From: Runella rosea
Lineage (GTDB): Bacteria; Bacteroidota; Bacteroidia; Cytophagales; Spirosomataceae
Length of the DNA stretch: 64,000 nt
Reading direction: 5' to 3'
Assembly: GCF_003325355.1 (NCBI RefSeq)
Contig: NZ_CP030850.1
Location: forward strand, 4,767,501-4,831,500
Shown: in pieces, positions 1-64,000 of the stretch
Position numbering within the stretch: the first letter of the stretch is position 1
How the letters are laid out: every line of letters starts with the position of its first letter
Position numbers and translations under genes: made by a program
Notes under the pieces: generated by a model
Databases searched by the model: none
Seen by the model: the letters and a program-made list of their open reading frames with translations, nothing else
Told to the model about the DNA's origin: nothing

Positions 1-1022
1 CAATTGACGCTCGGAACGTACAACTGTCCTTTTTGGAGACTTGGATAGCGAAGCCTTACCTTTGGCCAAAAATTGAGGCGTATTGCTTCGCTGACCAACG
101 TAAAAGAACCAGTAATCAATGCCTGACTCGCAATAATGGCCGCCATGGTAGCGATGCAGATACCCGGAAGCAAAAACCAATCGGGCATAAGGTCATAAAA
201 TGGATTACGGGTGCCTAGAGGCTGTCCTTTTATGCTTAGTAAATACGCGCCTTGGCCGAGGTAATTCAGAAAAAGAGCGACTTTGACAAATACCCAACTC
301 ACCCGAATGTTGCCTCGCCCGCAGTGACCAAGGTCAGAGTAAAGCGCTTCTGCTCCAGTAGTACAGAGAAATACCGCACCCAAAAGCCAAAAACCTTCTG
401 GATACTCAAATAGCAGCCAATATCCATAGTACGGATTAAAGCATTGGAGCACTTCAGGGGCGTCGCTGATGTGAATGAATCCCAAAGTTGCCAGCATCAA
501 AAACCAAATAAGCATGATGGGCCCGAAAGCGCGACCGACTACGCTTGTGCCAAAACCCTGAATTAAAAAAAGTGCCGATAGAATAGCAATAACAATCGGA
601 ATGGTCTGCAATTCAGGGTAAATGATTTTTAGCCCTTCAATAGCCGATGAAACCGAGATTGGAGGGGTAATAATGCCGTCGGCCAGTAAAGCTGCCCCGC
701 CAATCATGGCAGGAATTGTAATCCATTTGGCGTGCCGGCGCACCAGCGCGTAAAGCGCAAAAATACCTCCTTCGCCCCGGTTGTCGGCCCGGAGAATCAG
801 AATGACGTATTTAAAGGTAGTTTGAAGTGTGAGAGTCCAAAATACTAAAGAAAGCGCCCCTAAAATTTCGTTTTCTTCGATGGGTTTGGTTGTTCCGGTG
901 ACAGCCTTCATGACATAAAGGGGAGAAGTACCGATATCTCCGTAAATAATACCAAGTGCAATCAGTAACCCGGCTGCCGTGACTTTGGAGTTGTCGTGCC
1001 GGTGGGATTCGTTAGATTCCAT
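1..1022 (-). CDS. kup: Kup-family K+ uptake permease, first tandem copy (partial, runs off window)
   Basis: Reading the minus strand from ATG at 1022 gives an uninterrupted frame of 340 codons to the window edge; the C-terminal part lies outside. The product imports potassium by proton symport across the inner membrane, the known role of the Kup/HAK/KT family. Hallmarks seen are YGDIGTSPLYV near residue 28, RADNRGEGG near 78, a GHCGRGNIR segment and ITGSFTLVSEAIRLNFWPK. It closely resembles the next gene along its whole visible length, roughly two thirds identical by eye. Its ATG lies only 17 bp after the stop of that second copy, so the two are probably co-transcribed, with this one downstream. 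The frame is open, so this is a partial gene and not a pseudogene. Confidence 0.93.
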   Translation of the reverse strand, partial: MESNESHRHDNSKVTAAGLLIALGIIYGDIGTSPLYVMKAVTGTTKPIEENEILGALSLVFWTLTLQTTFKYVILILRADNRGEGGIFALYALVRRHAKWITIPAMIGGAALLADGIITPPISVSSAIEGLKIIYPELQTIPIVIAILSALFLIQGFGTSVVGRAFGPIMLIWFLMLATLGFIHISDAPEVLQCFNPYYGYWLLFEYPEGFWLLGAVFLCTTGAEALYSDLGHCGRGNIRVSWVFVKVALFLNYLGQGAYLLSIKGQPLGTRNPFYDLMPDWFLLPGICIATMAAIIASQALITGSFTLVSEAIRLNFWPKVRLRYPSLQKGQLYVPSVN

Positions 1023-1039
1023 ATATATTTGGTTAAAAA

Positions 1040-2989
1040 TTAGCCATAAATCCGTTGCAGATTTACCTTGTCTATGGCTCTGATGATAAGTGGGACTTTT
1101 TCGATTTTTACGGCACTGCTATCCAATCCAAACCACTTGTCTTCACTGTTGGTAAAGCTTTTGATAAAGAAGTACGCTTTCATAATAAGTTGCTCAAAAA
1201 TGGGCAACTCATTTTCATACGAAAGGAATTTTTCTAACACAACAAAGCGGAAATCGCCGATAACATTGTGGCGGTGTAGCGATTCGTAACGGCTGGTGAT
1301 GTCCACTTCTTTGTTTTTTACCATGTCTTCGATGATACGGCGCAGGTAGAGATTGATGCGCTGTTCGATGCGAAAGCCCAGCCGGAAGGTGACTTTGATG
1401 ACATCGTCGGGTTCAATGACGTCGACTTTGTATTGCATTGTGTACGGTTCATCAGTCGTATCAACGTGGACAAACCAGTATATATCGGCCCGTTTGGGGC
1501 GTTTTTCGAAAATAGAGTAGATAATTTTAGACTCAACTTCGCTCGTACGCGAAGCGTTTGACATAAAGACGAGGTGCGTGGCGTATTTGGGGATGCTTAC
1601 GTCGCGGCTGAGTTCTTTGAGTGCATCAATGTACGTAGCAAGTTTGGTATATTCCGTCAACTGTGCTTTGATTTGGCCAGCTTTAAGCCAGATAAACATC
1701 ACCGTGGCCAGAATGGTACAAATCAACACCGACACCCAGCCTCCGTGCGCAAATTTCTCTAAGTTGGCGAGCATAAAAGCGCTTTCCACCGCGAAATACA
1801 CCACCAAAAATACAATGACCAGCCACATATTGTAGCGGTGTGTATAAAGATAGTACGACATCAGAAGCGTGTCTACGAGCATGGTAAGCGTGATGGCCAA
1901 ACCATAAGCAGCTTCCATATTGGTAGAGCGCCTAAAATACAGTACCACGGCCACGCAACCGATAAAAAGAAGCAGGTTAATGCTCGGCACATACAACTGA
2001 CCCTTTTGGGCTGAAGGGTACTTTAGTTTGATTTTCGGCCAGAAATTGAGGCGAATAGCTTCACTGACCAACGTAAACGAACCCGTAATCAACGCTTGGC
2101 TGGCAATGATAGCGGCCATGGTAGCAATGGCAATGCCTGGCAATAAAAACCAGTCTGGCATGAGTTCATAAAAAGGCTTACGGCCGTTGAGATACTGGCC
2201 ATTGTGCGCCATCAGCCATGCCGATTGGCCAAAGTAATTGAGCAGTAAAGTGAACTTTACAAATACCCAACTTATACGAATGTTTCCCCGGCCGCAGTGA
2301 CCCAAGTCGGAATACAGTGCTTCAGCCCCCGTTGTACACAAAAAAACGGCCCCTAAAAGCGCAAATCCTCCGGGATGTTCAACCAATAATTGATAAGCAT
2401 AATAAGGGTTGAGGGCTTTGATAACCAATGGGTTTTGGATGACGTGGGAAAATCCCAAAATACCCAAGGTGGAGAACCAAACCAACATGATGGGTCCGAA
2501 TGCACCGCCAACTACTTTTGTCCCAAAAACCTGAATGATAAACAAAACGGCCAAAATGACCAATACAATCGGGACGGTCTGAATGTTTGGATATAAAATC
2601 TCCAATCCTTCAACCGCCGAAGAAACTGAAATCGGCGGACAAATAATACCATCGGCCAAGAGCGCGGCTCCTCCAATCATGGTAGGGATGGTGAGCCACT
2701 TGGCATGGCGTCGTACTAGCGCAAAAAGGGCTAAAGTTCCGCCTTCACCACGGTTGTCGGCTCGGAGAATTAATATGACGTATTTAATAGTTGTTTGCAG
2801 CGTGAGTGTCCAGAATACGCACGAGAGTGCACCCAATACAACCTCTTCATTGATACGGCTTTTACCAATTATGGCCTGCATTACGTACAAAGGAGAGGTG
2901 CCAATGTCTCCATACACAATCCCCAATGCAACCAATAATCCCGCGCCTGAGATTTTGTCTAAATTGTGGTGACCGTTACCTTGTTCCAT
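1040..2989 (-). CDS. kup: Kup-family low-affinity K+ uptake permease, second tandem copy
   Basis: The 649-residue product is a complete Kup permease: about twelve hydrophobic segments in residues 1-430 followed by a hydrophilic C-terminal domain (about 430-649). Family signatures visible are YGDIGTSPLYVMQA at the N-terminus, RADNRGEGG, and GAEALYSDLGHCGRGNIR. It is expected to work in the inner membrane as a K+/H+ symporter. The ATG at 2989 gives the expected short hydrophilic lead. It is the upstream member of a tandem pair with the partial copy ending at 1022. A TAnnTTTG-like -7 box lies about 117 bp upstream. No KtrA/TrkA-type regulatory gene is adjacent. Confidence 0.95.
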   Translation of the reverse strand: MEQGNGHHNLDKISGAGLLVALGIVYGDIGTSPLYVMQAIIGKSRINEEVVLGALSCVFWTLTLQTTIKYVILILRADNRGEGGTLALFALVRRHAKWLTIPTMIGGAALLADGIICPPISVSSAVEGLEILYPNIQTVPIVLVILAVLFIIQVFGTKVVGGAFGPIMLVWFSTLGILGFSHVIQNPLVIKALNPYYAYQLLVEHPGGFALLGAVFLCTTGAEALYSDLGHCGRGNIRISWVFVKFTLLLNYFGQSAWLMAHNGQYLNGRKPFYELMPDWFLLPGIAIATMAAIIASQALITGSFTLVSEAIRLNFWPKIKLKYPSAQKGQLYVPSINLLLFIGCVAVVLYFRRSTNMEAAYGLAITLTMLVDTLLMSYYLYTHRYNMWLVIVFLVVYFAVESAFMLANLEKFAHGGWVSVLICTILATVMFIWLKAGQIKAQLTEYTKLATYIDALKELSRDVSIPKYATHLVFMSNASRTSEVESKIIYSIFEKRPKRADIYWFVHVDTTDEPYTMQYKVDVIEPDDVIKVTFRLGFRIEQRINLYLRRIIEDMVKNKEVDITSRYESLHRHNVIGDFRFVVLEKFLSYENELPIFEQLIMKAYFFIKSFTNSEDKWFGLDSSAVKIEKVPLIIRAIDKVNLQRIYG

Positions 2990-3105
2990 GAAAATCGTTT
3001 GTTCTATATAATGATAGGAAGCACTGGTTATGAAGCAGGGATATATGTCTAATTTTAAATCGATTTTAGAACGTAGTTTTCCGCAGATTTGGTGAAAAAG
3101 TCGGA

Positions 3106-3113
3106 CAAATATA
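3106..3113 (-). promoter_or_regulatory. Candidate -7 box for the kup pair
   Basis: On the minus strand this reads TATATTTG, an exact match to the Bacteroidota -7 consensus TAnnTTTG. It lies 117 bp upstream of the second kup gene. No convincing TTG was found at the -33 distance, so the call rests on the -7 box alone. Confidence 0.35.
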
Positions 3114-3220
3114 AATGCTTGGGCTATCTGTTGTTATCGGAAGCCCAAAATTATTCACTAATCTGATAAGAATCAGCCAATACTGTATAGCATAAGGCGG
3201 TTGAACAGGAGAAAAACGGC

Positions 3221-4714
3221 TTATAGCAGTCGAATCCAGTTAATCAATCCATCGGTCTTGAAAAAGAGGGCTAAAATGCTGATTGTCAGTAGAGAAATAA
3301 GAATTATTGCTGCGTACGAAATAGGTGAGGAAACTGGGGAAGATGCGCTTGTTCGAAAAAATAGATAAAAGGGAATTTTAAAATAATAAAATAGTGAAAT
3401 AACGGCATTGAGCAACCCAACAACCAACAATATCACTAACAATGGGTCACCGTTGGTCTGATACGCTTCCCAAAGCGAGGAGAATACGAGCAATTTAGCC
3501 GTAAATCCTGCCGTGGGAGGCAGTCCGACCAAACCCAGCATGAGCACCGTAAAACAAACACTTAGCAAAGGATAGACCGCGCCTTTGCCCGTAATAGAAG
3601 CCAAAGTGGGGGAGGGAGTATCCTGTCCCATCAAATCAATGAGCAGAAAAACCGCAATGTTGATGATGACATAAACCGTGATGTAAAATACTGCGCTTTC
3701 AAACCCCGTTTGATTAAACGCCGTCAATCCTACAATGATAAATCCTGCTTGTGCAATGCCAGAGTAAGCCATGAGCCGTTTTAGGTCGTTTTGCCAAAGG
3801 GCAGCCAGATTGCCGACCAAAATACTCACCAACGCAATGATGGCCATGAGTTTTTGAAAATCGGCGGGGAAGACACTCAAAAGGCGCATCAAGAGCAGCA
3901 ACGCCGCTGCTTTGGGGGCGGTTGATAAAAAAGACACAATGGGCGTGGGGGCCGCTTCATACACATCTGGCGGCCAAACGTGAAACGGAACCAACGAAAG
4001 TTTGAATAGCACCCCGCTCAGGGTGAGAAATCCGACCACCAACAAGATAAGCGGCGGATTTTGGGCTAACTGATTGGCAAATACGTCGCTCGTAAAATCT
4101 AGCGTCCCCGTCATCCCGTACAGTAGCGAAAGCCCGTACAGCATGATGGCCGAACTCAGGGCCCCAAACAAAAGGTATTTAATTCCGCCCTCTGCGGGTT
4201 TTTTACCGCTGCCAAAGGTGACCATTAAATAAGACCCAATCGATACCAGCTCTATAGATAAGTACACGCTCAGCCCATTGGTGGCCATCGTCATCAGAAA
4301 AAGTCCTAGCACCACTGCCAACAAAATACTGTAAAACTCGGCGGGGAGTTTCGTTTGCATACATTGAACGTGCAGCAACACTAATAGCGCCGTAACGAGA
4401 ATAATGAGTTTGAAGAAAACGGCTTTGTGGTCAAGATAAATCAGGTGATGAAATAAATAACCGCCCAAGTCGTTCCATTGAAGACAAACCAAGACCAAAG
4501 CAACCGCCAGCGCTCCGATGGTTAAGCTACGCAGGATGCCAGTAGTCTGCAACTGCCAGGGGCTGTATTTTAGCAGAATTTCACTGAGAATAATGAATAA
4601 AAATGCTCCTGCCAGCCACGTTTCAGGTAAAAAACCGGGCAGACTTTGGATAACGTGGTAAAGATGGTCTTGGAGTCGCAAGGTAGATTGTTTAATTTGC
4701 TCGCAAAAGTACAA
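3221..4714 (-). CDS. nuoN: NADH-quinone oxidoreductase subunit N (orphan nuoN)
   Basis: The roughly 497-residue polytopic membrane protein carries the proton-antiporter fold shared by NuoL/M/N: about 14 hydrophobic segments, a conserved SIELVSIGSYLMV helix, KYLLFGALSSAIMLYG, the LSLVPFHVWPPDVYEAAPTP loop and LMAYSGIAQAGF. It would be one of the proton-pumping membrane subunits of complex I. No in-frame ATG exists near the 5' end: the upstream frame closes with TGA around 4730, so translation must begin at TTG 4714 or another TTG slightly inside. The family start around LPGFLPE fits a start in this region. No other nuo gene flanks it, which is unusual because nuoN normally ends a nuoA-N operon. 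An Mrp-type antiporter subunit is less likely given the overall sequence. Confidence 0.9.
   Translation of the reverse strand: MYFCEQIKQSTLRLQDHLYHVIQSLPGFLPETWLAGAFLFIILSEILLKYSPWQLQTTGILRSLTIGALAVALVLVCLQWNDLGGYLFHHLIYLDHKAVFFKLIILVTALLVLLHVQCMQTKLPAEFYSILLAVVLGLFLMTMATNGLSVYLSIELVSIGSYLMVTFGSGKKPAEGGIKYLLFGALSSAIMLYGLSLLYGMTGTLDFTSDVFANQLAQNPPLILLVVGFLTLSGVLFKLSLVPFHVWPPDVYEAAPTPIVSFLSTAPKAAALLLLMRLLSVFPADFQKLMAIIALVSILVGNLAALWQNDLKRLMAYSGIAQAGFIIVGLTAFNQTGFESAVFYITVYVIINIAVFLLIDLMGQDTPSPTLASITGKGAVYPLLSVCFTVLMLGLVGLPPTAGFTAKLLVFSSLWEAYQTNGDPLLVILLVVGLLNAVISLFYYFKIPFYLFFRTSASSPVSSPISYAAIILISLLTISILALFFKTDGLINWIRLL
4670..4699 (+). promoter_or_regulatory. Candidate promoter inside the nuoN 5' end
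   Basis: TTG at 4670-4672 is followed after 20 bp by TAATTTG (4693-4699), one base shorter than the TAnnTTTG consensus. It would drive the gene starting at 4721. The position is forced by the 6-bp gap between the two divergent start codons. Confidence 0.35.
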
Positions 4715-4720
4715 CGCAAC

Positions 4721-5362
4721 ATGAAAAAGTCATTACTCTGTGGGGGATTGATTTTACTAACCCTCGTAACTTATGCCCAAAGTATGTTTATTCAGGACAT
4801 CAACGGGCGCCCTATTTTCGAAAATGGATACGTAGAAATCGAAGGTTCGCCCTACCTCAACGACGCATGGTCGAGGGGAAGTGTCAAGGCTAAAAATAAT
4901 GGGAAAACCTATGAGCTGGCAAAAATGCGGTATGATCTCTACAAAGACGAACTCGAGTACGAAGAAAACCAAAAGCCGTACCGGTTCAGCAGCGAAATCA
5001 CGGAGTTTTCGACCAACGACGGTGTGTTTAGAAGCGGTTTTCCAGCGATAGAATCCCTTACCGCCCGAAATTTTTATCAGGTTATGTACGACGGAAATGT
5101 TAAACTATTAAAACACAGCACCGTTAGGATTCAGACGGAAAAACTCTACAGTTCTGCCACGCAAACCAAACGGTTTATGAAAGAAGATGCGTTGTATTTG
5201 TTTAAAAATGGCACCCTGACCCGCCTCAAAAAAGACAAAAAAGCCTTGTTGGAAGCACTCGGCGACAAGCAGGCAGAACTAGAAACGTTTATCAAAGACC
5301 AAAAATTGAAACTATCGAAAGAAGAAGATATTCTGCGCGTAGTGGAGAAGTATGAAGGATGA
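4721..5362 (+). CDS. Secreted hypothetical protein
   Basis: The product is a 213-residue protein with a clear Sec signal peptide at the N-terminus (MKK followed by a hydrophobic stretch ending near TYAQS), so it is exported to the periplasm or beyond. I do not recognise a family. The mature part is rich in charged residues, beginning with a QDINGRPIFENGYVEIEGSPYLND segment split by several short turns, and ends in a lysine- and glutamate-rich tail (about 165-213) that may form a helical or coiled-coil stretch. The frame extends upstream to 4646, but the signal peptide fixes the start at the ATG at 4721. It is divergent from nuoN with 6 bp between start codons and converges on pgk at a shared terminator. 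Confidence 0.8.
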   Translation: MKKSLLCGGLILLTLVTYAQSMFIQDINGRPIFENGYVEIEGSPYLNDAWSRGSVKAKNNGKTYELAKMRYDLYKDELEYEENQKPYRFSSEITEFSTNDGVFRSGFPAIESLTARNFYQVMYDGNVKLLKHSTVRIQTEKLYSSATQTKRFMKEDALYLFKNGTLTRLKKDKKALLEALGDKQAELETFIKDQKLKLSKEEDILRVVEKYEG

Positions 5363-5396
5363 TAATTATATTGATTACCAAAGTTTTAGACTACTC

Positions 5397-5435
5397 AAAA
5401 AAAGAAGGGCGCATTTCGTGCGCCCTTCTTTTTTT
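5397..5435. terminator. Bidirectional intrinsic terminator
   Basis: A perfect 13-bp stem (5401-5413 with 5419-5431) has a 5-base TTTCG loop and A-rich and T-rich flanks on both sides. It separates the convergent hypothetical gene and pgk and can serve both. Confidence 0.9.
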
Positions 5436-5453
5436 GATGAATATTGAAAAAAA

Positions 5454-6641
5454 TTAAGCCAAGGCTGCTACGCCTGGCAATTCTTTTCCTTCCATGTATT
5501 CGAGCAATGCTCCACCGCCCGTTGAGACGTAGCTCACACGGTCGCCGTAGCCAGCGTTATTGATAGCCGAGGCCGAATCCCCCCCGCCGATGAGTGAAAA
5601 CGCACCGTTTTCTTCGGTTGCTTTTACCACTGCTTTGGCGATTGCGTCAGTACCGATGGCAAAGTTAGGGAATTCAAATACACCCATCGGGCCGTTCCAA
5701 AGAATAGTTTTTGAAGTACGTACTACTTCTTCAAACAATGCAATAGTTTCTGGACCAATATCTAAGCCTTCCCAGCCGTCGGGGATTTGTCCAGTAGCAA
5801 CGATTTGGCGGTTGGCGTCGTTTGAAAAAGCATCGGCGCATACATTATCTACGGGCATGATGATATTCACGCCTTTGGCTTTGGCTTTTTTCAGAATTTC
5901 GAGGGCCAATTCTTGTTTGTCAGCCTCTAAAAGCGACTTTCCAATTTTACCGCCGAGGGCTTTGGTGAATGTATAAGTCATTCCGCCTCCGATGATGAGG
6001 TTATCCACTTTGTCCAAAAGACGCTCAATGATGAGAATTTTGTCCGAAATCTTGGCTCCTCCCATGATGGCCGTGAAAGGGCGCTCAGCGTGTTCGAGAA
6101 TACGCTGTGCATTGTCGATTTCGGCTTGCATAACGTAACCGCAGATACGGTCTTCAAAAAACTGCCCGATAACGGCGGTAGAAGCGTGTGCACGGTGCGC
6201 GGTTCCGAAGGCATCATTTACCCAAACATCACCGAGTTTTGAAAGTTTTTCGGCAAAGTCCACGTCGCCTTTTTCTTCCTGCTTATAAAAACGAAGGTTT
6301 TCGAGTAACAGGATTTCGCCAGGTTGGAGGGTGGTAGCTTGGTCGTACGCAGATTCTCCGATGCAATCATCGGCAAATTTGACTGAAACCCCCAAGATGA
6401 CCGATAATGGGTTGATTAAGTGTTTAAGTGAATATTTTTCGGTTGGACCGTCTTTCGGCCGTCCCAAATGTGACATCAGAATGCAGGAGCCGCCATCTGC
6501 CAAAATTTTGCGGATGGTAGGGAGGGTCGCCTGAATACGGGTGTCGTCAGTAATTTCGAATTTTTCATTGAGGGGCACGTTAAAGTCCACGCGAATAAGC
6601 GCTCGTTTCCCTGCAAAATTGTACGAATCTACGGTTTTCAT
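5454..6641 (-). CDS. pgk: Phosphoglycerate kinase
   Basis: A 395-residue cytosolic phosphoglycerate kinase, which transfers phosphate from 1,3-bisphosphoglycerate to ADP in glycolysis. Seen are the N-terminal RVDFNVPL motif, the substrate-binding LMSHLGRPK and [10 protein letters not shown] segments, the nucleotide-domain GGAKISDK and the C-terminal [13 protein letters not shown] loop. The open frame reaches back to 6797, but the extra 52 codons look like non-coding sequence, and the conserved N-terminus [20 protein letters not shown] starts at ATG 6641. It ends at the bidirectional terminator shared with the hypothetical gene and appears to be monocistronic. A TATTTTTG -7 box lies 40 bp upstream of the start. 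Confidence 0.97.
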
Positions 6642-6680
6642 AGGATTCCAGTGGGTTGAACTAAAGATTGATTTACAGGA

Positions 6681-6688
6681 CAAAAATA
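6681..6688 (-). promoter_or_regulatory. Candidate -7 box of pgk
   Basis: On the minus strand this reads TATTTTTG, matching TAnnTTTG, 40 bp upstream of the pgk ATG. The -33 region is not clear. Confidence 0.45.
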
Positions 6689-6794
6689 GTTTTTTCGGTC
6701 CACTACCCTCACATAATCCGTTTTTTCTTTTTACAAACCGCCTCAGAAAGAGCGGTTGGAGGATAACTGGGGTGAGTTTTAGGAATAAATAAAC

Positions 6795-6836
6795 CACAAA
6801 AAATCCCCTTGACCGAGGCCAAGGGGATTTTTTGTG
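6795..6836. terminator. Intrinsic terminator at the end of the galacturonate operon
   Basis: A 17-bp perfect stem (6795-6811 with 6820-6836) has an 8-base loop and A/T runs in the stem base. It follows the NTF2-like gene by 14 bp and closes the long minus-strand operon. Confidence 0.9.
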
Positions 6837-6849
6837 AAAACTGAAACCG

Positions 6850-7287
6850 TTAAATTTTTACTGCCTGTCGAGCCAGCAATTTCCAGCCTCCTTTTTGTTT
6901 TTGCCACACCATCAAAAGTGAGAGGTTTGCCGTGCCGGGCTTACCACTATTGTTGGTGGTCCCCGCTAATTTATGGCGTACGATGGCGGCGTTGCCAGCT
7001 ATTTTGATGGTTTGTTCCGTCAGATTGATGGTCACAAAATCAGATTCTCCGCTTACAATAGCGCGCACAAATTCAGCTTTGTCTTCAATCTTGCCGTTGG
7101 AGTGGCCATAGCTTAAGGCTTCATCGGTAAGACTTTCGAGGGTTGCTTTGTCGGCGTCAATCATTGCTTTTTTGAGTGCTTCTACGGCACTTGCAACCGC
7201 TGCTTCGTCTTTCGATTGGGCAAATGTTGTATTGAGAACCGAGAAGCAAGTAATCAGTAAAAATGCGAGGGCCTTTTTCATAGTCAT
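6850..7287 (-). CDS. Exported NTF2-like (DUF4440/SnoaL-type) protein
   Basis: A 145-residue protein with a signal peptide ending near TTFAQS. The rest is a single cone-shaped NTF2-like domain of the DUF4440 type: a helical start ([24 protein letters not shown]), a central [13 protein letters not shown] turn and a C-terminal strand with [14 protein letters not shown], as in nuclear transport factor 2 superfamily members. Such proteins are small ligand-binding pockets or enzymes of mostly unknown substrate. The start may be ATG 7287 or ATG 7281. It lies 2 bp after the hexuronate transporter stop, so it is the last gene of the galacturonate operon. A periplasmic role linked to uronates is inference only. 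Confidence 0.85.
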
Positions 7288-7289
7288 TT

Positions 7290-8591
7290 TTATAAATCTA
7301 CTGGTTTCATTTTAGGGACCAAGAAGTGCATAATCGTCCAGGCCAACACGTAAGCCGCGCCGCACACAAAAAACATGATGTAATAGGCCGTCTCGATTTG
7401 GTTGATAGAACGATAATAGACAAACATGTTTTTTTGGACCAAAGCAGAAAGTAAAATCCCGCCCAAGGCACCAAACATCCCACCGATTCCAGTGACGGAG
7501 GCAGTGGTGTATTTTGGAAACATATCCGAAACCGTGGTGAAAATATTGGCACTCCACGCTTGGTGGGCAGCAGCAGCAAATCCAATGACACAAACCGCGT
7601 ACCACATATCAATGCTGCCTAAAATTTGCGAGAAAATAATCGGCGATACACAAAGGGCATAAATAAGCATGGAAGTTTTGCGCGCCCTGAACACAGGCCA
7701 GCCTGTTTTGATAAGGTACATGGGTAAATAACCACCCAAAACACTGCCGAAAGTGGAAAGCGTATACACTACCGCCACTGGAATGGCAATCTGAGTACCC
7801 GTAAGTTTGTATTGGCTTTGCAAAAAGTCGGGCAACCAGAAAAGATAAAACCACCAGATAGGGTCGGTGAGGAGCTTACCCAGGGCGAATGCCCATGTTT
7901 GGCGGAAACTTAAAAGTTTGAACCAAGAAACCTGCGGTTTGTTGACATCGTTTTTGTCGGCCAATACTTCAGCGGCATCAGAGTGAATGTAATCGTATTC
8001 GGCTTTTGAAAGTTTTGGGCTTTTGCTGGGTACTTCATAAAACATCAGCCAAAGCACGAGCCAGACAAAACCCAACATCCCCGTAATGATAAACGCCCAT
8101 TGCCAACCCATTTCGGCGGCGATAAAAGGCACTGAAAGTGGGGCCACAATGGCACCGAAGTTGGTGCCAGAGTTGAAAATTCCCGTGGCAAAAGCACGTT
8201 CTTTTTTAGGAAACCATTCGGCAACGGTCTTGATTGCGGCAGGAAAGTTTCCAGCCTCTGTAATACCGAGCGCCGAACGTACGACGGCAAACCCAAAAAC
8301 AGTATTTACCAAGGCATGGGCTACGGCCGCCACGCTCCACAAAGTAGTAGCAACGGCGTATCCGATTTTGGTGCCCAGTTTATCGACCAAACGGCCAGCG
8401 CCGAGCATCCCGAAGGCGTAAAAAAGTTTGAAGGCGATTTCAATGTTGGCGTAGTCGCCATCGTTCCAGTTTAGTTCTTCCGAAAGCGTGGATTTTAATA
8501 AACTGATTACCTGCCTGTCGAGGTAGTTAATGGTGGTTGCGAAAAATACCAGACCGCAAATAGTCCAGCGATAATTACCGATTTTTTCCAT
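7290..8591 (-). CDS. exuT: MFS hexuronate transporter
   Basis: A 433-residue inner-membrane major facilitator with 12 predicted helices in two halves and a hydrophilic central loop (about 195-225). The N-terminus NYRWTICGLVFFATTINYLDRQV and GITEAGNFPAAIKTVAEWFPKKERA match the anion:cation symporter branch that includes ExuT and related hexuronate carriers. Galacturonate or glucuronate is the likely substrate because it sits in one operon with uxaC, uxaB, kdgK and eda. It lies 80 bp downstream of eda and 2 bp upstream of the NTF2-like gene. It may equally carry KDG-type intermediates; sequence alone does not settle the substrate. Confidence 0.88.
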   Translation of the reverse strand: MEKIGNYRWTICGLVFFATTINYLDRQVISLLKSTLSEELNWNDGDYANIEIAFKLFYAFGMLGAGRLVDKLGTKIGYAVATTLWSVAAVAHALVNTVFGFAVVRSALGITEAGNFPAAIKTVAEWFPKKERAFATGIFNSGTNFGAIVAPLSVPFIAAEMGWQWAFIITGMLGFVWLVLWLMFYEVPSKSPKLSKAEYDYIHSDAAEVLADKNDVNKPQVSWFKLLSFRQTWAFALGKLLTDPIWWFYLFWLPDFLQSQYKLTGTQIAIPVAVVYTLSTFGSVLGGYLPMYLIKTGWPVFRARKTSMLIYALCVSPIIFSQILGSIDMWYAVCVIGFAAAAHQAWSANIFTTVSDMFPKYTTASVTGIGGMFGALGGILLSALVQKNMFVYYRSINQIETAYYIMFFVCGAAYVLAWTIMHFLVPKMKPVDL

Positions 8592-8671
8592 TTAGAAGAA
8601 GGGTTTTGTAACTACATAAAACTCACTAAGCACATAGCTTATTGATTTAGCTAGCTATGTGTTCTGCATTT

Positions 8672-9343
8672 TTACGCGGTTGGAGCGAGGGTTTGGTAAT
8701 AGGTTAGTAATGTATTTATCTTTTGGGCTATTTCTTCAAAATTACCTGCTTCGACAACGGCCTTTGGAAAGAGTTGTGAGCCAATGCCCACCGCGCTTAC
8801 CCCCGCACTAAACCACTCTTTGAGGCTTTCGGGTGTGGGTTCTACGCCTCCCGTTACCATCACTTTAACTTTGGGTAAAGGGCCTTTCAAGGCTTTGACA
8901 AATCCTGAACCCACGACATTTCCGGGAAAGACTTTTACAATTTCTGCCCCTAGTAAAGTAGCATTGTACACTTCCGAAACGGTCATGGCACCAGGCATCC
9001 AAGCGATGTTTTGAGCCTTGCATACTTCGGCCACATCCATTGTAGTACAGGGTTGAACCACAAAATCAGCGCCCAGTGCAATGAATTCCTCCGCCTGAAG
9101 AGCATTGAAAACGGTTCCAATACCTAAAGCCATTTTTGGGTAGTTTGTACTGATAAAGTCGCGTAATACTTTGAAAACTTCTTTGGCGTTTTCGCCGCGA
9201 TTGGTAAACTCAAACGCCCGAATCCCTCCGTCGTAACAGGCTTTAATGATTTGGCAGGTTACTTCTGCGTCGGGATGATAAAACACCGGTACGATGGGTG
9301 CACTTGCCAGGGTTTGATAAACGAGTTGTGGTTCAAAGGCCAT
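8672..9343 (-). CDS. eda: KDPG/KHG aldolase
   Basis: A 223-residue class I aldolase that splits 2-keto-3-deoxy-6-phosphogluconate into pyruvate and glyceraldehyde 3-phosphate in the cytosol. Visible are the E45 region (AFEFTNRG), the Schiff-base lysine K137 in EIVKVFPGN, and the phosphate-binding VMVTGGVEP segment. Length is close to the usual 210-225. It is the final step of the uronate pathway encoded by the same operon, 20 bp after kdgK. Confidence 0.96.
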   Translation of the reverse strand: MAFEPQLVYQTLASAPIVPVFYHPDAEVTCQIIKACYDGGIRAFEFTNRGENAKEVFKVLRDFISTNYPKMALGIGTVFNALQAEEFIALGADFVVQPCTTMDVAEVCKAQNIAWMPGAMTVSEVYNATLLGAEIVKVFPGNVVGSGFVKALKGPLPKVKVMVTGGVEPTPESLKEWFSAGVSAVGIGSQLFPKAVVEAGNFEEIAQKINTLLTYYQTLAPTA

Positions 9344-9363
9344 TGGTATCGTTGTTGTTTACA

Positions 9364-10401
9364 TTAATTTTCACTCAAAACGTTGTTTAACGTTTCTTTT
9401 ACTTTTTCTACGGTTTGCTGTGAAGCGTCGCCGTATTCCTGCAATTTTCCAAACGCTGCTGCTGCTGCAAAATCAATAATGTCCTGCGGAGCGTGTTGGT
9501 GGTGTAGGCCATAAATAAGGCCGCCCATAAAACAATCGCCGCTGCCTACTTTATCCACCACTTTCTGGGTGGTAAATTCGGGAGAAACATACTGTATTCC
9601 GTCTTTGTATAAAGTAGTATAATACTGAATTCCTTCGTCGAACGCGTCGAAACGGAAGGTATGAGCCACGACTTTGCACTTCGGAAATGTCGCTTGAATA
9701 TTTTCGGCAGTGGCAATGCTGTGAGCCAAATACTTCTCCTGTGTAGGGTTTTGCTCTACCGTTTTATCAACTGGAATGCCCAAAAGTGTATTAGCGGCCC
9801 AGATATTGCCCATGATTACGTCGCAGTACTGCGCCAAGGGGGGCATGATTTCGACGGGTTTTTTACCAAATTGCCATAGTTTGGCGCGGTAGTTTAAATC
9901 TACAGAAATGGTAATGCCCAAGCGCGAAGCTACCTGCAATGCTTCCAGACAAGCATCTGCTACGTCTTGGTTGAGGGCGGGGCTGATGGCGCTGAAATGA
10001 AACCAAGAGCAACCTTCCAAAATCTGTTCCCAATCTACTTTGCCCACTTTTAATTCTGAAAACGAAGAAAAAGCCCGGTCGTAAATCACGCCAGCGTTTT
10101 TTAAATCTGCCCCCTGTGGCAAATAATACGCACCGATGCGCGACCCAAAATGCCGAATGCCGGAAGTTTCAATCCCTTTTTCCTCAATGTAGGCTTTGAT
10201 TTCGGTCGATAGTTGGTTTTCGGGTAAAACCGTGCTGTAGCGTACGGGCACTTCCCAATTGGCAAGGGCATTAGCTACGTTGAGTTCGGCACCGCCGACA
10301 AAAACGGGCATGTTCGCCTGTTTAATCCACTCACCATTGAGTTGCGGCGAAAAACGCAACAGTAATTCTCCAAAACAACAAATAGTATTTCCTGTACTCA
10401 A
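9364..10401 (-). CDS. kdgK: 2-keto-3-deoxygluconate kinase (PfkB family)
   Basis: A 345-residue PfkB-family sugar kinase that phosphorylates KDG to KDPG. The family pattern is visible in CFGELLLRFSP at the start, GGAELNVANALANW near residue 36, and the C-terminal catalytic VDKVGSGDCFMGGLIYG segment holding the catalytic Asp. No ATG is available: the frame closes upstream and the next Met is residue 31, inside the fold, so the start is TTG 10401. The gene is separated from uxaC by 108 bp, the largest gap in the operon, and precedes eda by 20 bp. Fructokinase is less likely given this context. Confidence 0.93.
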   Translation of the reverse strand: MSTGNTICCFGELLLRFSPQLNGEWIKQANMPVFVGGAELNVANALANWEVPVRYSTVLPENQLSTEIKAYIEEKGIETSGIRHFGSRIGAYYLPQGADLKNAGVIYDRAFSSFSELKVGKVDWEQILEGCSWFHFSAISPALNQDVADACLEALQVASRLGITISVDLNYRAKLWQFGKKPVEIMPPLAQYCDVIMGNIWAANTLLGIPVDKTVEQNPTQEKYLAHSIATAENIQATFPKCKVVAHTFRFDAFDEGIQYYTTLYKDGIQYVSPEFTTQKVVDKVGSGDCFMGGLIYGLHHQHAPQDIIDFAAAAAFGKLQEYGDASQQTVEKVKETLNNVLSEN

Positions 10402-10509
10402 AGGTGTATTCTTTTGGTTATCAATTATTTAATTAAGCTATTGGGTCGGTTTGATGCGTGATGATGGTTTCTCAAAACCGTCGCCACGCGCCCCCGACCT
10501 CACAGACTA

Positions 10510-11919
10510 TTAAAATCCGAAATATTGCTTGGCGTTATTGTAGCAAATATTCTGAACTACCTGTCCAATCCACTCGGTATCATTGGGCAATTCGCCATTT
10601 TCGATGTCGTTGCCGAACATATTACACAAAATGCGCCGGAAATACTCGTGGCGAGGAAAGGATAAAAACGAACGTGAATCGGTAAGCATTCCGACGAAGC
10701 GGCTCAACAGCCCCATGTTCGACAGCGCGTTTATTTGTTTTTCCATTCCGTCTTTCTGGTCCATAAACCACCAACCTGAGCCAAACTGGATTTTACCCGC
10801 TACCGATCCATCGTTGAAATTACCAATCATGGTGGCAATCACTTCGTTGTCGGCAGGGTTGAGGTTATAAATGATGGTTTTTGCCAATTGGTTATATTCA
10901 TCCAAACGGCCTAAGAACTTAGACAAAGCCATTGCCTGCGACCAGTCGCCGATGGAATCCCAGCCCGTATCGGGGCCAAGCAGACGCAAGGCACGGGTGT
11001 TGTTGTTGCGCAAAGCACCGATGTGGAATTGTTGTGTCCAGCCCAGTTCGTGGTACATGGTGCCGAGGTAGTGCAAAATCGCGGATTGGTACAATACCTG
11101 CTCCGCTGAGGTGATGGTTTGACCCGCCAATGCTTTTTTGAAAATCGCGTTGGCATCTTCAGGCGTAAAATCAGCCGCGTATAATTGCTCCAGACCGTGG
11201 TCAGACAACAAACAACCTAAGGAAGCGAAAAAGTCCGCCCTAGCGCGCAGGGCTTTGGTCAAATCGTCGTACGACCTGATTTCAAAACCTACGATAGTGG
11301 CCAGCTTTTGGATGAAACCAGCAAAGTTTGGATTGCTGATTAAGATAAATTTGTCGGGACGAAAAGCGGTGCGCATTTGAATTTCAAAGGTGCCTTCGTT
11401 TTTCAATTGCTGATGGTATTCCAGCGAATCCAGCGGGTCGTCGGTGGTACAGACAACTTCGACGTTCATTTTACGCAACAGATTCCGCACTGAATAATCG
11501 GGCGTGCGGAGTTTTTCGGAACACTCATCATAGATTTTTTGGGCGGTTTTGGGGCTCAAAATATCGTGAACGTCAAAATAACGCTGCAATTCTAAATGCG
11601 TCCAGTGATAAAGTGGATTCCGGAGGGTATAGGGGACGGTTTCGGCCCATTTTTCAAACTTTTGATAATCACTTTTGTCGCCCGTACAGTAGCTTTCGTC
11701 TACGCCGTTGGTACGCATACCGCGCCACTTGTAGTGGTCGCCGTAGAGCCAAATCTGCGTTAAATTCTCGAAGTTTTTATCGTTAACGATTTGATCTGGT
11801 GGCAAGTGGTTATGGTAATCAATGATGGGCATCTGTTTAGCAAACTCATGATAAAGTGTGCGTGCCGCGTCGGTTTGCAGCAAAAAGTCTTCGTCTAAAA
11901 AAGTTTTAGTGACCAACAT
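10510..11919 (-). CDS. uxaC: Uronate isomerase
   Basis: A 469-residue amidohydrolase-superfamily isomerase that converts D-galacturonate to D-tagaturonate (and glucuronate to fructuronate). The metal-binding DYHNHLPPDQI motif with H36 and H38 is near the N-terminus, and TTDDPLDSLEYHQQL and GALRNNNTRALRLLGPDTGWDS are typical UxaC segments. Length is standard (about 470). It starts at ATG 11919, 18 bp after uxaB. Confidence 0.97.
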   Translation of the reverse strand: MLVTKTFLDEDFLLQTDAARTLYHEFAKQMPIIDYHNHLPPDQIVNDKNFENLTQIWLYGDHYKWRGMRTNGVDESYCTGDKSDYQKFEKWAETVPYTLRNPLYHWTHLELQRYFDVHDILSPKTAQKIYDECSEKLRTPDYSVRNLLRKMNVEVVCTTDDPLDSLEYHQQLKNEGTFEIQMRTAFRPDKFILISNPNFAGFIQKLATIVGFEIRSYDDLTKALRARADFFASLGCLLSDHGLEQLYAADFTPEDANAIFKKALAGQTITSAEQVLYQSAILHYLGTMYHELGWTQQFHIGALRNNNTRALRLLGPDTGWDSIGDWSQAMALSKFLGRLDEYNQLAKTIIYNLNPADNEVIATMIGNFNDGSVAGKIQFGSGWWFMDQKDGMEKQINALSNMGLLSRFVGMLTDSRSFLSFPRHEYFRRILCNMFGNDIENGELPNDTEWIGQVVQNICYNNAKQYFGF

Positions 11920-11937
11920 TTTAGTATAGCTAGATGG

Positions 11938-13485
11938 TTAGAGAGTCGCGTTAATTTCTACGAATGGGGTTGTATTTCTATAAAAAAAGGCTTCAAGCGT
12001 GGATTTTACCCCATTGTCAATCATATTTTCTACGTTTTCTGTTACACTTTGGGCAAAACCGGGGAGCAAAGTAAGGTCGGTGTCCCACAGCGTTTTATTT
12101 TGCAGCACCGATTCAACCAATTGAGCAGGCGTATTTTGTTGCCATTGTTGATAAAAATACTCTGCTTTTTCGTCCTGAATAGGATAGAGCTGCCCGTCTC
12201 GTTCGCCAAAATAGACAAAGCGCTCCTTGGCAACCGATTTCATAAAACACAAATAAGCCGCAAAACCCAATGAAAAATATTCAGGTACACAGTTGAAAAT
12301 ATCGTAATAACGAAGGAGCGTCGGAACATTACGCAGTTTCATTTTTGAGGTATAATTGAGCGTGATGCTGAGCCATTGATGATTGAGATGTGGATTACGA
12401 AAGCGGTCTAATACCTGCATTCCAAAACGTTGCGGGCTTTTTTCGTCCATAGGGTACGGAATCGCAAGACCCAATTCGGCCATCATTAGATTGCTGATAT
12501 ACGCCGACATCGTTTCGTTTTGCATTGCACCAATGACGTTGTCAAATCCGGCTAAATAGGCTAAGCCGCTGCTCAAAGTGTGGGTGCCGTTCAGCAGGCG
12601 CAGTTTAAGTTCGCGAAAGAGGTTAATATCTGGCTCAACAAAAACACCATCGTCGGCTTTGTGAAAAGAAAGCACCTGTTTTACGTGTTCGTTGCCTTCG
12701 ATGGCCCACAGTCTGAATACTTCGCTCATTGTGAGCAGTTTGTCTTCGTAGCCCAATTCCTCGGTAAGTCCTTTATAAGTAACGGCGTCAGGTTTGCCGG
12801 GTACGATTCGGTCTACCAATGAGTTACAAAAATGATTAGCGCTTTCGAGCCAATCCAGAAAACTAGACTCTAGCCCGTTGCGGTGGGCCAATTCGATGAC
12901 GATGGACTCAAGTTTAGTGCCGTTGTCAGTAATCAATTCGGTAGGAACAATCACCAACCCCGACGCTTTGCTACCGCCAAAGGCCTGAAACCGGGCGTAT
13001 AAAAACGCCAACAATTTCCCTGGGAATGACGCGGGCGGAGTGGCAGAAATATCATCCTGCGTGAGCTGAATGCCTACTTCTGTGGTGTTGGAAATGATGA
13101 TTTGAAGTTCGGGGTTCTTGGCGCAATCCAAAATTCCTTGCCATTGCGATTTGGCCGACAGCACGCGGCTGATGGCCGAGCAAACGATATTTTCTTCTAC
13201 GTTTTGACACAGTTCAACCCCCCTAACACACAGCGTATAAAGGCTGTCTTGCTCGTCAAAAGCGGCGGCATCGCCGCCATCGGTCGATTTGACTACTACG
13301 ATTCGGCCGTTGAAAATGCCTTGCCGATTGGCCTTGTCAATCAAATAATCGGGTAATCCCCTCAGCAAAACTCCAGTGCCGAATTGCAGTACTTTTTCGG
13401 GTAATTCAAAAACAGACTCGTCGGGAACGACCAAGTTTGGTCGGTCACGAAGCAGATTTAATTCATTTTTAGATAGATATGTCAT
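11938..13485 (-). CDS. uxaB: Tagaturonate reductase (altronate oxidoreductase)
   Basis: A 515-residue NAD-dependent polyol dehydrogenase of the mannitol dehydrogenase family that reduces tagaturonate to altronate. The N-terminal Rossmann domain begins at LQFGTGVLLRG (residues 33-43). The C-terminal domain carries the family pattern KLRLLNGTHTLSSGLAYLAG, which includes the conserved catalytic Lys/Asn/His set. Altronate dehydratase (uxaA), the next enzyme, is not encoded in this window. The gene lies between GH105 (34 bp upstream) and uxaC (18 bp downstream). Confidence 0.94.
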   Translation of the reverse strand: MTYLSKNELNLLRDRPNLVVPDESVFELPEKVLQFGTGVLLRGLPDYLIDKANRQGIFNGRIVVVKSTDGGDAAAFDEQDSLYTLCVRGVELCQNVEENIVCSAISRVLSAKSQWQGILDCAKNPELQIIISNTTEVGIQLTQDDISATPPASFPGKLLAFLYARFQAFGGSKASGLVIVPTELITDNGTKLESIVIELAHRNGLESSFLDWLESANHFCNSLVDRIVPGKPDAVTYKGLTEELGYEDKLLTMSEVFRLWAIEGNEHVKQVLSFHKADDGVFVEPDINLFRELKLRLLNGTHTLSSGLAYLAGFDNVIGAMQNETMSAYISNLMMAELGLAIPYPMDEKSPQRFGMQVLDRFRNPHLNHQWLSITLNYTSKMKLRNVPTLLRYYDIFNCVPEYFSLGFAAYLCFMKSVAKERFVYFGERDGQLYPIQDEKAEYFYQQWQQNTPAQLVESVLQNKTLWDTDLTLLPGFAQSVTENVENMIDNGVKSTLEAFFYRNTTPFVEINATL

Positions 13486-13519
13486 GGTGCCGTATTGGTT
13501 GACTGGTTTTAGTGAACGG

Positions 13520-15430
13520 CTATTTTTTGGCAGAAAGTAGCCACGTAGCTAAATCTTTGGCGGCCGAAAAGTTTTCATAAACGACAGGAATGCGGCGGCC
13601 ATCGGTGTATTCATTGTACAGCCATGGGTCACCTACGGCAAACACCGTTCCTTTTCCTACTTTTGCTACGCCGATAATCACGTCTCCTTTATGACTCATA
13701 ATCCCTTGGGCGGGTGCTTTCAAGTTGAGCGGGGCTAATTCTTTGATGTAAACAGCTTTAGTATTTTTGAAAATCTGATTTCCCGACGGAATGTCGATGC
13801 GTCCCTGCTCCCACTGCGTGCCTTGTACCATATTCACGTTTTTGGGCAGAAATTGAATGCCGAATTCATTGGCCAAACGGTTGAAATTTTTATGCTCACA
13901 ATTGGCGGTGTCGTTGGCCATCAAAACGAGCGTTCCGCCAGCTTTTACCCAATTACTGATTTGCTTGATGTCAGTGTCTTGAATGAAATTGGGATTAGCA
14001 GTTTCTTTTTTCGTATCGGGGTCAACGATGATGTAAACGTCTACATTTTTGAGATTTTCGGCCGTTGGGGCGGCTTGGATGGCCGTGGTTTTGGCACCTA
14101 AATCACGAAAAATATTCCCCCAAACCTTGAATCCAGAGTGCATGGGGTCTTCCCATGTGTAATGAAATTGTTCTTCCTGCCCGTTCCAATTTTTGCGGAA
14201 CTCACGATTGAAATAATAATCCGTGGCGACGGTTTTGCCTTTACCAAGGCTATTTTCAGAGGCAATTTCCATCTCGACGCTGGCAAAGATGAACGGCCCG
14301 ACGCCTTTGAGGTCATTCTGGCGAATGGGCTCGCTGAGGTAGTACTCATAGCTGCCATCGCGGTAAGGTGTGCCGCCGAGGCCGCCCACGCTCACCGTTT
14401 TGTTGAGGTTGAGCGTGCCGTTGGGGGTTTCTTCTACAAATTCTTTGAGGATGCCGGCGTAGCCTTTTTGGGCCACCGACAAATAAGTTTGAGGTAAATA
14501 GCCCATGCGTACGCCCTTGGCCAACGCGTACACAAACATGCACGAAGCGGAGGCTTCAAAATAATTGCCTTTGCGCGTACCTTGGGTGGTCATCTGGTAC
14601 CATACGCCCGACTTAGCATCTTGATACTTGACAAGCGCAGGCGCTAAACGTTGCAGGTATTTGACCAGATTGGCGCGCTCGGGGTGAGTCTCAGGAAAAT
14701 AATCCAACACATCGACGAGCGCCATGGCATACCAGCCGATGGCCCGACTCCAAAAGTGCGGCGAGAGGCCCGTTTTTGGGTCGGCCCATTTTTCGGACTT
14801 ACTTTCATCGTACGCGTGGTAAATGAGCCCTGTTTTTGGGTCAACGGCGTATTTCTCAATCAGCGCAAACTGCTTTGCAATGTCGTTAAAATGCTCGGGA
14901 TGGTTGAAAATGAGGCTGTATTCCGCCGAAAAAGGCTCGGCCATAAACAGCCCGTCGAGCCACATTTGGTTGGGGTAACGCTTTTTGTGCCAGTACCCGC
15001 CTTCTTTGGTTTTGGGCTGGTTTTCAATTTGTTTCCACAATAAATCAGCGGCTTTGCGGTATTTTTCTTTGTCGGGCTGGGTTTGTTGGTAGATTGTCAA
15101 CAGTGCGCGCCCCGTTGGGATATTGTCGAGGTTGAAATCATCGTATTTATAGGTACGAATGCTCCCTTCTTTTTGGACGTAGCGATTTATATCCCGCACC
15201 ACATACTCAAAATACTTACCGTCGCCAGTGCGGTTCCATACTTTTTCGATGGCTTTATAAATCAAACCTTGCTCGTAATCCCAGCCCGCGGGCTTCCCTT
15301 CCTTAACTGTAATGGAATCTTTGTGCCAACTCATCACCGATTCGGCCATCCGAACCGAGTAAGGCGTTTTTTGGGCAACGAGCGAATGGCTGATGGCCAG
15401 AATAAATGAATAAAATAGTAGGTGTTTCAT
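13520..15430 (-). CDS. GH105 unsaturated rhamnogalacturonyl hydrolase with C-terminal DUF4350-like domain
   Basis: A 636-residue exported protein (signal peptide ending near SLVAQ). Residues about 25-375 form the GH88/GH105 alpha6/alpha6 barrel that removes the unsaturated galacturonyl end from rhamnogalacturonan or pectin lyase products. The catalytic Asp is probably D159 in QMWLDGLFMAEPF, and FWSRAIGWYAMALVDVL is typical. Residues about 400-636 form a separate domain resembling DUF4350 (glutamine amidotransferase-like fold), with VDVYIIVDPDTKKE and KVGKGTVFAVGDPWLYNEY. The unsaturated uronate released is the substrate of KdgF, encoded 33 bp upstream. Confidence 0.92.
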   Translation of the reverse strand: MKHLLFYSFILAISHSLVAQKTPYSVRMAESVMSWHKDSITVKEGKPAGWDYEQGLIYKAIEKVWNRTGDGKYFEYVVRDINRYVQKEGSIRTYKYDDFNLDNIPTGRALLTIYQQTQPDKEKYRKAADLLWKQIENQPKTKEGGYWHKKRYPNQMWLDGLFMAEPFSAEYSLIFNHPEHFNDIAKQFALIEKYAVDPKTGLIYHAYDESKSEKWADPKTGLSPHFWSRAIGWYAMALVDVLDYFPETHPERANLVKYLQRLAPALVKYQDAKSGVWYQMTTQGTRKGNYFEASASCMFVYALAKGVRMGYLPQTYLSVAQKGYAGILKEFVEETPNGTLNLNKTVSVGGLGGTPYRDGSYEYYLSEPIRQNDLKGVGPFIFASVEMEIASENSLGKGKTVATDYYFNREFRKNWNGQEEQFHYTWEDPMHSGFKVWGNIFRDLGAKTTAIQAAPTAENLKNVDVYIIVDPDTKKETANPNFIQDTDIKQISNWVKAGGTLVLMANDTANCEHKNFNRLANEFGIQFLPKNVNMVQGTQWEQGRIDIPSGNQIFKNTKAVYIKELAPLNLKAPAQGIMSHKGDVIIGVAKVGKGTVFAVGDPWLYNEYTDGRRIPVVYENFSAAKDLATWLLSAKK

Positions 15431-15463
15431 TATGATAGATATGACTCAATTTACAGCTGATAG

Positions 15464-15805
15464 TTAGACAAAATCTTCGCGCATGGGATTGAAAACATCA
15501 ACCAATAATCCTTCTTCTAAGCAAACGGCTCCGTGTAATACGTTGGAAGGAACAAAATAGACGTCTCCCCCTTTTAAGTTTCTGGTTTGGTCGCCGATGG
15601 TCACTTCAAACACCCCGCTGGCTACGTAGCTGATTTGCAAATGGGAGTGTTGATGAATTGTTCCAATCCCTCCCTGTTTAAAAGCAACTTTCACCAACAT
15701 CAACTCATTGGTGTATGACATGACTTTACGCTTTATTTTCTCATCGACGACTTCCCAAGGAAGGTCGTCGTCGGCGACCAGTACTTTTTCGAATGAAGGA
15801 TGCAT
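15464..15805 (-). CDS. kdgF: KdgF-like cupin (uronate linearisation)
   Basis: A 113-residue single-domain cupin. It matches KdgF in length and layout: RKVMSYTNELMLVKVAF, a metal-binding HQHSHLQISYVASG motif (cupin box 1), GDVYFVPSNVLHGAV (box 2), and the characteristic C-terminal MREDFV. KdgF is known to convert the cyclic 4,5-unsaturated galacturonate into the linear 5-keto-4-deoxyuronate used by KduI. It is the first gene of the galacturonate operon. A LacI-type operator lies 127 bp upstream, and KduI and KduD, the next two enzymes, are encoded 28 kb away behind a copy of the same operator. Confidence 0.9.
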   Translation of the reverse strand: MHPSFEKVLVADDDLPWEVVDEKIKRKVMSYTNELMLVKVAFKQGGIGTIHQHSHLQISYVASGVFEVTIGDQTRNLKGGDVYFVPSNVLHGAVCLEEGLLVDVFNPMREDFV

Positions 15806-15931
15806 AAAAGATTTAAAATTGTATTTTTCAGTTAGAACTAGTTGCAGACTCTTTTTGGGGAGTTAGCAACCGAAGGATTGAGTTTATCTTTATTTTAGTT
15901 GTTAGTCAATGATTTTGACCGATATTTTTAT

Positions 15932-15955
15932 GCAAACGTTATCGGTAACGTTGCC
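15932..15955 (-). promoter_or_regulatory. LacI-type operator, site 1 (kdgF operon)
   Basis: This is an imperfect 24-bp palindrome with two AACGTT arms around a central CG. The minus strand carries the shared flank TTTGCATAAAAA pointing to kdgF. The same motif recurs at 39375-39398 and 43120-43143. A minus-strand TTG at 15935-15933 is followed after 18 bp by AATCATTG (15914-15907), a poor -7 box at the same distance as in the other sites. It may also affect the divergent AEC gene. Confidence 0.8.
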
Positions 15956-16099
15956 GAATTGTACTTAACAAAAAATAGATTGTAAAGAATCAAGAATAAG
16001 CCCTGGGTTGAACGAGTTTATAGTGAGAAAAGTGATTCTGAAAAAATGACAAAAAATTATACTTTTCAAAGTTTTAGGAAAGACTAATTATCACTTTAT

Positions 16100-16107
16100 T
16101 ACTTTTG
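16100..16107 (+). promoter_or_regulatory. Candidate -7 box for the AEC transporter
   Basis: TACTTTTG matches TAnnTTTG and lies 37 bp upstream of the ATG at 16145. No strong -33 TTG was found. Confidence 0.45.
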
Positions 16108-16144
16108 TACTTCCAAAGTAGAAGAATCTTCCCATCCCGTTCAA

Positions 16145-17065
16145 ATGAATCAAACCAACAGTATATTCTTAATCACCCTCGGCATTGCGACGATGGGCTT
16201 TTTGATTAAAAAATTTGATTTTGTAACCGAGCAGGATGGCAAAGCTATTTCAAAATTTTTGATGCACACCACTTTTCCCGCGCTGATGATTGTCAGTATG
16301 CTTCGCATCAAATTTGAACCTACGCTTTTTCTTATTCCGTTGATTTGCATTGCCTTGGGGGTTGTTATGACTTTGGTGGGATGGGTTTGGTTTAAAGATT
16401 ATCCCAACCGGCTGCGCGGTGTGCTGACCATGTCGTGTGGTGGGCTGAACGTGGGGCTTTTTGCGTTTCCTATCATTGAGGGTATTTGGGGGCGCGAAGG
16501 ACTGGTGTACGTGGCGATGTTTGACATCGGCAACACCATCATCACCTTCGGATTGGTTTATTCGGTAGGTAGTTATTTTGCGGTAAAGGGCGAAGGAAGG
16601 GTGAATTATGGAAGAGTGTTGAAAAAAGTCATTCAATTGCCGCCGTTGCAGGCGATGTTCATTGGATTGACTATCAATGCCTTAAAGATAGAATTGCCAG
16701 TGGTTGCTTATGATTTTTTGGATGTACTGGCCAAAGCCAATAAGCCGCTTGTGTTGCTGCTCATGGGGATTTACATGAGTTTTTCGTTGGAGCGAAGTCA
16801 GGTGTGGGCAGTGGTGAAGGTCCTGACGATTCGTTATGCCTGCGGTTTTATCGCGATTTTGCTTTTGTACGTATTGATTCCCGAGCCTACCCTTGCGCGT
16901 AATGTGCTGTTGGTCTGTGTTATACTCCCGATTGGGATGACCATTCTTCCCTTTGCCGACGAGCTTAATTACGACTCGCGTATTGCGGGTGTGTTGGTGA
17001 ATATCTCGCTGTTAATCAGCTTTTTGCTGATGTGGGGCTTGGTGGTTGGATTAAAATTGGCGTAA
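16145..17065 (+). CDS. AEC-family membrane transporter
   Basis: A 306-residue polytopic inner-membrane protein with about ten hydrophobic helices in two halves. The pattern KFLMHTTFPALMIVSMLRI near residue 36, GLNVGLFAFPIIEG near 95 and NKPLVLLLMGIYMSF in the second half fits the auxin efflux carrier (AEC/malonate-type) family. Members move carboxylates or other organic anions. The substrate is unknown here. Transcription diverges from the kdgF operon with operator site 1 in between, so a uronate-related anion is possible, but this is inference. It converges on the radical SAM gene. Confidence 0.88.
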   Translation: MNQTNSIFLITLGIATMGFLIKKFDFVTEQDGKAISKFLMHTTFPALMIVSMLRIKFEPTLFLIPLICIALGVVMTLVGWVWFKDYPNRLRGVLTMSCGGLNVGLFAFPIIEGIWGREGLVYVAMFDIGNTIITFGLVYSVGSYFAVKGEGRVNYGRVLKKVIQLPPLQAMFIGLTINALKIELPVVAYDFLDVLAKANKPLVLLLMGIYMSFSLERSQVWAVVKVLTIRYACGFIAILLLYVLIPEPTLARNVLLVCVILPIGMTILPFADELNYDSRIAGVLVNISLLISFLLMWGLVVGLKLA

Positions 17066-17106
17066 GGGACAGAAGTCAGGAGTGAGTAGCGAGGAGTGAG
17101 AACGAA

Positions 17107-19317
17107 TTATAGAATTAACAGCCCATTCTCGCGCAATTGCTTCCAGGCTGTTGTCTTGCAAAAAGCGTCAAAACTTCCAAAGGATTTAGTTTCAAAATCG
17201 CTTTGTAATTGTTGATGTAAAAAAGGCTTATCGAAATTAGCAATGGCAATTTTTGGGAATATCTCCATCCAAAAATCCCCCATTGCTGCGGGTACTTCAA
17301 GTACCAAATCATGTTTTTTGTGGTAAAAATGTAGTTCGGCCATCTGCACCGTTTTTTTGCCTTGTTTTACCTCAAAATAGGCCAATGAAGGCAGGTTTCC
17401 CAACCAAACTACAAAGGCATTTTTACGAATCGAATCTTCGTACTGGGTAATTTGCTTTTGAATATAATTGGGAGGAATGGTCGTGGAAGGCACTTTGAAC
17501 GGAAACCACTTATTGAGTGGAATCTCAAACCCTACGCCGTGCATATAATTGAACAGCGACTTGCGCAAACCTTCCCCAAACAGGTCGTGATTGGCCCCCG
17601 TTGGGTCGTTGTGGTAGAGGTCGTTGTCGGCAAAACCGCCGAAGTCGGGACCGATTCGTTGTACATCGAAGGCTTCGGGTTGTAAGCCCACGGGGCTATG
17701 TGAGGTCATGGCGAAGCGGTGCCAAAAGCCCGATTGCAACACGCCATTTTGGAACAATTGCCGCACCATTTCCAATGAATCAACGGTTTCTTGCGTGGTT
17801 TGGGTCGGAAAACCGTACATCAAATAGGCATGAACCATGATGCCCGCTTGCGTAAAACCGTCGGTGACGCGAGCAACCTGCCCTACGGTTACGCCCTTTT
17901 TCATTTTTTCCAACAATCGGTCCGAGGCAACTTCCAACCCACCCGACATGGCAATACAACCAGACGCCTTCAAGAGAATGGACAAATCGTGCGTGAAATT
18001 CTTCTCAAAACGAATGTTGGTCCACCAAACGACGGTCAGTTTCCGACGAATGATTTCGATGGCTACGTCTCGTAACAGCGCTGGTGGCGCAGCTTCGTCC
18101 ACAAAATGAAAACCGTTTTGCTTGGTTTTCTGGATGATTTCTTCAATGCGGTCGCAGATGAGCGAAGCCGTGAGCGGCTCGTAGTTTTTGATATAATCAA
18201 GCGAAATATCACAGAAAGAGCATTTTCCCCAGTAACAACCGTGCGCCAAGGTCAGTTTGTTCCACCGGCCGTCGCTCCAGAGGCGGTGCATCGGATTGAC
18301 AATCTCAATGACTGACAAATACTCCATCAGCTTCAAATCGGTGTAATCGGGCGTGCCCGTTTCGCGTTGGGCAACGTCTTTTTCGGAGGCTCCGTTGTGG
18401 AAAACGACGTGGTTATCCACCAATGAAAAAATACGCTTGAGTTTTTCCAGCGGTCGTTTTTGTTCTAAGTACTCTAGCAGCGAGCGCAGCGGCGCTTCCC
18501 CATCGTCTAAGCAGACATAATCGACGTAGTCAAACACGCGCGGGTCTGACAGTGAGCGGAGTTCGGTGTTACAAAAACCACCCCCCATTACGATTTTGAT
18601 GTCGGGGTAGTGTTTTTTTAGGTATTGACCGCATTTAAAAGCCCCGAAAAGATTGCCTGGAAAGGGCACGGTCAGGCAAACGACCGTCGGCTCAAACATC
18701 TTGATTTTTTGGTCGAGCAAATCAGTGAGCAGTGTAGTAATCAGCGTATCAGTTGCTTGCAGCGAAGCCTGCATTTCATCAAAATGTGTAGCCGTGCGGC
18801 CCAAACGCTCGGCGTAGCGGCTAAAACCAAAATGCGGGTCGATGCTTTCCTGAATAAAATCCCCCAAATCTTCCAAATACAGCGTGGCCAAGTGACGGGC
18901 TTTGTCTTGCGTGCCCATGGTGCCAAAGGCCCATTCGAGATCCTCTACTTCTTTGAAGCGGGAGGCTTCGGGAAGGTACGTACGGTCACAAATGCTGTGA
19001 GCGAGTGTGGGATTTTTGTTCTGTAGAAAAAGAATAACGGGCTCAATGGTCGTAATGTACTCGTCGCGGAGACTATAGATGCGGAAGGCATTGTCCGACA
19101 GTTCGATGTCATGCTCGGCGCGGTCAAGGGCGTCAAAGAGTTGGGTAAGTCCGTCGGGAGAAAAAAGCGCCAAAATGACCTCAATGCCCAAATCTGCCTG
19201 CCATGATGGCACACCCAACGTGTTCAAAAAACCCTTGATGTAGGCCGTGGCCGGGTAGGGAGTATTGAGTTGGGTAAACGGCGGGGTGAGCAGTAAAAGC
19301 TTGTTTGGGGAAACCAT
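17107..19317 (-). CDS. Radical SAM protein with N-terminal B12-binding-like domain
   Basis: About 736 residues. The N-terminal half (to about residue 300) resembles the B12-binding fold in layout, with VVCLTVPFPGNLFGAFKCGQYL and KIVMGGGFCNTE strands, but a clear DxHxxG cobalamin motif is absent. The radical SAM core follows: HGCYWGKCSFCD places cysteines at about 361, 366 and 369, a CX4CX2C spacing instead of the common CX3CX2C, known from some members of this superfamily. SGGLEVASDRLLEKMKKGV is a typical later core strand. The substrate is unknown. ATG 19317 is chosen because MVSPNKLLLLTPPF fits the family start; ATG 19347 is also possible. No partner gene is adjacent. Confidence 0.85.
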   Translation of the reverse strand: MVSPNKLLLLTPPFTQLNTPYPATAYIKGFLNTLGVPSWQADLGIEVILALFSPDGLTQLFDALDRAEHDIELSDNAFRIYSLRDEYITTIEPVILFLQNKNPTLAHSICDRTYLPEASRFKEVEDLEWAFGTMGTQDKARHLATLYLEDLGDFIQESIDPHFGFSRYAERLGRTATHFDEMQASLQATDTLITTLLTDLLDQKIKMFEPTVVCLTVPFPGNLFGAFKCGQYLKKHYPDIKIVMGGGFCNTELRSLSDPRVFDYVDYVCLDDGEAPLRSLLEYLEQKRPLEKLKRIFSLVDNHVVFHNGASEKDVAQRETGTPDYTDLKLMEYLSVIEIVNPMHRLWSDGRWNKLTLAHGCYWGKCSFCDISLDYIKNYEPLTASLICDRIEEIIQKTKQNGFHFVDEAAPPALLRDVAIEIIRRKLTVVWWTNIRFEKNFTHDLSILLKASGCIAMSGGLEVASDRLLEKMKKGVTVGQVARVTDGFTQAGIMVHAYLMYGFPTQTTQETVDSLEMVRQLFQNGVLQSGFWHRFAMTSHSPVGLQPEAFDVQRIGPDFGGFADNDLYHNDPTGANHDLFGEGLRKSLFNYMHGVGFEIPLNKWFPFKVPSTTIPPNYIQKQITQYEDSIRKNAFVVWLGNLPSLAYFEVKQGKKTVQMAELHFYHKKHDLVLEVPAAMGDFWMEIFPKIAIANFDKPFLHQQLQSDFETKSFGSFDAFCKTTAWKQLRENGLLIL

Positions 19318-19400
19318 GCGCATGGGAAATGAGGCAAATAAATGCACGAAGGTAACGAAATGTACGCAGGAAAGTTACCTTCGTGCCGTTTTACGCCATC

Positions 19401-21080
19401 CTACCATTCGCCCATTAGCGCACCAGATACGTTCCATGCGCTGAAGCTACCGCCTTCGGGGAGGCCCTGTGGTATGTGGACTTGGAGGGTATGCTTGCCA
19501 GCGGGTAGGTTGCCCAATTCTATCCAAATTGGGTTGGTGACCGTGCCTGGGCACCAGTTGGAGCGACTCAGATCAGAAGAGGAGAGCCCGTTGTTGAAAT
19601 TGCCCGAAGCAGGATTGACCAGCCGGTAGCTGCCGCAGTCGGCGCGCCAAGGCGTGATGGTAAAAATCTGTCGGCCGTCTACGGAGATTGTATTGGCTTT
19701 GGGTACAAATTCGTCGCCGTTGCCCCAGCCACCGTGGCCAGTTGTAATGTAGCGGAGTTTTAGGTTTTTGGCCCCTTCGGGTACATCGAAGGTCACTTGT
19801 AAGCCTTTTTCGTTGTTGAACATTGTTCCGTATTCCTGTCCCGCCATTTCCATGACGTTAGTGGTGTTAAAAAGCGGCACGATTCGGGATTGCTGCTTAG
19901 CGGTGGGGCGTTCGTTGGGGTGAACAGAAAAATTGAGACTTACTTTATGGCCGCCTTTGTCGTAATTACCGATAAAAACCGCAACCCACACTTCCTGGCC
20001 GTTGTAGGCCGGCAGCAAGTCGCTGATGTCTTGGCGGTAATAAGTGGAATCAGCCCAAGTTTTGTTTTTGAGTTGTAAATAATTGTATTGACGCACGCCA
20101 AAAGGCGTAAAAAACCGCATCAATTCCAATACAGGCAGATAATCAGGCGTTTGTACAACGCCTTGATACTGTTTACCATTGCCGTTTTCGTAAATGGGTA
20201 ATTCCTTTACCGATTTTTGCAGGGCGTCCAAAAACGATACTTTACGTTGGGTTGGAATCATAAACACCGAGCCTGTGCGGTCGTAGGCGTCGCCGTTGGA
20301 GTACTGCGAAAGTTCCAGAAAGACATTTGAGGCGGCCCCAACCGAGGGGAATTTTACTTTTTTGGCAATCACAGTACCGTGGGCAAACCGAACCACTTCG
20401 TTTGCGGCATGAACCGAATCCGAAAAATTGATGATTTGATGACTAAAAACGGGTAGCTGAATAAATCGACTTTTCCAGAGTTCATCTTTGTACGTGAGGG
20501 CATCTACCCGCTGTGGATGGGGTTGCGGAAGTTGGTTTTTGGCCGCCCAAGGGGTGTTTTTTTCAATCTTCACGGCTTCGGTTTCACTGTTGCCGTTGCG
20601 CACCATTTTCAAAACCAACCCTAAATTTTGCCCCAATGCCGAAGGCGCGCCTTTTATTTTTAGCTCTTCGGTGTACCAAAGGTCGATGCGGTTGGAGTTG
20701 ACAACGGTAGTGGCTTTTTTGCAGGTGTACCCCAAAATTACTTGAGTATCAGAGAGTAATTCAATTTTTTGCTCTGCCAATGCTTTGCTGTCCTGCGTCA
20801 TGAGGGTTTTGCCGTTGGCGAAAAATGCAATCTGGTACAGACTGTTGTCGGTTCGGTCTACAAAGCTGATTTCAAAAGGAGGTTTAGTCTCGCCTTTGAT
20901 GGTTTTTTCTGACGAGACGCTCGTCCCAGAGGCCGATGCTAATACAATAATCGGGTCTTGATTGGGGGGTACTTTCCCGTTGTTTTTTCTTAGATACGTA
21001 ATCTGCCAAACGTCGTTGGTTTGGGCATGGCTTTCGTAGAAACACAACAGTAAGAGGATGAATATCGGGAATGATTTCAT
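19401..21080 (-). CDS. PNGase F-like glycoprotein amidase with extra N-terminal domain
   Basis: A 559-residue exported protein (signal peptide ending near ESHAQ). Residues about 20-185 resemble the GLPGLI-type domain (VILGYTCKKATT, IDLWYTEEL). Residues about 200-559 match the two-lobed PNGase F fold: TTGHGGWGNGDEF, WRADCGSYRLVNPASGN, LSSSDLSRSNWCPGT and LGNLPAGKHTLQVHIPQG are near-verbatim PNGase F segments. PNGase F hydrolyses the GlcNAc-Asn amide bond, releasing whole N-glycans. It is the last gene of a minus-strand cluster with GH18, glycosylasparaginase, GH29 and GH125, which supports an N-glycan role. The N-terminal domain may correspond to the extra domain of PNGase F-II-type enzymes; this is inference. 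Confidence 0.9.
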   Translation of the reverse strand: MKSFPIFILLLLCFYESHAQTNDVWQITYLRKNNGKVPPNQDPIIVLASASGTSVSSEKTIKGETKPPFEISFVDRTDNSLYQIAFFANGKTLMTQDSKALAEQKIELLSDTQVILGYTCKKATTVVNSNRIDLWYTEELKIKGAPSALGQNLGLVLKMVRNGNSETEAVKIEKNTPWAAKNQLPQPHPQRVDALTYKDELWKSRFIQLPVFSHQIINFSDSVHAANEVVRFAHGTVIAKKVKFPSVGAASNVFLELSQYSNGDAYDRTGSVFMIPTQRKVSFLDALQKSVKELPIYENGNGKQYQGVVQTPDYLPVLELMRFFTPFGVRQYNYLQLKNKTWADSTYYRQDISDLLPAYNGQEVWVAVFIGNYDKGGHKVSLNFSVHPNERPTAKQQSRIVPLFNTTNVMEMAGQEYGTMFNNEKGLQVTFDVPEGAKNLKLRYITTGHGGWGNGDEFVPKANTISVDGRQIFTITPWRADCGSYRLVNPASGNFNNGLSSSDLSRSNWCPGTVTNPIWIELGNLPAGKHTLQVHIPQGLPEGGSFSAWNVSGALMGEW

Positions 21081-21129
21081 AGTTTATGGGTTTTTTAAAC
21101 CACAGAGAGACGGAGAGACACAGAGTAAA

Positions 21130-22092
21130 CTATTGAGCGCCGCGTTTAATGGCTTTTAAAAGAGAATATTCGTCGTTGGTGTCGCAGGAAATTTCCCAAA
21201 TCATGACGCCACCGCAACCGCGTTCTTTGGCCATGCGGGTTTTTTGTTCGATAGTCAACGTGCCGTTGTAGAAAGCTCCTTTCCAATAATCGTCCAACGG
21301 ACTAGCGCCGTCTTTGAGCAGGGATTTGTAATCGGGTCCGTAGTTCCCCATTCCTTTTTTAGAATAAAAAGGCAAGCCTAAAAGGGTTTTGTGGACGGGG
21401 ATTTGCCGCTCTTTAGTCCAATAATCTAAACTTTTGATGGCTAACGAATAAGGCGAATGGGCTTTGATGTAGCTCGGGCCGTAATCGTCGTCGTAGGCCA
21501 TGAGATTGATCCAGTCCATTTTGTCCAAGGCTTCCTTTTTCATACCGTAGCCTTTTTTGCCGTAGGAAATCACCGCAGCAGTCAGTTTTTTGCCTTTTAG
21601 ATGCAGAGAATCACCTAATTCATTCACCAACGCTACGTAATCATCGGCCGAGCGGCTGTCTTCGTCGGGGTATTCCCAGTCCAAATCCACGCCGTCGACG
21701 TTATAGGTGCGTACGAATTTCATTACATTTTTTACGAAAGTACGTCGTCCTTCGGGGCGTTCTGCCATTTTGTGAAAGCGCGTATCATCGCCGCCGCCAT
21801 CACCAATGCCCCAGCCACCGATGGAAATGAACACTTGTTTCTTGTTTTTATGCACAAAACTGACCAACTTTTTCAGCGGTTCTGGGTCTCGTAGTGGCTC
21901 CAGCGTATCGCCTGTTTTGGCGGGAATGGCAAAAGCAAAATTGATGTGTGTCAGTAAGTCAATCGGGATTTGTTCGGCGGGAATGGTAGGAACGTAATAG
22001 CCCACTACTTTAAATTCTTTGGACTTGGTTTGAGCAAAAGAATTGAGAATTGTCAACAGAAAGACCGCAACGTAAGCAGCATTTTTTTTCAT
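21130..22092 (-). CDS. GH18 chitinase or endo-beta-N-acetylglucosaminidase
   Basis: A 320-residue exported single-domain GH18 enzyme (signal peptide ending near NSFAQ). The catalytic DGVDLDWEYP motif at residues 133-142 has E140 as proton donor, and KKQVFISIGGWG is the second family motif. GH18 enzymes cut beta-1,4 bonds between GlcNAc units, in chitin or in the chitobiose core of N-glycans. The neighbouring PNGase F-like, fucosidase and mannosidase genes make the N-glycan core the more likely target, but chitin cannot be excluded. There is no carbohydrate-binding domain. It is 22 bp downstream of the double SGNH gene. Confidence 0.92.
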   Translation of the reverse strand: MKKNAAYVAVFLLTILNSFAQTKSKEFKVVGYYVPTIPAEQIPIDLLTHINFAFAIPAKTGDTLEPLRDPEPLKKLVSFVHKNKKQVFISIGGWGIGDGGGDDTRFHKMAERPEGRRTFVKNVMKFVRTYNVDGVDLDWEYPDEDSRSADDYVALVNELGDSLHLKGKKLTAAVISYGKKGYGMKKEALDKMDWINLMAYDDDYGPSYIKAHSPYSLAIKSLDYWTKERQIPVHKTLLGLPFYSKKGMGNYGPDYKSLLKDGASPLDDYWKGAFYNGTLTIEQKTRMAKERGCGGVMIWEISCDTNDEYSLLKAIKRGAQ

Positions 22093-22114
22093 AATGGAAT
22101 GGTTTGTTGAAGGG

Positions 22115-23884
22115 TTAATTCGCTTTTAAAATGGATTGTAATTCTTTACCTAAAAGTTCGTAACCAGCGGCGTTGGGATGCAGGCCGTCGGAAAACATCT
22201 TTTCGTCAATTTTGCCAGTTTTTAGTAATAGTGGTTTGCCAATATCGGCGTAACCAACGCCGATAGATTTGGTCAATGCCTGAATACCTTGGTTCAGCGT
22301 AATGACGCGGCTTTCCTGCTCACGACGCGGATAAATGCCCAACAGCGTGATTTTAGCTTTGGGTTGTTGGTTTTTAATGGCCTGCACCAAGAGTTTTAGG
22401 CCTTGAATGATTTCGTCGTCGGTGTTAAGGTGGAGGTTATTGGTACCGATGTTAATGATTATTTTCTCGGGCGAAATTCCGTCTAGTTCGTCGTGATACA
22501 CACGCCAGAGCACATTTTCAACCCTGTCCCAGCCAAAACCGAAATTGCGGGTCTGAAATGGTTCGAGGTACTTTTGCCAAGCTTCAGCCCCTTTGATGCG
22601 ATTATTGAGGGGTTTGCCACCCCAATTGTGGGTGATTGAATTGCCAATCATCAACACCTTGGTCGGCTCAGTCTGATTGAGTTTCAAGATTGCGTTGTGT
22701 CTTTCTTCCCAATTGTAGCTGCCCGGCTCTCGGTTGTGCCGTACGGGAATTTGGGTCTTGAGCGTGCCTACGGGTTGTTGCAAGATTTCACGTAACTTTT
22801 TTTCGTAAGCATCGGCATAACGCATCATTCCCAAATCGTTGGGGTGTGTACCATCTACCATACCTTCGTGGTCAATCCCAATCTCAGAGATGGGCAAGAG
22901 GTAAATGTTGGATACTTTTTCGTTCGTCAGTTGAGCAAAGGCTTCGCGTAAATCTTGATTGGCATCTTCAAAAAGCGGCTGACGATGCGCCATGAGATAG
23001 CTGTCGGTGTAGCCGTCGTGCTCGGTCAGTAAAATAGGCGTATTGGGGTGTTTGGTTCGCAAGGTTTTGACCGATTCGATGATTCGTTTCTGTAACTCTT
23101 TACGTTCAACAATGGGGTAAATCAGATTCGGTAAACAATCCAACACAAACACCCTAGCGTCGATTTCGTTGATGAGGTCAATAACCTCCTTTTCCAAACG
23201 CCCGTTCCCTGAAAAACCCAGATTAATCACCGTACGGTCGAGTTTGCGAGCTAGAATATTAGTCCAAGCCATGCCTGGGCGCGAGGCACACGCACCCTGC
23301 GCAATGGAAGTGCCATAGACCACAATGGGTTTTTCCAGCCGTTGCGGCAAAACGGTAAAAACACTGCCAGCTGGTACGCCAATCTCTAGGTCTCTGATGC
23401 TATTATACAACGGAAGAAACAGGCGGTATTCACGGCCTAATTTATGATAATTGTCGTTGGGTTTGAGTTTGTCAAAATTGTATTGAACCGTATCTTTAAA
23501 ACTGTACTTCCCGTTTGCCAAATGCCAATTCCCGTCGCTATCAAGGCCATACAAGTCTACCCCGCTGACGCCCGTAGCGGGCATGTGCGGCATGGCAGCG
23601 TTGCCAGTCACTTTATAGCGAACAATGATCTGCGGGGCATCGCTCACAAACCGAATCGAAAGCCCTGCGCTGTTGCGCGAAAGATTCCAAACGGCTTTCC
23701 GAACGATATTTTCGGCCCTTGGTGGAAAGCGCTGAATGGTATCGCGCATTTCACCCGACCACGCCTGTCCATCAATGGCGGCAAACGGACTGTCGGAGGG
23801 TTTCCACCATTTAAGCTCAATGGGGGCCTGGGCCAAAACGATGGTAGAAAAAAGGCAAAGGAGAAATGTGTGCAGTTGTTTCAT
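22115..23884 (-). CDS. Double-domain SGNH/GDSL hydrolase
   Basis: A 589-residue exported protein with two esterase units. An N-terminal beta domain of the type found in Bacteroidota SGNH proteins (TGVSGVDLYGLDSDG near 100-115) leads into SGNH unit 1, with VVYGTSIAQG as block I and DGTHPNDLG as the catalytic Asp/His block. Unit 2 begins near residue 385 with VLMIGNSITHNWGG, GTNN as block III, and SDGLHPNAAGYELL. Such enzymes remove O-acetyl or other ester groups from sugars. ATG 23884 is chosen because it starts a signal peptide (MKQLHTFLLCLFSTIVLAQ); the longer frame to 23959 overlaps the upstream gene. The substrate is unknown; a glycan O-acetyl group is likely from context. Confidence 0.88.
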   Translation of the reverse strand: MKQLHTFLLCLFSTIVLAQAPIELKWWKPSDSPFAAIDGQAWSGEMRDTIQRFPPRAENIVRKAVWNLSRNSAGLSIRFVSDAPQIIVRYKVTGNAAMPHMPATGVSGVDLYGLDSDGNWHLANGKYSFKDTVQYNFDKLKPNDNYHKLGREYRLFLPLYNSIRDLEIGVPAGSVFTVLPQRLEKPIVVYGTSIAQGACASRPGMAWTNILARKLDRTVINLGFSGNGRLEKEVIDLINEIDARVFVLDCLPNLIYPIVERKELQKRIIESVKTLRTKHPNTPILLTEHDGYTDSYLMAHRQPLFEDANQDLREAFAQLTNEKVSNIYLLPISEIGIDHEGMVDGTHPNDLGMMRYADAYEKKLREILQQPVGTLKTQIPVRHNREPGSYNWEERHNAILKLNQTEPTKVLMIGNSITHNWGGKPLNNRIKGAEAWQKYLEPFQTRNFGFGWDRVENVLWRVYHDELDGISPEKIIINIGTNNLHLNTDDEIIQGLKLLVQAIKNQQPKAKITLLGIYPRREQESRVITLNQGIQALTKSIGVGYADIGKPLLLKTGKIDEKMFSDGLHPNAAGYELLGKELQSILKAN

Positions 23885-23940
23885 TGAAATAACGTAAAGG
23901 TCACCATGAAAGGGTCTATTCGTTGCATTAGAGGCATAAA

Positions 23941-26064
23941 TCACTCTACTACCAGCCACGTATAGCCTTCGGCAGGAATAGTAACGGTGATTTCGGCGTT
24001 GTAATTTCTGTCCAATATATACTTTGCCGCTTTGCCTTCTTGCGTGCGAATCATGGCTTCTTTGCTCAAACCAGTGTAGTAGAGCGGCAGTTTTATTTTT
24101 CGGGTAATGGCCTCTTTTAGGGGATTATACACCATCATCAGTCCCTTTTCTTTCAACGCTGGATTTACGTGCATGATGCCGTCCCAGTCACGGCCATCAG
24201 GGCGGCGTAGGTGGAGAATGTCAGAATTGAGGATGTCGCGGTATTTTTTATACCAGTCGATGGTTTCTTTTACTACCTGTTTGGTGGCGTCGGTATCGTA
24301 CAGGCGAGGGCCTCGGTAGCAGGCCTGCACGCCCGCGCCATAGTACTGCATCATGAGTTGTTTGTAGTCGGTCAGGTGCTCACTCAGCGGCTCCAAGACG
24401 GCGTCAGCGGTGCCGCCTTGATACTTGGTAAGAGGTACAAATCCCCAACTCATCGACGGTGTTTTTTCCCACAACCCGTCGTAAATATTCTGTCGATTGA
24501 GGATTTTTTGCTGTGCCCGCGACAACGAAAAGTTGACCTCACGATAACCTAGTCCAATTTTGTGCGAACCGTCCAGAAAGTACCAATCCGGTGCATTGAT
24601 GTATATGCCACGGCCGTTGAGCCACTGGTACAATTCTTTTTGCATCGACATTTGTACCCACTGCGAGTCGTCCAGTCCTTTGTGGCCTGGGTGTTTGGTC
24701 GAAGCGCACACGTCGCCAGGGTAGGGACCGTCGTGTTCGAGTAAATCAAAGCCTGTTTCAGCGATAAATTTTTTCAGACTTTTTATGTAATTGATGCCCC
24801 ATTTACTCGCCAAACAGGGCGCATGGCCAAAGAAAGCGGCTTTATCGGGCAAGCCCGTAACGGGGTCAATGACGTCGTTTTCGTCATCAATTCGGCGGCT
24901 GCTAAATAGTGAATATCCGCCTAGTTTAATGCCTTTGCTGTGGGCATAATCGGCTAAGGATTTGAATTTCTGAATGTTGGCGTCGGAGGCGTCTTCCATG
25001 TTAAGGCCGCTGCCAAAACTCAAAATGACCATTTCGTAGCCCGTTTCGGCACATTGGTCTATCACGCTTTTGACCTTTTCTGGCTCTGTGCTGATTAGGT
25101 GCATAAAAATGGGATTTTGAGTTGTCCACGGAAACAGCGTGCGGTACATTTTGCGGCGCGCTAAACCGTTGCGTTCGCGGTCGTAGGAGTCTAACAGTAA
25201 TTCGTACGAACGAATGGAGGTGTAAGATTCTTTAGCAGCCAAATCGATGCCCACGCCCAACATCGGATACACTTCCACCACGCAGGGAGTTTCGAGGTAA
25301 TAGTTGACCTGCGAGGTATAGCTGCTGTCGATTTTCCAGTGTGTGGCTTGGTCCGACAGCTCGTAGCGCATGGCGTTGTTGTAGGCAAAATTATTTTCGA
25401 TGTAGAGCTTATGCGGCTTTTTCATCTTTTCGGGCTTGCCCACCACCGCCGATTCTTCTTCGGGCGTAGCCAATATTTCGTTTACTACTTGATTAATTTT
25501 TAGCTCGTTTCCTGACTTGTTTTCAATCGTTACCCATTTTTCTAATACGGGTATTCCGTCAAATATTTCATAATGCACGGCTACCTCGACACCTTTCAGC
25601 TCGGCGTTGTTCGAGGCAAAGTACAAGATTACGCCTTTGCCCGTCGGAAGGTTTTTGTTGGCCGTCCAGGTGGTAGGCTTCCACTCAAAATGGGTTTTTA
25701 TAGCGACGATTTCGTGACGAATAAACTGAAAATCAGTCGAATTGCTATTTAATTGGTTTGTCCATTCTTCCAACAAATACGCATGTTCTTTTTGGCCGTA
25801 CAGACCACCCACATTGTAGGTTTTGCCGTTGAGCGTTACGCGGGCTTCGGGCCGCACCGACCGCACAAACTGCTCGTTGGTCGTCAGGTTTTTGTAACTG
25901 ACGGTAGCGGCATTGGGTGAAATTTGAATTTGGCGGGCAATGAGTCCATTGCTGATTTCAATGATTTGGCCATTTTTCAGGAGCTTCACTTCGCTCTTTT
26001 GGGCAATAGGCGTAATGAGCCAGTCCTGGGCACGGGCAGTGAGGGCGAGGAGGATTAGCAGCAT
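23941..26064 (-). CDS. Putative clan GH-D glycosidase (alpha-galactosidase-like)
   Basis: About 707 residues with a short hydrophobic export signal (MLLILLALTARAQ). The N-terminal beta-sandwich starts at ISNGLIARQIQISPNA, a pattern of GH36/GH27-type alpha-galactosidases. The barrel follows with YEMVILSFGSGLNMED, SKGIKLGGYSLF and FDLLEHDGPYPGD, where an Asp would be the nucleophile, and ends in a small C-terminal beta domain. I am not certain of the CAZy family. The frame remains open to 26418 through an 84-bp repeat array, but the extension is repeat-encoded, so ATG 26064 is preferred. The signal lacks the usual N-terminal lysines, suggesting the original 5' end was disturbed by the insertion. 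Confidence 0.72.
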   Translation of the reverse strand: MLLILLALTARAQDWLITPIAQKSEVKLLKNGQIIEISNGLIARQIQISPNAATVSYKNLTTNEQFVRSVRPEARVTLNGKTYNVGGLYGQKEHAYLLEEWTNQLNSNSTDFQFIRHEIVAIKTHFEWKPTTWTANKNLPTGKGVILYFASNNAELKGVEVAVHYEIFDGIPVLEKWVTIENKSGNELKINQVVNEILATPEEESAVVGKPEKMKKPHKLYIENNFAYNNAMRYELSDQATHWKIDSSYTSQVNYYLETPCVVEVYPMLGVGIDLAAKESYTSIRSYELLLDSYDRERNGLARRKMYRTLFPWTTQNPIFMHLISTEPEKVKSVIDQCAETGYEMVILSFGSGLNMEDASDANIQKFKSLADYAHSKGIKLGGYSLFSSRRIDDENDVIDPVTGLPDKAAFFGHAPCLASKWGINYIKSLKKFIAETGFDLLEHDGPYPGDVCASTKHPGHKGLDDSQWVQMSMQKELYQWLNGRGIYINAPDWYFLDGSHKIGLGYREVNFSLSRAQQKILNRQNIYDGLWEKTPSMSWGFVPLTKYQGGTADAVLEPLSEHLTDYKQLMMQYYGAGVQACYRGPRLYDTDATKQVVKETIDWYKKYRDILNSDILHLRRPDGRDWDGIMHVNPALKEKGLMMVYNPLKEAITRKIKLPLYYTGLSKEAMIRTQEGKAAKYILDRNYNAEITVTIPAEGYTWLVVE

Positions 26065-26101
26065 ACTTACTATTCTATGCCTTGCCCTGCTACTCGGTGC
26101 T

Positions 26102-26365
26102 CTACGGGTAACACCCGTAGTTACTGGTATTGAACCCCGTTGGGGTTCTAAAAGCCCGAAGGGCTTGCTAAGTGGTGTCGAGTAGTAATCCCTGTTACCC
26201 GTAGTTACTGGTATTGAACCCTGTTGGGGGTTTAAAAGCCCGAAGGGCTTGCTAAGTGGTGTCGAGTAGTAATCACTGTTACCCGTAGTTACTGGTATTG
26301 AACCCCGTTGGGGTTCTAAAAGCCCGAAGGACTTGAATGTGAGTGGCGGTGAGTAGCACTCACCG
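26102..26365. repeat. 84-bp tandem repeat array with hairpins (REP-like)
   Basis: Two full units (26113-26196 and 26197-26280) and a third that diverges after about 26335 repeat with an exact 84-bp period. Each unit holds two hairpins: AACCCC/GGGGTT with a 3-base loop, and AAGCCC-GAA-GGGCTT. Unit 2 has changes on both sides of the first stem that keep it paired. The array is bounded by two similar 8-bp-stem, 3-base-loop hairpins at 26102-26120 and 26347-26365. It lies immediately downstream of the transposase gene. As 84 is a multiple of 3, the minus-strand frame stays open through it. Confidence 0.93.
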
Positions 26366-26377
26366 ATGCCGACAAAG

Positions 26378-26824
26378 CTAAAGCAGGTATTTTTCATCAA
26401 ATTCGATGTTATTCTCAATCAGAAGCCGTTTGTATTCATCATAAAACGTCTCTTTTTTGTGATGTTCTTTTTGCTTTTTGACGTAATTAATGATTTTATC
26501 CTTCTCACGGATGGAGTAAGTGAATGCTCCGTAGCCTTCCTGCCAAGCTTCAAAATCAGGAAAAAAACCGCTTTGCTTCATCCAAATACTGCTTGCCACT
26601 TTGATGTCTTTCACAAAATCAGCTAAGGCTATCGAAGGATGTAAATCGCAAAAAATGTGAATATGGTCTTCGACACCGTTGATGCGATATAATTTACATT
26701 TGTTGTTTTTGACAACACCCCAAATGTACTTATACATTTCTTCACAATGTGCCTCGTTAATAGTAGGGCGACGATATTTTGTACCGAAAACAATTTGATA
26801 GTAAATCTGCCGATAGCTGCTCAT
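26378..26824 (-). mobile_element. IS200/IS605-type Y1 transposase (TnpA, possibly REP-associated)
   Basis: A 148-residue Y1 HUH transposase: the metal-binding HIH pair is in GVEDHIHIFCDLHPS, and the nucleophilic tyrosine is in IINYVKKQKEHH. Length fits IS200 TnpA, and no TnpB is present. The adjacent hairpin repeats suggest a REP-associated (RAYT-like) role. It starts 2 bp after the stop of the glycosylasparaginase gene and lies in the same orientation, so it is probably read from the host operon. No flanking element end is visible on that side. The gene is intact. Confidence 0.88.
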
Positions 26825-26826
26825 AG

Positions 26827-27873
26827 CTACTTTTTCGGAAAAATACTCTTCGCCATAAATACCTTACCACCGTCGTCGGCGTGCGTGACGGAGTAATTGA
26901 AGCCGTGGTGAATAGAGTACGCACCGTATTCGCCTTGCTTATTGATGGCGATGAATCCCACCTGAAAATCTTTGGCCTTGGTCGGGTTGATTTTTACAAT
27001 GCGCTCCACGGCAATTTTGCAGGCTTCTTCGGGACTTTTACCCATGCGCATCATCTCCACAATGAGGTGCGTTCCCGCTACGCGAATGACTTCTTCGCCT
27101 TGGCCAGAACCCGTGGCGGCACCCACTTCATTGTCAACGTACAATCCTGAACCGATGATAGGGGAGTCGCCCACGCGGCCGTGCATTTTGAAGGCCATAC
27201 CGCTGGTTGTACACGCCCCCGAAAGATTGCCTGCAGCATCCATGGCGATGGTTCCCATGGTGTCGTGGTTGGGTGTGCCGTCGTCAAAAAAGTTGGGGGC
27301 AAATGGGCCGCTTTTGGTTTTTTGACCTTTGCTTTGTTGCTGTTCGATGTTGATAACAGGCTTGTATTCAGATTTTTTCAGCCATTCTTTGTAAGTTTTC
27401 TCGGCATCGGCCGAAAGCTTATCGGGTTCTTTCTGAAAACCGCTTTCCAAGGCAAATTGCAGGGCGCCATCGCCTACGAGCTGGACGTGCGGAGTGTTTT
27501 CCATCACTTTTCGCGCTACCGAAATCGGGTGTTTGATGTGCTGGAGTGCCATTACTGAGCCGCAGTTGAATTTATCATCCATGATGCAGGCATCCAAGGT
27601 AACTTTTCCTTCCCGGTCGGGATTGCCGCCCAAACCTACGCAGCAATTGATGGTATCTTCGATGGAGCGCGCGCCAGCTTCCACGGCGTCCAGTGCCCGT
27701 CCGTTGGGTTGTTTCAATACTTTCCAAGCCACGGCGTTGACGGGCAAGCCACTGTCCCATGTAGAAACAACGATGGGCTTTGTCACGGCGATTTTCTTAG
27801 AAAATGCCTTGCTGAATGAAAGCAGCGGCAGGCTAAGCGCCGACCAACGGATGAAGTGTCTTCTTGATTGCAT
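26827..27873 (-). CDS. N4-(beta-N-acetylglucosaminyl)-L-asparaginase
   Basis: A 348-residue N-terminal nucleophile hydrolase that cleaves GlcNAc-Asn. The self-processing site is HDTMGTIAMD with T205 as the new N-terminal nucleophile after cleavage at D204-T205. Upstream, CVGLGGNPDREGKVTLDACIMD, and downstream, GRVGDSPIIGSGLYVDNEVGAATGSGQGE (as two adjoining blocks), are family signatures. The N-terminus SRRHFIRWS followed by a hydrophobic stretch is a twin-arginine (Tat) signal, so the folded enzyme is probably exported. It acts after protein and glycan trimming, in line with the PNGase F-like, GH18, GH29 and GH125 neighbours. It lies 47 bp downstream of GH29. Confidence 0.95.
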   Translation of the reverse strand: MQSRRHFIRWSALSLPLLSFSKAFSKKIAVTKPIVVSTWDSGLPVNAVAWKVLKQPNGRALDAVEAGARSIEDTINCCVGLGGNPDREGKVTLDACIMDDKFNCGSVMALQHIKHPISVARKVMENTPHVQLVGDGALQFALESGFQKEPDKLSADAEKTYKEWLKKSEYKPVINIEQQQSKGQKTKSGPFAPNFFDDGTPNHDTMGTIAMDAAGNLSGACTTSGMAFKMHGRVGDSPIIGSGLYVDNEVGAATGSGQGEEVIRVAGTHLIVEMMRMGKSPEEACKIAVERIVKINPTKAKDFQVGFIAINKQGEYGAYSIHHGFNYSVTHADDGGKVFMAKSIFPKK

Positions 27874-27920
27874 GTGTGTTAGTTTGTAGGTTGGGTAGTG
27901 TTCGTAAGAAAGTCTATACT

Positions 27921-29357
27921 TTACTTTGTGATTTTTAAAACGTAAGCATAACTATTGGGCGTTTTCTTCGCCAATTTTTCGGAAACCTGCACGGCTACTT
28001 TACCTTCTTTCATGGTCCATTTTAAGTTTTCGGGATTCCCTATGAGTGAAATTTTGGCGGTTTTATCCAAATTTAACTTTCCAATTTCGATGTTCGCTGG
28101 CAAAGCCTCGCCTTCATCGGCAAGATAAATCGCGTAGGTTGTGTTGGCGCCTTTGTGCGTAAAGACCCATTTACCCTGTTTGCCCACTTCATTGTCGCCT
28201 CGGGTTTCGTAAATAGCTTCACCGTTTACTTTTATCCATTTTCCGATTTCTTCCAAGCGTTGATAGGCTTCGGCATGAAAATCTCCGTCTGGGCTAGGGG
28301 CAATGTTGAGTAACAAGTTACCATTTTTAGAAACAATGTCGGCTAAGATATGAATCAATTTACGCGCTGATTTAAAGTTTTCTTTGGGAATGTAGCTCCA
28401 CGAATCGCCCATCGTCATGCAGGTTTCCCACGGAATAGGCATGTAATGGTCAGGAATTTGGTGCTCGGGTGTCACGTAGTTTTCAAACTCGCCCGACACG
28501 GTTCGGTCTACAACCAACAAGCCAGGTTGAAGTTCACGGCCTCTTTTGGCAATGCGCGCCATGTCGATGTCTTGGTCGAAAGGAATGGCTTTTTGCCACG
28601 AAACGGTCGTATCAATGCTGCTGAAAGGCCGCACCCAACCGCCGTCGAGCCAGAGGATGTCCATTTTGCCATAATCGCTCATCAATTCTTCAATTTGGTT
28701 ATAAGTAAATTTCTTGAAGCTTTCCCATTTTTGAGGATATTTGGCAGGATGGTACGACGGGTTGCGGTCTTTGGGCGGGAAATACGACCACCAATAGTCG
28801 TTGGTGTGCCAGTCGGGTTTGGAGAAATACGCTCCTACCATAAAGCCTTCGTTGCGAAAAGCGCCGAATACTTCTTTGGCAATATTGCTGCGGGGATTGC
28901 TGCCAAAGGGAGATTTTGTGATTTTGTAATCGGTTTGTTTGGTGTCAAACATGCAAAAGCCGTCGTGGTGTTTGGTCGTAAATACAACGTATTTCATTCC
29001 GGCATTTTTGGCGGCGGCGGCCCATTTTTCGGGGGCAAACTGCGTGGGATTGAAGGTGCTTTGCAGATTTTCGTAGGCTTTTTTGTACTCAAACCAATTG
29101 TCTTTATAGGGACCTTTGCGTTCGCACCAACCTTCATCTTCGGGGCAAAGGCTCCAACTTTCTACAATGCCCCATTGGCTGTAAAGGCCCCAGTGCATCA
29201 ATAGACCAAACTTGACATTTTGCCACTGGCTCAGTTTTTGTTTTACCTGTGGGTCAGAAGGGGCCATGTATTTGCTGTGATTTTGCTCCGAATGTTGTTG
29301 GGCAACCAGCGTATGCGTAATCAGCAGCGTTAGTAAGAAAGAAAAACTTTTTTTCAT
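27921..29357 (-). CDS. GH29 alpha-L-fucosidase
   Basis: A 478-residue exported enzyme (signal peptide ending near TLVAQ) that removes alpha-linked fucose from glycans. The barrel carries GLLMHWGLYSQWG, KYVVFTTKHHDGFCMFD, and MDILWLDGGW with D238 as likely nucleophile. A small C-terminal beta domain (about 385-478) follows. Sec export differs from the Tat signals of the glycosylasparaginase and GH125 in the same cluster. Core or antennary fucose of N-glycans is the likely target. Confidence 0.95.
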   Translation of the reverse strand: MKKSFSFLLTLLITHTLVAQQHSEQNHSKYMAPSDPQVKQKLSQWQNVKFGLLMHWGLYSQWGIVESWSLCPEDEGWCERKGPYKDNWFEYKKAYENLQSTFNPTQFAPEKWAAAAKNAGMKYVVFTTKHHDGFCMFDTKQTDYKITKSPFGSNPRSNIAKEVFGAFRNEGFMVGAYFSKPDWHTNDYWWSYFPPKDRNPSYHPAKYPQKWESFKKFTYNQIEELMSDYGKMDILWLDGGWVRPFSSIDTTVSWQKAIPFDQDIDMARIAKRGRELQPGLLVVDRTVSGEFENYVTPEHQIPDHYMPIPWETCMTMGDSWSYIPKENFKSARKLIHILADIVSKNGNLLLNIAPSPDGDFHAEAYQRLEEIGKWIKVNGEAIYETRGDNEVGKQGKWVFTHKGANTTYAIYLADEGEALPANIEIGKLNLDKTAKISLIGNPENLKWTMKEGKVAVQVSEKLAKKTPNSYAYVLKITK

Positions 29358-29483
29358 TGGTTTTAATGGTCTTTTAAATTCGAGAATGTGAGGGGCATAT
29401 TGGTGCGAATGACAAATGCGAAGAAATAATCAATAAAAGTCATCTTGGTTTATTTACGCTGCGCCTTAGCGTCTCTGCGTGAG

Positions 29484-30905
29484 TTATATTTTGCTTAATA
29501 AATGCGGTCGCTCGCGTTCAATTTTGAGCAATAACTCTCCGAAAAGTGTGTTGGCCCAAGCAAACCATTTGCGTGTAAATTTACTCGCATCGTCTTTGTC
29601 AAACGACTCGTGCATAAAGCCCGTTTTGGCGTGTGTATTTTTTAGAAAACGCAATTGGGCCAGAATTTCGGCGTCATTGTTAGACGTCATGGCGCGCATG
29701 ATGATGCTCATGGGCCAAATTTGGTTCACCAACGTATGCGGACTACCGATGCCTTCGGCGGCTTTGCCTTTGAAAAAATAAGGATTAGACTCGCTCAACA
29801 CAAACCGACGCGTATTTTGGTAGATTTTGTCGTTTGGATTCACCGCGCCCAAATACGGTAACCCGAGCAAATTGGGAACGTTGGCGTCGTCTTGAAAAAG
29901 GCAATTGCCGAATCCGTCGACTTCCATGGCGTACATCGGACCAAATTGTGGATGGTTAATCACGGCATATTTCTTGATGGCCTGTTCCACTTCATTGGCA
30001 AAGCTTTTGCACTCATTCGCAAATGCCTGATTCTTATAAACTTGCTCCGCAATCTCGGCGATTTGACGGAAAGAAACGACGGCAAATAAATTGGAAGGAA
30101 TCAAAAAAGGATATTGCGTAGCATCATCGGAAGGTCTAAAGATGCTGTGAATGAGTCCGTTGGGTTTGGTGTTGTTGCCGTAACCATTTCCAGGTACTGT
30201 ATCCGTTGACCATGATGTGGTGCGCCCAAAACGGTAAGGCCCACGGCCTTTCAAGCGTTGTTGTACACGGCAGGTGCTGATGATGAGTTGGGCTGCTTTT
30301 AGCCATTTTTCATCGAAAATGCTGACATCTTTCGCCGTTTTCCAGTAATGATACGCCAAACGAACCGTGTAGCAAAGAGAGTCAAGCTCCCACTTGCGCT
30401 CGTGAAGTTCGGGCTTCATGTCGGTGTGGTCTTTGAGCCATTCGCTGTGGCCAGGGCCGTCGTTGAACGCGTTGGCGTAAGGGTCAATCAAAATACACTC
30501 CGTTTGGCGATTGACCACCCCCGCAATGAGTTGTTTGAGTGACTCGTCCTTTGTCACCAACGGCAAATACGGCCACACTTGCGCGGTGCTGTCGCGGAGC
30601 CACATGGCGTGGATGTCGCCTGTGATGACGAATGTATCAGGACGACCGTCTTTTTGTTTAAAATGAACGGTCGTATCCAAAGTGTTGGGAAAACAATTTT
30701 CAAAAAGCCACGCCAATTCTGGGTCTTTTATAACACCTTTCATGCGGCTTATCGTGTCCTCAATGACGGAGCTATTAAATTTACGTTGCCCAGCGGCGAC
30801 CCGCACCACGGGAAATTCGTTGGCAAGTGCATTGGCGTGAATTAGCGTGCCAATGCCTGCCAATGAGGTTGTTTTTAAAAATACTCTGCGGTCAAGTTGT
30901 TTCAT
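29484..30905 (-). CDS. GH125 exo-alpha-mannosidase
   Basis: A 473-residue enzyme with a Tat signal (DRRVFLKTTSLAG). The GH125 fold is recognised by TFVITGDIHAMWLRDSTAQVWPYLP (given here only as its key block ITGDIHAMWLRDST), ILIDPYANAFNDGPG, DDATQYPFLIPSNLFA and GFMHESFDKDDASKFTRKWFAWANTLFGE. Characterised members are metal-independent alpha-1,6-mannosidases acting on N-glycan-type mannans. It appears to be the first gene of the compact cluster, 126 bp upstream of GH29, with 250 bp separating it from GH30. Confidence 0.94.
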   Translation of the reverse strand: MKQLDRRVFLKTTSLAGIGTLIHANALANEFPVVRVAAGQRKFNSSVIEDTISRMKGVIKDPELAWLFENCFPNTLDTTVHFKQKDGRPDTFVITGDIHAMWLRDSTAQVWPYLPLVTKDESLKQLIAGVVNRQTECILIDPYANAFNDGPGHSEWLKDHTDMKPELHERKWELDSLCYTVRLAYHYWKTAKDVSIFDEKWLKAAQLIISTCRVQQRLKGRGPYRFGRTTSWSTDTVPGNGYGNNTKPNGLIHSIFRPSDDATQYPFLIPSNLFAVVSFRQIAEIAEQVYKNQAFANECKSFANEVEQAIKKYAVINHPQFGPMYAMEVDGFGNCLFQDDANVPNLLGLPYLGAVNPNDKIYQNTRRFVLSESNPYFFKGKAAEGIGSPHTLVNQIWPMSIIMRAMTSNNDAEILAQLRFLKNTHAKTGFMHESFDKDDASKFTRKWFAWANTLFGELLLKIERERPHLLSKI

Positions 30906-31155
30906 TGGGTCAGGTTATCTAAACGACTAAAATAGTGTATACAGGCGGAAAGTCTCTGTAAAAATGCCTGAAAAATCTTTTTATTCAAAAAATATTTTAA
31001 AATAAGATGGCTACTAAAGAAAAAAATTAAGTAAATATCTATTTAGAAAACATTCTCCCTGCCGACATTATTAAAGGAAAGTGAATGTAGTGTAAAATTC
31101 CGATGGGATAGCGCTTCGGAACAGCCCGCCGCGCGGAAGTGCCACCTTGTGGGTA
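30906..31155. other. Intergenic region GH125 / GH30
   Basis: This 250-bp stretch is mostly A/T-rich, with a G/C-rich patch near 31100-31150. No gene, clear promoter or terminator was seen; it probably carries the GH125 promoter. Confidence 0.5.
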
Positions 31156-32523
31156 TTACCAGATAAAAGTGGCGACGGTTTTTCCGCTGAGCGTGGGGGT
31201 GATTTGACGGTTTTTTGCTCGAATATTGAACGTCATTGGCTTGTCGCTTTCGTTCAGTATAATCATTACCGTATGGCCGTCGGGCGTTTTGAAAGCCACA
31301 TTAGGTAGACTCATGGTCACGTTGGAGGCAATGCGGACGGAACCTGGTCGCACAAATTTAGCCGCGTGGGCAATGATATAATAGGCAGGGTTTCGGGTGA
31401 TGGTTTGTCCGATTGTAACGGCACCCAAGCAGGCCGTGCAACCGCCGTCGGTGTGCGGGCCTTGGTTGGGGTCGGCGGCCAAATTCCATTCTAAAACGGT
31501 TTTGCTCCAATTGCGTGGTGCGCCAATGAGCAGATTTTTGACGTGCCATTGCAAATCTCCCCCGAAATTGGCGGGTGCGCCGAGCCACTGTTCGGTAAAA
31601 TAAAGGTTTTTATCGGGGTGTGCCTCGTGAACATCGCGCAGTGCATCAATGCCGCCGCCGTAGAGGTGAAAAGCCGAGCCGTCGATGTACTTGCGCGCAT
31701 CGGGGTCGTTGAGGATACTAATGGGATAGTCGGGGCGGTCGGCGTTGTGGTCGTAGATGATGATTTTTGTGCTGAGTTTGGCGGTTTTGAAGGCAGGTCC
31801 GAGGCTCTTTTTGATGAAGTCTGCCTGCTCATCCTGCGGCATCAGCAAGCTGGGATTATTGTCGGGGTTCAAGGGTTCATTTTGTACCGTAAGGGCGTCA
31901 ATTTGGATGCCCTGTTTTTTCATTTCCTGCACGTATTTCACCAAATAACGCGCATACGCATCGTAAAACTCAGGTTTGAGGCTTCCCCCTTTAGAATTAT
32001 TGTTGGTTTTCATCCACGACGGCGGTGTCCAGGGTGAACCCAAAATTTTGAGGTTAGGGTTAATCGCCAAAATTTGTTTCAAGACGGGAATAAGGTCTTT
32101 TTGTTCTTCCGCCAACGAAAATCGGCTCAGCTTGGGGTCGGTTTGGCCCGCAGAAAGGTCGTTGTACGTAAAAACATGGTCGCTCAAATCAGATGCCCCG
32201 ACGCTGATGCGCAGGTAACTGACTCCGATGTTGTTGGCATCGGTGGCAAATAATTCTTTCAGCAACGCTGCTTTTTCCGAGGGTTTTAATCCATTGATGA
32301 GGGTTGCGCTTCCGCCCGTGAGTGTATAGCCGAACCCGTCCATGGATTGAAACCGCTTGGTATCGTCAACATAAATGCTTGGTAAAGTGCCCGTCATTGG
32401 GCCAAACGCTAACTTTTCGGTTTGTTTTTGGAACAACACCGATTGGTCGGCTTTGGTGAGCCATAGCTCGGCTTGTTGGGCGTAGGAGGTAAGACTGAAA
32501 AGGAAGAAGAGGAGGCGCTTCAT
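31156..32523 (-). CDS. GH30 beta-glycosidase
   Basis: A 455-residue exported GH30 enzyme (signal peptide ending near TSYAQ). The start of the barrel is QSMDGFGYTLTGGSA; the acid/base is E216 in LTVQNEP and the nucleophile E311 in LYFTEQW. A C-terminal beta-sandwich completes the usual GH30 layout. Related enzymes cut beta-1,6-glucan, glucosylceramide or beta-xylosidic bonds; the specificity cannot be read here. It shares direction with the N-glycan cluster but is 250 bp upstream, so it may be transcribed separately. Confidence 0.92.
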   Translation of the reverse strand: MKRLLFFLFSLTSYAQQAELWLTKADQSVLFQKQTEKLAFGPMTGTLPSIYVDDTKRFQSMDGFGYTLTGGSATLINGLKPSEKAALLKELFATDANNIGVSYLRISVGASDLSDHVFTYNDLSAGQTDPKLSRFSLAEEQKDLIPVLKQILAINPNLKILGSPWTPPSWMKTNNNSKGGSLKPEFYDAYARYLVKYVQEMKKQGIQIDALTVQNEPLNPDNNPSLLMPQDEQADFIKKSLGPAFKTAKLSTKIIIYDHNADRPDYPISILNDPDARKYIDGSAFHLYGGGIDALRDVHEAHPDKNLYFTEQWLGAPANFGGDLQWHVKNLLIGAPRNWSKTVLEWNLAADPNQGPHTDGGCTACLGAVTIGQTITRNPAYYIIAHAAKFVRPGSVRIASNVTMSLPNVAFKTPDGHTVMIILNESDKPMTFNIRAKNRQITPTLSGKTVATFIW

Positions 32524-32757
32524 TTTGAATGTTTTTTGTCACAAAGTAACGTAAAGATTTGACAGTTTTTTTGATGGTTTGAAAACGCTTTTGAGGTTAA
32601 AACATTTGGGTAATAAGGGTAGGTTAAAATGCTGGTCGGAATAGTGAATTGAAAAAAAAGGAATGGATTGATATGCCTTTTTCAGGGTATCGGTCGGTGA
32701 AAACTGGGCAAGTGCCGATTAGCAACGTAAGTCATTTTTCTGGAAGGTTGGGAACGG

Positions 32758-32765
32758 TATCTTTG
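32758..32765 (+). promoter_or_regulatory. Candidate -7 box for the haem-binding gene
   Basis: TATCTTTG matches TAnnTTTG and lies 42 bp upstream of the ATG at 32808. A T-run at the -33 distance is weak. Confidence 0.5.
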
Positions 32766-32807
32766 TGATTTGGTGAATGTTATTTCATTTTTAACCTCTT
32801 TAAACTT

Positions 32808-33320
32808 ATGATAAAGAAAATCTTGATTGGCTTGGGTGTGGTATTGGTGGCAATCCAATTTTTTCACCCCGAAAAGAATCTTTCTGATGACCGGACGTAC
32901 GATGTTTCGACAAAATATGCGATGCCAGAAGAAGTAAAAAGCACGTTGAAAGTCGCTTGCGATGATTGCCACAGCAACAAAACTGAATACCCGTGGTATT
33001 CCAACATTCAGCCAGTGGCGTGGTTTCTGGATCATCATGTTGTGGATGGAAAACGGCATTTGAACTTTTCTAATTTTACCTCACGACCCATTGCCTACCA
33101 AAACCATAAGTTTGAAGAAACGATTGAGATGATCAAAGAAGGGGAAATGCCTTTGCCATCCTATACTTATTTTGGCCTTCACTCTGGGGCAAAGCTGACA
33201 GAAGCACAAAAACAGACACTTATCAGTTGGGCCGAGGCAAATATGGATTCGCTGAAGGCAAATTACCCTGCCGACAGTCTCGTAATGCGTCGCCCACAGG
33301 GGGCTACTCCCGCAAAATAA
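32808..33320 (+). CDS. Haem-binding domain (cytochrome c-like) exported protein
   Basis: A 170-residue protein with an N-terminal hydrophobic anchor or uncleaved signal (IKKILIGLGVVLVAIQFF). A single CxxCH haem motif occurs in ACDDCHSNKTEYPWYSNIQPVAWF, the signature of the Bacteroidota haem-binding domain family (Haem_bd). It is likely held in the periplasm facing the inner membrane as an electron-transfer or sensing protein. It precedes the TonB receptor gene by 90 bp; a functional link is not evident. Confidence 0.88.
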   Translation: MIKKILIGLGVVLVAIQFFHPEKNLSDDRTYDVSTKYAMPEEVKSTLKVACDDCHSNKTEYPWYSNIQPVAWFLDHHVVDGKRHLNFSNFTSRPIAYQNHKFEETIEMIKEGEMPLPSYTYFGLHSGAKLTEAQKQTLISWAEANMDSLKANYPADSLVMRRPQGATPAK

Positions 33321-33410
33321 GAAGGCAAAAGAAATCAGGTGGATTTGGATAATTTAAAGAAAATCTACCTGATTTGAGTACATCCCGCAACCCATTTTCT
33401 TTATATAGTT

Positions 33411-35867
33411 ATGAATACTACTACACCGCTCCATTTACTTTTTAAAGCTTTTGGAATTATAAGCTTTTTCATCTTTACGGCACTGAGCCTGCAAGCACAA
33501 ACTGGCAAAAAAGTAGCCGCTGTTAAAGGTAAAATCATTGATATTCAAACCAATGTGCCTTTGGCCTACGCCACGATTCGGGTACTAAAAAGTACCGATA
33601 GTACCTTGGCAGGCGGCGGAATCTCGGATGAAAAAGGACAATTTACGGTCGATGCAACCTTTGGTGAATACTATGCTGTTGTCGAATTTATTGGATATAA
33701 ACCCCTTAAAACGGCGGTTTTTAGCCTTTCAAAAGAACAATCTTCGCAGGACTTAGGCGTTCTGAAAATTGCGGCGGCTTCCCAAACGTTGGATGAAGTG
33801 GTGGTTCAGGCAGAGAAGAGCTCGATGGAACTCTCTTTGGATAAAAAGATATTTAATGTCGGAAAAGACCTTGCCAATGCGGGCGGCACGGCCATTGATA
33901 TTTTGAGCAATGTACCGTCGGTGTCGGTAGATACTGAAGGCAATGTTAAGCTGCGCGGAAGCGATGGCGTACGAATTTTGATTGATGGAAAACCTTCTGG
34001 ATTAGTGAGTTTTAAGGGGGGAGCAGGCTTGCAGCAATTGCAAGGAAATCAAATCGAGCGCGTCGAAATCATTACCAACCCTTCGGCCCGCTACGAAGCC
34101 GAGGGCATGTCGGGGATTATTAACATTGTACTGAAAAAAGAACGCAAACAGGGCTTCAATGGCTCGTTTGAGGTGGTAACGGGTTTTCGGCCCAACTACG
34201 GCATCGCTGCTAATATCAATTACCGAAAAAACAAACTGAATTTCTTCCTCAATTATGGCATTGCCTATCGGGTGCCGATTGGCGCGGGAAGATTGTACCA
34301 AGAAGTTCGCGGAAAAGACACCACAACGCTGTTGCAGCAGACCACCAACAGTCAGGTCAAAACCGTAGCCAATACCATTCGCGGGGGCTTGGATTACTTC
34401 TTTGATGAGAAAAACATTCTGACTGCTTCGTACCAGTTTCGTCGCACTGATGTGCTTCGAATTACCGATAATCAATATAAAGATTATATCAATACCCTTA
34501 ATAACCTAAGTGCCATTACCGACCGCCAACAGCGGGAAACGGAAGCAGAACCTTATTCAGAATATGCGCTTACTTACAAGAAAACGTACAACAAAAAAGG
34601 GCAGGAACTGACGGCCGACGTGCGCTACCTGACCTACTGGGAGCGCTCCGACCAGACTTTTACGCAAAGCAGCGTGTTTGCCAACGGCTCACCCAATAAG
34701 GCAGGAAATCTGCTCCAGAAGTCGTTGAATGACGAATACGAAAACCAGTTTTTGGTGCAGTTGGATTATATTCACCCCGTTGGAAAAGAAGGAAAGTTTG
34801 AAACTGGCGTTCGTACCAGTTTTAGGGATATGGTCAATGATTATATCGTGACCCAGCGCAATGACCAAGGCGTGTTTGAGACACTTCCAGGACTGGATAA
34901 CTATTTTATCTACAAAGAAAACATCTACGGAGGGTATGGAATCATTGGGAATAAAACGGGGAAAATAAGCTACCAAGCGGGCTTACGCGCCGAGGTAACT
35001 GACATCACGACCATTCTGCGTGAAACCAATGAAACCAATCCGCGCAATTATGCAAATCTGTTTCCCAGCGCCCACGCAACGTATAGCCTCAACAAAGATA
35101 ATGCCTTGCAGGTAAGTTATAGCCGCCGCGTGCGTCGCCCGACCTACAATGATTTGAGCCCGTATGTGACCTTCTCCGACCAGCGTAACTTTTTCTCGGG
35201 AAACCCTGATTTGAATCCTGAGTTTACCAATTCGTATGATTTTGGACACATCAATTATTTCGAAAAAGGCTCGTTTACGTCGTCCATCTATTATCGTCAT
35301 ACTACCGGAAAAGTATTGCGCATCCGTCGTGTTGATGCACAAGGTTTTTCCAATACACGTCCCGAAAACTTAGCCACTGAAGATGCCTTTGGGGCCGAAT
35401 TTACCAGTACCTACACGCCTGTAAAATGGTGGAAACTGGATTTTAACTTCAACTTTTTCCGTGCCATTACCGACGGACAAAACTTGGACGCTTCCTTCAA
35501 AGCCGATACTTACAGTTGGTTTGCGCGTCAAACCTCCCGCTTTACCTTAGCCCCCAAAACCGACTTGCAACTCCGCGCCAACTACGAAGCGCCGCAGCAA
35601 CTCCCACAAGGAAGCCGCAAAGCCCGTGCATTTGTGGATTTGGCCTTCAGTAAAGAAATCCTGAAAGGCAAAGGAACGCTCACCTTCAACGTCATCGACG
35701 TGTTCAATTCCCGCTACATGCGTTCTACGTTTGAAGGACCCAATTTCTATACCTATGGAACGGCTGGAATGCGTGCCCGTCAGATCAACCTCACGGTGAT
35801 GTACCGCCTCAACCAAGCCGCTGGTGCCAAGAAGCAAAAGAGTTTAATTAGCGGGGATGAAGGATAA
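33411..35867 (+). CDS. TonB-dependent outer-membrane receptor (non-SusC)
   Basis: An 818-residue outer-membrane protein with a signal peptide (ending near LSLQAQ), an N-terminal carboxypeptidase-regulatory-like beta domain (about 32-120, VKGKIIDIQTNVPLAYATIRV), a plug (about 140-235, ILSNVPSVSVDTEGNVKLRG) and a 22-strand barrel. The layout matches the OMP_b-brl_3 family and not SusC. The substrate is unknown. Its TAA overlaps the ATG of the next gene by one base (TAATG), indicating translational coupling to the SGNH hydrolase. Confidence 0.9.
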   Translation: MNTTTPLHLLFKAFGIISFFIFTALSLQAQTGKKVAAVKGKIIDIQTNVPLAYATIRVLKSTDSTLAGGGISDEKGQFTVDATFGEYYAVVEFIGYKPLKTAVFSLSKEQSSQDLGVLKIAAASQTLDEVVVQAEKSSMELSLDKKIFNVGKDLANAGGTAIDILSNVPSVSVDTEGNVKLRGSDGVRILIDGKPSGLVSFKGGAGLQQLQGNQIERVEIITNPSARYEAEGMSGIINIVLKKERKQGFNGSFEVVTGFRPNYGIAANINYRKNKLNFFLNYGIAYRVPIGAGRLYQEVRGKDTTTLLQQTTNSQVKTVANTIRGGLDYFFDEKNILTASYQFRRTDVLRITDNQYKDYINTLNNLSAITDRQQRETEAEPYSEYALTYKKTYNKKGQELTADVRYLTYWERSDQTFTQSSVFANGSPNKAGNLLQKSLNDEYENQFLVQLDYIHPVGKEGKFETGVRTSFRDMVNDYIVTQRNDQGVFETLPGLDNYFIYKENIYGGYGIIGNKTGKISYQAGLRAEVTDITTILRETNETNPRNYANLFPSAHATYSLNKDNALQVSYSRRVRRPTYNDLSPYVTFSDQRNFFSGNPDLNPEFTNSYDFGHINYFEKGSFTSSIYYRHTTGKVLRIRRVDAQGFSNTRPENLATEDAFGAEFTSTYTPVKWWKLDFNFNFFRAITDGQNLDASFKADTYSWFARQTSRFTLAPKTDLQLRANYEAPQQLPQGSRKARAFVDLAFSKEILKGKGTLTFNVIDVFNSRYMRSTFEGPNFYTYGTAGMRARQINLTVMYRLNQAAGAKKQKSLISGDEG

Positions 35868-36598
35868 TGAAAAGACGTAAATTTCTGCAATCTTCTGCTT
35901 GGGCGGGATTAGGAGCGGGTTTCTCAAGTTCTCCCAAACCCCAAAAACCCCTCACGTTTTTATTCCAGGGCGATTCTATCACCGACGGTAATCGTGGCCG
36001 AAACCTCGACCCCAACCACATCATGGGGCATGGGTACGCGTATTCGGTGGCGAGCCGAATCGGGGCAGATTTTCCCGAAGCACGTTTTACATTTTACAAC
36101 CGTGGCATCAGCGCCAACAAAATCACGGATTTGCAGAAACGCTGGGAAACCGACACGCTTAACCTTAAACCCGACGTATTGAGTATTTTGGTTGGTATCA
36201 ACGATACGGGTGCAACCATTAACAAACCCGCAGAAGCCACCACCGCCGAAGAGTTTGAAAGTATTTACCGCAGTCTTCTAACTGACTGCCGACGCGCCAA
36301 TCCTGAGATTTTGTTTGTGTTAGGAATTCCTTTCGTGTATCCCGTAGGTAAACGCATCGAACATTGGGAACAATGGCGAGACGATACCAGCAAGCGCCAA
36401 GCCGTAGTACAAAAATTGGCCAGCGAATTTGATGCCGTTTTGATAGATTACCCCGCCGTTTTTGACAAAGCCATCCAAAAAGCTCCCATTGAATACTGGA
36501 TTTGGGACGGTGTTCACCCCACGGTCTTCGCGCATGAACTCATGGCGCGGGAATGGATAAAGCAGGTCGGGAAGCGGTTGCGGTTTTTGAAGAGATAA
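35867..36598 (+). CDS. Tat-exported SGNH/GDSL hydrolase
   Basis: A 243-residue esterase with a Tat signal (KRRKFLQSSAWAG). SGNH blocks: FQGDSITDGNRGRN (nucleophile Ser), NRGIS (Gly), VGINDT (Asn) and WDGVHPTVFAHELMAREW (Asp/His). It resembles lysophospholipase L1-like and acetyl-xylan-type esterases. It is translationally coupled to the TonB receptor upstream, so it may deacylate the imported ligand; that is inference. Confidence 0.9.
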   Translation: MKRRKFLQSSAWAGLGAGFSSSPKPQKPLTFLFQGDSITDGNRGRNLDPNHIMGHGYAYSVASRIGADFPEARFTFYNRGISANKITDLQKRWETDTLNLKPDVLSILVGINDTGATINKPAEATTAEEFESIYRSLLTDCRRANPEILFVLGIPFVYPVGKRIEHWEQWRDDTSKRQAVVQKLASEFDAVLIDYPAVFDKAIQKAPIEYWIWDGVHPTVFAHELMAREWIKQVGKRLRFLKR

Positions 36599-36680
36599 AA
36601 AGAGCTATGAGCGTTTTCTCTGGCATACTTCTTTAGACAAAGACAGGAGTATAAAACACTACTTTAAACTACTATCAACT

Positions 36681-36896
36681 ATGAAGAAAATTGTCGGAAT
36701 CGTTCTTATTGTCCTTGCCATTGTATTGGGATACAATGGTGTTCAGAAATTTCAGAAAAGCTCGGCATCGGTGAAAGTACTGGGCTTAAAAATTGACGCA
36801 GACAATGAAAGCGGCCAAGCTTCAGCTTATATCCAATTGGGTTTGGCAGTGTTGGCGTTGGGGGCAGGTGTGTTTTTATTAAAATCTGAGCGGTAA
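36681..36896 (+). CDS. Small two-helix membrane protein, DUF3185-like
   Basis: A 71-residue protein with two hydrophobic helices (residues about 4-20 and 49-66) joined by a polar loop. It resembles DUF3185 proteins in size and in the KIVGIVLIVLAIVLGYNGVQ start. Function is unknown. A strong terminator follows 13 bp after the stop. Confidence 0.75.
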   Translation: MKKIVGIVLIVLAIVLGYNGVQKFQKSSASVKVLGLKIDADNESGQASAYIQLGLAVLALGAGVFLLKSER

Positions 36897-36908
36897 TCCT
36901 AATCAGAA

Positions 36909-36947
36909 GACGTTGGTGTTTTTTCACCAACGTCAATACTTTTTTAC
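36909..36947. terminator. Intrinsic terminator between convergent genes
   Basis: A perfect 10-bp stem, GACGTTGGTG paired with CACCAACGTC, has a T6 loop and is followed by a T-run on the plus strand. It ends the small membrane protein gene and slightly overlaps the 3' end of the convergent GH28 gene. Confidence 0.88.
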
Positions 36948-39289
36948 TTCTTACTCACCACCTTCCCCTTCACTCCAACACCCAATTCCACCTCTTTTCT
37001 CGCTTTGGTCACATCTGTATTCAGCAAACGAACGCCTTCGGAACGAGTACCCATCACCTTCAATAGTACCTCTTTGTCGGACCCGTACGTGATGCCGTCC
37101 AGGACTACATTTTTGCTGTTTTGCACCTGCATCACGGTTTTGTCTTTGGTCAAAAGAGTTACGTTTTTGAGGTTTATATTTTCACCTTCCACGCACACCA
37201 AGCCTTTGTTAGCTTCGATGACGGCGTTTTCAATGTTGATATTTTTGATGCTCATTTCGGGCAGGCCGCGTACCAAAATGGCGGTTTCGGCTCCTTGACA
37301 AATGATGTTTTTGATGTAGAAATTTTTGAACTGTGGCGTCCCTTCGTTCAATGGCTCGGCTTTGATGGTCGGCAATTCGTTGGATTCGCCTTCTTGTGGT
37401 ATGGGGTCCTTGGCGGCGTAATACATGTCAAAAAGAATGGCTTCGCCGGGGATTTCGGTCATGTTGATGTCGGTTACGTAGATGTCTTCCACCACGCCGC
37501 CACGTCCACGGGCGGTTTTGAAGCGAAGGCCTACATCTGAACCCATGAAAGTGCAATTGGACACAAATAGATTTCGGACACCGCCCGACATTTCGGAGCC
37601 AATCACAAAGCCGCCGTGGGCGTGGTACACTTTGCAATCTTTGATGATAAAGTTTTCAGTCGGGACACCGCGTTTGCGGCCTTGCTCATCGCGGCCCGAT
37701 TTGATGGTGATGCCGTCGTCGCCTGTATCAAAGGTACAACCTTCCACGATGCCGTTGCGGCAAGATTCGAGGTCGAGCGCGTCACTGTTTTGGGCGTACC
37801 AGTGGTTTTTGACGGTCACGTTGCGGATACTGACGTGGTCGCAGAGTAGCGGGTGCATGGTCCAGGCAGGAGAGTTTTGGAACGTGACGCCTTCCAGCAA
37901 TACGTTCTTACAACGCGTTAGGCTAATCATGTTGGGCCGTAAAAAATCTTTGTAAGACTCCAATTCGGCGGGCGTTGGGTGAATACCGTTCAGAATTCGT
38001 CCTGCATTGGGCAAATTATTGCCTTTTTTGGACTTTTCTGATGGGTACCATAAGTCGTTTTTATCGCTCACCACGCCACCTGATTTTAGGAGTGCCGCCC
38101 ATTGTGAATTGGTTTGTTTTTCGCGTTTGATAGCGCGCCACACCTCGCCGCCACCGTCGAGCACCCCCTCACCCGTGAGGGCAATGTTGGTCAAATCTAC
38201 GCCCCAAATCGGTGCCTGACAGCGGTATGATTCTTGCCCTTCCCAAGTAGTGACCACAATCGGATAATCGTCGTGATTGCGGCTAAATTGTAATAAAGCA
38301 CTTTTGGCAATGTGCAGATTGACGTTGTTTTTCAATACAATCGGTCCTGTGAGCCACAATCCTGCGGGTACCAATACCGTGCCGCCGCCCGCAGCATGGC
38401 AGGCTTCGATGGCTTGGTTGATGGCTTTGGTATTCACCGTCAGACCATCGGCCTTAGCGCCGTAGCGGGCAATGTTGAAGGTGTCTTTGCGAAAAACGGG
38501 CGTGTAATAATTGGGGAGCTCGTAGGTGTATTTATTCGTAAATTCTGATTTTTTGACAAAGCTTTTCAAGTCAATTGGCAATTCCATGATGCCTTCCACG
38601 ACCAAGCTCGCCATGACCGACGCGCCGTAACGGGAAAAATGGGTATTGTCTTCGATGCCTTTGGGAAATTTGGGATAAATACCTCCACCGTAGTGCATAA
38701 ACAGCACTTTTGAGCCTTCTACGCCGTGCTTTTCAATCACGGCTTGACTTTTGGCGTGCAAATCTATCATCGGCACTTTCAGTTCTTTGGCTACATCTTT
38801 TACCACTTGTGGGTATTCGCCGTGCTGGTCCACAAACGTCCCTTTTTCGTCAAACTTGCGCCGCATAACGGGTGTAATCAACAGCGGGTTGCCGCCTTTG
38901 GCGCGGGTTTCGTTTACAAACCGAATCAGGTTTTGGCGGTACAACGTTTGCGCGGGAGCCGAGCGTGTGCTATCGACTACTTTTTGGTCATTATGGCCAA
39001 ATTGAATAAAAACCCAATCGCCTTTTTTGACTTGTGACACCACTTTTTGCCAGCGCCCTTCGGTGATAAAACTCTTGGTGCTGCGACCGTTGACGGCGTG
39101 ATTTTGAATCTGCACGGCGTCGGTATTGAAGTATTCGGGCAGCACCATACCCCAGCCTGTTTCGGGCGCATCGGCGGGCAGTTTGGGAGCTAGCGTTGAA
39201 TCACCGCATAGGAAAATGGTAAGTTTTTCATCCACTGGACGAAAGGCAGTCAAGGCCAGTAAAAAGAAAATCCGAAGAAATGATTTCAT
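36944..39289 (-). CDS. Rhamnogalacturonan acetylesterase-GH28 polygalacturonase fusion
   Basis: A 780-residue exported protein. Residues about 22-245 are an SGNH rhamnogalacturonan acetylesterase (CE12-like): FLCGDSTLA with S31, FGHND at 97-101, and DNTHFSRYGA with D214/H217. Residues about 265-780 are a GH28 beta-helix: FNIARYGAKADG start, NSDALD (501-506), DTGDDGITIKSG (D524, D525), HGG (558-560) and RFKTARGRGG. It would remove acetyl groups and cut galacturonan in one polypeptide. ATG 39289 starts the signal peptide (MKSFLRIFFLLAL); the frame to 39352 is an upstream extension. Operator site 2 lies 86 bp upstream. Confidence 0.94.
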   Translation of the reverse strand: MKSFLRIFFLLALTAFRPVDEKLTIFLCGDSTLAPKLPADAPETGWGMVLPEYFNTDAVQIQNHAVNGRSTKSFITEGRWQKVVSQVKKGDWVFIQFGHNDQKVVDSTRSAPAQTLYRQNLIRFVNETRAKGGNPLLITPVMRRKFDEKGTFVDQHGEYPQVVKDVAKELKVPMIDLHAKSQAVIEKHGVEGSKVLFMHYGGGIYPKFPKGIEDNTHFSRYGASVMASLVVEGIMELPIDLKSFVKKSEFTNKYTYELPNYYTPVFRKDTFNIARYGAKADGLTVNTKAINQAIEACHAAGGGTVLVPAGLWLTGPIVLKNNVNLHIAKSALLQFSRNHDDYPIVVTTWEGQESYRCQAPIWGVDLTNIALTGEGVLDGGGEVWRAIKREKQTNSQWAALLKSGGVVSDKNDLWYPSEKSKKGNNLPNAGRILNGIHPTPAELESYKDFLRPNMISLTRCKNVLLEGVTFQNSPAWTMHPLLCDHVSIRNVTVKNHWYAQNSDALDLESCRNGIVEGCTFDTGDDGITIKSGRDEQGRKRGVPTENFIIKDCKVYHAHGGFVIGSEMSGGVRNLFVSNCTFMGSDVGLRFKTARGRGGVVEDIYVTDINMTEIPGEAILFDMYYAAKDPIPQEGESNELPTIKAEPLNEGTPQFKNFYIKNIICQGAETAILVRGLPEMSIKNINIENAVIEANKGLVCVEGENINLKNVTLLTKDKTVMQVQNSKNVVLDGITYGSDKEVLLKVMGTRSEGVRLLNTDVTKARKEVELGVGVKGKVVSKK

Positions 39290-39374
39290 GGAGTTGGTTT
39301 GATAGAACGAGGAATCCTGTACGAGATTACTGGTTAAATTATAACAAAACAACTCATTTATTGCATTTTTTTAT

Positions 39375-39398
39375 GCAATCGTTGTCGGCAACGTTGCC
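39375..39398 (-). promoter_or_regulatory. LacI-type operator, site 2 (acetylesterase-GH28 gene)
   Basis: The 24-bp motif, oriented toward the GH28 fusion gene, contains AACGATTGC next to CATAAAAAAA on the minus strand. It differs from site 3 at one base within the 24. A minus-strand TTG at 39378-39376 is followed after 18 bp by ATGAGTTG (39357-39350), a poor -7 match. Confidence 0.8.
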
Positions 39399-39483
39399 GG
39401 AAGAAGCTCAGAATAGGATTGAAACAAAATAGGAGAATGTGACGACAAATTTTTAAATTCACCCTCCCAACCTTTCTGGTCTT

Positions 39484-40038
39484 ATGAATGCAATTCTTAA
39501 AACTGAATTTTATGCCGACCGCGCGGTTGATCAAATTGATAACTTCATTAAAATCACTTATAAAGTTATCTGGTGGATTTGGCCAACGGTCTTTTGGATT
39601 TGTTTTTTTTGTTTGTGGTTTTTATCCAAAGATATGCTGAAGGTTGTACAAGATATAGGGAGTCGTTTATTGGCCATTCTTCCCGTTCCTGACACGGTAC
39701 TTTATGCAGTGGCATTGCTGCCATTTTGGTTGTGGCTTATGGGTGAACTGCTGTCTAGCACGGTCAAAATCGTCCGAAAATTTATGTTGTATCCCAAATC
39801 TGATTTTACCGAAACGGCGATGGTCCCCGTTGAAAAAAAAGAACTTATCGTGCATCGCTCCAGCAAAAGTGGGACTTCGCATTCTTATTTGATATGGCTA
39901 AAACATCCTGTTTCTCAAAGCATTATGAAAGTTGATGTAGAACAGGCAGAGACATTTGAGAAAATAAAAGAAGGGAGTCTAATAACAGTAAAGCACCTGC
40001 TTACGCCCACCAATATTATCTATCTGACGGTGGAATAG
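39484..40038 (+). CDS. Hypothetical membrane protein
   Basis: A 184-residue protein with two or three hydrophobic segments (residues about 30-50 and 73-95) and a hydrophilic C-terminal half that begins with YPKSDFTETAMVPVEKKEL and ends in a predicted strand (TPTNIIYLTVE). I recognise no family. It is convergent with the CBM9-like gene with a 1-bp gap. The operator at 39375-39398 lies upstream but points the other way. Confidence 0.7.
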   Translation: MNAILKTEFYADRAVDQIDNFIKITYKVIWWIWPTVFWICFFCLWFLSKDMLKVVQDIGSRLLAILPVPDTVLYAVALLPFWLWLMGELLSSTVKIVRKFMLYPKSDFTETAMVPVEKKELIVHRSSKSGTSHSYLIWLKHPVSQSIMKVDVEQAETFEKIKEGSLITVKHLLTPTNIIYLTVE

Positions 40039-40039
40039 G

Positions 40040-40702
40040 CTATTTCAAATGCAAAATCCCAAACGCATCGGGGCGGTGAAAACGGGGTGTTGCACCGCTC
40101 ATTGACGGGCTCCAACAGGTAAAATCGCAGTCGGCAGGGGCACATTTCCAATTGGGATCTGTGTGGGATTGGAGTGACACAATACGGTAAAAATTGAGGC
40201 GATAGGTGTCTTTTTTGCCTCCCAATAAAGCCCACGGAATCTGCATTTTGCCCGACCAAGTATCGCCATTTGCTTTCACTTCGTGTTTGATACCTGCTTT
40301 TTCGTGAGGAACAAACGTCAATTTTTGGGGTGCTTCTTTCGTCGGATTGTCAATCCAACCCACAAACAGCGCGTTGTTGGGGTTGATTTCTAATTCTAAA
40401 TACTGGGTGGGAGTGGCGCTGCCTTCGGCAATAAACACCTCAAAAACCTCCTGATTCCACATTTCGGTATTGTGCTTTGTGTAGGTGTTTTGGCTCCAAA
40501 AGGGATTTTGCAAGCACTGAAAATCAACGGATAGGTATTCCTCGTCAAAACTCAGTTTTACCAAGGTAGACTGGGGCGCTTCTTTTCCGTCGGTGGCGTA
40601 GCGAAAATGGTTTTGTGGTAATGTGGTTGATTGGCCTTTCGCCAAGTGGATTTCTGGAACAGCAGAATGCATAAACAGGAGTATAAAATAAATAAAAGGC
40701 AT
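40040..40702 (-). CDS. CBM9-like carbohydrate-binding protein
   Basis: A 220-residue exported protein made of one CBM9-type beta-sandwich (family 9-like, DOMON-related). Typical segments are VKLSFDEEYLSVDFQC, NQEVFEVFIAEG with LELEINPNNALFVG, and WSGKMQIPWALLGGK. It ends in FHRPDAFGILHLK. Such stand-alone proteins bind sugars at the cell surface or in the periplasm. Lying between the GH28 fusion and the LacI gene, a role in pectin binding is possible but unproven. Confidence 0.82.
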   Translation of the reverse strand: MPFIYFILLFMHSAVPEIHLAKGQSTTLPQNHFRYATDGKEAPQSTLVKLSFDEEYLSVDFQCLQNPFWSQNTYTKHNTEMWNQEVFEVFIAEGSATPTQYLELEINPNNALFVGWIDNPTKEAPQKLTFVPHEKAGIKHEVKANGDTWSGKMQIPWALLGGKKDTYRLNFYRIVSLQSHTDPNWKCAPADCDFTCWSPSMSGATPRFHRPDAFGILHLK

Positions 40703-40750
40703 AGGGGCGAAATGTTTACCGAAGCGACCCTAAAATTACGTAATCTATTT

Positions 40751-41950
40751 TTACGAACGTTGCTTTCTGACTTGTTTTAACCAATCTGCTACTCCCTTTC
40801 GAATCTGTTTGGCCATTTTTTTGCGGTACCCGTCTTCCAAAATAAGCGCCTCGTCGTCGGGGTGGCTTAAAAATAATCCTTCTACCAGCACATTGGGGTA
40901 TTCGGTAGGGCTGTTGAGCGCAAAATTAAAACGGCCGACATTGCCGTATTCGGTCAATCCCATATCCAGCAATCGCTTCAATATGGCTTGACTCAACGGC
41001 CTGTACCCAAGATGTTTATAGTACGTACTTGTCCCTTTGGTTTTGGTGGTATCGCCCGCCGCATTGTTGTGAATACTGATAAGCAGGTCGGGTTTGAGTT
41101 TACGAAGGCTCAGTACGCGGTCTGTATTATTGATCAGTGAGTCATTGTTGCGGGTCATCAGCACCGTTGCTCCCTTGCGTTCAAGTTCTTTCTGTAAATG
41201 TCGGGCAATGCTGAGATTAAAGTCTTTTTCGTATTGTTTTGATCGCAGCCCCCGAGCGCCTAAGTTGCTACCGCCGTGGCCAGCGTCTACCGCGATGGTC
41301 AGGTCACGAAGGCGTAATTTTTCGGGTTGATGCGTAACGCGTATTACCAGCCGACGGCCTTCGTAGCCGATGGCGTAACCCCAATGTTGTGCATGGCGCA
41401 AGGAAATGATAACCCTGAATTGGTCATCGGCAACCTGTTCATAATCAATGTTTTTAATCTCTTTAGCCGTGCGAAGTTGGGTAATCCAGTTGGTATTGGC
41501 GGTGGCACCAAAAATGTCCACCACAATTCGCGCGGGATTCATCTCCTGACGGCTGCGGTAGGGCAGTCGCTCGGGCAATGGGATAGACACATAATCCTGA
41601 CGATTGTCGCCAGATACGCGCCAAGAAGCCGTTAAATACTGTACCGAAGGAAGCCGTACGTTGGTATCGCGTTTGGTGAGGGTTTGCGGAATCCACGCCG
41701 AGAGTTGGTTGGTCAAACGTACCCGATAAAGATCTTTGTATTTAGCGGTGACTTTGAGCAATACCAGCGAATCGACATACCCCATTTTTGCGCCTCCGAG
41801 ACGGTCTTCACCCACTCCATAATTGAGATAGGCCAATGGGCCTTTGGTACGGACAAAAAAGGTGGAATCGGGCTGGAATGTTGTGAGGGTGTCGCGGGTT
41901 TGGGCCTGTAAAAAAAAAGGAAAACAGGCAATGCACAAAAAACGAAGCAT
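40751..41950 (-). CDS. N-acetylmuramoyl-L-alanine amidase (Amidase_3)
   Basis: A 399-residue exported enzyme that cuts the amide bond between MurNAc and L-Ala in peptidoglycan. The catalytic domain lies in about residues 215-399: AVDAGHGGSNLGARG (zinc His), a KQYEKDFNLSIA Glu, LLISIHNNAAGD (zinc His) and NVLVEGLFLSHPDDEA (catalytic Glu). The N-terminal about 200 residues form an SH3-like plus AMIN-like beta region. ATG 41950 starts a signal peptide (MLRFLCIACFPFFLQAQ); the earlier in-frame start at 41989 overlaps lacI. It follows lacI by 10 bp, so it may be co-transcribed with the regulator. Confidence 0.93.
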   Translation of the reverse strand: MLRFLCIACFPFFLQAQTRDTLTTFQPDSTFFVRTKGPLAYLNYGVGEDRLGGAKMGYVDSLVLLKVTAKYKDLYRVRLTNQLSAWIPQTLTKRDTNVRLPSVQYLTASWRVSGDNRQDYVSIPLPERLPYRSRQEMNPARIVVDIFGATANTNWITQLRTAKEIKNIDYEQVADDQFRVIISLRHAQHWGYAIGYEGRRLVIRVTHQPEKLRLRDLTIAVDAGHGGSNLGARGLRSKQYEKDFNLSIARHLQKELERKGATVLMTRNNDSLINNTDRVLSLRKLKPDLLISIHNNAAGDTTKTKGTSTYYKHLGYRPLSQAILKRLLDMGLTEYGNVGRFNFALNSPTEYPNVLVEGLFLSHPDDEALILEDGYRKKMAKQIRKGVADWLKQVRKQRS

Positions 41951-41960
41951 TGGTCTAAAA

Positions 41961-42992
41961 TTACGTGGTGGCTTTGATAGAAGAATCACGGATGACCAAA
42001 TGCGTGTCTAATTTTTTCGTTTCGAAACGAATCGTCGCTTTCGGGCGCTCAATGAGGTCGATTAGGAATTCGGTGGCCAATTGTCCCATCTCGTAAGCGG
42101 GCTGACGAACGGCACTAAGGGCAGGATTGAGCAAATGAGCCGTAACCAAGTTGGTAAATCCAACGATGGCGATGTCTTCTGGAATACGCAGCCCTTCTCT
42201 CCGAATCAATGACATACAAGTGGTAGTAAGGCGGTCGCCAGCCGTAAAAATGGCATCGGGGCGGTTGGGATGGTTAATCAACTCCATAACTGCTTGCTCA
42301 ACTTCTTCCAAAATCATTCCTCCATGACTACAATACTTGATGTACGAGTCTTCAATGGGGATGTCGTGATTTTGGAGGGCTTTTTTATAGCCTTCCAACC
42401 GTTCATACGTAATGGAAAGCCAAGAAGGGCTGGTCAAGTGGGCAATGCGACGAAAACCCTGTTTAATCAAGTGCTCGGTGGCTTCGTAGGTTCCGGCAAA
42501 GTTATCGGCGATTACTTTGTGCGTAATGTAATCCTGCGGTACGCGGTCAAAAAATACAATAGGTAATCCTTTGGTTTGTAGCTCTTTAAAGTGCTCTAGG
42601 TCGTTACTTTCTCCCGAAAGAGAGACCAAAAGGCCATCTACCCTGCGTTGAGCCAAATATTGCGTGCTGACCAGCTCACGCTCGTAAGATTCGTGATTTT
42701 GAGAAATCACCACATGGTACCCGCGATTGTAAGCGATGGATTCCATGCCGTTAATTGCCTGCGAAAAGAAGTTGTTGGCAATCTCAGGAATAATTACGCC
42801 AATCGAACGGCTACGGTTTTCTTTCAAACTCAGGGCAATGGGATTGGGGCGGTAGTTCATCCGCTCGGCATATTCCATGACCAGTCGCTTGGTTTCAGGG
42901 TTAATTTCGTAGCTCCCCCGCAACGCCCTCGATACTGTAGAAGTTGAAAGATTGAGCGCCTTAGCTATATCTTTTATGGTAATTATCTCCAC
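41961..42992 (-). CDS. LacI-family transcriptional regulator of the pectin genes
   Basis: A 343-residue LacI/GalR regulator. The helix-turn-helix is at residues 5-25 (TIKDIAKALNLSTSTVSRAL), followed by the hinge helix YRPNPIALSLKENRS and a periplasmic-binding-protein-like domain (about 62-335). No ATG is available: the start is GTG 42992. It is divergent from kduD with a 294-bp gap that holds operator site 3, which suggests that it controls kduD and perhaps itself. Two more copies of that operator are at 15932 and 39375. The inducer is likely KDG or a related pectin intermediate, by analogy; the sequence does not show it. Confidence 0.93.
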   Translation of the reverse strand: MEIITIKDIAKALNLSTSTVSRALRGSYEINPETKRLVMEYAERMNYRPNPIALSLKENRSRSIGVIIPEIANNFFSQAINGMESIAYNRGYHVVISQNHESYERELVSTQYLAQRRVDGLLVSLSGESNDLEHFKELQTKGLPIVFFDRVPQDYITHKVIADNFAGTYEATEHLIKQGFRRIAHLTSPSWLSITYERLEGYKKALQNHDIPIEDSYIKYCSHGGMILEEVEQAVMELINHPNRPDAIFTAGDRLTTTCMSLIRREGLRIPEDIAIVGFTNLVTAHLLNPALSAVRQPAYEMGQLATEFLIDLIERPKATIRFETKKLDTHLVIRDSSIKATT

Positions 42993-43119
42993 AGTCTTAA
43001 TTATTGGTTTTGTACAATTTTTTTACTCTGGGTAAAGGATTCTCTTTTGAGAAGTGAAGATACGTCTTTTTGGTAAACAACTCAAAAAAAAACAAGATAA
43101 ACTCTATTTCTGACATTTT

Positions 43120-43143
43120 GGGAACGTTGCCGACAACGATTGC
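43120..43143 (+). promoter_or_regulatory. LacI-type operator, site 3 (kduD-susCD operon)
   Basis: This 24-bp palindrome, AACGTT arm plus AACGAT arm around CGAC, is followed by CATAAAAAAA pointing to kduD. It matches sites 1 and 2 after reverse complement. The 3' end of the motif contains TTG (43140-43142), 18 bp before the AATATTTG box, so a bound repressor would cover the -33 position. It lies 128 bp from the lacI start codon. Confidence 0.85.
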
Positions 43144-43168
43144 ATAAAAAAAGTCAACAAAATATTTG
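43140..43168 (+). promoter_or_regulatory. Candidate kduD operon promoter
   Basis: TTG (43140-43142), then 18 bp, then AATATTTG (43161-43168), close to TAnnTTTG. The TTG overlaps operator site 3. The gap to kduD is 118 bp. Confidence 0.5.
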
Positions 43169-43286
43169 TAATGTACTAAAATTATGGCCTAAACTTGAAT
43201 ACTGCAACGAATGAATAGAAAGAGGTAAAGCAAATGGATAACAATGCTTTTTATCCAAATTTCTAAAAAAAATTAAAATCAAAAAA

Positions 43287-44048
43287 ATGAAAAGCTTCGA
43301 CTTGACGGGTAAAGTGGCATTGATAACGGGCTGTGACCGAGGAATTGGCTTTGCAATGGCCACGGGCCTCGCCGAGGCGGGGGCCGACATCATCGGGGTG
43401 TCGCGGTCAATGCCGTTGCAAGGAAGTGAAATTGAAAAAGCCGTGCATCAATTGGGCCGTAAATTCAGCCCCTACGCGGCTGATTTAGGCGACCGCAGTT
43501 CATTATACGCATTTATCAATCAGGTAAAAAAAGCACATTCTTGCGTTGATATCCTCTTCAATAACGCGGGCATTATCCTACGCGAACCAGCCGCTAGTCA
43601 CCCCGATGAGTACTGGGATAAGGTGCTGTCTATCAACCTAGATGCTCAGTTTATTCTGGCCAGAGAGTTTGGAAAAGAAATGATGGAAAGACGATACGGA
43701 AAGATTGTCTTCACGGCCTCGTTACTCACTTTTCAGGGGGGGATAAACGTGCCTGGCTATGCCGCGAGCAAAGGGGCGGTTGGGAGTCTCGTAAAAGCCC
43801 TTGCCAATGAATGGGCGGGCAGAGGGGTCAACGTTAACGCGATTGCGCCTGGCTACATTTCAACGGATAACACAACCGCGTTGCGGGCCGATGCCGACCG
43901 CAGTAAGTCCATTTTGGACCGCATTCCGGCGGGCCGTTGGGGCGAGCCAGAGGACTTCAAAGGCCCAGCCGTGTTTTTGGCGTCTTCGGCTTCTGACTAC
44001 GTAAATGGTACGATTTTGACCGTAGATGGTGGTTGGATGGGACGGTAA
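43287..44048 (+). CDS. kduD: 2-keto-3-deoxygluconate oxidoreductase (KduD, SDR)
   Basis: A 253-residue short-chain dehydrogenase that reduces 2,5-diketo-3-deoxygluconate to KDG. The cofactor loop TGCDRGIG (14-21), NNAG (92-95), S145 and YAASK with Y158/K162 are visible, and the C-terminal TILTVDGGW is typical. KduD is preferred over other SDRs because kduI follows by 47 bp and the whole operon is for pectin. Confidence 0.93.
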   Translation: MKSFDLTGKVALITGCDRGIGFAMATGLAEAGADIIGVSRSMPLQGSEIEKAVHQLGRKFSPYAADLGDRSSLYAFINQVKKAHSCVDILFNNAGIILREPAASHPDEYWDKVLSINLDAQFILAREFGKEMMERRYGKIVFTASLLTFQGGINVPGYAASKGAVGSLVKALANEWAGRGVNVNAIAPGYISTDNTTALRADADRSKSILDRIPAGRWGEPEDFKGPAVFLASSASDYVNGTILTVDGGWMGR

Positions 44049-44095
44049 ATATTTGAAATACAGCAGATTATTGCACATTTAATTATAGAACTCAA

Positions 44096-44926
44096 ATGCA
44101 AATAAGACACGAAAGCAGCCGTAAAGAAACGGCCCAGATGAATACCGAAGAGCTTCGCGAAAACTTCTTGATTGAAACACTGTTTACACCCAATCAAATC
44201 GAATGGGTGTATTCGCATTATGACCGGGTGTTGACTGGTGGTGCAATGCCTCTGGAGAGTACCATTACGCTCCAAACACACGATGCCCTCAAAGCTAACT
44301 ATTTTCTGGAGCGCCGCGAATTGGGCATTATCAATGTGGGAGGGAAAGGCTGTGTAGTGGCCGATGGAGTTACGTTTGAGTTGGATAAATTAGGTTGTTT
44401 GTACCTTGGAAAAGGCACTCAAAATGTGGTTTTTAATAGCCAAAATGTAGAGACTCCTGCCCGCTTCTTTTTGCTGTCATCGCCAGCACATCATACGTAC
44501 CCCAATCGGACTTTTACCAAAGAAGAAGCGTCGCCAGTGAATCTGGGTGCGGTCGAAACGGCCAACCAACGCACCATTTACAAATACATACACGAAGGTG
44601 GTATTCAAAGCTGCCAATTGGTCATGGGATTGACGGTGCTCCAAACGGGGAGCGTCTGGAATACCATGCCTGCCCACACGCACGACCGACGCATGGAGGC
44701 CTACTGCTACTTTGACGTTCCCGAAAATCATGGGGTGCTGCACCTCATGGGCGAGCCTACACAAACACGTCATCTGTGGGTAGCCAATCACCAAGCTATC
44801 CTTTCGCCGCCGTGGTCGATTCACTCGGGTTGCGGTACTTCAAGCTATTCTTTCATCTGGGGAATGGCGGGAGAGAACAAGGATTTTACCGATATGGATT
44901 TGCTTCCGATTCCTGCTTTACGATAG
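44096..44926 (+). CDS. kduI: 5-keto-4-deoxyuronate isomerase (KduI)
   Basis: A 276-residue cupin-fold isomerase converting 5-keto-4-deoxyuronate (DKI) to 2,5-diketo-3-deoxygluconate. It matches KduI along its length: YSHYDRVLTGGAMP, YFLERRELGIINVGG, the zinc site MPAHTHDRRMEAYCYFD, and SPPWSIHSGCGTSSYSFIWGM. Its substrate comes from KdgF in the other operon. Confidence 0.97.
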   Translation: MQIRHESSRKETAQMNTEELRENFLIETLFTPNQIEWVYSHYDRVLTGGAMPLESTITLQTHDALKANYFLERRELGIINVGGKGCVVADGVTFELDKLGCLYLGKGTQNVVFNSQNVETPARFFLLSSPAHHTYPNRTFTKEEASPVNLGAVETANQRTIYKYIHEGGIQSCQLVMGLTVLQTGSVWNTMPAHTHDRRMEAYCYFDVPENHGVLHLMGEPTQTRHLWVANHQAILSPPWSIHSGCGTSSYSFIWGMAGENKDFTDMDLLPIPALR

Positions 44927-44954
44927 TTACTTATACCAATACACGACCTATTAC

Positions 44955-47900
44955 ATGAAAAAACACTTTTTTACCTTATGCTTGTTTCTCGGCTTTGTGT
45001 CCTTGGCATGGTCGCAAAATCGCCGGGTAACAGGAACCGTGACCGACGGCGTATCGGGCGAAACCCTACCCGGGGTGAGTATTTTGCTCAAAGGCACCAA
45101 CGTAGGAACGACCACTTCTATCGAAGGCAAGTTCTCGATTAACGTTCCCGAAAAAAATGATGCGGTGCTTATTTTTAGCTTTGTGGGCTACCTTCCCGAA
45201 AGCGTCGTGGTGGGCAACCGCTCTGAGGTAAATCTCTCCCTCAATCCCGACCAAAAGATGTTGGAGGAGGTGGTTGTGATTGGGTACGGCGAGGCCATCA
45301 ACCGCCGCGATTTGACGGGCTCGGTTTCGTCGGTCGGAGCTAAACAATTGAAAGATATTCCCCTCACCAATGCCGCTGAAGCCCTCACGGGGCGCTTGGC
45401 GGGGGTGCGCGTCACCACCTCAGAAGGTGCGCCGGGGGCTGATATTCAAATCCGTATCCGTGGTGGTGGTTCCATTACCCAAGATAATTCACCCATTTAT
45501 ATCGTTGACGGAATTCAGGTTGAAAATGCGCTTTCCTTCCTTTCGCCGCAAGATATTGAGACCATTGATGTACTGAAAGATGCTTCTACGACGGCTATTT
45601 ACGGAGCACGTGGAGCTAATGGTGTAGTAATTATTACCACAAAGTCTGGTAAAGGCGGCAAAACAACCGTGAGTTATAACGGCTCTATGGGCGTGCGTGA
45701 AATATTTAAAAAACTGCCCGTCATGAATCCATATGATTTTGTGCGTTGGCAGTACGAGCGCAGCCGCAACGATGCGGCGGCCGAAAAAAGCTTTTCGGAT
45801 CAATACGGCGCTTGGGAAAACCTCAATCAATACAAAACTTTAACCCCGATTGACTGGCAAGAAGAGGTATTTGGGCGACAGGCCACGTACCAAAACCATA
45901 ATTTGATTGTCAATGGGGGCAATGCCGCTACCAACTATAATTTAAGCCTTACGGCCAACAAAGAAGATGGAGTATTGTTGGAATCTGGCTTTGATCGGTA
46001 TCTGGCTACCTTCAAAATGGACCACAAAGCCTCCGAAAAACTGCGTCTTGGATTCAACGTACGCTACCTGAATCAAACCGTTAGCGGCGCGGGTACTACC
46101 ACGAGTGGTACCAAATCGACCAACCGCCTTCGCCACTCGGTGCAGTACCGTCCGTTGGTTGTTGGGATTGCTCCCGAAGTAGATGATTTTGACGAAAACC
46201 TATACATTTCTTCTGGTAACTTAGTCAATCCGATTCTGATGACGCAGGCCGAATACCGCAAAGCCTACACCAAAGCCATCAACCTGAGCGGCTACGCGAG
46301 CTACAGTATTTTGAAAAATTTGACGTTTAAAACCACGATCGGAATTGATAACAATGATGCTCAGAATAACTCATTTTGGAGTAAAATCACGGGAACGGCT
46401 CGCAACTACGCATCTCAGCCAGTAGCTTCTATTTTTCAACAATCGGCTTTTACCATTAACAATTCAAATACGCTACAATACAGCAAAAAGTTTGAGACCA
46501 AACACGACTTAAATGTGATTGTGGGGCAGGAAATTTACCAGAACGTCAGCAAGAGTACCACGATTGAAACGCGCTATTTTCCCACCGATATTTCGGCCGA
46601 ACAGGCCTTGGCCAACATGGGCCTCGGTTCGCCGCCCACGGGTGCGCAACAGGCTAGGCCTATCTCCAACGAGACGCCGGCCAACCGCCTGTTTTCGTTG
46701 TTTGGGCGCGTGAGTTATGGATATAATGATAAATATTTGGCGACGGTTTCGCTGCGTTCCGACCGTTCTTCGAAGTTTAACTACGCCAACGGAGCGCTCG
46801 TTTTTCCTTCGGGAACCGTGGCTTGGCGTTTTACCAAGGAGAATTTTATGAAAGGAAGCAAATTTCTTACCGATGGTAAAGTACGGCTTGGGTACGGGGT
46901 AGCGGGCAATAACCGCATTGGCGATTTATTGTATCAGCAATTGTACGGTGTCACCGGCGAATACGCCCTCAACCACAGTGTGTTGCCAGGTTATGCGCCG
47001 ATTGCGTTAGCCAATGAGGACTTGAAATGGGAGTCAAACGTGTCACAAAACGTTGGCTTGGATTTATCATTTTTGAGTAACCGTTTCCAACTTTCAATTG
47101 ATGCGTACAAAAACAGCGGAAGAAATTTATTGTTGGCCGTGGCCATTCCTCCGACTTCGGGTTATTCGTCGCAAATCAAAAATTTGGGTTCTACCACCAA
47201 TAAGGGAATCGAAGTACAGCTAAACGCGTACATCATTCAGAAAAAAGACTTTACGTGGAATTCAAACCTGAACATTTCGACCAATAAAAACACGGTGACG
47301 GGTCTCGGAACGGTGACCCAATTGACCCGCAACTCAGGCTGGCAAGGCTCCGATGGCACCGACGACTATCTGGTAAAAGTAGGCGAGCCGGTAGGATTGA
47401 TGTACGGTTTTGTGACCGACGGATTTTATAAAGTAGATGATTTTACATTCAACGCAACCACCAATACTTATACCGTCAAGCCAGGTATTGCTGTCAATTC
47501 TGTCTATGGCACCCCGCAGCCGGGGATGTTGAAATGGAAAGACATTGATGGGGATGGACTTGTCACTGCTGATAAAGACCGCACGGTTATCGGCAATGCC
47601 AACCCGAAATTTATCGGTGGCTGGAACAACCAGATTGCGTATAAAAACTTCGATTTGAGTCTGTTTATGAACTGGGTGGTGGGGAACGACATCTACAACG
47701 CCAATAAAATTGAAATGACCGACGGGGCGTTTCCGAGCCTAAACATGCTGGAATTTATGAAAGACCGTTGGACGAATATCAACGACCAAGGACAGGTAGT
47801 CACTGACCCAACCGCGCTAGCGGCCTTGAATGCCAACGCCACTATTTGGTCGCCAGTGCGCGTTCAGCGCTATTGGTTGCATTCGTGGGCGGTTGAAGAC

Positions 47901-48146
47901 GGTTCATTTTTAAGAATCAATAACCTCACTGTGGGCTATTCGTTGCCGAGTGAGGTGTTGAAGAAAATCAAACTGTCAAGATTCCGGGCTTTTGCGACGG
48001 TCAACAATTTGGCTACGTTGACGAAATACACTGGCTACGACCCCGAAGTAAATACGCGTCGCTCCGATCCACTTACGCAAGGGGTCGATTTTGCAGGCTA
48101 TCCTCGGGCTAAAACATGGGTTTTTGGAGTGAATTTGACGTTTTAA
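44955..48146 (+). CDS. SusC-type TonB-dependent glycan transporter
   Basis: A 1063-residue outer-membrane receptor: signal peptide (ending near LAWSQ), carboxypeptidase-regulatory-like domain (about 22-105, VTGTVTDGVSGETLPGVSILLKG), plug starting at EEVVVIGYGEAINRRDLTGSVS (given as two adjoining blocks), QDIETIDVLKDASTTAIYGARGANGV, and a 22-strand barrel ending in F. SusC proteins import oligosaccharides together with the SusD lid encoded 24 bp downstream. Pectic oligosaccharides are the likely cargo because pectate lyase and methylesterase genes follow. Confidence 0.96.
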   Translation: MKKHFFTLCLFLGFVSLAWSQNRRVTGTVTDGVSGETLPGVSILLKGTNVGTTTSIEGKFSINVPEKNDAVLIFSFVGYLPESVVVGNRSEVNLSLNPDQKMLEEVVVIGYGEAINRRDLTGSVSSVGAKQLKDIPLTNAAEALTGRLAGVRVTTSEGAPGADIQIRIRGGGSITQDNSPIYIVDGIQVENALSFLSPQDIETIDVLKDASTTAIYGARGANGVVIITTKSGKGGKTTVSYNGSMGVREIFKKLPVMNPYDFVRWQYERSRNDAAAEKSFSDQYGAWENLNQYKTLTPIDWQEEVFGRQATYQNHNLIVNGGNAATNYNLSLTANKEDGVLLESGFDRYLATFKMDHKASEKLRLGFNVRYLNQTVSGAGTTTSGTKSTNRLRHSVQYRPLVVGIAPEVDDFDENLYISSGNLVNPILMTQAEYRKAYTKAINLSGYASYSILKNLTFKTTIGIDNNDAQNNSFWSKITGTARNYASQPVASIFQQSAFTINNSNTLQYSKKFETKHDLNVIVGQEIYQNVSKSTTIETRYFPTDISAEQALANMGLGSPPTGAQQARPISNETPANRLFSLFGRVSYGYNDKYLATVSLRSDRSSKFNYANGALVFPSGTVAWRFTKENFMKGSKFLTDGKVRLGYGVAGNNRIGDLLYQQLYGVTGEYALNHSVLPGYAPIALANEDLKWESNVSQNVGLDLSFLSNRFQLSIDAYKNSGRNLLLAVAIPPTSGYSSQIKNLGSTTNKGIEVQLNAYIIQKKDFTWNSNLNISTNKNTVTGLGTVTQLTRNSGWQGSDGTDDYLVKVGEPVGLMYGFVTDGFYKVDDFTFNATTNTYTVKPGIAVNSVYGTPQPGMLKWKDIDGDGLVTADKDRTVIGNANPKFIGGWNNQIAYKNFDLSLFMNWVVGNDIYNANKIEMTDGAFPSLNMLEFMKDRWTNINDQGQVVTDPTALAALNANATIWSPVRVQRYWLHSWAVEDGSFLRINNLTVGYSLPSEVLKKIKLSRFRAFATVNNLATLTKYTGYDPEVNTRRSDPLTQGVDFAGYPRAKTWVFGVNLTF

Positions 48147-48169
48147 TTTTTAAAACTGCTTAATTTAAA

Positions 48170-49957
48170 ATGAAAAATATATTTAAAAAAATAACCGTTT
48201 TAGCCATCCCGTTCTTCGTTACGCTGTTGATGGTGAGCGGATGTAAAGAGTATCTCGAGGTGCAGCCAAAGTCTCAAATCAGCATTTCAGATGCGTTTGG
48301 GAATGTTGCCAACGCCACCAACGCCGTCATTGGTGTGTACGACGAACTCATGGGAGACAATGGCTACGGAATCCGTATCAACATGTATTACCCATACGAT
48401 TCGGACGAAATGATTGTCTCTGGCAACATTGATAACGGTCGCAGAGGCATTGGTCGTTATCAATTGCTGCTCACCAATGCCGAGCTTCGCAACCCGTTTT
48501 TGCAGTTATACCGGGGCATCGAAAAAGCCAATTTGTGCATTGAGCAAATTCCGCAAATGGCCCTTTACGCCAATGGAAGCGATGCCGAAAAGAAAGAGTT
48601 ACGCCGCTTACACGGGGAAGTATTGACCTTGAGGGCGCAGTTTTTGTTTGAATTGATTCGTAACTGGGGTGATGTACCTGCGCCGTTTACGCCGGCCTAT
48701 AAGCAGGAAGATTTGTTTATTCCTCAGGCTGACCGCGACGTGACCTACGCCAAGCTCATCGAAGATTTAAAAACAGCTACCGACCTTGTGCCGTGGCGTA
48801 CCGAAGTGGGGCCTCGCAATGAGCGAATTACAAAAGGGGCTGTGAAGGCGCTGCGGGCCAAACTGGCGATGTTTAGAGGCGGTTACGCCTTGCGTAGCAA
48901 CGGTAAAATGGAGCGTAACGCTGATTATCAAACCTACATCAAGATTGCCCGCGATGAATGCGCTGACCTCATGGCCAAGCGCGGAGAACATACCCTCAAC
49001 CCAAGTTTTGAAGATATTTGGCGTAAGTTAACGTCGTTTACGTATGACCCTTTCGGCGAAATTATTTTTGAAGTGGGAGCGGGCGGGTCAAATTCCAACT
49101 CCGACAGTCGCATGGGGAATTACAACGGGCCGTCGGTCAATGCGGCTTCTCGGTACGGTACTGGTGGGGGTGGTTTGTTGGTACTACCCAATTATTTCTA
49201 CGCTTTTGACTCCACCGACACCCGCCGCGACGTAACCACAACGTTGTATGCCGTAGCGGCAACGAATGTCAAATCACCGCGTCGTTTGGGAGAAATCACC
49301 GACGGGAAATTCAGAAAAGACTGGCGTGTGCCGTTGTTGCAGGGCACGGCCCTCAACCCTGGCTATAACTGGCCTTTGATTCGCTTTGCGGATGTATTGC
49401 TTATGTTTGCCGAAGCCGAAAACGAACTAAATGGGCCAACGGCCGCCGCTATTTCTGCCTTTGAGGAAGTACGAAAAAGGGCGTATAAAGGCAACGAAGG
49501 CAAAATGGGGAAAACCCCTACGGATAAAGCAGGCTTTTTTGACGCCATTGTCAACGAACGATATTTAGAATTTGGTAGTGAAGGTATTCGTAAATTTGAC
49601 TTGATTCGTTGGAATTTATTGACACAAAAGATTGCCGAAACCCGTCAGAAAATTCAGGACATGAGAGATGCAAAAGGAGCCTACGCTAACGTACCCCAAT
49701 ATCTTTATTGGAGAAACAACGGAGAAGAAATTCAATGGCAAACTTCATTTTATAAACCAAGCACTACCACCACGGCACCTGCAGGCTGGACGCGTTTGGA
49801 TTGGAGACAACACCTGACCACCAATCTCATTGATGGAATGCAGCTCCACGCAGGAATTGCCCGATTCTTTGTGTCTGGAAAAAGTGAACTTTTCCCGTAC
49901 GACCAAGCCACGGTTGATGCGTATCAGGGAAAATTGAAGCAAAATCCAGGGTATTAA
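48170..49957 (+). CDS. SusD/RagB-type surface glycan-binding lipoprotein
   Basis: A 595-residue SusD protein. The lipobox is MVSGC with Cys at about residue 25, followed by KEYLEVQPKSQ. SusD hallmarks are tetratricopeptide-like helices (about 50-300) and the C-terminal RWNL and NPGY end. It is a lid on the SusC pore. It lies directly after SusC as in all PULs. Confidence 0.95.
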   Translation: MKNIFKKITVLAIPFFVTLLMVSGCKEYLEVQPKSQISISDAFGNVANATNAVIGVYDELMGDNGYGIRINMYYPYDSDEMIVSGNIDNGRRGIGRYQLLLTNAELRNPFLQLYRGIEKANLCIEQIPQMALYANGSDAEKKELRRLHGEVLTLRAQFLFELIRNWGDVPAPFTPAYKQEDLFIPQADRDVTYAKLIEDLKTATDLVPWRTEVGPRNERITKGAVKALRAKLAMFRGGYALRSNGKMERNADYQTYIKIARDECADLMAKRGEHTLNPSFEDIWRKLTSFTYDPFGEIIFEVGAGGSNSNSDSRMGNYNGPSVNAASRYGTGGGGLLVLPNYFYAFDSTDTRRDVTTTLYAVAATNVKSPRRLGEITDGKFRKDWRVPLLQGTALNPGYNWPLIRFADVLLMFAEAENELNGPTAAAISAFEEVRKRAYKGNEGKMGKTPTDKAGFFDAIVNERYLEFGSEGIRKFDLIRWNLLTQKIAETRQKIQDMRDAKGAYANVPQYLYWRNNGEEIQWQTSFYKPSTTTTAPAGWTRLDWRQHLTTNLIDGMQLHAGIARFFVSGKSELFPYDQATVDAYQGKLKQNPGY

Positions 49958-50017
49958 TCCGCAGTTATGCAGTCGCTCGCGTCACGTAAGCGACTGCATA
50001 AACTAAAAGTAAAGCCG

Positions 50018-51091
50018 ATGAAAAGCAAATCGTTGTTAAGTTTACTGATTACACTCCTTTGTTCATGTCTTCTATGGGGTACGGGAAGTTGTAAAATAGC
50101 GTTACCGACTTCAACCCCGCAAGAAGTTGTGAAAGATTCGATCGCGGAACGAATGTTGCTCTACCAGCGCAACAACGGCGGCTGGCCCCAGCCAGGAGGC
50201 AATGCGATTGATTATAACAAAACATTGCCAGAATCTTTAAAGGCGACGCTACTTGCCGAAAAAAACAACTTAGATGCGACCATCGACGACCAAGCAACTA
50301 CTCGGGAAATAACAACCTTGGTTTCAACCTACAAAAAGACCCATAATTTGGCGTATTTGCAGGCTGCCGAAAGAGGTATAAATTATCTCTTGACCGCTCA
50401 AAATCTGGCGGGAGGTTGGGGGCAGTTTTATCCTGATACGAGTAGCTATCGCAAACACATCACCTTTAACGACAACGCGATGATGGACGTGATGTGGCTC
50501 ATGAAGTCCATTTCAGAAAGGGTCAATGATTTTGAGATCGTAGATAAAACCCTGATTCCTGGGGCCCAAGTCGCGGTAGAGAAAGGAATCAGCTGTATTT
50601 TGAAAACCCAATTTATTCAAAAAGGAAAACTCACCGTTTGGGGTGCCCAACACGACCGCAAAACCCTCCTTCCTGCCAAAGCACGCGCTTTTGAGTTGGC
50701 TTCATTGAGTGGAAGTGAAAGCGTAGGAATCGTACGGTTTTTGATGGCCGTAGATAATCCGTCGCCTGAAATTAAAAAGGCAATCAATGCCGCGGTGGCG
50801 TGGTTGGATGCTTCAAAAATTGTCGGAATTAAAACCCAAGATATTGTGGATGCTACCCAACCCAAAGGCAAAGATAGAATTGTAGTAGCTGACCCCAATT
50901 CAACGGTTTGGGCGCGGTTTTATGACCTCGAAACCAACAAGCCGTTTTTTACAGGGCGCGATAGCGTACCGAGAGCCACATTGGCCGAAATTGAGAACGA
51001 ACGCCGCGTCGGGTACGCCTATTATGGCACTTGGCCTGCGAAGCTATTGTCAACGGAGTATCCTAACTGGGTACAAAAGTGGGGGAGATAA
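50018..51091 (+). CDS. PL10-like pectate lyase lipoprotein
   Basis: A 357-residue enzyme with a lipoprotein signal (MKSKSLLSLLITLLCSCLLW, Cys near GSC). The (alpha/alpha) toroid shows YQRNNGGWPQPGG, DDQATTREITTLV, AERGINYLLTAQNLAGGWGQFYPDT (first part of the repeat unit) and RKHITFNDNAMMDVMWLM, which are typical of PL10. It cuts polygalacturonate by beta-elimination and produces unsaturated ends. The frame reaches back to 49967, but the signal fixes ATG 50018. It precedes the methylesterase fusion by 12 bp. Confidence 0.92.
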   Translation: MKSKSLLSLLITLLCSCLLWGTGSCKIALPTSTPQEVVKDSIAERMLLYQRNNGGWPQPGGNAIDYNKTLPESLKATLLAEKNNLDATIDDQATTREITTLVSTYKKTHNLAYLQAAERGINYLLTAQNLAGGWGQFYPDTSSYRKHITFNDNAMMDVMWLMKSISERVNDFEIVDKTLIPGAQVAVEKGISCILKTQFIQKGKLTVWGAQHDRKTLLPAKARAFELASLSGSESVGIVRFLMAVDNPSPEIKKAINAAVAWLDASKIVGIKTQDIVDATQPKGKDRIVVADPNSTVWARFYDLETNKPFFTGRDSVPRATLAEIENERRVGYAYYGTWPAKLLSTEYPNWVQKWGR

Positions 51092-51103
51092 AAATAGTAA
51101 AAC

Positions 51104-52987
51104 ATGAGAAACTGTCTTTTTTTTAGCCTCATTTTGGTAAACAATTTGTTTGCCCAATCAACCCAGAAAAACCTTATTACCGTCGCACAGGACGGTTCGG
51201 GGGATTTTACAACGGTGCAGGCGGCCTTTAATGCGGTGCCTCTCAATAACACCAAGGCGGTTTTAATTCGCATCAAAAAAGGTCTTTACAAAGAAAAACT
51301 CACCCTCGATTCGACCAAGAATCACGTGACGCTCATGGGCGAGGATACCCAACATACAGTGCTTACGTACGATGATTATTCGGGCAAAATCAATGCCGAT
51401 GGTATCAAGCTCGGCACCACGACTTCAACCTCTACGCGCATTGTTGCCAATGATTTTACGGCCATTGACATTACTTTCGCCAACACTGCGGGGCCTGTGG
51501 GGCAGGCTGTTGCTATGCTTGTTGACGGAGATCGGGCGCGTTTTATAAATTGTCGATTTTTAGGTTTTCAAGATACCCTTTATCCCAAAAGAGAAGGTAC
51601 TCGGCAGTATTACAAAAACTGTTACATAGAAGGTACCGTCGATTTTATCTTTGGCTGGGCGATTGCTTATTTCCAACATTGCCGAATTTATTCCAAACTC
51701 AAAGGCGGTTATTTTACGGCGGCTTCTACGCCTTCTGGGCAGGCCTTTGGGTATGTATTTAACCAATGCGACTTGGACGGTGAATCGCCTGAAGCCAGTG
51801 TTTATTTGGGGCGCCCTTGGCGAGACTATGCCCAAACCGTTTTTCTAAATTGTAATCTTTCAAAAGTTGTAAAACCCGAAGGCTGGCACAATTGGGACAA
51901 GCCCAACGCTGAGAAAACGGCTTTTTATGCTGAATATCAATCCAAAGGTGCAGGAGCAAATTCCGAAAGACGGGTAGCTTGGTCAAAGCAATTGTCTGAA
52001 AATGAGGCCAAAAAATATACCGTTGCGCAGGTGTTGGGCGGCAAAGACCACTGGAACCCAGAATCGCCTTTGCTCACTTTTGGGTTGACGGGTGTGAGAG
52101 ATACATCATTTAACACGAAACGGGCTTTTGCTCAGATTCAAAAACAATTCCCCCGTAGTGCGGTGGTGGAAGCTAGAAAGATTGCTTCAGTCAATGAAAT
52201 CTATAACATTGCTTACGCCAACACGGGTACGCGAGACTTGAAATTAGATGTGTTTTATCCCAAGGCAAAAACCACCAAATCTCGCCCTACGGTCCTCATT
52301 ATTCACGGGGGCGGCTGGCGTTCGGGCGACCGCTCTCAGCACATCCCCTTGGCCCAAAAACTGGCCGAGCGTGGATTTGTGGCTGTGACAGCCGAGTACC
52401 GGCTTTCGACCGAAGCTCTGTATCCAGCGGCGGTGCATGACCTGAAAGCGGCAGTTCGGTGGTTGAGGGCCAATGCTCAAAAATATAACATTGACGTCGA
52501 CAAAATTGCTGCATTAGGATTCTCAGCAGGCGGGCAGTTAGCTGCCTTGTTGGGTACCACTAACGGCTTGTCAAAATTTGAAGGGGAGTTGGGTAATTCG
52601 TCTTTTTCGAGCAAAATCAACGCCATTATTGACCTTGATGGTACGTTGGCGTTCATTCATCCCGAATCTGGAGAAGGTGATGATAGTAAGTCTATTTCGG
52701 CCGCTACGTACTGGTTTGGCTACAATAAAACCCAAAACCCTGAGTTGTGGAACGAGGCGGGGGCATTACAGCACATTGACAAAAACACGCCACCTGTTTT
52801 ATTTATCAATAGTTCAGTCAACAGAATGCACGCTGGCCGCGATGAAATGCGGCGAAAAATGGACGCTTTGGGACGTTATTCTGAGGTACATTCCTTTTCA
52901 GAGGCACCGCACACTTTTGTATTGTTTACTCCTTGGTTTAACCCGATGGTGGAGCATATTGTATCTTTTTTGGGAAAGGTGTTATAG
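51104..52987 (+). CDS. Pectin methylesterase (CE8)-alpha/beta hydrolase fusion
   Basis: A 627-residue exported protein. Residues about 23-325 are a CE8 pectin methylesterase: GLYKEK (60-65), QAVAML (134-139), QDTLY with D157, DFIFGW with D180, and YLGRPWR with R237. Residues about 360-627 are an alpha/beta-hydrolase esterase: HGGGW (401-405, oxyanion hole), GFSAGG with S474, and PHTFVLF as the His block. Pairing suggests removal of both methyl and another ester (acetyl or feruloyl) from pectin. The last 6 bp overlap the convergent histidine kinase gene. Confidence 0.93.
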   Translation: MRNCLFFSLILVNNLFAQSTQKNLITVAQDGSGDFTTVQAAFNAVPLNNTKAVLIRIKKGLYKEKLTLDSTKNHVTLMGEDTQHTVLTYDDYSGKINADGIKLGTTTSTSTRIVANDFTAIDITFANTAGPVGQAVAMLVDGDRARFINCRFLGFQDTLYPKREGTRQYYKNCYIEGTVDFIFGWAIAYFQHCRIYSKLKGGYFTAASTPSGQAFGYVFNQCDLDGESPEASVYLGRPWRDYAQTVFLNCNLSKVVKPEGWHNWDKPNAEKTAFYAEYQSKGAGANSERRVAWSKQLSENEAKKYTVAQVLGGKDHWNPESPLLTFGLTGVRDTSFNTKRAFAQIQKQFPRSAVVEARKIASVNEIYNIAYANTGTRDLKLDVFYPKAKTTKSRPTVLIIHGGGWRSGDRSQHIPLAQKLAERGFVAVTAEYRLSTEALYPAAVHDLKAAVRWLRANAQKYNIDVDKIAALGFSAGGQLAALLGTTNGLSKFEGELGNSSFSSKINAIIDLDGTLAFIHPESGEGDDSKSISAATYWFGYNKTQNPELWNEAGALQHIDKNTPPVLFINSSVNRMHAGRDEMRRKMDALGRYSEVHSFSEAPHTFVLFTPWFNPMVEHIVSFLGKVL

Positions 52988-55837
52988 TTTCAACTTCTCA
53001 ATTTCGCGTTTAATTTCTTTTACGCCGATTTCGAGTTGGGCATTGACGTGGTCCCAAAGTAACTGTAAACTTTCAGCCTCTGGTTGTTTACGGGCTTGAT
53101 TCTCAATTTCTGCCATTGTTTTTTCTAAATCCGTGAGTCCTACCATTCCCAGACTAGGTTTTAGTCGGTGTGCCAACTTGCTCAAAGTCACCCAATCGTT
53201 GGTATTTATTAATGCCTGAAATCCCGAAAAATCGGGTAGTGCATCGGTCAGAAAAGTTTCCATCATATCCAGAATGTACTCATTGTCATCGCCGTACAAT
53301 TCTTTGAGACGAGAGAAATCGAGAAGCGTAGATGTTGGCTCAGAGAGAGAAACTGGGGAGGGTGTAGGTAGATTCTCTACTTTGAGGAACCGTTGAATAA
53401 CACTTAACAGTTGGGATGGAGTAAATGGTTTTGTGATAAAATCATTCATTCCGACCGATTTCGTCTTGTTTTTCTGATCAATCATTGCCGAGGCAGTAAG
53501 GGCAACAATGGGCGTATTTTGGTTGAGATTATTCGTATTTCGAATGGTCAAGGTGGCTTCGTATCCATCCATATTGGGCATTTGAATGTCCATCAAAATA
53601 ATATCGAAATGCTGTTTATGGGCTTGTTCTACCGCCTTTCTGCCGTCAATCGCGATGGTAAACGGAATATTCCATTTGTTGAGCAAGCCGCTGATGTAGC
53701 GTTGGTTCATGATGTTATCTTCTACAACGAGCAGGTTGCACAGCTCTAGATTGGCCGTACCTTCTTCAATTGTATAATCGTTTTTAACAATCTCGGTGTC
53801 GGATTTTTGGAAGGGCAGAGTAAACGTAAAAGTGGTTCCTTCTCCTTCATGACTTTTTACCGTTAGGGTACCGCCCTGCAATTCAACGAGTTGCTTGGTA
53901 ATAGATAGCCCTAGTCCGGTGCCCTTGTGTTTATGCCCTTGCGGGTTGACCTGCTTAAATTTCTGAAAAATTAAGTCCAGTTTTTCTTTCGGAATTCCAA
54001 TACCCGTGTCGGCTATTTTAAACTCAATCCAGCAGGTTTCATTGTCTTCTTTCTTGAGTTTCACCGTTATTTCAATGGTTCCCTCTTCCGTAAACTTCTC
54101 AGCATTGCCAATGATATTGAGCAGGATTTGATTCAACATTACATCGTCGCCCAGATAATTGCCCGAAATACGACCGTCAATCATTAAATCCAGCTCAATG
54201 GGGCGGTTTTCTAACTTGATTTGAAATACCCGTTGGGTAGTTCTTAAAAGGCCAACTAAATCAAACGGATGGTTCTGAACTTCGATTCGTCCAGCTTCAA
54301 TTTTTGCCATGTCAAGTAAATCTGAGATAAGACTGTGTAGAAAATCTGCCGATGATTTAAGAATATCAAGGTACTCGTACTGCTGTTTGCTGGGGCGGGT
54401 GTCAAACAATAAGTGGGTCATTCCAATGATTGCATTGAGCGGAGTACGAATTTCGTGGCTCATGTTTGCCAAAAACTGTTTTTCAGCCTGACGAGCCTCT
54501 TCCGCAATTTCTTTGGCGAGGGCCAGTTCTTGTTCCAGGTGTTTTCGTGCTGAAATATCGTAGTGGATTCCCATAGAGCCCACGATGTTGCCATGCTCGT
54601 CCATGATGGGCGCACCACTGAGAATGACCCAAATGCGACTTTTATCTTTTTTTATCATTTGAACTTCGTACGAAGTTGCCCTACCCGAGCTTCTTATCGA
54701 TTGATGTTGCTCAAATATTCCGTGAAATTCGGGAGGCAAGAATAAGATAGACGCCACTTTACCGATGAGTTCCTCTTCTGTATAGCCCATCATCTGACAA
54801 AAGCGGTCGTAGGCCCTGATAATGTGGTCCTCATTGTCGACTTCAATGAGGCCGAGCTCCATGTTGTTCATGATGCCCCGGTATTTTTCCTCGCTTTTCC
54901 GAATTCGTTCTCTAGCCAGAAACTGTTCGGTTACATCAGCATATTTCCAAAGGTGCCCCCGGTATTGCCCTTCCAAAAAAATCGGAATATAGTCGCGTTC
55001 AAGAATGCGACCGTTGACCATGTGTAATTCTTCATTAATACTGATTTCCTGTCTTGTCAGTAAATCGTTGATTTGTTTGACGAATCCTTCTGGATTTTTG
55101 AATAAGTGCTTTGATTGTTCTGCCGATTGTGAGCAATCGACCCCGATTAACGTCTCGGCGGGGGCGGGAATCTCAAAAAGGTCGCAGAATAATTGATTGA
55201 CCAGAATAATTTTGCGGTTTTCGTCTTCGACCAGGACGCCTTTTTGCAGGTTGGTGATAAGGGTTGATAAACGGGTTTGGGTTGTGCGGAGGGCATCATC
55301 GGTGGCTACCTGTTCGGTAATATCACGGGCTACTGCGACGAGTTCCACTACATTTCCTTCATTTTCGATGAGTCGAACCGTCTGCCCAATCCAGGCAATT
55401 TCGCCATTTTTTTTGTAGACAGGGAAATCGTTGTAGGTACTCTCTTTTTGAAAGTGTACCATTTCCCAATAAAAATTGATTAACTTTTCTCGGTATTCAG
55501 GTACCACCAGTTCGGTAAAATGACGACCGATGATTTCGTCTTCGCTATAGCCCAGGCGCTGTTCTACCACTGGGTTGACAAAAGTGAAAAAACCTTCGGG
55601 CGAAATCTTATAAATAATATCCTGAACAGACTCAATGAGCTGTCGGTATCTTTTTTCGCTGTCTTGAAGTTTAGTGACGCCCTCTATTACCTGTTGTTCG
55701 AGGTTCTCGTTGAGGTGCCGCAGTTGCTCATTGACTTGATAGAGTTGGAATGCTTTTTCTTCCAAAATGGCCTCGGCTTGCAGGCGCGCTTTGCGTTCTC
55801 GTTCTACCCGTCTTTGGAGAAGTTCTATGTCTTGCAT
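52982..55837 (-). CDS. Soluble hybrid histidine kinase (PAS x3, HK, REC, HPt) partner of H-NOX
   Basis: A 951-residue cytosolic kinase with no membrane segments. Order: coiled coil (about 1-60), PAS1 (64-180), PAS2 (190-305), PAS3 (315-432), HisKA with H461 in MSHEIRTPLNAI, HATPase with NAEKF and GTGLGLSI (near 578 and 639), receiver with D750 in ILMDIQMPNMDGYE, and HPt with H890 in LAHRLKPSLG. It is in one operon with the H-NOX gene 1 bp upstream; ATG 55837 is chosen over TTG 55849, which would overlap that gene. H-NOX proteins are known to inhibit partner kinases when NO is bound. Output is unknown. Confidence 0.92.
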   Translation of the reverse strand: MQDIELLQRRVERERKARLQAEAILEEKAFQLYQVNEQLRHLNENLEQQVIEGVTKLQDSEKRYRQLIESVQDIIYKISPEGFFTFVNPVVEQRLGYSEDEIIGRHFTELVVPEYREKLINFYWEMVHFQKESTYNDFPVYKKNGEIAWIGQTVRLIENEGNVVELVAVARDITEQVATDDALRTTQTRLSTLITNLQKGVLVEDENRKIILVNQLFCDLFEIPAPAETLIGVDCSQSAEQSKHLFKNPEGFVKQINDLLTRQEISINEELHMVNGRILERDYIPIFLEGQYRGHLWKYADVTEQFLARERIRKSEEKYRGIMNNMELGLIEVDNEDHIIRAYDRFCQMMGYTEEELIGKVASILFLPPEFHGIFEQHQSIRSSGRATSYEVQMIKKDKSRIWVILSGAPIMDEHGNIVGSMGIHYDISARKHLEQELALAKEIAEEARQAEKQFLANMSHEIRTPLNAIIGMTHLLFDTRPSKQQYEYLDILKSSADFLHSLISDLLDMAKIEAGRIEVQNHPFDLVGLLRTTQRVFQIKLENRPIELDLMIDGRISGNYLGDDVMLNQILLNIIGNAEKFTEEGTIEITVKLKKEDNETCWIEFKIADTGIGIPKEKLDLIFQKFKQVNPQGHKHKGTGLGLSITKQLVELQGGTLTVKSHEGEGTTFTFTLPFQKSDTEIVKNDYTIEEGTANLELCNLLVVEDNIMNQRYISGLLNKWNIPFTIAIDGRKAVEQAHKQHFDIILMDIQMPNMDGYEATLTIRNTNNLNQNTPIVALTASAMIDQKNKTKSVGMNDFITKPFTPSQLLSVIQRFLKVENLPTPSPVSLSEPTSTLLDFSRLKELYGDDNEYILDMMETFLTDALPDFSGFQALINTNDWVTLSKLAHRLKPSLGMVGLTDLEKTMAEIENQARKQPEAESLQLLWDHVNAQLEIGVKEIKREIEKLKL

Positions 55838-55838
55838 A

Positions 55839-56375
55839 CTACTTTTCAATCACAAATTTTATCTGACTTCCGTCTTCTTGAAGCAGCTCTTGCGTTATAG
55901 TTGCCGTTTCGCCGTAGTGTTTCATAGCGCCCTCAATAAGACCATACGCCAAATCTCCCATGCTTCTGATAGATGAGTAGTGCATCACTAAGGTATTTGC
56001 GTTGGGTTGTTCTATGTCAAAATGAGGCAATTCGGCATCTGGGTATAGCTTTCGCACTTCTACGTGAATATAACTATGGATAGACCCCAGAAAAGCAAAA
56101 GCATTGGGGGCTTTATCAATCAGGTGACTGTATATTTTTGTGAAACGTTGAAACAGGTACAGCCCAAAAGTTCTTAACAACTGGGAAATGGGAATTTCTG
56201 TTTTCATATTCAGGGTAACAAGCAGGTTTACCATTTCTTGATGATTGTAAGTGCCGATACTTGTGTAGATGCCGCCCGAAGTTAATTCAGACTCGTTGAG
56301 TAATGTGTCAACCATTTCATAACCGAAATTTTGCTCAACCATGTCAAGAAATTCGGTAAAAATTATGCCTTTCAT
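55839..56375 (-). CDS. H-NOX haem nitric oxide/oxygen sensor
   Basis: A 178-residue H-NOX protein. Seen are the KGIIFTEFLDMVEQNFG start, the haem-ligand histidine in SYIHVEVRKLYPDAELPHF (H104) and the propionate-binding YxSxR motif as YSSIR (133-137). It binds NO through haem in the cytosol and regulates the kinase encoded just downstream. Stand-alone H-NOX domains in bacteria are typical NO sensors. It is transcribed away from the exported lactonase gene. Confidence 0.95.
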   Translation of the reverse strand: MKGIIFTEFLDMVEQNFGYEMVDTLLNESELTSGGIYTSIGTYNHQEMVNLLVTLNMKTEIPISQLLRTFGLYLFQRFTKIYSHLIDKAPNAFAFLGSIHSYIHVEVRKLYPDAELPHFDIEQPNANTLVMHYSSIRSMGDLAYGLIEGAMKHYGETATITQELLQEDGSQIKFVIEK

Positions 56376-56564
56376 AACGTATATAAGTATGTAAATTAAG
56401 ATACTATATTGAACTGAAATAAGACCAAAAGTTATGCATTTTTTTTAATATTCATGATAAACACCAAAACTAGTGCCAGAATCTAGGGTAAAAGCATTTT
56501 TTTTATCACTTTATAAAAAGAGTGAAAAAAAGATAATTACCACTTTGTTTAAACTGATTAACAC

Positions 56565-57680
56565 ATGAAAAGACTCGGCCTTCTCCTCTTTGGGCTTTTA
56601 TATCTGATGAGTATTGTATCAAATGGCCAAAACAACAGCCATCTTCTCTTTATAGGTACCTATACTTCCAAAACTAGCGAGGGGATTTATGTTTATCAGT
56701 TTAATTCCAAAACGGGAGACCTTACTCCCGTAACGATTGGAAAAGGGGTTAAAAACCCATCGTTTCTGGCGTTTTCACCCGACCAACGTTTTGTGTATTC
56801 TGTCGCAGAAATGAGCGGGGGCGCGGTAAGCGCCTTTTCATTCGACAAGCAATCGAGCAGTTTGACCTTACTAAACACACAGTCGGCTGGGGGCGCAGGG
56901 CCGTGCCATATAACGGTTGATAAAACGGGGAAATGGGTCATTGTTGGTAATTATGGCGGCGGGAGTCTGAGCGTACTGCCTATTCAAGCCGATGGCTCGG
57001 TTGGGAAGCCCGTCCAGACCATCCAGCACGAAGGCAAAAGCGTAAATACAGAACGCCAAGAAAAACCGCATGTTCACTCTATCAATATCGCTCCCAACAA
57101 CCGTGACGTGTTTGTTCCTGATTTAGGAACCGATAAAATCATGACTTATGCCTTGAACGCAGAAACAGGACAATTGACGCCCGGAAATCCTGCTTTTACG
57201 GGTACAACCCCCGGTGCTGGACCTCGGCATTTTACGTTTCATCCCAATGGGAAGTTTGCGTACGTGATTCAGGAGTTGGATGCGACCGTGACAGGTTTTA
57301 ACTACAAAGATGGCAAATTGGTGCCTTTCCAGACGATTACGACCCTCCCCGACGACTACACAGGCCGCAAGTGGTGCGCAGATATTCACATTTCTCCCGA
57401 TGGTAAATTTTTGTACGGATCCAACCGCACGCACGAGAGTTTGGTGATTTACAGCATTAATCAAAAAAACGGACAATTGACCTACGTAGGCCATCAAAAT
57501 GTACTGGGAAAAACCCCCCGTAATTTTATGATTGATTCCACGGGAAAATGGATTTTGGTGGCCAATCAGGACAGCGACAACGTGGTGGTGTTTAGTCGCG
57601 ACACCAAAACGGGGAAATTGACCCCCACGGGAAAAGAAATCAAGGTTTCGATGCCCGTTTGTTTGAAATTAACAAAGTAA
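56565..57680 (+). CDS. Exported lactonase-family (YbhE-type) seven-bladed propeller
   Basis: A 371-residue protein of the 6-phosphogluconolactonase YbhE/Pgl family: GTYTSKTSEGIYVYQF near the start, GGAGPCHITVDKTGKWV, AGPRHFTFHPNGKFAYV, ADIHISPDGKFLYGSNR and TPRNFMIDSTGKWILVANQ, one pattern per blade. It has a signal peptide (ending near VSNGQ), so it works outside the cytosol. A role in the pentose phosphate pathway is therefore doubtful; hydrolysis of a sugar lactone in the periplasm is more plausible. It precedes the DUF2264 gene by 28 bp. Confidence 0.88.
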   Translation: MKRLGLLLFGLLYLMSIVSNGQNNSHLLFIGTYTSKTSEGIYVYQFNSKTGDLTPVTIGKGVKNPSFLAFSPDQRFVYSVAEMSGGAVSAFSFDKQSSSLTLLNTQSAGGAGPCHITVDKTGKWVIVGNYGGGSLSVLPIQADGSVGKPVQTIQHEGKSVNTERQEKPHVHSINIAPNNRDVFVPDLGTDKIMTYALNAETGQLTPGNPAFTGTTPGAGPRHFTFHPNGKFAYVIQELDATVTGFNYKDGKLVPFQTITTLPDDYTGRKWCADIHISPDGKFLYGSNRTHESLVIYSINQKNGQLTYVGHQNVLGKTPRNFMIDSTGKWILVANQDSDNVVVFSRDTKTGKLTPTGKEIKVSMPVCLKLTK

Positions 57681-57708
57681 GAAAGGATTTTGACATGCTA
57701 TATCTTTC

Positions 57709-58974
57709 ATGAATCGTCGCGATTTTATTCAAAAAAATACCTTGTTGGGCTTGGGCGCAGTTGGTGTACCTATGGTTGGTGCTCAAGTAAATAAAGCCGA
57801 TGATACTGCCCGGTTGTATTGGGCTAAGTTGTTGTATAAAATTGCCGAGCCTGTGCTTAAAAATCTGGCGGAAGGTACATTGGTAAAAAATTGGAAAGTA
57901 GAATACAGCCCCGCTTGGGATAACCGAAACGCAAAAGTAGCCTACTTAGAGGGCTTTGCCCGAACCATTGTAGGCGTAGCGCCGTGGCTTGCTCTACCCG
58001 ACGACGCCACCGAAGAAGGAGAATTGCGCAAAAAAATGCGAGGCTATGCCCTTAAAAGCATCGAAAATAGTGTGAATCCATCGCACCCTGATTATATGCT
58101 TTGGCGAAAAGAGGGGCAAACGTTGGTGGATGCGGCATTTTTGGCACAAGCCCTCATCAAAGCCCCCGATGCACTCTGGAAACCGCTGGATAATGTTACC
58201 CAAAAACGCGTCATTGAAGAATTTAAATTATTACGTCGAGTGGTTCCGCCCAACAATAACTGGGTGTTATTTGCGGCTATTGTAGAAGCATTTTTGTTAT
58301 CTATCGGCGAAGACGCCGACCGCTACCGCATCGAATTCGGCGTTCGAAAAATCGAAGATTGGTACGTAGGTGATGGCTGGTTTAAGGACGGTGAAGTCTT
58401 TCACACCGATTATTACAACTCCTTTGTGATTCAGCCTATGATGGTCGATGTGCTACAAACGTGGTTGGAAGTCAACAAACGACAATCACCCGCGGGCAAC
58501 CACAAGGTGTTGCAGGAACGTTATGCGCTTGCGGTCAAACGAATGCAGCGGCACGCTGATTTTTTGGAAAGGTTAATATCCCCCGAAGGTTCTTTTCCAG
58601 CTTTTGGGCGTAGCGTTACATATCGTTTGGGGGCGTTTCAGGCGCTGACCCATGCGGCCTTAATTCATCAATTGCCCGAAGGGGTTAGCCCAGCTCAGGT
58701 GCGCTGTGCGCTCACGGCGGTTATGAAACGGATGTTTGCGCAGGAAGGTATTTTTGACAACGATGGTTGGCTTACCCTGGGTTTTGCTGGACACCAACCC
58801 AACATTGCCGATTCGTATTCCAACGCGGGAAGCATGTATTTGACCACTTTAGGGTTTATTCCGTTGGGTTTACCCGCCACCGACCCGTTTTGGAGTGACC
58901 CCGACGCCGAGTGGACGCAGCAAAAGGCGTGGTCGGGGAAACCGTTTAAAAAAGACTACGCCGTAGGCTATTAA
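57709..58974 (+). CDS. Tat-exported DUF2264 protein (possible GH154-type glycosidase)
   Basis: A 421-residue (alpha/alpha)-toroid protein with a Tat signal (NRRDFIQKNTLLGLG). DUF2264 features include YLEGFARTIVGVAPWL, NNNWVLFAAIVEAFL, YVGDGWFKDGE and YYNSFVIQPM, and AFGRSVTYRLGAFQ. Some DUF2264 members have been linked to family GH154 glucuronidases, to my recollection; activity here is unproven. Probably co-transcribed with the exported lactonase, which would fit sugar-acid metabolism. Convergent with murF, 6 bp apart. Confidence 0.85.
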   Translation: MNRRDFIQKNTLLGLGAVGVPMVGAQVNKADDTARLYWAKLLYKIAEPVLKNLAEGTLVKNWKVEYSPAWDNRNAKVAYLEGFARTIVGVAPWLALPDDATEEGELRKKMRGYALKSIENSVNPSHPDYMLWRKEGQTLVDAAFLAQALIKAPDALWKPLDNVTQKRVIEEFKLLRRVVPPNNNWVLFAAIVEAFLLSIGEDADRYRIEFGVRKIEDWYVGDGWFKDGEVFHTDYYNSFVIQPMMVDVLQTWLEVNKRQSPAGNHKVLQERYALAVKRMQRHADFLERLISPEGSFPAFGRSVTYRLGAFQALTHAALIHQLPEGVSPAQVRCALTAVMKRMFAQEGIFDNDGWLTLGFAGHQPNIADSYSNAGSMYLTTLGFIPLGLPATDPFWSDPDAEWTQQKAWSGKPFKKDYAVGY

Positions 58975-58980
58975 TCTTTG

Positions 58981-60264
58981 TTATAAATAGGGCACAACCG
59001 TTTCAAGCCCCATCCCCCGCGAGCCTTTGATAAGCACATGGGTATTGGTTTGCGGATGGTCTACAATCCAATTGTGTAACGAAAATTTATCGGGGAAATA
59101 GTAAGCTTTGGGTAGCGCTGGCAAGGCGTCCTGCATGAGTTTTCCCGCCAGAATCACCACGTCAAAGTGTTGTTGTCCCACTAATTTCCCTAAAGCCAGA
59201 TGTTCTTGGGGAGATTCTTCGCCGAGTTCGAGCATATCACCCAAAATCACCATTTTCCGCTCTGCCTTTAGCCGCCCAAAGTTTTCAACCGCCGCCGACA
59301 TAGAAGAAGGATTGGCGTTGTAGGCGTCCATAATGATGGTATTGGTGCCTTTTTGAATGATTTGGGAGCGGTTGTTGGTCGGATTGTACTCCGCTACCGC
59401 TTGGTTGGCCAATGCATTGGAAACGCCAAAATGCGCACCGATGGCCAACGCCACGGCAATGTTTTCAAAGTTGTATTTTCCCGTCAGGTGAGTTTGGATT
59501 TGATTCCCTTCGGCATCGCGATACTTCACCAACGGCGAATCTTCCAAGAGAACAGGCGCCTGCTCGCCCGTTAAATATGTGATTTTTTTTGCAAAAGAAC
59601 GTTGAGATGCCATGTCAACGAGCGTAGGATTAGCCCCGTTAATAAACACCGTGCCTGCTGATTGAGACAACCAATCATACAGCTCTCCTTTCCCGATTTT
59701 GACGCCTTCTATTCCGCCAAAACCTTCTAAATGGGCTTTGCCTACGTTGGTAATCAGACCGTGGCTCGGTTGAGAAATGCTGCTCAAAAGTGCGATTTCT
59801 TTTTGGTGATTAGCGCCCATTTCCACCACGGCTATTTCGTAGCTATCATCGATGGCCAAGAGGGTAAGCGGTACACCGATATGATTGTTGAGGTTGCCTT
59901 TGGTGGCATAGGTTCTGAATTTTTTGGACAATACCGCCGCAATCAACTCTTTGGTAGTGGTTTTTCCGTTGGAGCCAGTCAGGCCAATCACTGGAATGGA
60001 TAATTGGCGTCGGTGAAAAGCGGCCAATTGTTGGAGCGCTTCTAGGCTGTTATCCACCAACAAGTAACGGTTATCCACCGCTACCTCGGGGTTATCCACA
60101 ATTGCGTACTTTGCTCCCTTTTCGAGCGCGTCTTTGGCGTATACATTGCCGTCAAATTTGTCGCCGCGCAGGGCGACAAACAAACATCCTTCGGTAATTT
60201 GGCGGGTATCGGTCGATATACCCGTACAGGTGCGAAAAAAATCGTGGAGTTGAGGAATGGTCAT
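58981..60264 (-). CDS. murF: UDP-MurNAc-tripeptide-D-Ala-D-Ala ligase
   Basis: A 427-residue Mur ligase that adds D-Ala-D-Ala to UDP-MurNAc-tripeptide in peptidoglycan synthesis. The P-loop GLTGSNGKTTTKE is near residue 94, and further segments are ATKGNLNNHIGVPLTLL, VVEMGANHQKEI and DAYNANPSSM. It starts at ATG 60264. It is separated from its usual dcw cluster neighbours. The upstream gene (60317-61015) lies 52 bp away in the same direction and may share its transcript. Confidence 0.96.
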   Translation of the reverse strand: MTIPQLHDFFRTCTGISTDTRQITEGCLFVALRGDKFDGNVYAKDALEKGAKYAIVDNPEVAVDNRYLLVDNSLEALQQLAAFHRRQLSIPVIGLTGSNGKTTTKELIAAVLSKKFRTYATKGNLNNHIGVPLTLLAIDDSYEIAVVEMGANHQKEIALLSSISQPSHGLITNVGKAHLEGFGGIEGVKIGKGELYDWLSQSAGTVFINGANPTLVDMASQRSFAKKITYLTGEQAPVLLEDSPLVKYRDAEGNQIQTHLTGKYNFENIAVALAIGAHFGVSNALANQAVAEYNPTNNRSQIIQKGTNTIIMDAYNANPSSMSAAVENFGRLKAERKMVILGDMLELGEESPQEHLALGKLVGQQHFDVVILAGKLMQDALPALPKAYYFPDKFSLHNWIVDHPQTNTHVLIKGSRGMGLETVVPYL

Positions 60265-60316
60265 GCTAATTCTAAGCGGTATTGTGTATTGGGCATTTAG
60301 AGACGCTTTCTAGAGG

Positions 60317-61015
60317 CTATTGCTCTTTGCTCCATATTTCATAAATTTTGGCGCCAGCGCTGCTCAGGCCGCTATGGTGCCAGTCTTTGCTGTCTTTAAG
60401 CTCATAATCAAAACTCAGCGAAGCTCCAACGCGGTTGTTGTCGCGGCTGAAAAAATCAATGGTTTCGGTGTATTTCCCATCTTTAATGGTGTATGTTCCA
60501 CCGCCAGTTCCCGAAAATTGTTTGGTTTCAGGATTGATGGCTACCCACTGAAAACGCGTACCGGTGAGCATTTTGAGGGTTTTTCGTGCGCCGCGCTGCA
60601 TGGGGCTGATTTTGTTGTCGTTGCCCATGCGGCCCGTAATACGGTACACGGCGGCAGCGGGAGTATTGGCATCATCTACCTGTTGCCATTCGCCCAAGCC
60701 CTCAACTAATAATTTATTGCCTGAAAAATTAATTTTAAAGCTCAACGTCTTACCCACTTTGGATGTATCCGCCGAATTGAACTCGCTTTTGTAGGTTAGA
60801 GTACCGTCGGTAAAGCTATAAACTCCCCCTTCTGTGTATAAAAATTCTTTTTCTTGGTAACGGGAAACCATCAGGTAATTGTCTGAGCAAATTAACATCG
60901 TCGTTTTTCCATCAGAAGAAGTTTGTTTCCATGCACCCTTGGTCTGGCCCAATGCCTGTACTCCATATAAAAGACCTAAAACAACAATTTGCGATAGGTA
61001 AAATAGCTTTTTCAT
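60317..61015 (-). CDS. Secreted hypothetical protein with two lipocalin-like repeats
   Basis: A 232-residue exported protein (signal peptide ending near QALGQ). The mature part shows two similar beta-rich units: GAWKQTSSDGKTTMLI with EGGVYSFTDGTLTYKSEF in the first, and GTRFQWVAINPETKQF with GGGTYTIKDGKYTETIDFF in the second. Each resembles the small lipocalin-like or DUF4488 type barrel, a common family of Bacteroidota secreted proteins of unknown role. A consensus promoter lies immediately upstream. Confidence 0.78.
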   Translation of the reverse strand: MKKLFYLSQIVVLGLLYGVQALGQTKGAWKQTSSDGKTTMLICSDNYLMVSRYQEKEFLYTEGGVYSFTDGTLTYKSEFNSADTSKVGKTLSFKINFSGNKLLVEGLGEWQQVDDANTPAAAVYRITGRMGNDNKISPMQRGARKTLKMLTGTRFQWVAINPETKQFSGTGGGTYTIKDGKYTETIDFFSRDNNRVGASLSFDYELKDSKDWHHSGLSSAGAKIYEIWSKEQ

Positions 61016-61041
61016 ATTTGGACAAGGTTTCGTTTTTTAAG

Positions 61042-61071
61042 CAAATTTAAGCCAAAACCCCGCAAAAACAA
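61042..61071 (-). promoter_or_regulatory. Consensus promoter of the secreted hypothetical gene
   Basis: On the minus strand, TTG (61071-61069), 19 bp, then TAAATTTG (61049-61042), an exact match to the Bacteroidota TTG-N19-TAnnTTTG pattern. It ends 26 bp upstream of the ATG and overlaps the tail of the AraC terminator. Confidence 0.7.
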
Positions 61072-61101
61072 TAAAGCAGCCCATTGGATGAGCTGCTTTA
61101 T
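61062..61101 (-). terminator. Intrinsic terminator of the araC-type gene
   Basis: ATAAAGCAGC (61072-61081) pairs with GCTGCTTTAT (61092-61101) across a 10-base loop. In the minus direction a TTGTTTTTG run follows. It lies 21 bp after the araC-type stop. Confidence 0.82.
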
Positions 61102-61122
61102 GAGTCAATCTATTTTTCACCT

Positions 61123-62049
61123 TTAAACGTTCATCAGTGATTCGCGGCGGCGCATCTTGCCGGCCGGAATACCAAACATCATTTTGAAACGCCGGCAGAA
61201 ATAGGCAGTGTCTTTATAGCCCACTTCGGCACCAATGGCCCGAATGCTTTTCTTTGATGTACGGAGCAGCGTAACGGCTTCTTCCATACGCTGGTATTCA
61301 ATATAATCCTGGGGGTTGATACCCGTCAGCATTTTGAAGTATTGTCCTACGTAATCTTCGGAAACGTTGGCCACATTGGCCAATACTTTGTTGGATAAAT
61401 CACCTCCCAAATTATCTTTAATGTAGGCGAAAATATCAATCAAGCGTGGATCTTTGAAGTAAGTACTGTTGGTCACCAATTGCTCCACAAACAGCTTGTT
61501 CTTCAAAATATACCTAATCACCTCAATGGCTAGTTCTTCGGTCTTGATTTTGATGATACGACCGCGCCCTGGAGTCTCGTTAAAATCTTCCTGAAGAATC
61601 TCGCCAATGAGGCGCCCCAGATAAGAGTTGTTTTTGATGATGAAAGGAGGGATGTCCAACGACGTAAAGAAGTTGACCGAATCAAACACTTTGGCATCAA
61701 ACGCAACTAAACCAAACGAGTGAGGAATTTTTCCAACCTGAGTGGCATCGCGCAAACTGTCGAAATACAACTCACGACGGGTCAAGAATTCTTCGTTGCT
61801 GACCACTTTAGGTTGCACGTTGTCGCCGCTGCTGTAGGTAACGGTCGCGTGTTTTCCACCTGGGATGAACAGCATATCGCCGACTTCTATTTTTTCGTTG
61901 GCAAACAATACCTCTCCATCATAGAGAATCATCAACGAGTTTTCGACGTCGTAAAAGTTTTTAATTGTGATGGTTTGCAGCATACGGATGTGACGAGCCT
62001 TGATAAACTTCACTCCGAGCGATTCGATGATTTTATTATAATCTTCCAT
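61123..62049 (-). CDS. AraC-family transcriptional regulator
   Basis: A 308-residue regulator. Residues about 1-105 form a cupin-like sensor region (MLFIPGGKHATVTYS). The C-terminal AraC domain (about 205-300) has two helix-turn-helix parts: LANVANVSEDYVGQYFKMLTG and IRAIGAEVGYKDTAYFCRRFKMMFG. The ligand is unknown. Two direct copies of a 16-bp sequence lie 59-91 bp upstream, and may be its own binding site. Confidence 0.92.
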   Translation of the reverse strand: MEDYNKIIESLGVKFIKARHIRMLQTITIKNFYDVENSLMILYDGEVLFANEKIEVGDMLFIPGGKHATVTYSSGDNVQPKVVSNEEFLTRRELYFDSLRDATQVGKIPHSFGLVAFDAKVFDSVNFFTSLDIPPFIIKNNSYLGRLIGEILQEDFNETPGRGRIIKIKTEELAIEVIRYILKNKLFVEQLVTNSTYFKDPRLIDIFAYIKDNLGGDLSNKVLANVANVSEDYVGQYFKMLTGINPQDYIEYQRMEEAVTLLRTSKKSIRAIGAEVGYKDTAYFCRRFKMMFGIPAGKMRRRESLMNV

Positions 62050-62107
62050 TGGGTAATGGTTAAGTGCGTTGCTTGTATTCTTACGAAAAACGGATATTCT
62101 TTAAAAT

Positions 62108-62140
62108 TTGTACAAAACTAATAATTGTACAAAACTAATA
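62108..62140. repeat. Direct repeat upstream of the araC-type gene
   Basis: TTGTACAAAACTAATA occurs at 62108-62123 and 62125-62140, a 17-bp period. On the minus strand each copy contains TAGTTTTG, a match to TAnnTTTG. It could be a duplicated promoter or an AraC-type operator. Confidence 0.85.
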
Positions 62141-62556
62141 CAAGTGTGGAATTTTTTTCAATATAAAAAAAAGTACACGAATCCTGCAAGAAAACGCATA
62201 CTTTTTTTTATAAAAACAGTAAAAATTGGATTATTTGGGCTTTTTGCCCCAATAAGGCTATTGAAGAATTTTGTATTTCAGGGGTACTTTTTTTGAAAAA
62301 TATTTTATTTAAAGAAAGAATCGCAGGAATGAACGGTGCATTTTGCTTTTTGTAGCAATCTTTCCTTAATCCAATAATGAGGTTTTGATGTGCTGCAGTG
62401 CTTTGGTAAAAAAAGACATTGGTTTGGCGTCAAAGGTGACAGCTAATTTTTTTTGAAAGCAGATTTGCGATACAAGAAGGTCGGAAATAAAATCATGCTC
62501 AACGGTTGACGATTTAGCCTGATGATGTCGTACGGGAGAAGCGGAGCATTTTGAGA
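62141..62556. other. Gene-poor A/T-rich region
   Basis: No supported gene. A 70-codon minus-strand frame (62366-62578) starts with GTG inside the next terminator and is not accepted. The region is A/T-rich with homopolymer runs. Confidence 0.6.
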
Positions 62557-62592
62557 AATCAATAAAGCGGGCCGACACCCGCTTTATTGATT
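62557..62592. terminator. Intrinsic terminator of the acyl-CoA dehydrogenase gene
   Basis: A 15-bp perfect stem, AATCAATAAAGCGGG (62557-62571) with its complement (62578-62592), has a 6-base loop. It follows the dehydrogenase stop by 15 bp. Confidence 0.9.
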
Positions 62593-62607
62593 TGATAATT
62601 TTCGTTT

Positions 62608-63777
62608 TTATCGGATTAGCTCACGGGCAATGACCAATTTTTGTATTTCAGAAGTGCCTTCATAAATCTGCGTAATTTTCGCATCGCGCATCATGCGCTC
62701 TACGTGGTATTCTTTGACATAACCATAGCCGCCATGAATCTGCACGGCTTCGGTGGTGGCCCACATGGCTACATCAGAAGCAAAAAGTTTAGCCATCGCA
62801 GCGGCTTCTACGTAGTCTTTGTGTTCGTCTTTGAGTCGTGCCGCTTTATATACCAATAAGCGCGCCGCCTCTATTTTGGTGGCCATTTCGGCAAGTTTGA
62901 ATTGGATGGCCTGATGCTCAAAAATGGGCTTTCCAAAGGCTTTTCGTTCTTGAGCGTATTTCAACGAAAGCTCAAAAGCCCCTGCCGCGATACCCAACGC
63001 CTGGGCGGCAATTCCGATGCGGCCGCCGTTGAGGGTGCTCATCGCAAATTTAAACCCAAATCCATCCGCACCGATGCGGTTTTCTTTGGGGACTTTCACA
63101 TCGCTAAACATGAGCGAATGCGTATCTGAGGCACGGATGCCCATCTTGTCTTCTTTTTTTCCGACCGCAAATCCATCCCAGCCTTTTTCTACAATCAGGC
63201 AGTTGATGCCTTTGTGTTTGAGTTCAGGGTGGGTTTGGGCAATCACTAAACAAACCGACGAAATGCCACCGTTGGTAATCCAGTTTTTGGTGCCATTGAC
63301 GAGGTAATGCTCCCCTTTGTCTTCGGCGGTGGTGTGTTGGGAGGTGGCATCTGAGCCAGCTTCGGGTTCGGAAAGACAAAAGGCTCCGACTATTTCGCCC
63401 GAGGCCAATCGGGTGAGGTATTTCTGTTTTTGTTCTTCGGTTCCGTACGCTTCTAAGCCGTAGCAAACCAACGAGTTATTGACCGAAACCATCACCGAGG
63501 CGGAGGCGTCTACTTTAGAAAGTTCCTCCATCGCTAGTACGTACGATACAGTGTCCATGCCGCCGCCGCCGTATTCTGGCGAGACCATCATACCCATAAA
63601 CCCCAGTTCGCCCATGCGTTTAAGGAGTTTAGGGTCAAATTTTTGTTCGTTATCGCGCTCTAAAATGCCCGGTAGAAGTTCGTTTTGGGCAAAATCGCGG
63701 GCGGCTTCTTTTACCGCCAAATGTTCTTCGGAAAGGTTGAAGTTTAGACCTTCTAAAAGCGTGTCTTTGAATGCCAT
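62608..63777 (-). CDS. Acyl-CoA dehydrogenase
   Basis: A 389-residue FAD enzyme oxidising acyl-CoA to enoyl-CoA. It shows CLSEPEAGSD (FAD/substrate block), TNGGISSVCLVIAQT, LNGGRIGIAAQALG and QIYEGTSEIQKLVIARELI with the catalytic Glu. Length fits the short/branched-chain group. The longer frame to 63840 overlaps the promoter region; ATG 63777 begins MAFKDTLLEGLNFNLSEEH, which fits the family. It is followed by a strong terminator. Confidence 0.94.
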   Translation of the reverse strand: MAFKDTLLEGLNFNLSEEHLAVKEAARDFAQNELLPGILERDNEQKFDPKLLKRMGELGFMGMMVSPEYGGGGMDTVSYVLAMEELSKVDASASVMVSVNNSLVCYGLEAYGTEEQKQKYLTRLASGEIVGAFCLSEPEAGSDATSQHTTAEDKGEHYLVNGTKNWITNGGISSVCLVIAQTHPELKHKGINCLIVEKGWDGFAVGKKEDKMGIRASDTHSLMFSDVKVPKENRIGADGFGFKFAMSTLNGGRIGIAAQALGIAAGAFELSLKYAQERKAFGKPIFEHQAIQFKLAEMATKIEAARLLVYKAARLKDEHKDYVEAAAMAKLFASDVAMWATTEAVQIHGGYGYVKEYHVERMMRDAKITQIYEGTSEIQKLVIARELIR

Positions 63778-63809
63778 AATGAAGTGTATGAGTTTTCTTG
63801 ACTTTTGCC

Positions 63810-63846
63810 CAAAGATACATTTTTCAAAAAAGGTATGCAAGCATAC
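63810..63846 (-). promoter_or_regulatory. Acyl-CoA dehydrogenase promoter with palindrome
   Basis: On the minus strand, TTG (63840-63838), 20 bp, then TATCTTTG (63817-63810), matching the Bacteroidota promoter. The palindrome GTATGC-AA-GCATAC (63833-63846) covers the -33 box, a position suited to a repressor. It begins 33 bp upstream of the ATG. Confidence 0.62.
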
Positions 63847-63851
63847 TTATT

Positions 63852-64000
63852 CTACGCTACACCGCCGTTCACACTCAATGTATGTCCATTGACATATCCA
63901 GCTTCTTCAGAAGCCAAATAAAGATAAGCATTGGCGATGTCTGCAGGGAGGCCCATGCGTTTTGCGGGGATTGCGGCCACGGTCTGATTGCGTACTTCTT
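63852..64000 (-). CDS. C-terminal end of an SDR dehydrogenase (FabG-like), partial
   Basis: The last 48 codons of a short-chain dehydrogenase/reductase, ending in TAG at 63852-63854. The visible part reads VAAIPAKRMGLPADIANAYLYLASEEAGYV and ends NGHTLSVNGGVA, a standard FabG-type C-terminus. The rest is beyond the window. It is upstream and codirectional with the acyl-CoA dehydrogenase, 74 bp apart, but a consensus promoter lies between. Confidence 0.9.
   Translation of the reverse strand, partial: EVRNQTVAAIPAKRMGLPADIANAYLYLASEEAGYVNGHTLSVNGGVA

Follow-up and report, generated by a model that had tools for sequence, protein, structure and literature searches.

A conserved palindrome at pectin promoters of Runella rosea suggests activation by a LacI-family regulator

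What controls the pectin genes of Runella rosea, which are spread over separate transcription units in the 64,000-nucleotide stretch analysed here (the window)? Known control of polysaccharide loci in Bacteroidota is mostly by hybrid two-component, SusR-type or sigma/anti-sigma systems. Most LacI-family proteins at sugar genes repress, and come off the DNA once the sugar binds. A sequence-only reading of the window had proposed that one LacI-type regulator controls three pectin units through a common operator. We located its 24-mers by direct reading at 15932-15955, 39375-39398 and 43120-43143. As it had claimed, the second and third sites are one base of 24 apart; the first and second, said to differ by "a few" bases, are three apart. 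All three continue into GCATAAAAA toward the controlled gene, and the CATAAAAA of that reading is the A-tract. The three sites and the site logo form an even palindrome with a central CG, as in LacI-family operators.

The genes behind the three sites are listed in Table 1. The GH28 frame opens with TTG at 39352, but translation probably begins at the ATG at 39289, followed by the signal-peptide-like MKSFLRIFFLLAL; S2 therefore lies about 86 bp upstream of the gene start. The cupin protein had no NCBIfam match at E 1e-20 for the name KdgF. A PAS/histidine-kinase hybrid (52982-55849) directly follows the pectin operon.

Table 1. Positions of the putative regulator, the operator and predicted promoter elements and the marked genes in the window.
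Feature	Position	Strand	Remarks
LacI-family regulator (PecR, name coined here)	41961..42992	-	putative operator binder; Pfam and motif co-occurrence
S1 operator	15932..15952	-	upstream of kdgF-GH88-uxaB-uxaC-kdgK-kdgA-transporter
S1 A-tract	15923..15931	-	ATAAAAATA
S1 predicted promoter	15879..15910	-	-33 ATTG 15907-15910; -7 TAAACTCA 15879-15886; fixed spacing
S2 operator	39375..39395	-	upstream of GDSL-esterase/GH28 gene
S2 A-tract	39366..39374	-	ATAAAAAAA
S2 predicted promoter	39322..39353	-	-33 GTTG 39350-39353; -7 TAATCTCG 39322-39329
S3 operator	43123..43143	+	upstream of kduD-kduI-SusC-SusD-pectate lyase-pectinesterase
S3 A-tract	43144..43152	+	ATAAAAAAA
S3 predicted promoter	43165..43197	+	-33 TTTG 43165-43168; -7 TAAACTTG 43190-43197
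MFS transporter, probable hexuronate importer	7290..8591	-	
KDPG/KHG aldolase	8672..9343	-	above NCBIfam cut-off
PfkB sugar kinase, probable KdgK	9364..10401	-	
UxaC, uronate isomerase	10510..11919	-	
UxaB, tagaturonate reductase	11938..13485	-	above NCBIfam cut-off
GH88/GH105-type unsaturated uronyl hydrolase	13520..15430	-	
Cupin protein	15464..15805	-	name KdgF from the sequence-only reading
GDSL esterase-GH28 fusion	36944..39289	-	start set at ATG 39289
KduD-type short-chain dehydrogenase	43287..44048	+	TIGR01832 330 bits, just below the 339 cut-off
KduI	44096..44926	+	above NCBIfam cut-off
SusC-like TonB-dependent receptor	44955..48146	+	
SusD-like lipoprotein	48170..49957	+	
Pectic acid lyase	49967..51091	+	Pec_lyase; presumably PL10
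Pectinesterase fused to esterase-like domain	51104..52987	+	

The motif is rare in its own genome when searched at full length. Allowing up to three mismatches, the 18-mer matched 8 times in the window against a shuffle mean of 0.65; six are both strands of the three sites and two are 3-mismatch matches. Genome-wide, the 14-mer CGTTRYCGRYAACG occurs exactly at four places, the three intergenic window sites and one within a long open frame, and allowing one mismatch makes it unspecific (38 places per strand vs 28 for the reversed control). Across the 7.16 Mb genome, the extended motif AACGTTNCCGRYAACGNTTGC matches exactly at the three window sites and at only one further place, C1:4693135, which precedes a GntR-type regulator beside rhamnogalacturonan genes. 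A fifth site, with one mismatch, precedes a second SusCD pair. All five of these sites carry the A-tract, and one site was found per promoter. The A-tract pattern AACGNTTGCRTAAAWAAA with up to two mismatches matched 22 places vs 38 for the reversed control, and only the five at 0-1 mismatches count as meaningful. Thus the genome-wide scan did not place the motif before many unrelated genes, an outcome that the sequence-only reading had named as contrary to its proposal: the sites belong to three pectin or galacturonate units, a SusCD pair and the regulator next to the rhamnogalacturonan genes.

The candidate binder, PecR, has an N-terminal LacI-type HTH (PF00356, 47.8 bits vs a cut-off of 27) and a periplasmic-binding-protein-like effector domain (Peripla_BP_3, PF13377, 105.9 bits), and its best-scoring solved structure is CcpA (3oqo). 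We found no description of this LacI-type regulator in the open-access literature, which is not proof of its being undescribed. Of 150 family genomes, 72 contain the exact extended motif and none contains its reversed control. The motif is held by 67 of the 78 genomes with a PecR orthologue (E at or below 1e-112) vs 5 of the 72 without one, and is missing in 11/78 orthologue-bearing genomes; Fisher P was < 2e-14 at all six thresholds tried, in genomes that are related to each other. Among genomes whose best match reaches only the level of a LacI paralogue, 2/24 have the exact motif. Of the 30 nearest loci searched, most have the operator between lacI and kduD; three of them (L019, L025 and L044) have none there at up to two mismatches of the 14-mer. 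Since the motif tracks orthologues of the window LacI protein, these results support a single LacI-type regulator for the three pectin units, as had been proposed.

Autoregulation of lacI was rejected as the reason for the site. In Runella limosa (G086) lacI lies about 20 kb from kduD and the operator is kept only at kduD. In another genome (G050) an intact lacI without operator lies about 24 kb away, and a lacI-like remnant of 66 codons sits beside the kduD operator. Genome G138 has no operator in its 4 kb lacI locus and no exact motif in the genome. In the fetched loci, a gene on the same strand starts within 500 bp for 84 of 91 site readings (some sites read twice). The first four genes include a homologue (at least 40% identity) of a window pectin or galacturonate gene in 45 readings, the GntR regulator in 11, the second SusCD in 10 and neither in 25.

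The layout of the promoters was missed by the sequence-only reading. Operator, A-tract, -33 box and -7 box follow each other at constant spacing, with the operator upstream of the core promoter, the A-tract between them and the operator centre at about -69 on the predicted promoters. TTGC at the operator edge was considered as a -33 box, which would make the operator overlap the promoter, and was rejected since the logo places -33 and -7 farther downstream. In the own genome, each of the five promoters fits at -7, and offset 43 is occupied by TTG in four of them and by TTTA in S4; in all five the operator leaves both boxes free. The family-site set was made of 80 hand-picked places spread over genera, among the matches listed, and 15 further regions; dropping repeat sites by mismatch thresholds reduced 93 sites to 74 for the logo and 67 for the spacing counts. 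Of these 67, 40 have TTG at offset 43, against an average of 1.7 over offsets; 39 have TAnnnT at offset 66 and 8 at offset 67, against an average of 2.7. The best-promoter peak holds 41/67 sites, before many gene classes, vs at most 6 in 100 shuffles; the best-scoring promoter is elsewhere in about 20.

A second set of 80 named loci gave 62 sites, which were selected for the A-tract, and 22 loci had no composite site. The -7 box lies at 65-67 in 61/62. Sites classed outside Cytophagales, a class that took in the uncultured Cytophagales record L219 and one unplaced set (both split off in the per-order -33 count), have this spacing in 39/39 vs a shuffled mean of 3.9 and maximum of 9. The -33 TTG, counted by order with labels assigned by hand from record titles, is present in 20/24 Cytophagales, 4/22 Chitinophagales, 0/9 Sphingobacteriales and 2/7 unassigned sites. 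The box is thus mostly missing in Chitinophagales and Sphingobacteriales (4/31). In four Chitinophagaceae genomes the canonical -33/-7 pair is enriched 1.4 to 1.7-fold over a control spacing; in three genomes of Sphingobacteriales the figure is 1.1 to 1.3-fold. As a control this is imperfect, since Runella and Dyadobacter, whose pectin promoters do have -33, reach only 1.12-fold. In Flavobacterium johnsoniae, a -33 motif reportedly could not be found (PMC7366714).

An operator at a fixed distance upstream of the promoter has the geometry of an activator site, as at class I promoters, and not that of a classical LacI repressor, whose operator overlaps or lies downstream of the core promoter. 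It suggests that PecR, unlike an off-switch LacI protein, turns pectin genes on; the sequence-only reading had taken no position on the direction of control. From the sites, their spacing and conservation, the co-occurrence and the gene content, all read from sequence, we infer the binding of PecR, its sign of control, its ligand and its contact with alpha; start sites were placed from the -7 box, with those in the window predicted near 15875 (-), 39318 (-) and 43201 (+). The palindrome is probably the PecR operator marking five promoters, with transcriptional activation from -69 as the most likely mechanism. To activate, PecR would have to depend on its ligand for binding DNA, the reverse of the usual LacI-family mode on sugar genes. 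Carrying a uronate released by pectin breakdown, it would occupy the operator and assist RNA polymerase where the -33 box is weak or absent, perhaps through contact of the alpha C-terminal domain with the A-tract. The units served would be kduDI-SusCD-pectate lyase-pectinesterase, GDSL-GH28, kdgF-GH88-uxaBC-kdgK-kdgA-transporter, the GntR-type regulator and the second SusCD pair.

Fixed spacing would equally be expected if a repressor were blocking an UP element formed by the A-tract. Ligand-free PecR would then sit at -69 by the A-tract, whose position is compatible with an UP element, and block the contact with the alpha C-terminal domain until a pectin sugar releases it. Members of the family usually repress and are released by sugar in this way (PMC4052901), and the B. 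subtilis lev operon is repressed from an upstream site (PMC3463425). However, the -33 and -7 boxes are uncovered at all five own promoters, the single site found per promoter leaves two-site looping without support, and derepression would still leave weak those promoters of Chitinophagales and Sphingobacteriales that have no -33. We consider repression from -69 rather unlikely.

It is improbable that another protein is the main binder of the motif, with the neighbouring lacI incidental. The obvious candidate is the LacI paralogue at C1:5569931, which is 48% identical to PecR and has the recognition-helix residues T17, S18 and R22 in common with it, so that some cross-binding may occur. A site with one mismatch lies directly upstream of the paralogue gene. 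However, this sixth own site is without A-tract, the paralogue sites differ from PecR sites in their inner bases, and five paralogue-linked readings have -33 at offset 43 in none and a partial A-tract in one. Moreover, genomes with a paralogue-level best match seldom hold the exact motif. Shared promoter ancestry without a common regulator could be imagined, since SusCD and kdu promoters can be copied along with their genes and many fetched sites are orthologous. Identical operator and spacing precede unrelated genes in one genome, and many gene classes, which makes this explanation, or chance, extremely improbable; as the origin of the sites, chance is ruled out by the own-genome counts and the reversed control.

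The proposed activation by PecR resembles known systems in part. Class I activators such as CRP have sites at -61.5 or -71.5. Their dimer site, too, keeps a set distance from the core promoter on its upstream side, but PecR is of a different protein family, its promoters are Bacteroidota-type and its alpha contact is putative. CcpA of Bacillus subtilis is of the same family; its sites upstream of -35, as at ackA, pta and ilvB, activate, and promoter-overlapping sites repress (PMC3463425). CcpA, however, acts as a global catabolite regulator together with a protein co-factor and is mainly a repressor (PMC3463425), whereas PecR has the upstream layout in nearly the whole marked regulon. The Bacteroides regulators KdgR, UxaR and UxuR, whose regulons are predicted, are also LacI-family proteins from the same phylum and, by description, act on galacturonate, glucuronate and KDG pathways (PMC3878776, PMC4052901). 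These sources present them as regulators of monosaccharide pathways and note few periplasmic or extracellular targets for KdgR, whereas the Runella regulon holds an outer-membrane SusCD pair, a lyase, esterases and GH28. HTCS and SusR of Bacteroides polysaccharide loci likewise control SusCD and pectinase genes (PMC3878776). Unlike them, PecR would be a cytoplasmic one-component LacI protein with a predicted operator common to catabolic and outer-membrane genes.

More tentatively, and with the balance tipped slightly against it, this LacI clade might consist of dedicated ligand-dependent activators in three Bacteroidota orders. They would act from -69 beside an A-tract, replace the -33 box at pectin promoters and, through a single operator, steer both uptake at the outer membrane and catabolism in the cytoplasm. 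Below them would stand a second tier of regulators: a GntR protein beside rhamnogalacturonan/rhamnose genes, joined in some relatives by an ECF sigma/FecR pair. If PecR does activate the pectin regulon, including the GntR regulator beside the rhamnogalacturonan genes, this would be an unusual inversion of textbook LacI logic, and homogalacturonan sensing would be tied to a rhamnogalacturonan-associated regulator. A LacI-type activator with such a rigid promoter code would make pectin regulons predictable from sequence in environmental Bacteroidota.

The sequence-only reading had placed three related 24-bp operators before three pectin transcription units, and direct reading of the sequence confirmed them (S1, S2 and S3), with S2 and S3 differing by one base and S1 by a few. 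Across the 7.16 Mb Runella genome the 14-mer core matches exactly at four positions, the fourth of them within a long open frame. The extended motif likewise matches exactly at four, namely S1, S2, S3 and a further site, S4, about 74 kb before the window, and at one mismatch there are two more, S5 and a site at a lacI paralogue. An independent pattern, AACGNTTGCRTAAAWAAA, found only S1-S5 in this genome at 0-1 mismatches; at two mismatches it gave 22 places in all versus 38 for its control, which is no better.

Operator sites of the Runella genome with the genes behind them, and other features discussed
Feature	Position	Extended motif	Genes or remarks
S1	window 15932-15955	exact	cupin (KdgF), GH88, UxaB, UxaC, kinase, aldolase, transporter
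S2	window 39375-39398	exact	GDSL-GH28 fusion
S3	window 43120-43143	exact	kduD, kduI, SusC, SusD, pectate lyase, pectinesterase
S4	C1:4693135	exact	GntR-HTH protein with LacI-like effector domain
S5	C1:1859005	one mismatch	second SusCD pair
Paralogue site	C1:5569796	one mismatch	before lacI paralogue, facing GH3 gene, without A-tract
Galacturonate operon	window 6850-15805
PF04295 genes	C1:2640937; C7:45307
Rhamnose isomerase relative	C1:3529668
N-glycan-like run	window 19401-32523		PNGase F, GH18, GDSL esterase, asparaginase-like, GH29, GH125, GH30
IS200-type transposase	window 26378-26824		inside N-glycan-like run
H-NOX and hybrid pair	window 52982-56375

The extended motif was exact in 72 of the 150 family genomes (18 of 36 genera) and its reversed pattern in none of the 150. 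It was present in 67 of the 78 genomes with an orthologue of the window LacI protein at E 1e-112 or better versus 5 of the 72 without, and in 2 of the 24 with a best match at paralogue level only. The association gave Fisher P < 2e-14 at all six thresholds tried, with genomes treated as independent though related. Motif presence follows the LacI orthologues, which supports the earlier proposal of one LacI-type regulator for several pectin units. Among the matches listed, R. zeae (92%) and R. limosa (90%) supply the closest named relatives of the protein.

In R. limosa and another Runella genome (G050), 20-24 kb separate lacI from kduD, with the operator still beside kduD. Since it stands there even where lacI lies at a distance, the operator is, judging by gene order, a property of the divergent operon and not of lacI. 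Next to its kduD operator G050 also retains a short remnant resembling lacI (L086:10411-10611), the intact lacI lying about 24 kb distant.

In the fetched loci, 84 of 91 site readings had a gene starting on the same strand no more than 500 bp away. By homologues among the first four genes (40% identity threshold), 45 of the 91 had a window-type pectin gene, 11 a GntR gene, 10 a second SusCD and 25 none of these. In 13 readings a GntR relative lies behind the site; this rule had overlooked two of those. Annotated targets among the 25 include an ECF sigma/FecR/SusC run, a GH43 arabinosidase-like gene, fructose-1,6-bisphosphatase, and a GntP permease followed by galactarate dehydratase. The run of ECF sigma factor, FecR anti-sigma gene and SusC lies behind the operator in four loci (annotated in L091; assigned from gene sizes and SusC matches in L118, L155 and L170), and the bisphosphatase in two (annotated in L154; by similar protein start in L132). 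L137 has an acyl-CoA dehydrogenase-like gene there, and L142 the same gene sizes; in L148 no same-strand gene was found after the operator. Neither case has an obvious pectin link.

On the strand opposite the GntR gene of S4, a PL11 rhamnogalacturonan lyase and two GH88-family genes adjoin it. In L105, the GntR relative is followed by an L-rhamnose isomerase-like gene (506 bits, below the 647 cut-off) and an FGGY kinase. Because the own-genome isomerase relative sits elsewhere, the rhamnose link rests on two loci. Altronate dehydratase (uxaA) is missing from the galacturonate operon, and neither of the two own-genome PF04295 genes is among the operator places at 0-1 mismatches.

A logo of 74 deduplicated sites, with offsets counted from the first A of AACGTT, showed the operator at -4 to 21 with an outer TG/CA pair, an A-tract (RTAAAWAAA) at 21-29, TTG at 43-45 and TAAnnT at 66-71. 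The latter two correspond to the Bacteroidota -33 (TTTG) and -7 (TAnnTTTG) elements as described in PMC7366714. For 41 of 67 sites the TTG of the best-scoring promoter fell at offset 43, and for another 6 at 42 or 44; no single offset collected more than 6 in shuffles. This peak was seen before kduD, GH28, SusC, uxaB, GntR (one subgroup), arabinosidase-like and ECF genes. Several promoters of the second SusC fitted poorly at -33, as did the majority of the GntR promoters in Runella and Dyadobacter. With the -7 octamer centred at -7, the operator centre would be near -69. All five own-genome paralogue-operator readings lacked the operator-promoter layout.

A second set comprised the 80 nearest named loci among the matches listed, Cytophagales, Chitinophagales and Sphingobacteriales included. 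With the A-tract as the sole guide to orientation, 62 sites from 58 loci qualified and 61 had TAnnnT at 65-67. The -33 TTG, with orders taken from record titles, occurred in 20/24 Cytophagales, 4/22 Chitinophagales, 0/9 Sphingobacteriales and 2/7 unassigned sites. Lineage use of -33 was checked by counting TTTG-N19..21-TAnnTTTG against N12..14 spacing. Support is good for Chitinophagaceae (150/86, 171/123, 200/125, 165/96) and weak for Mucilaginibacter (235/197, 204/182), Pedobacter (147/112), Runella (386/345) and Dyadobacter (132/118).

The LacI-family protein is best read as an activator of the pectin promoters, because the upstream distance is constant, there is one site per promoter and the -33 box appears dispensable in two orders. 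Its dimer would sit upstream of the core promoter, always with the same spacing. As the target genes are catabolic, activation would depend on DNA binding by the ligand-bound form. The chief alternative is a repressor that blocks an UP element located at the A-tract, which lies between operator and promoter. The best-scoring solved relatives of the protein are CcpA and PurR. For CcpA, PMC3463425 describes activation from sites upstream of -35 and repression from sites overlapping the promoter, with lev as an exception; the upstream rule is the one proposed here for an activator. PurR binds DNA in its ligand-bound form, as stated in PMC4052901, as such activation would need. These likenesses are a resemblance and no proof of mechanism.

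The stretch between the pectin units of the window contains a gene run that seems aimed at N-glycans. On the opposite strand, immediately beyond the pectin operon, an H-NOX (haem-NO-binding) gene adjoins a PAS/histidine-kinase/receiver/Hpt hybrid.

LacI-family uronate regulons in Bacteroidota were predicted previously, as PMC3878776 and PMC4052901 describe. What this analysis adds is the fixed activator-like layout, two further targets in the Runella genome and the spread over three orders.
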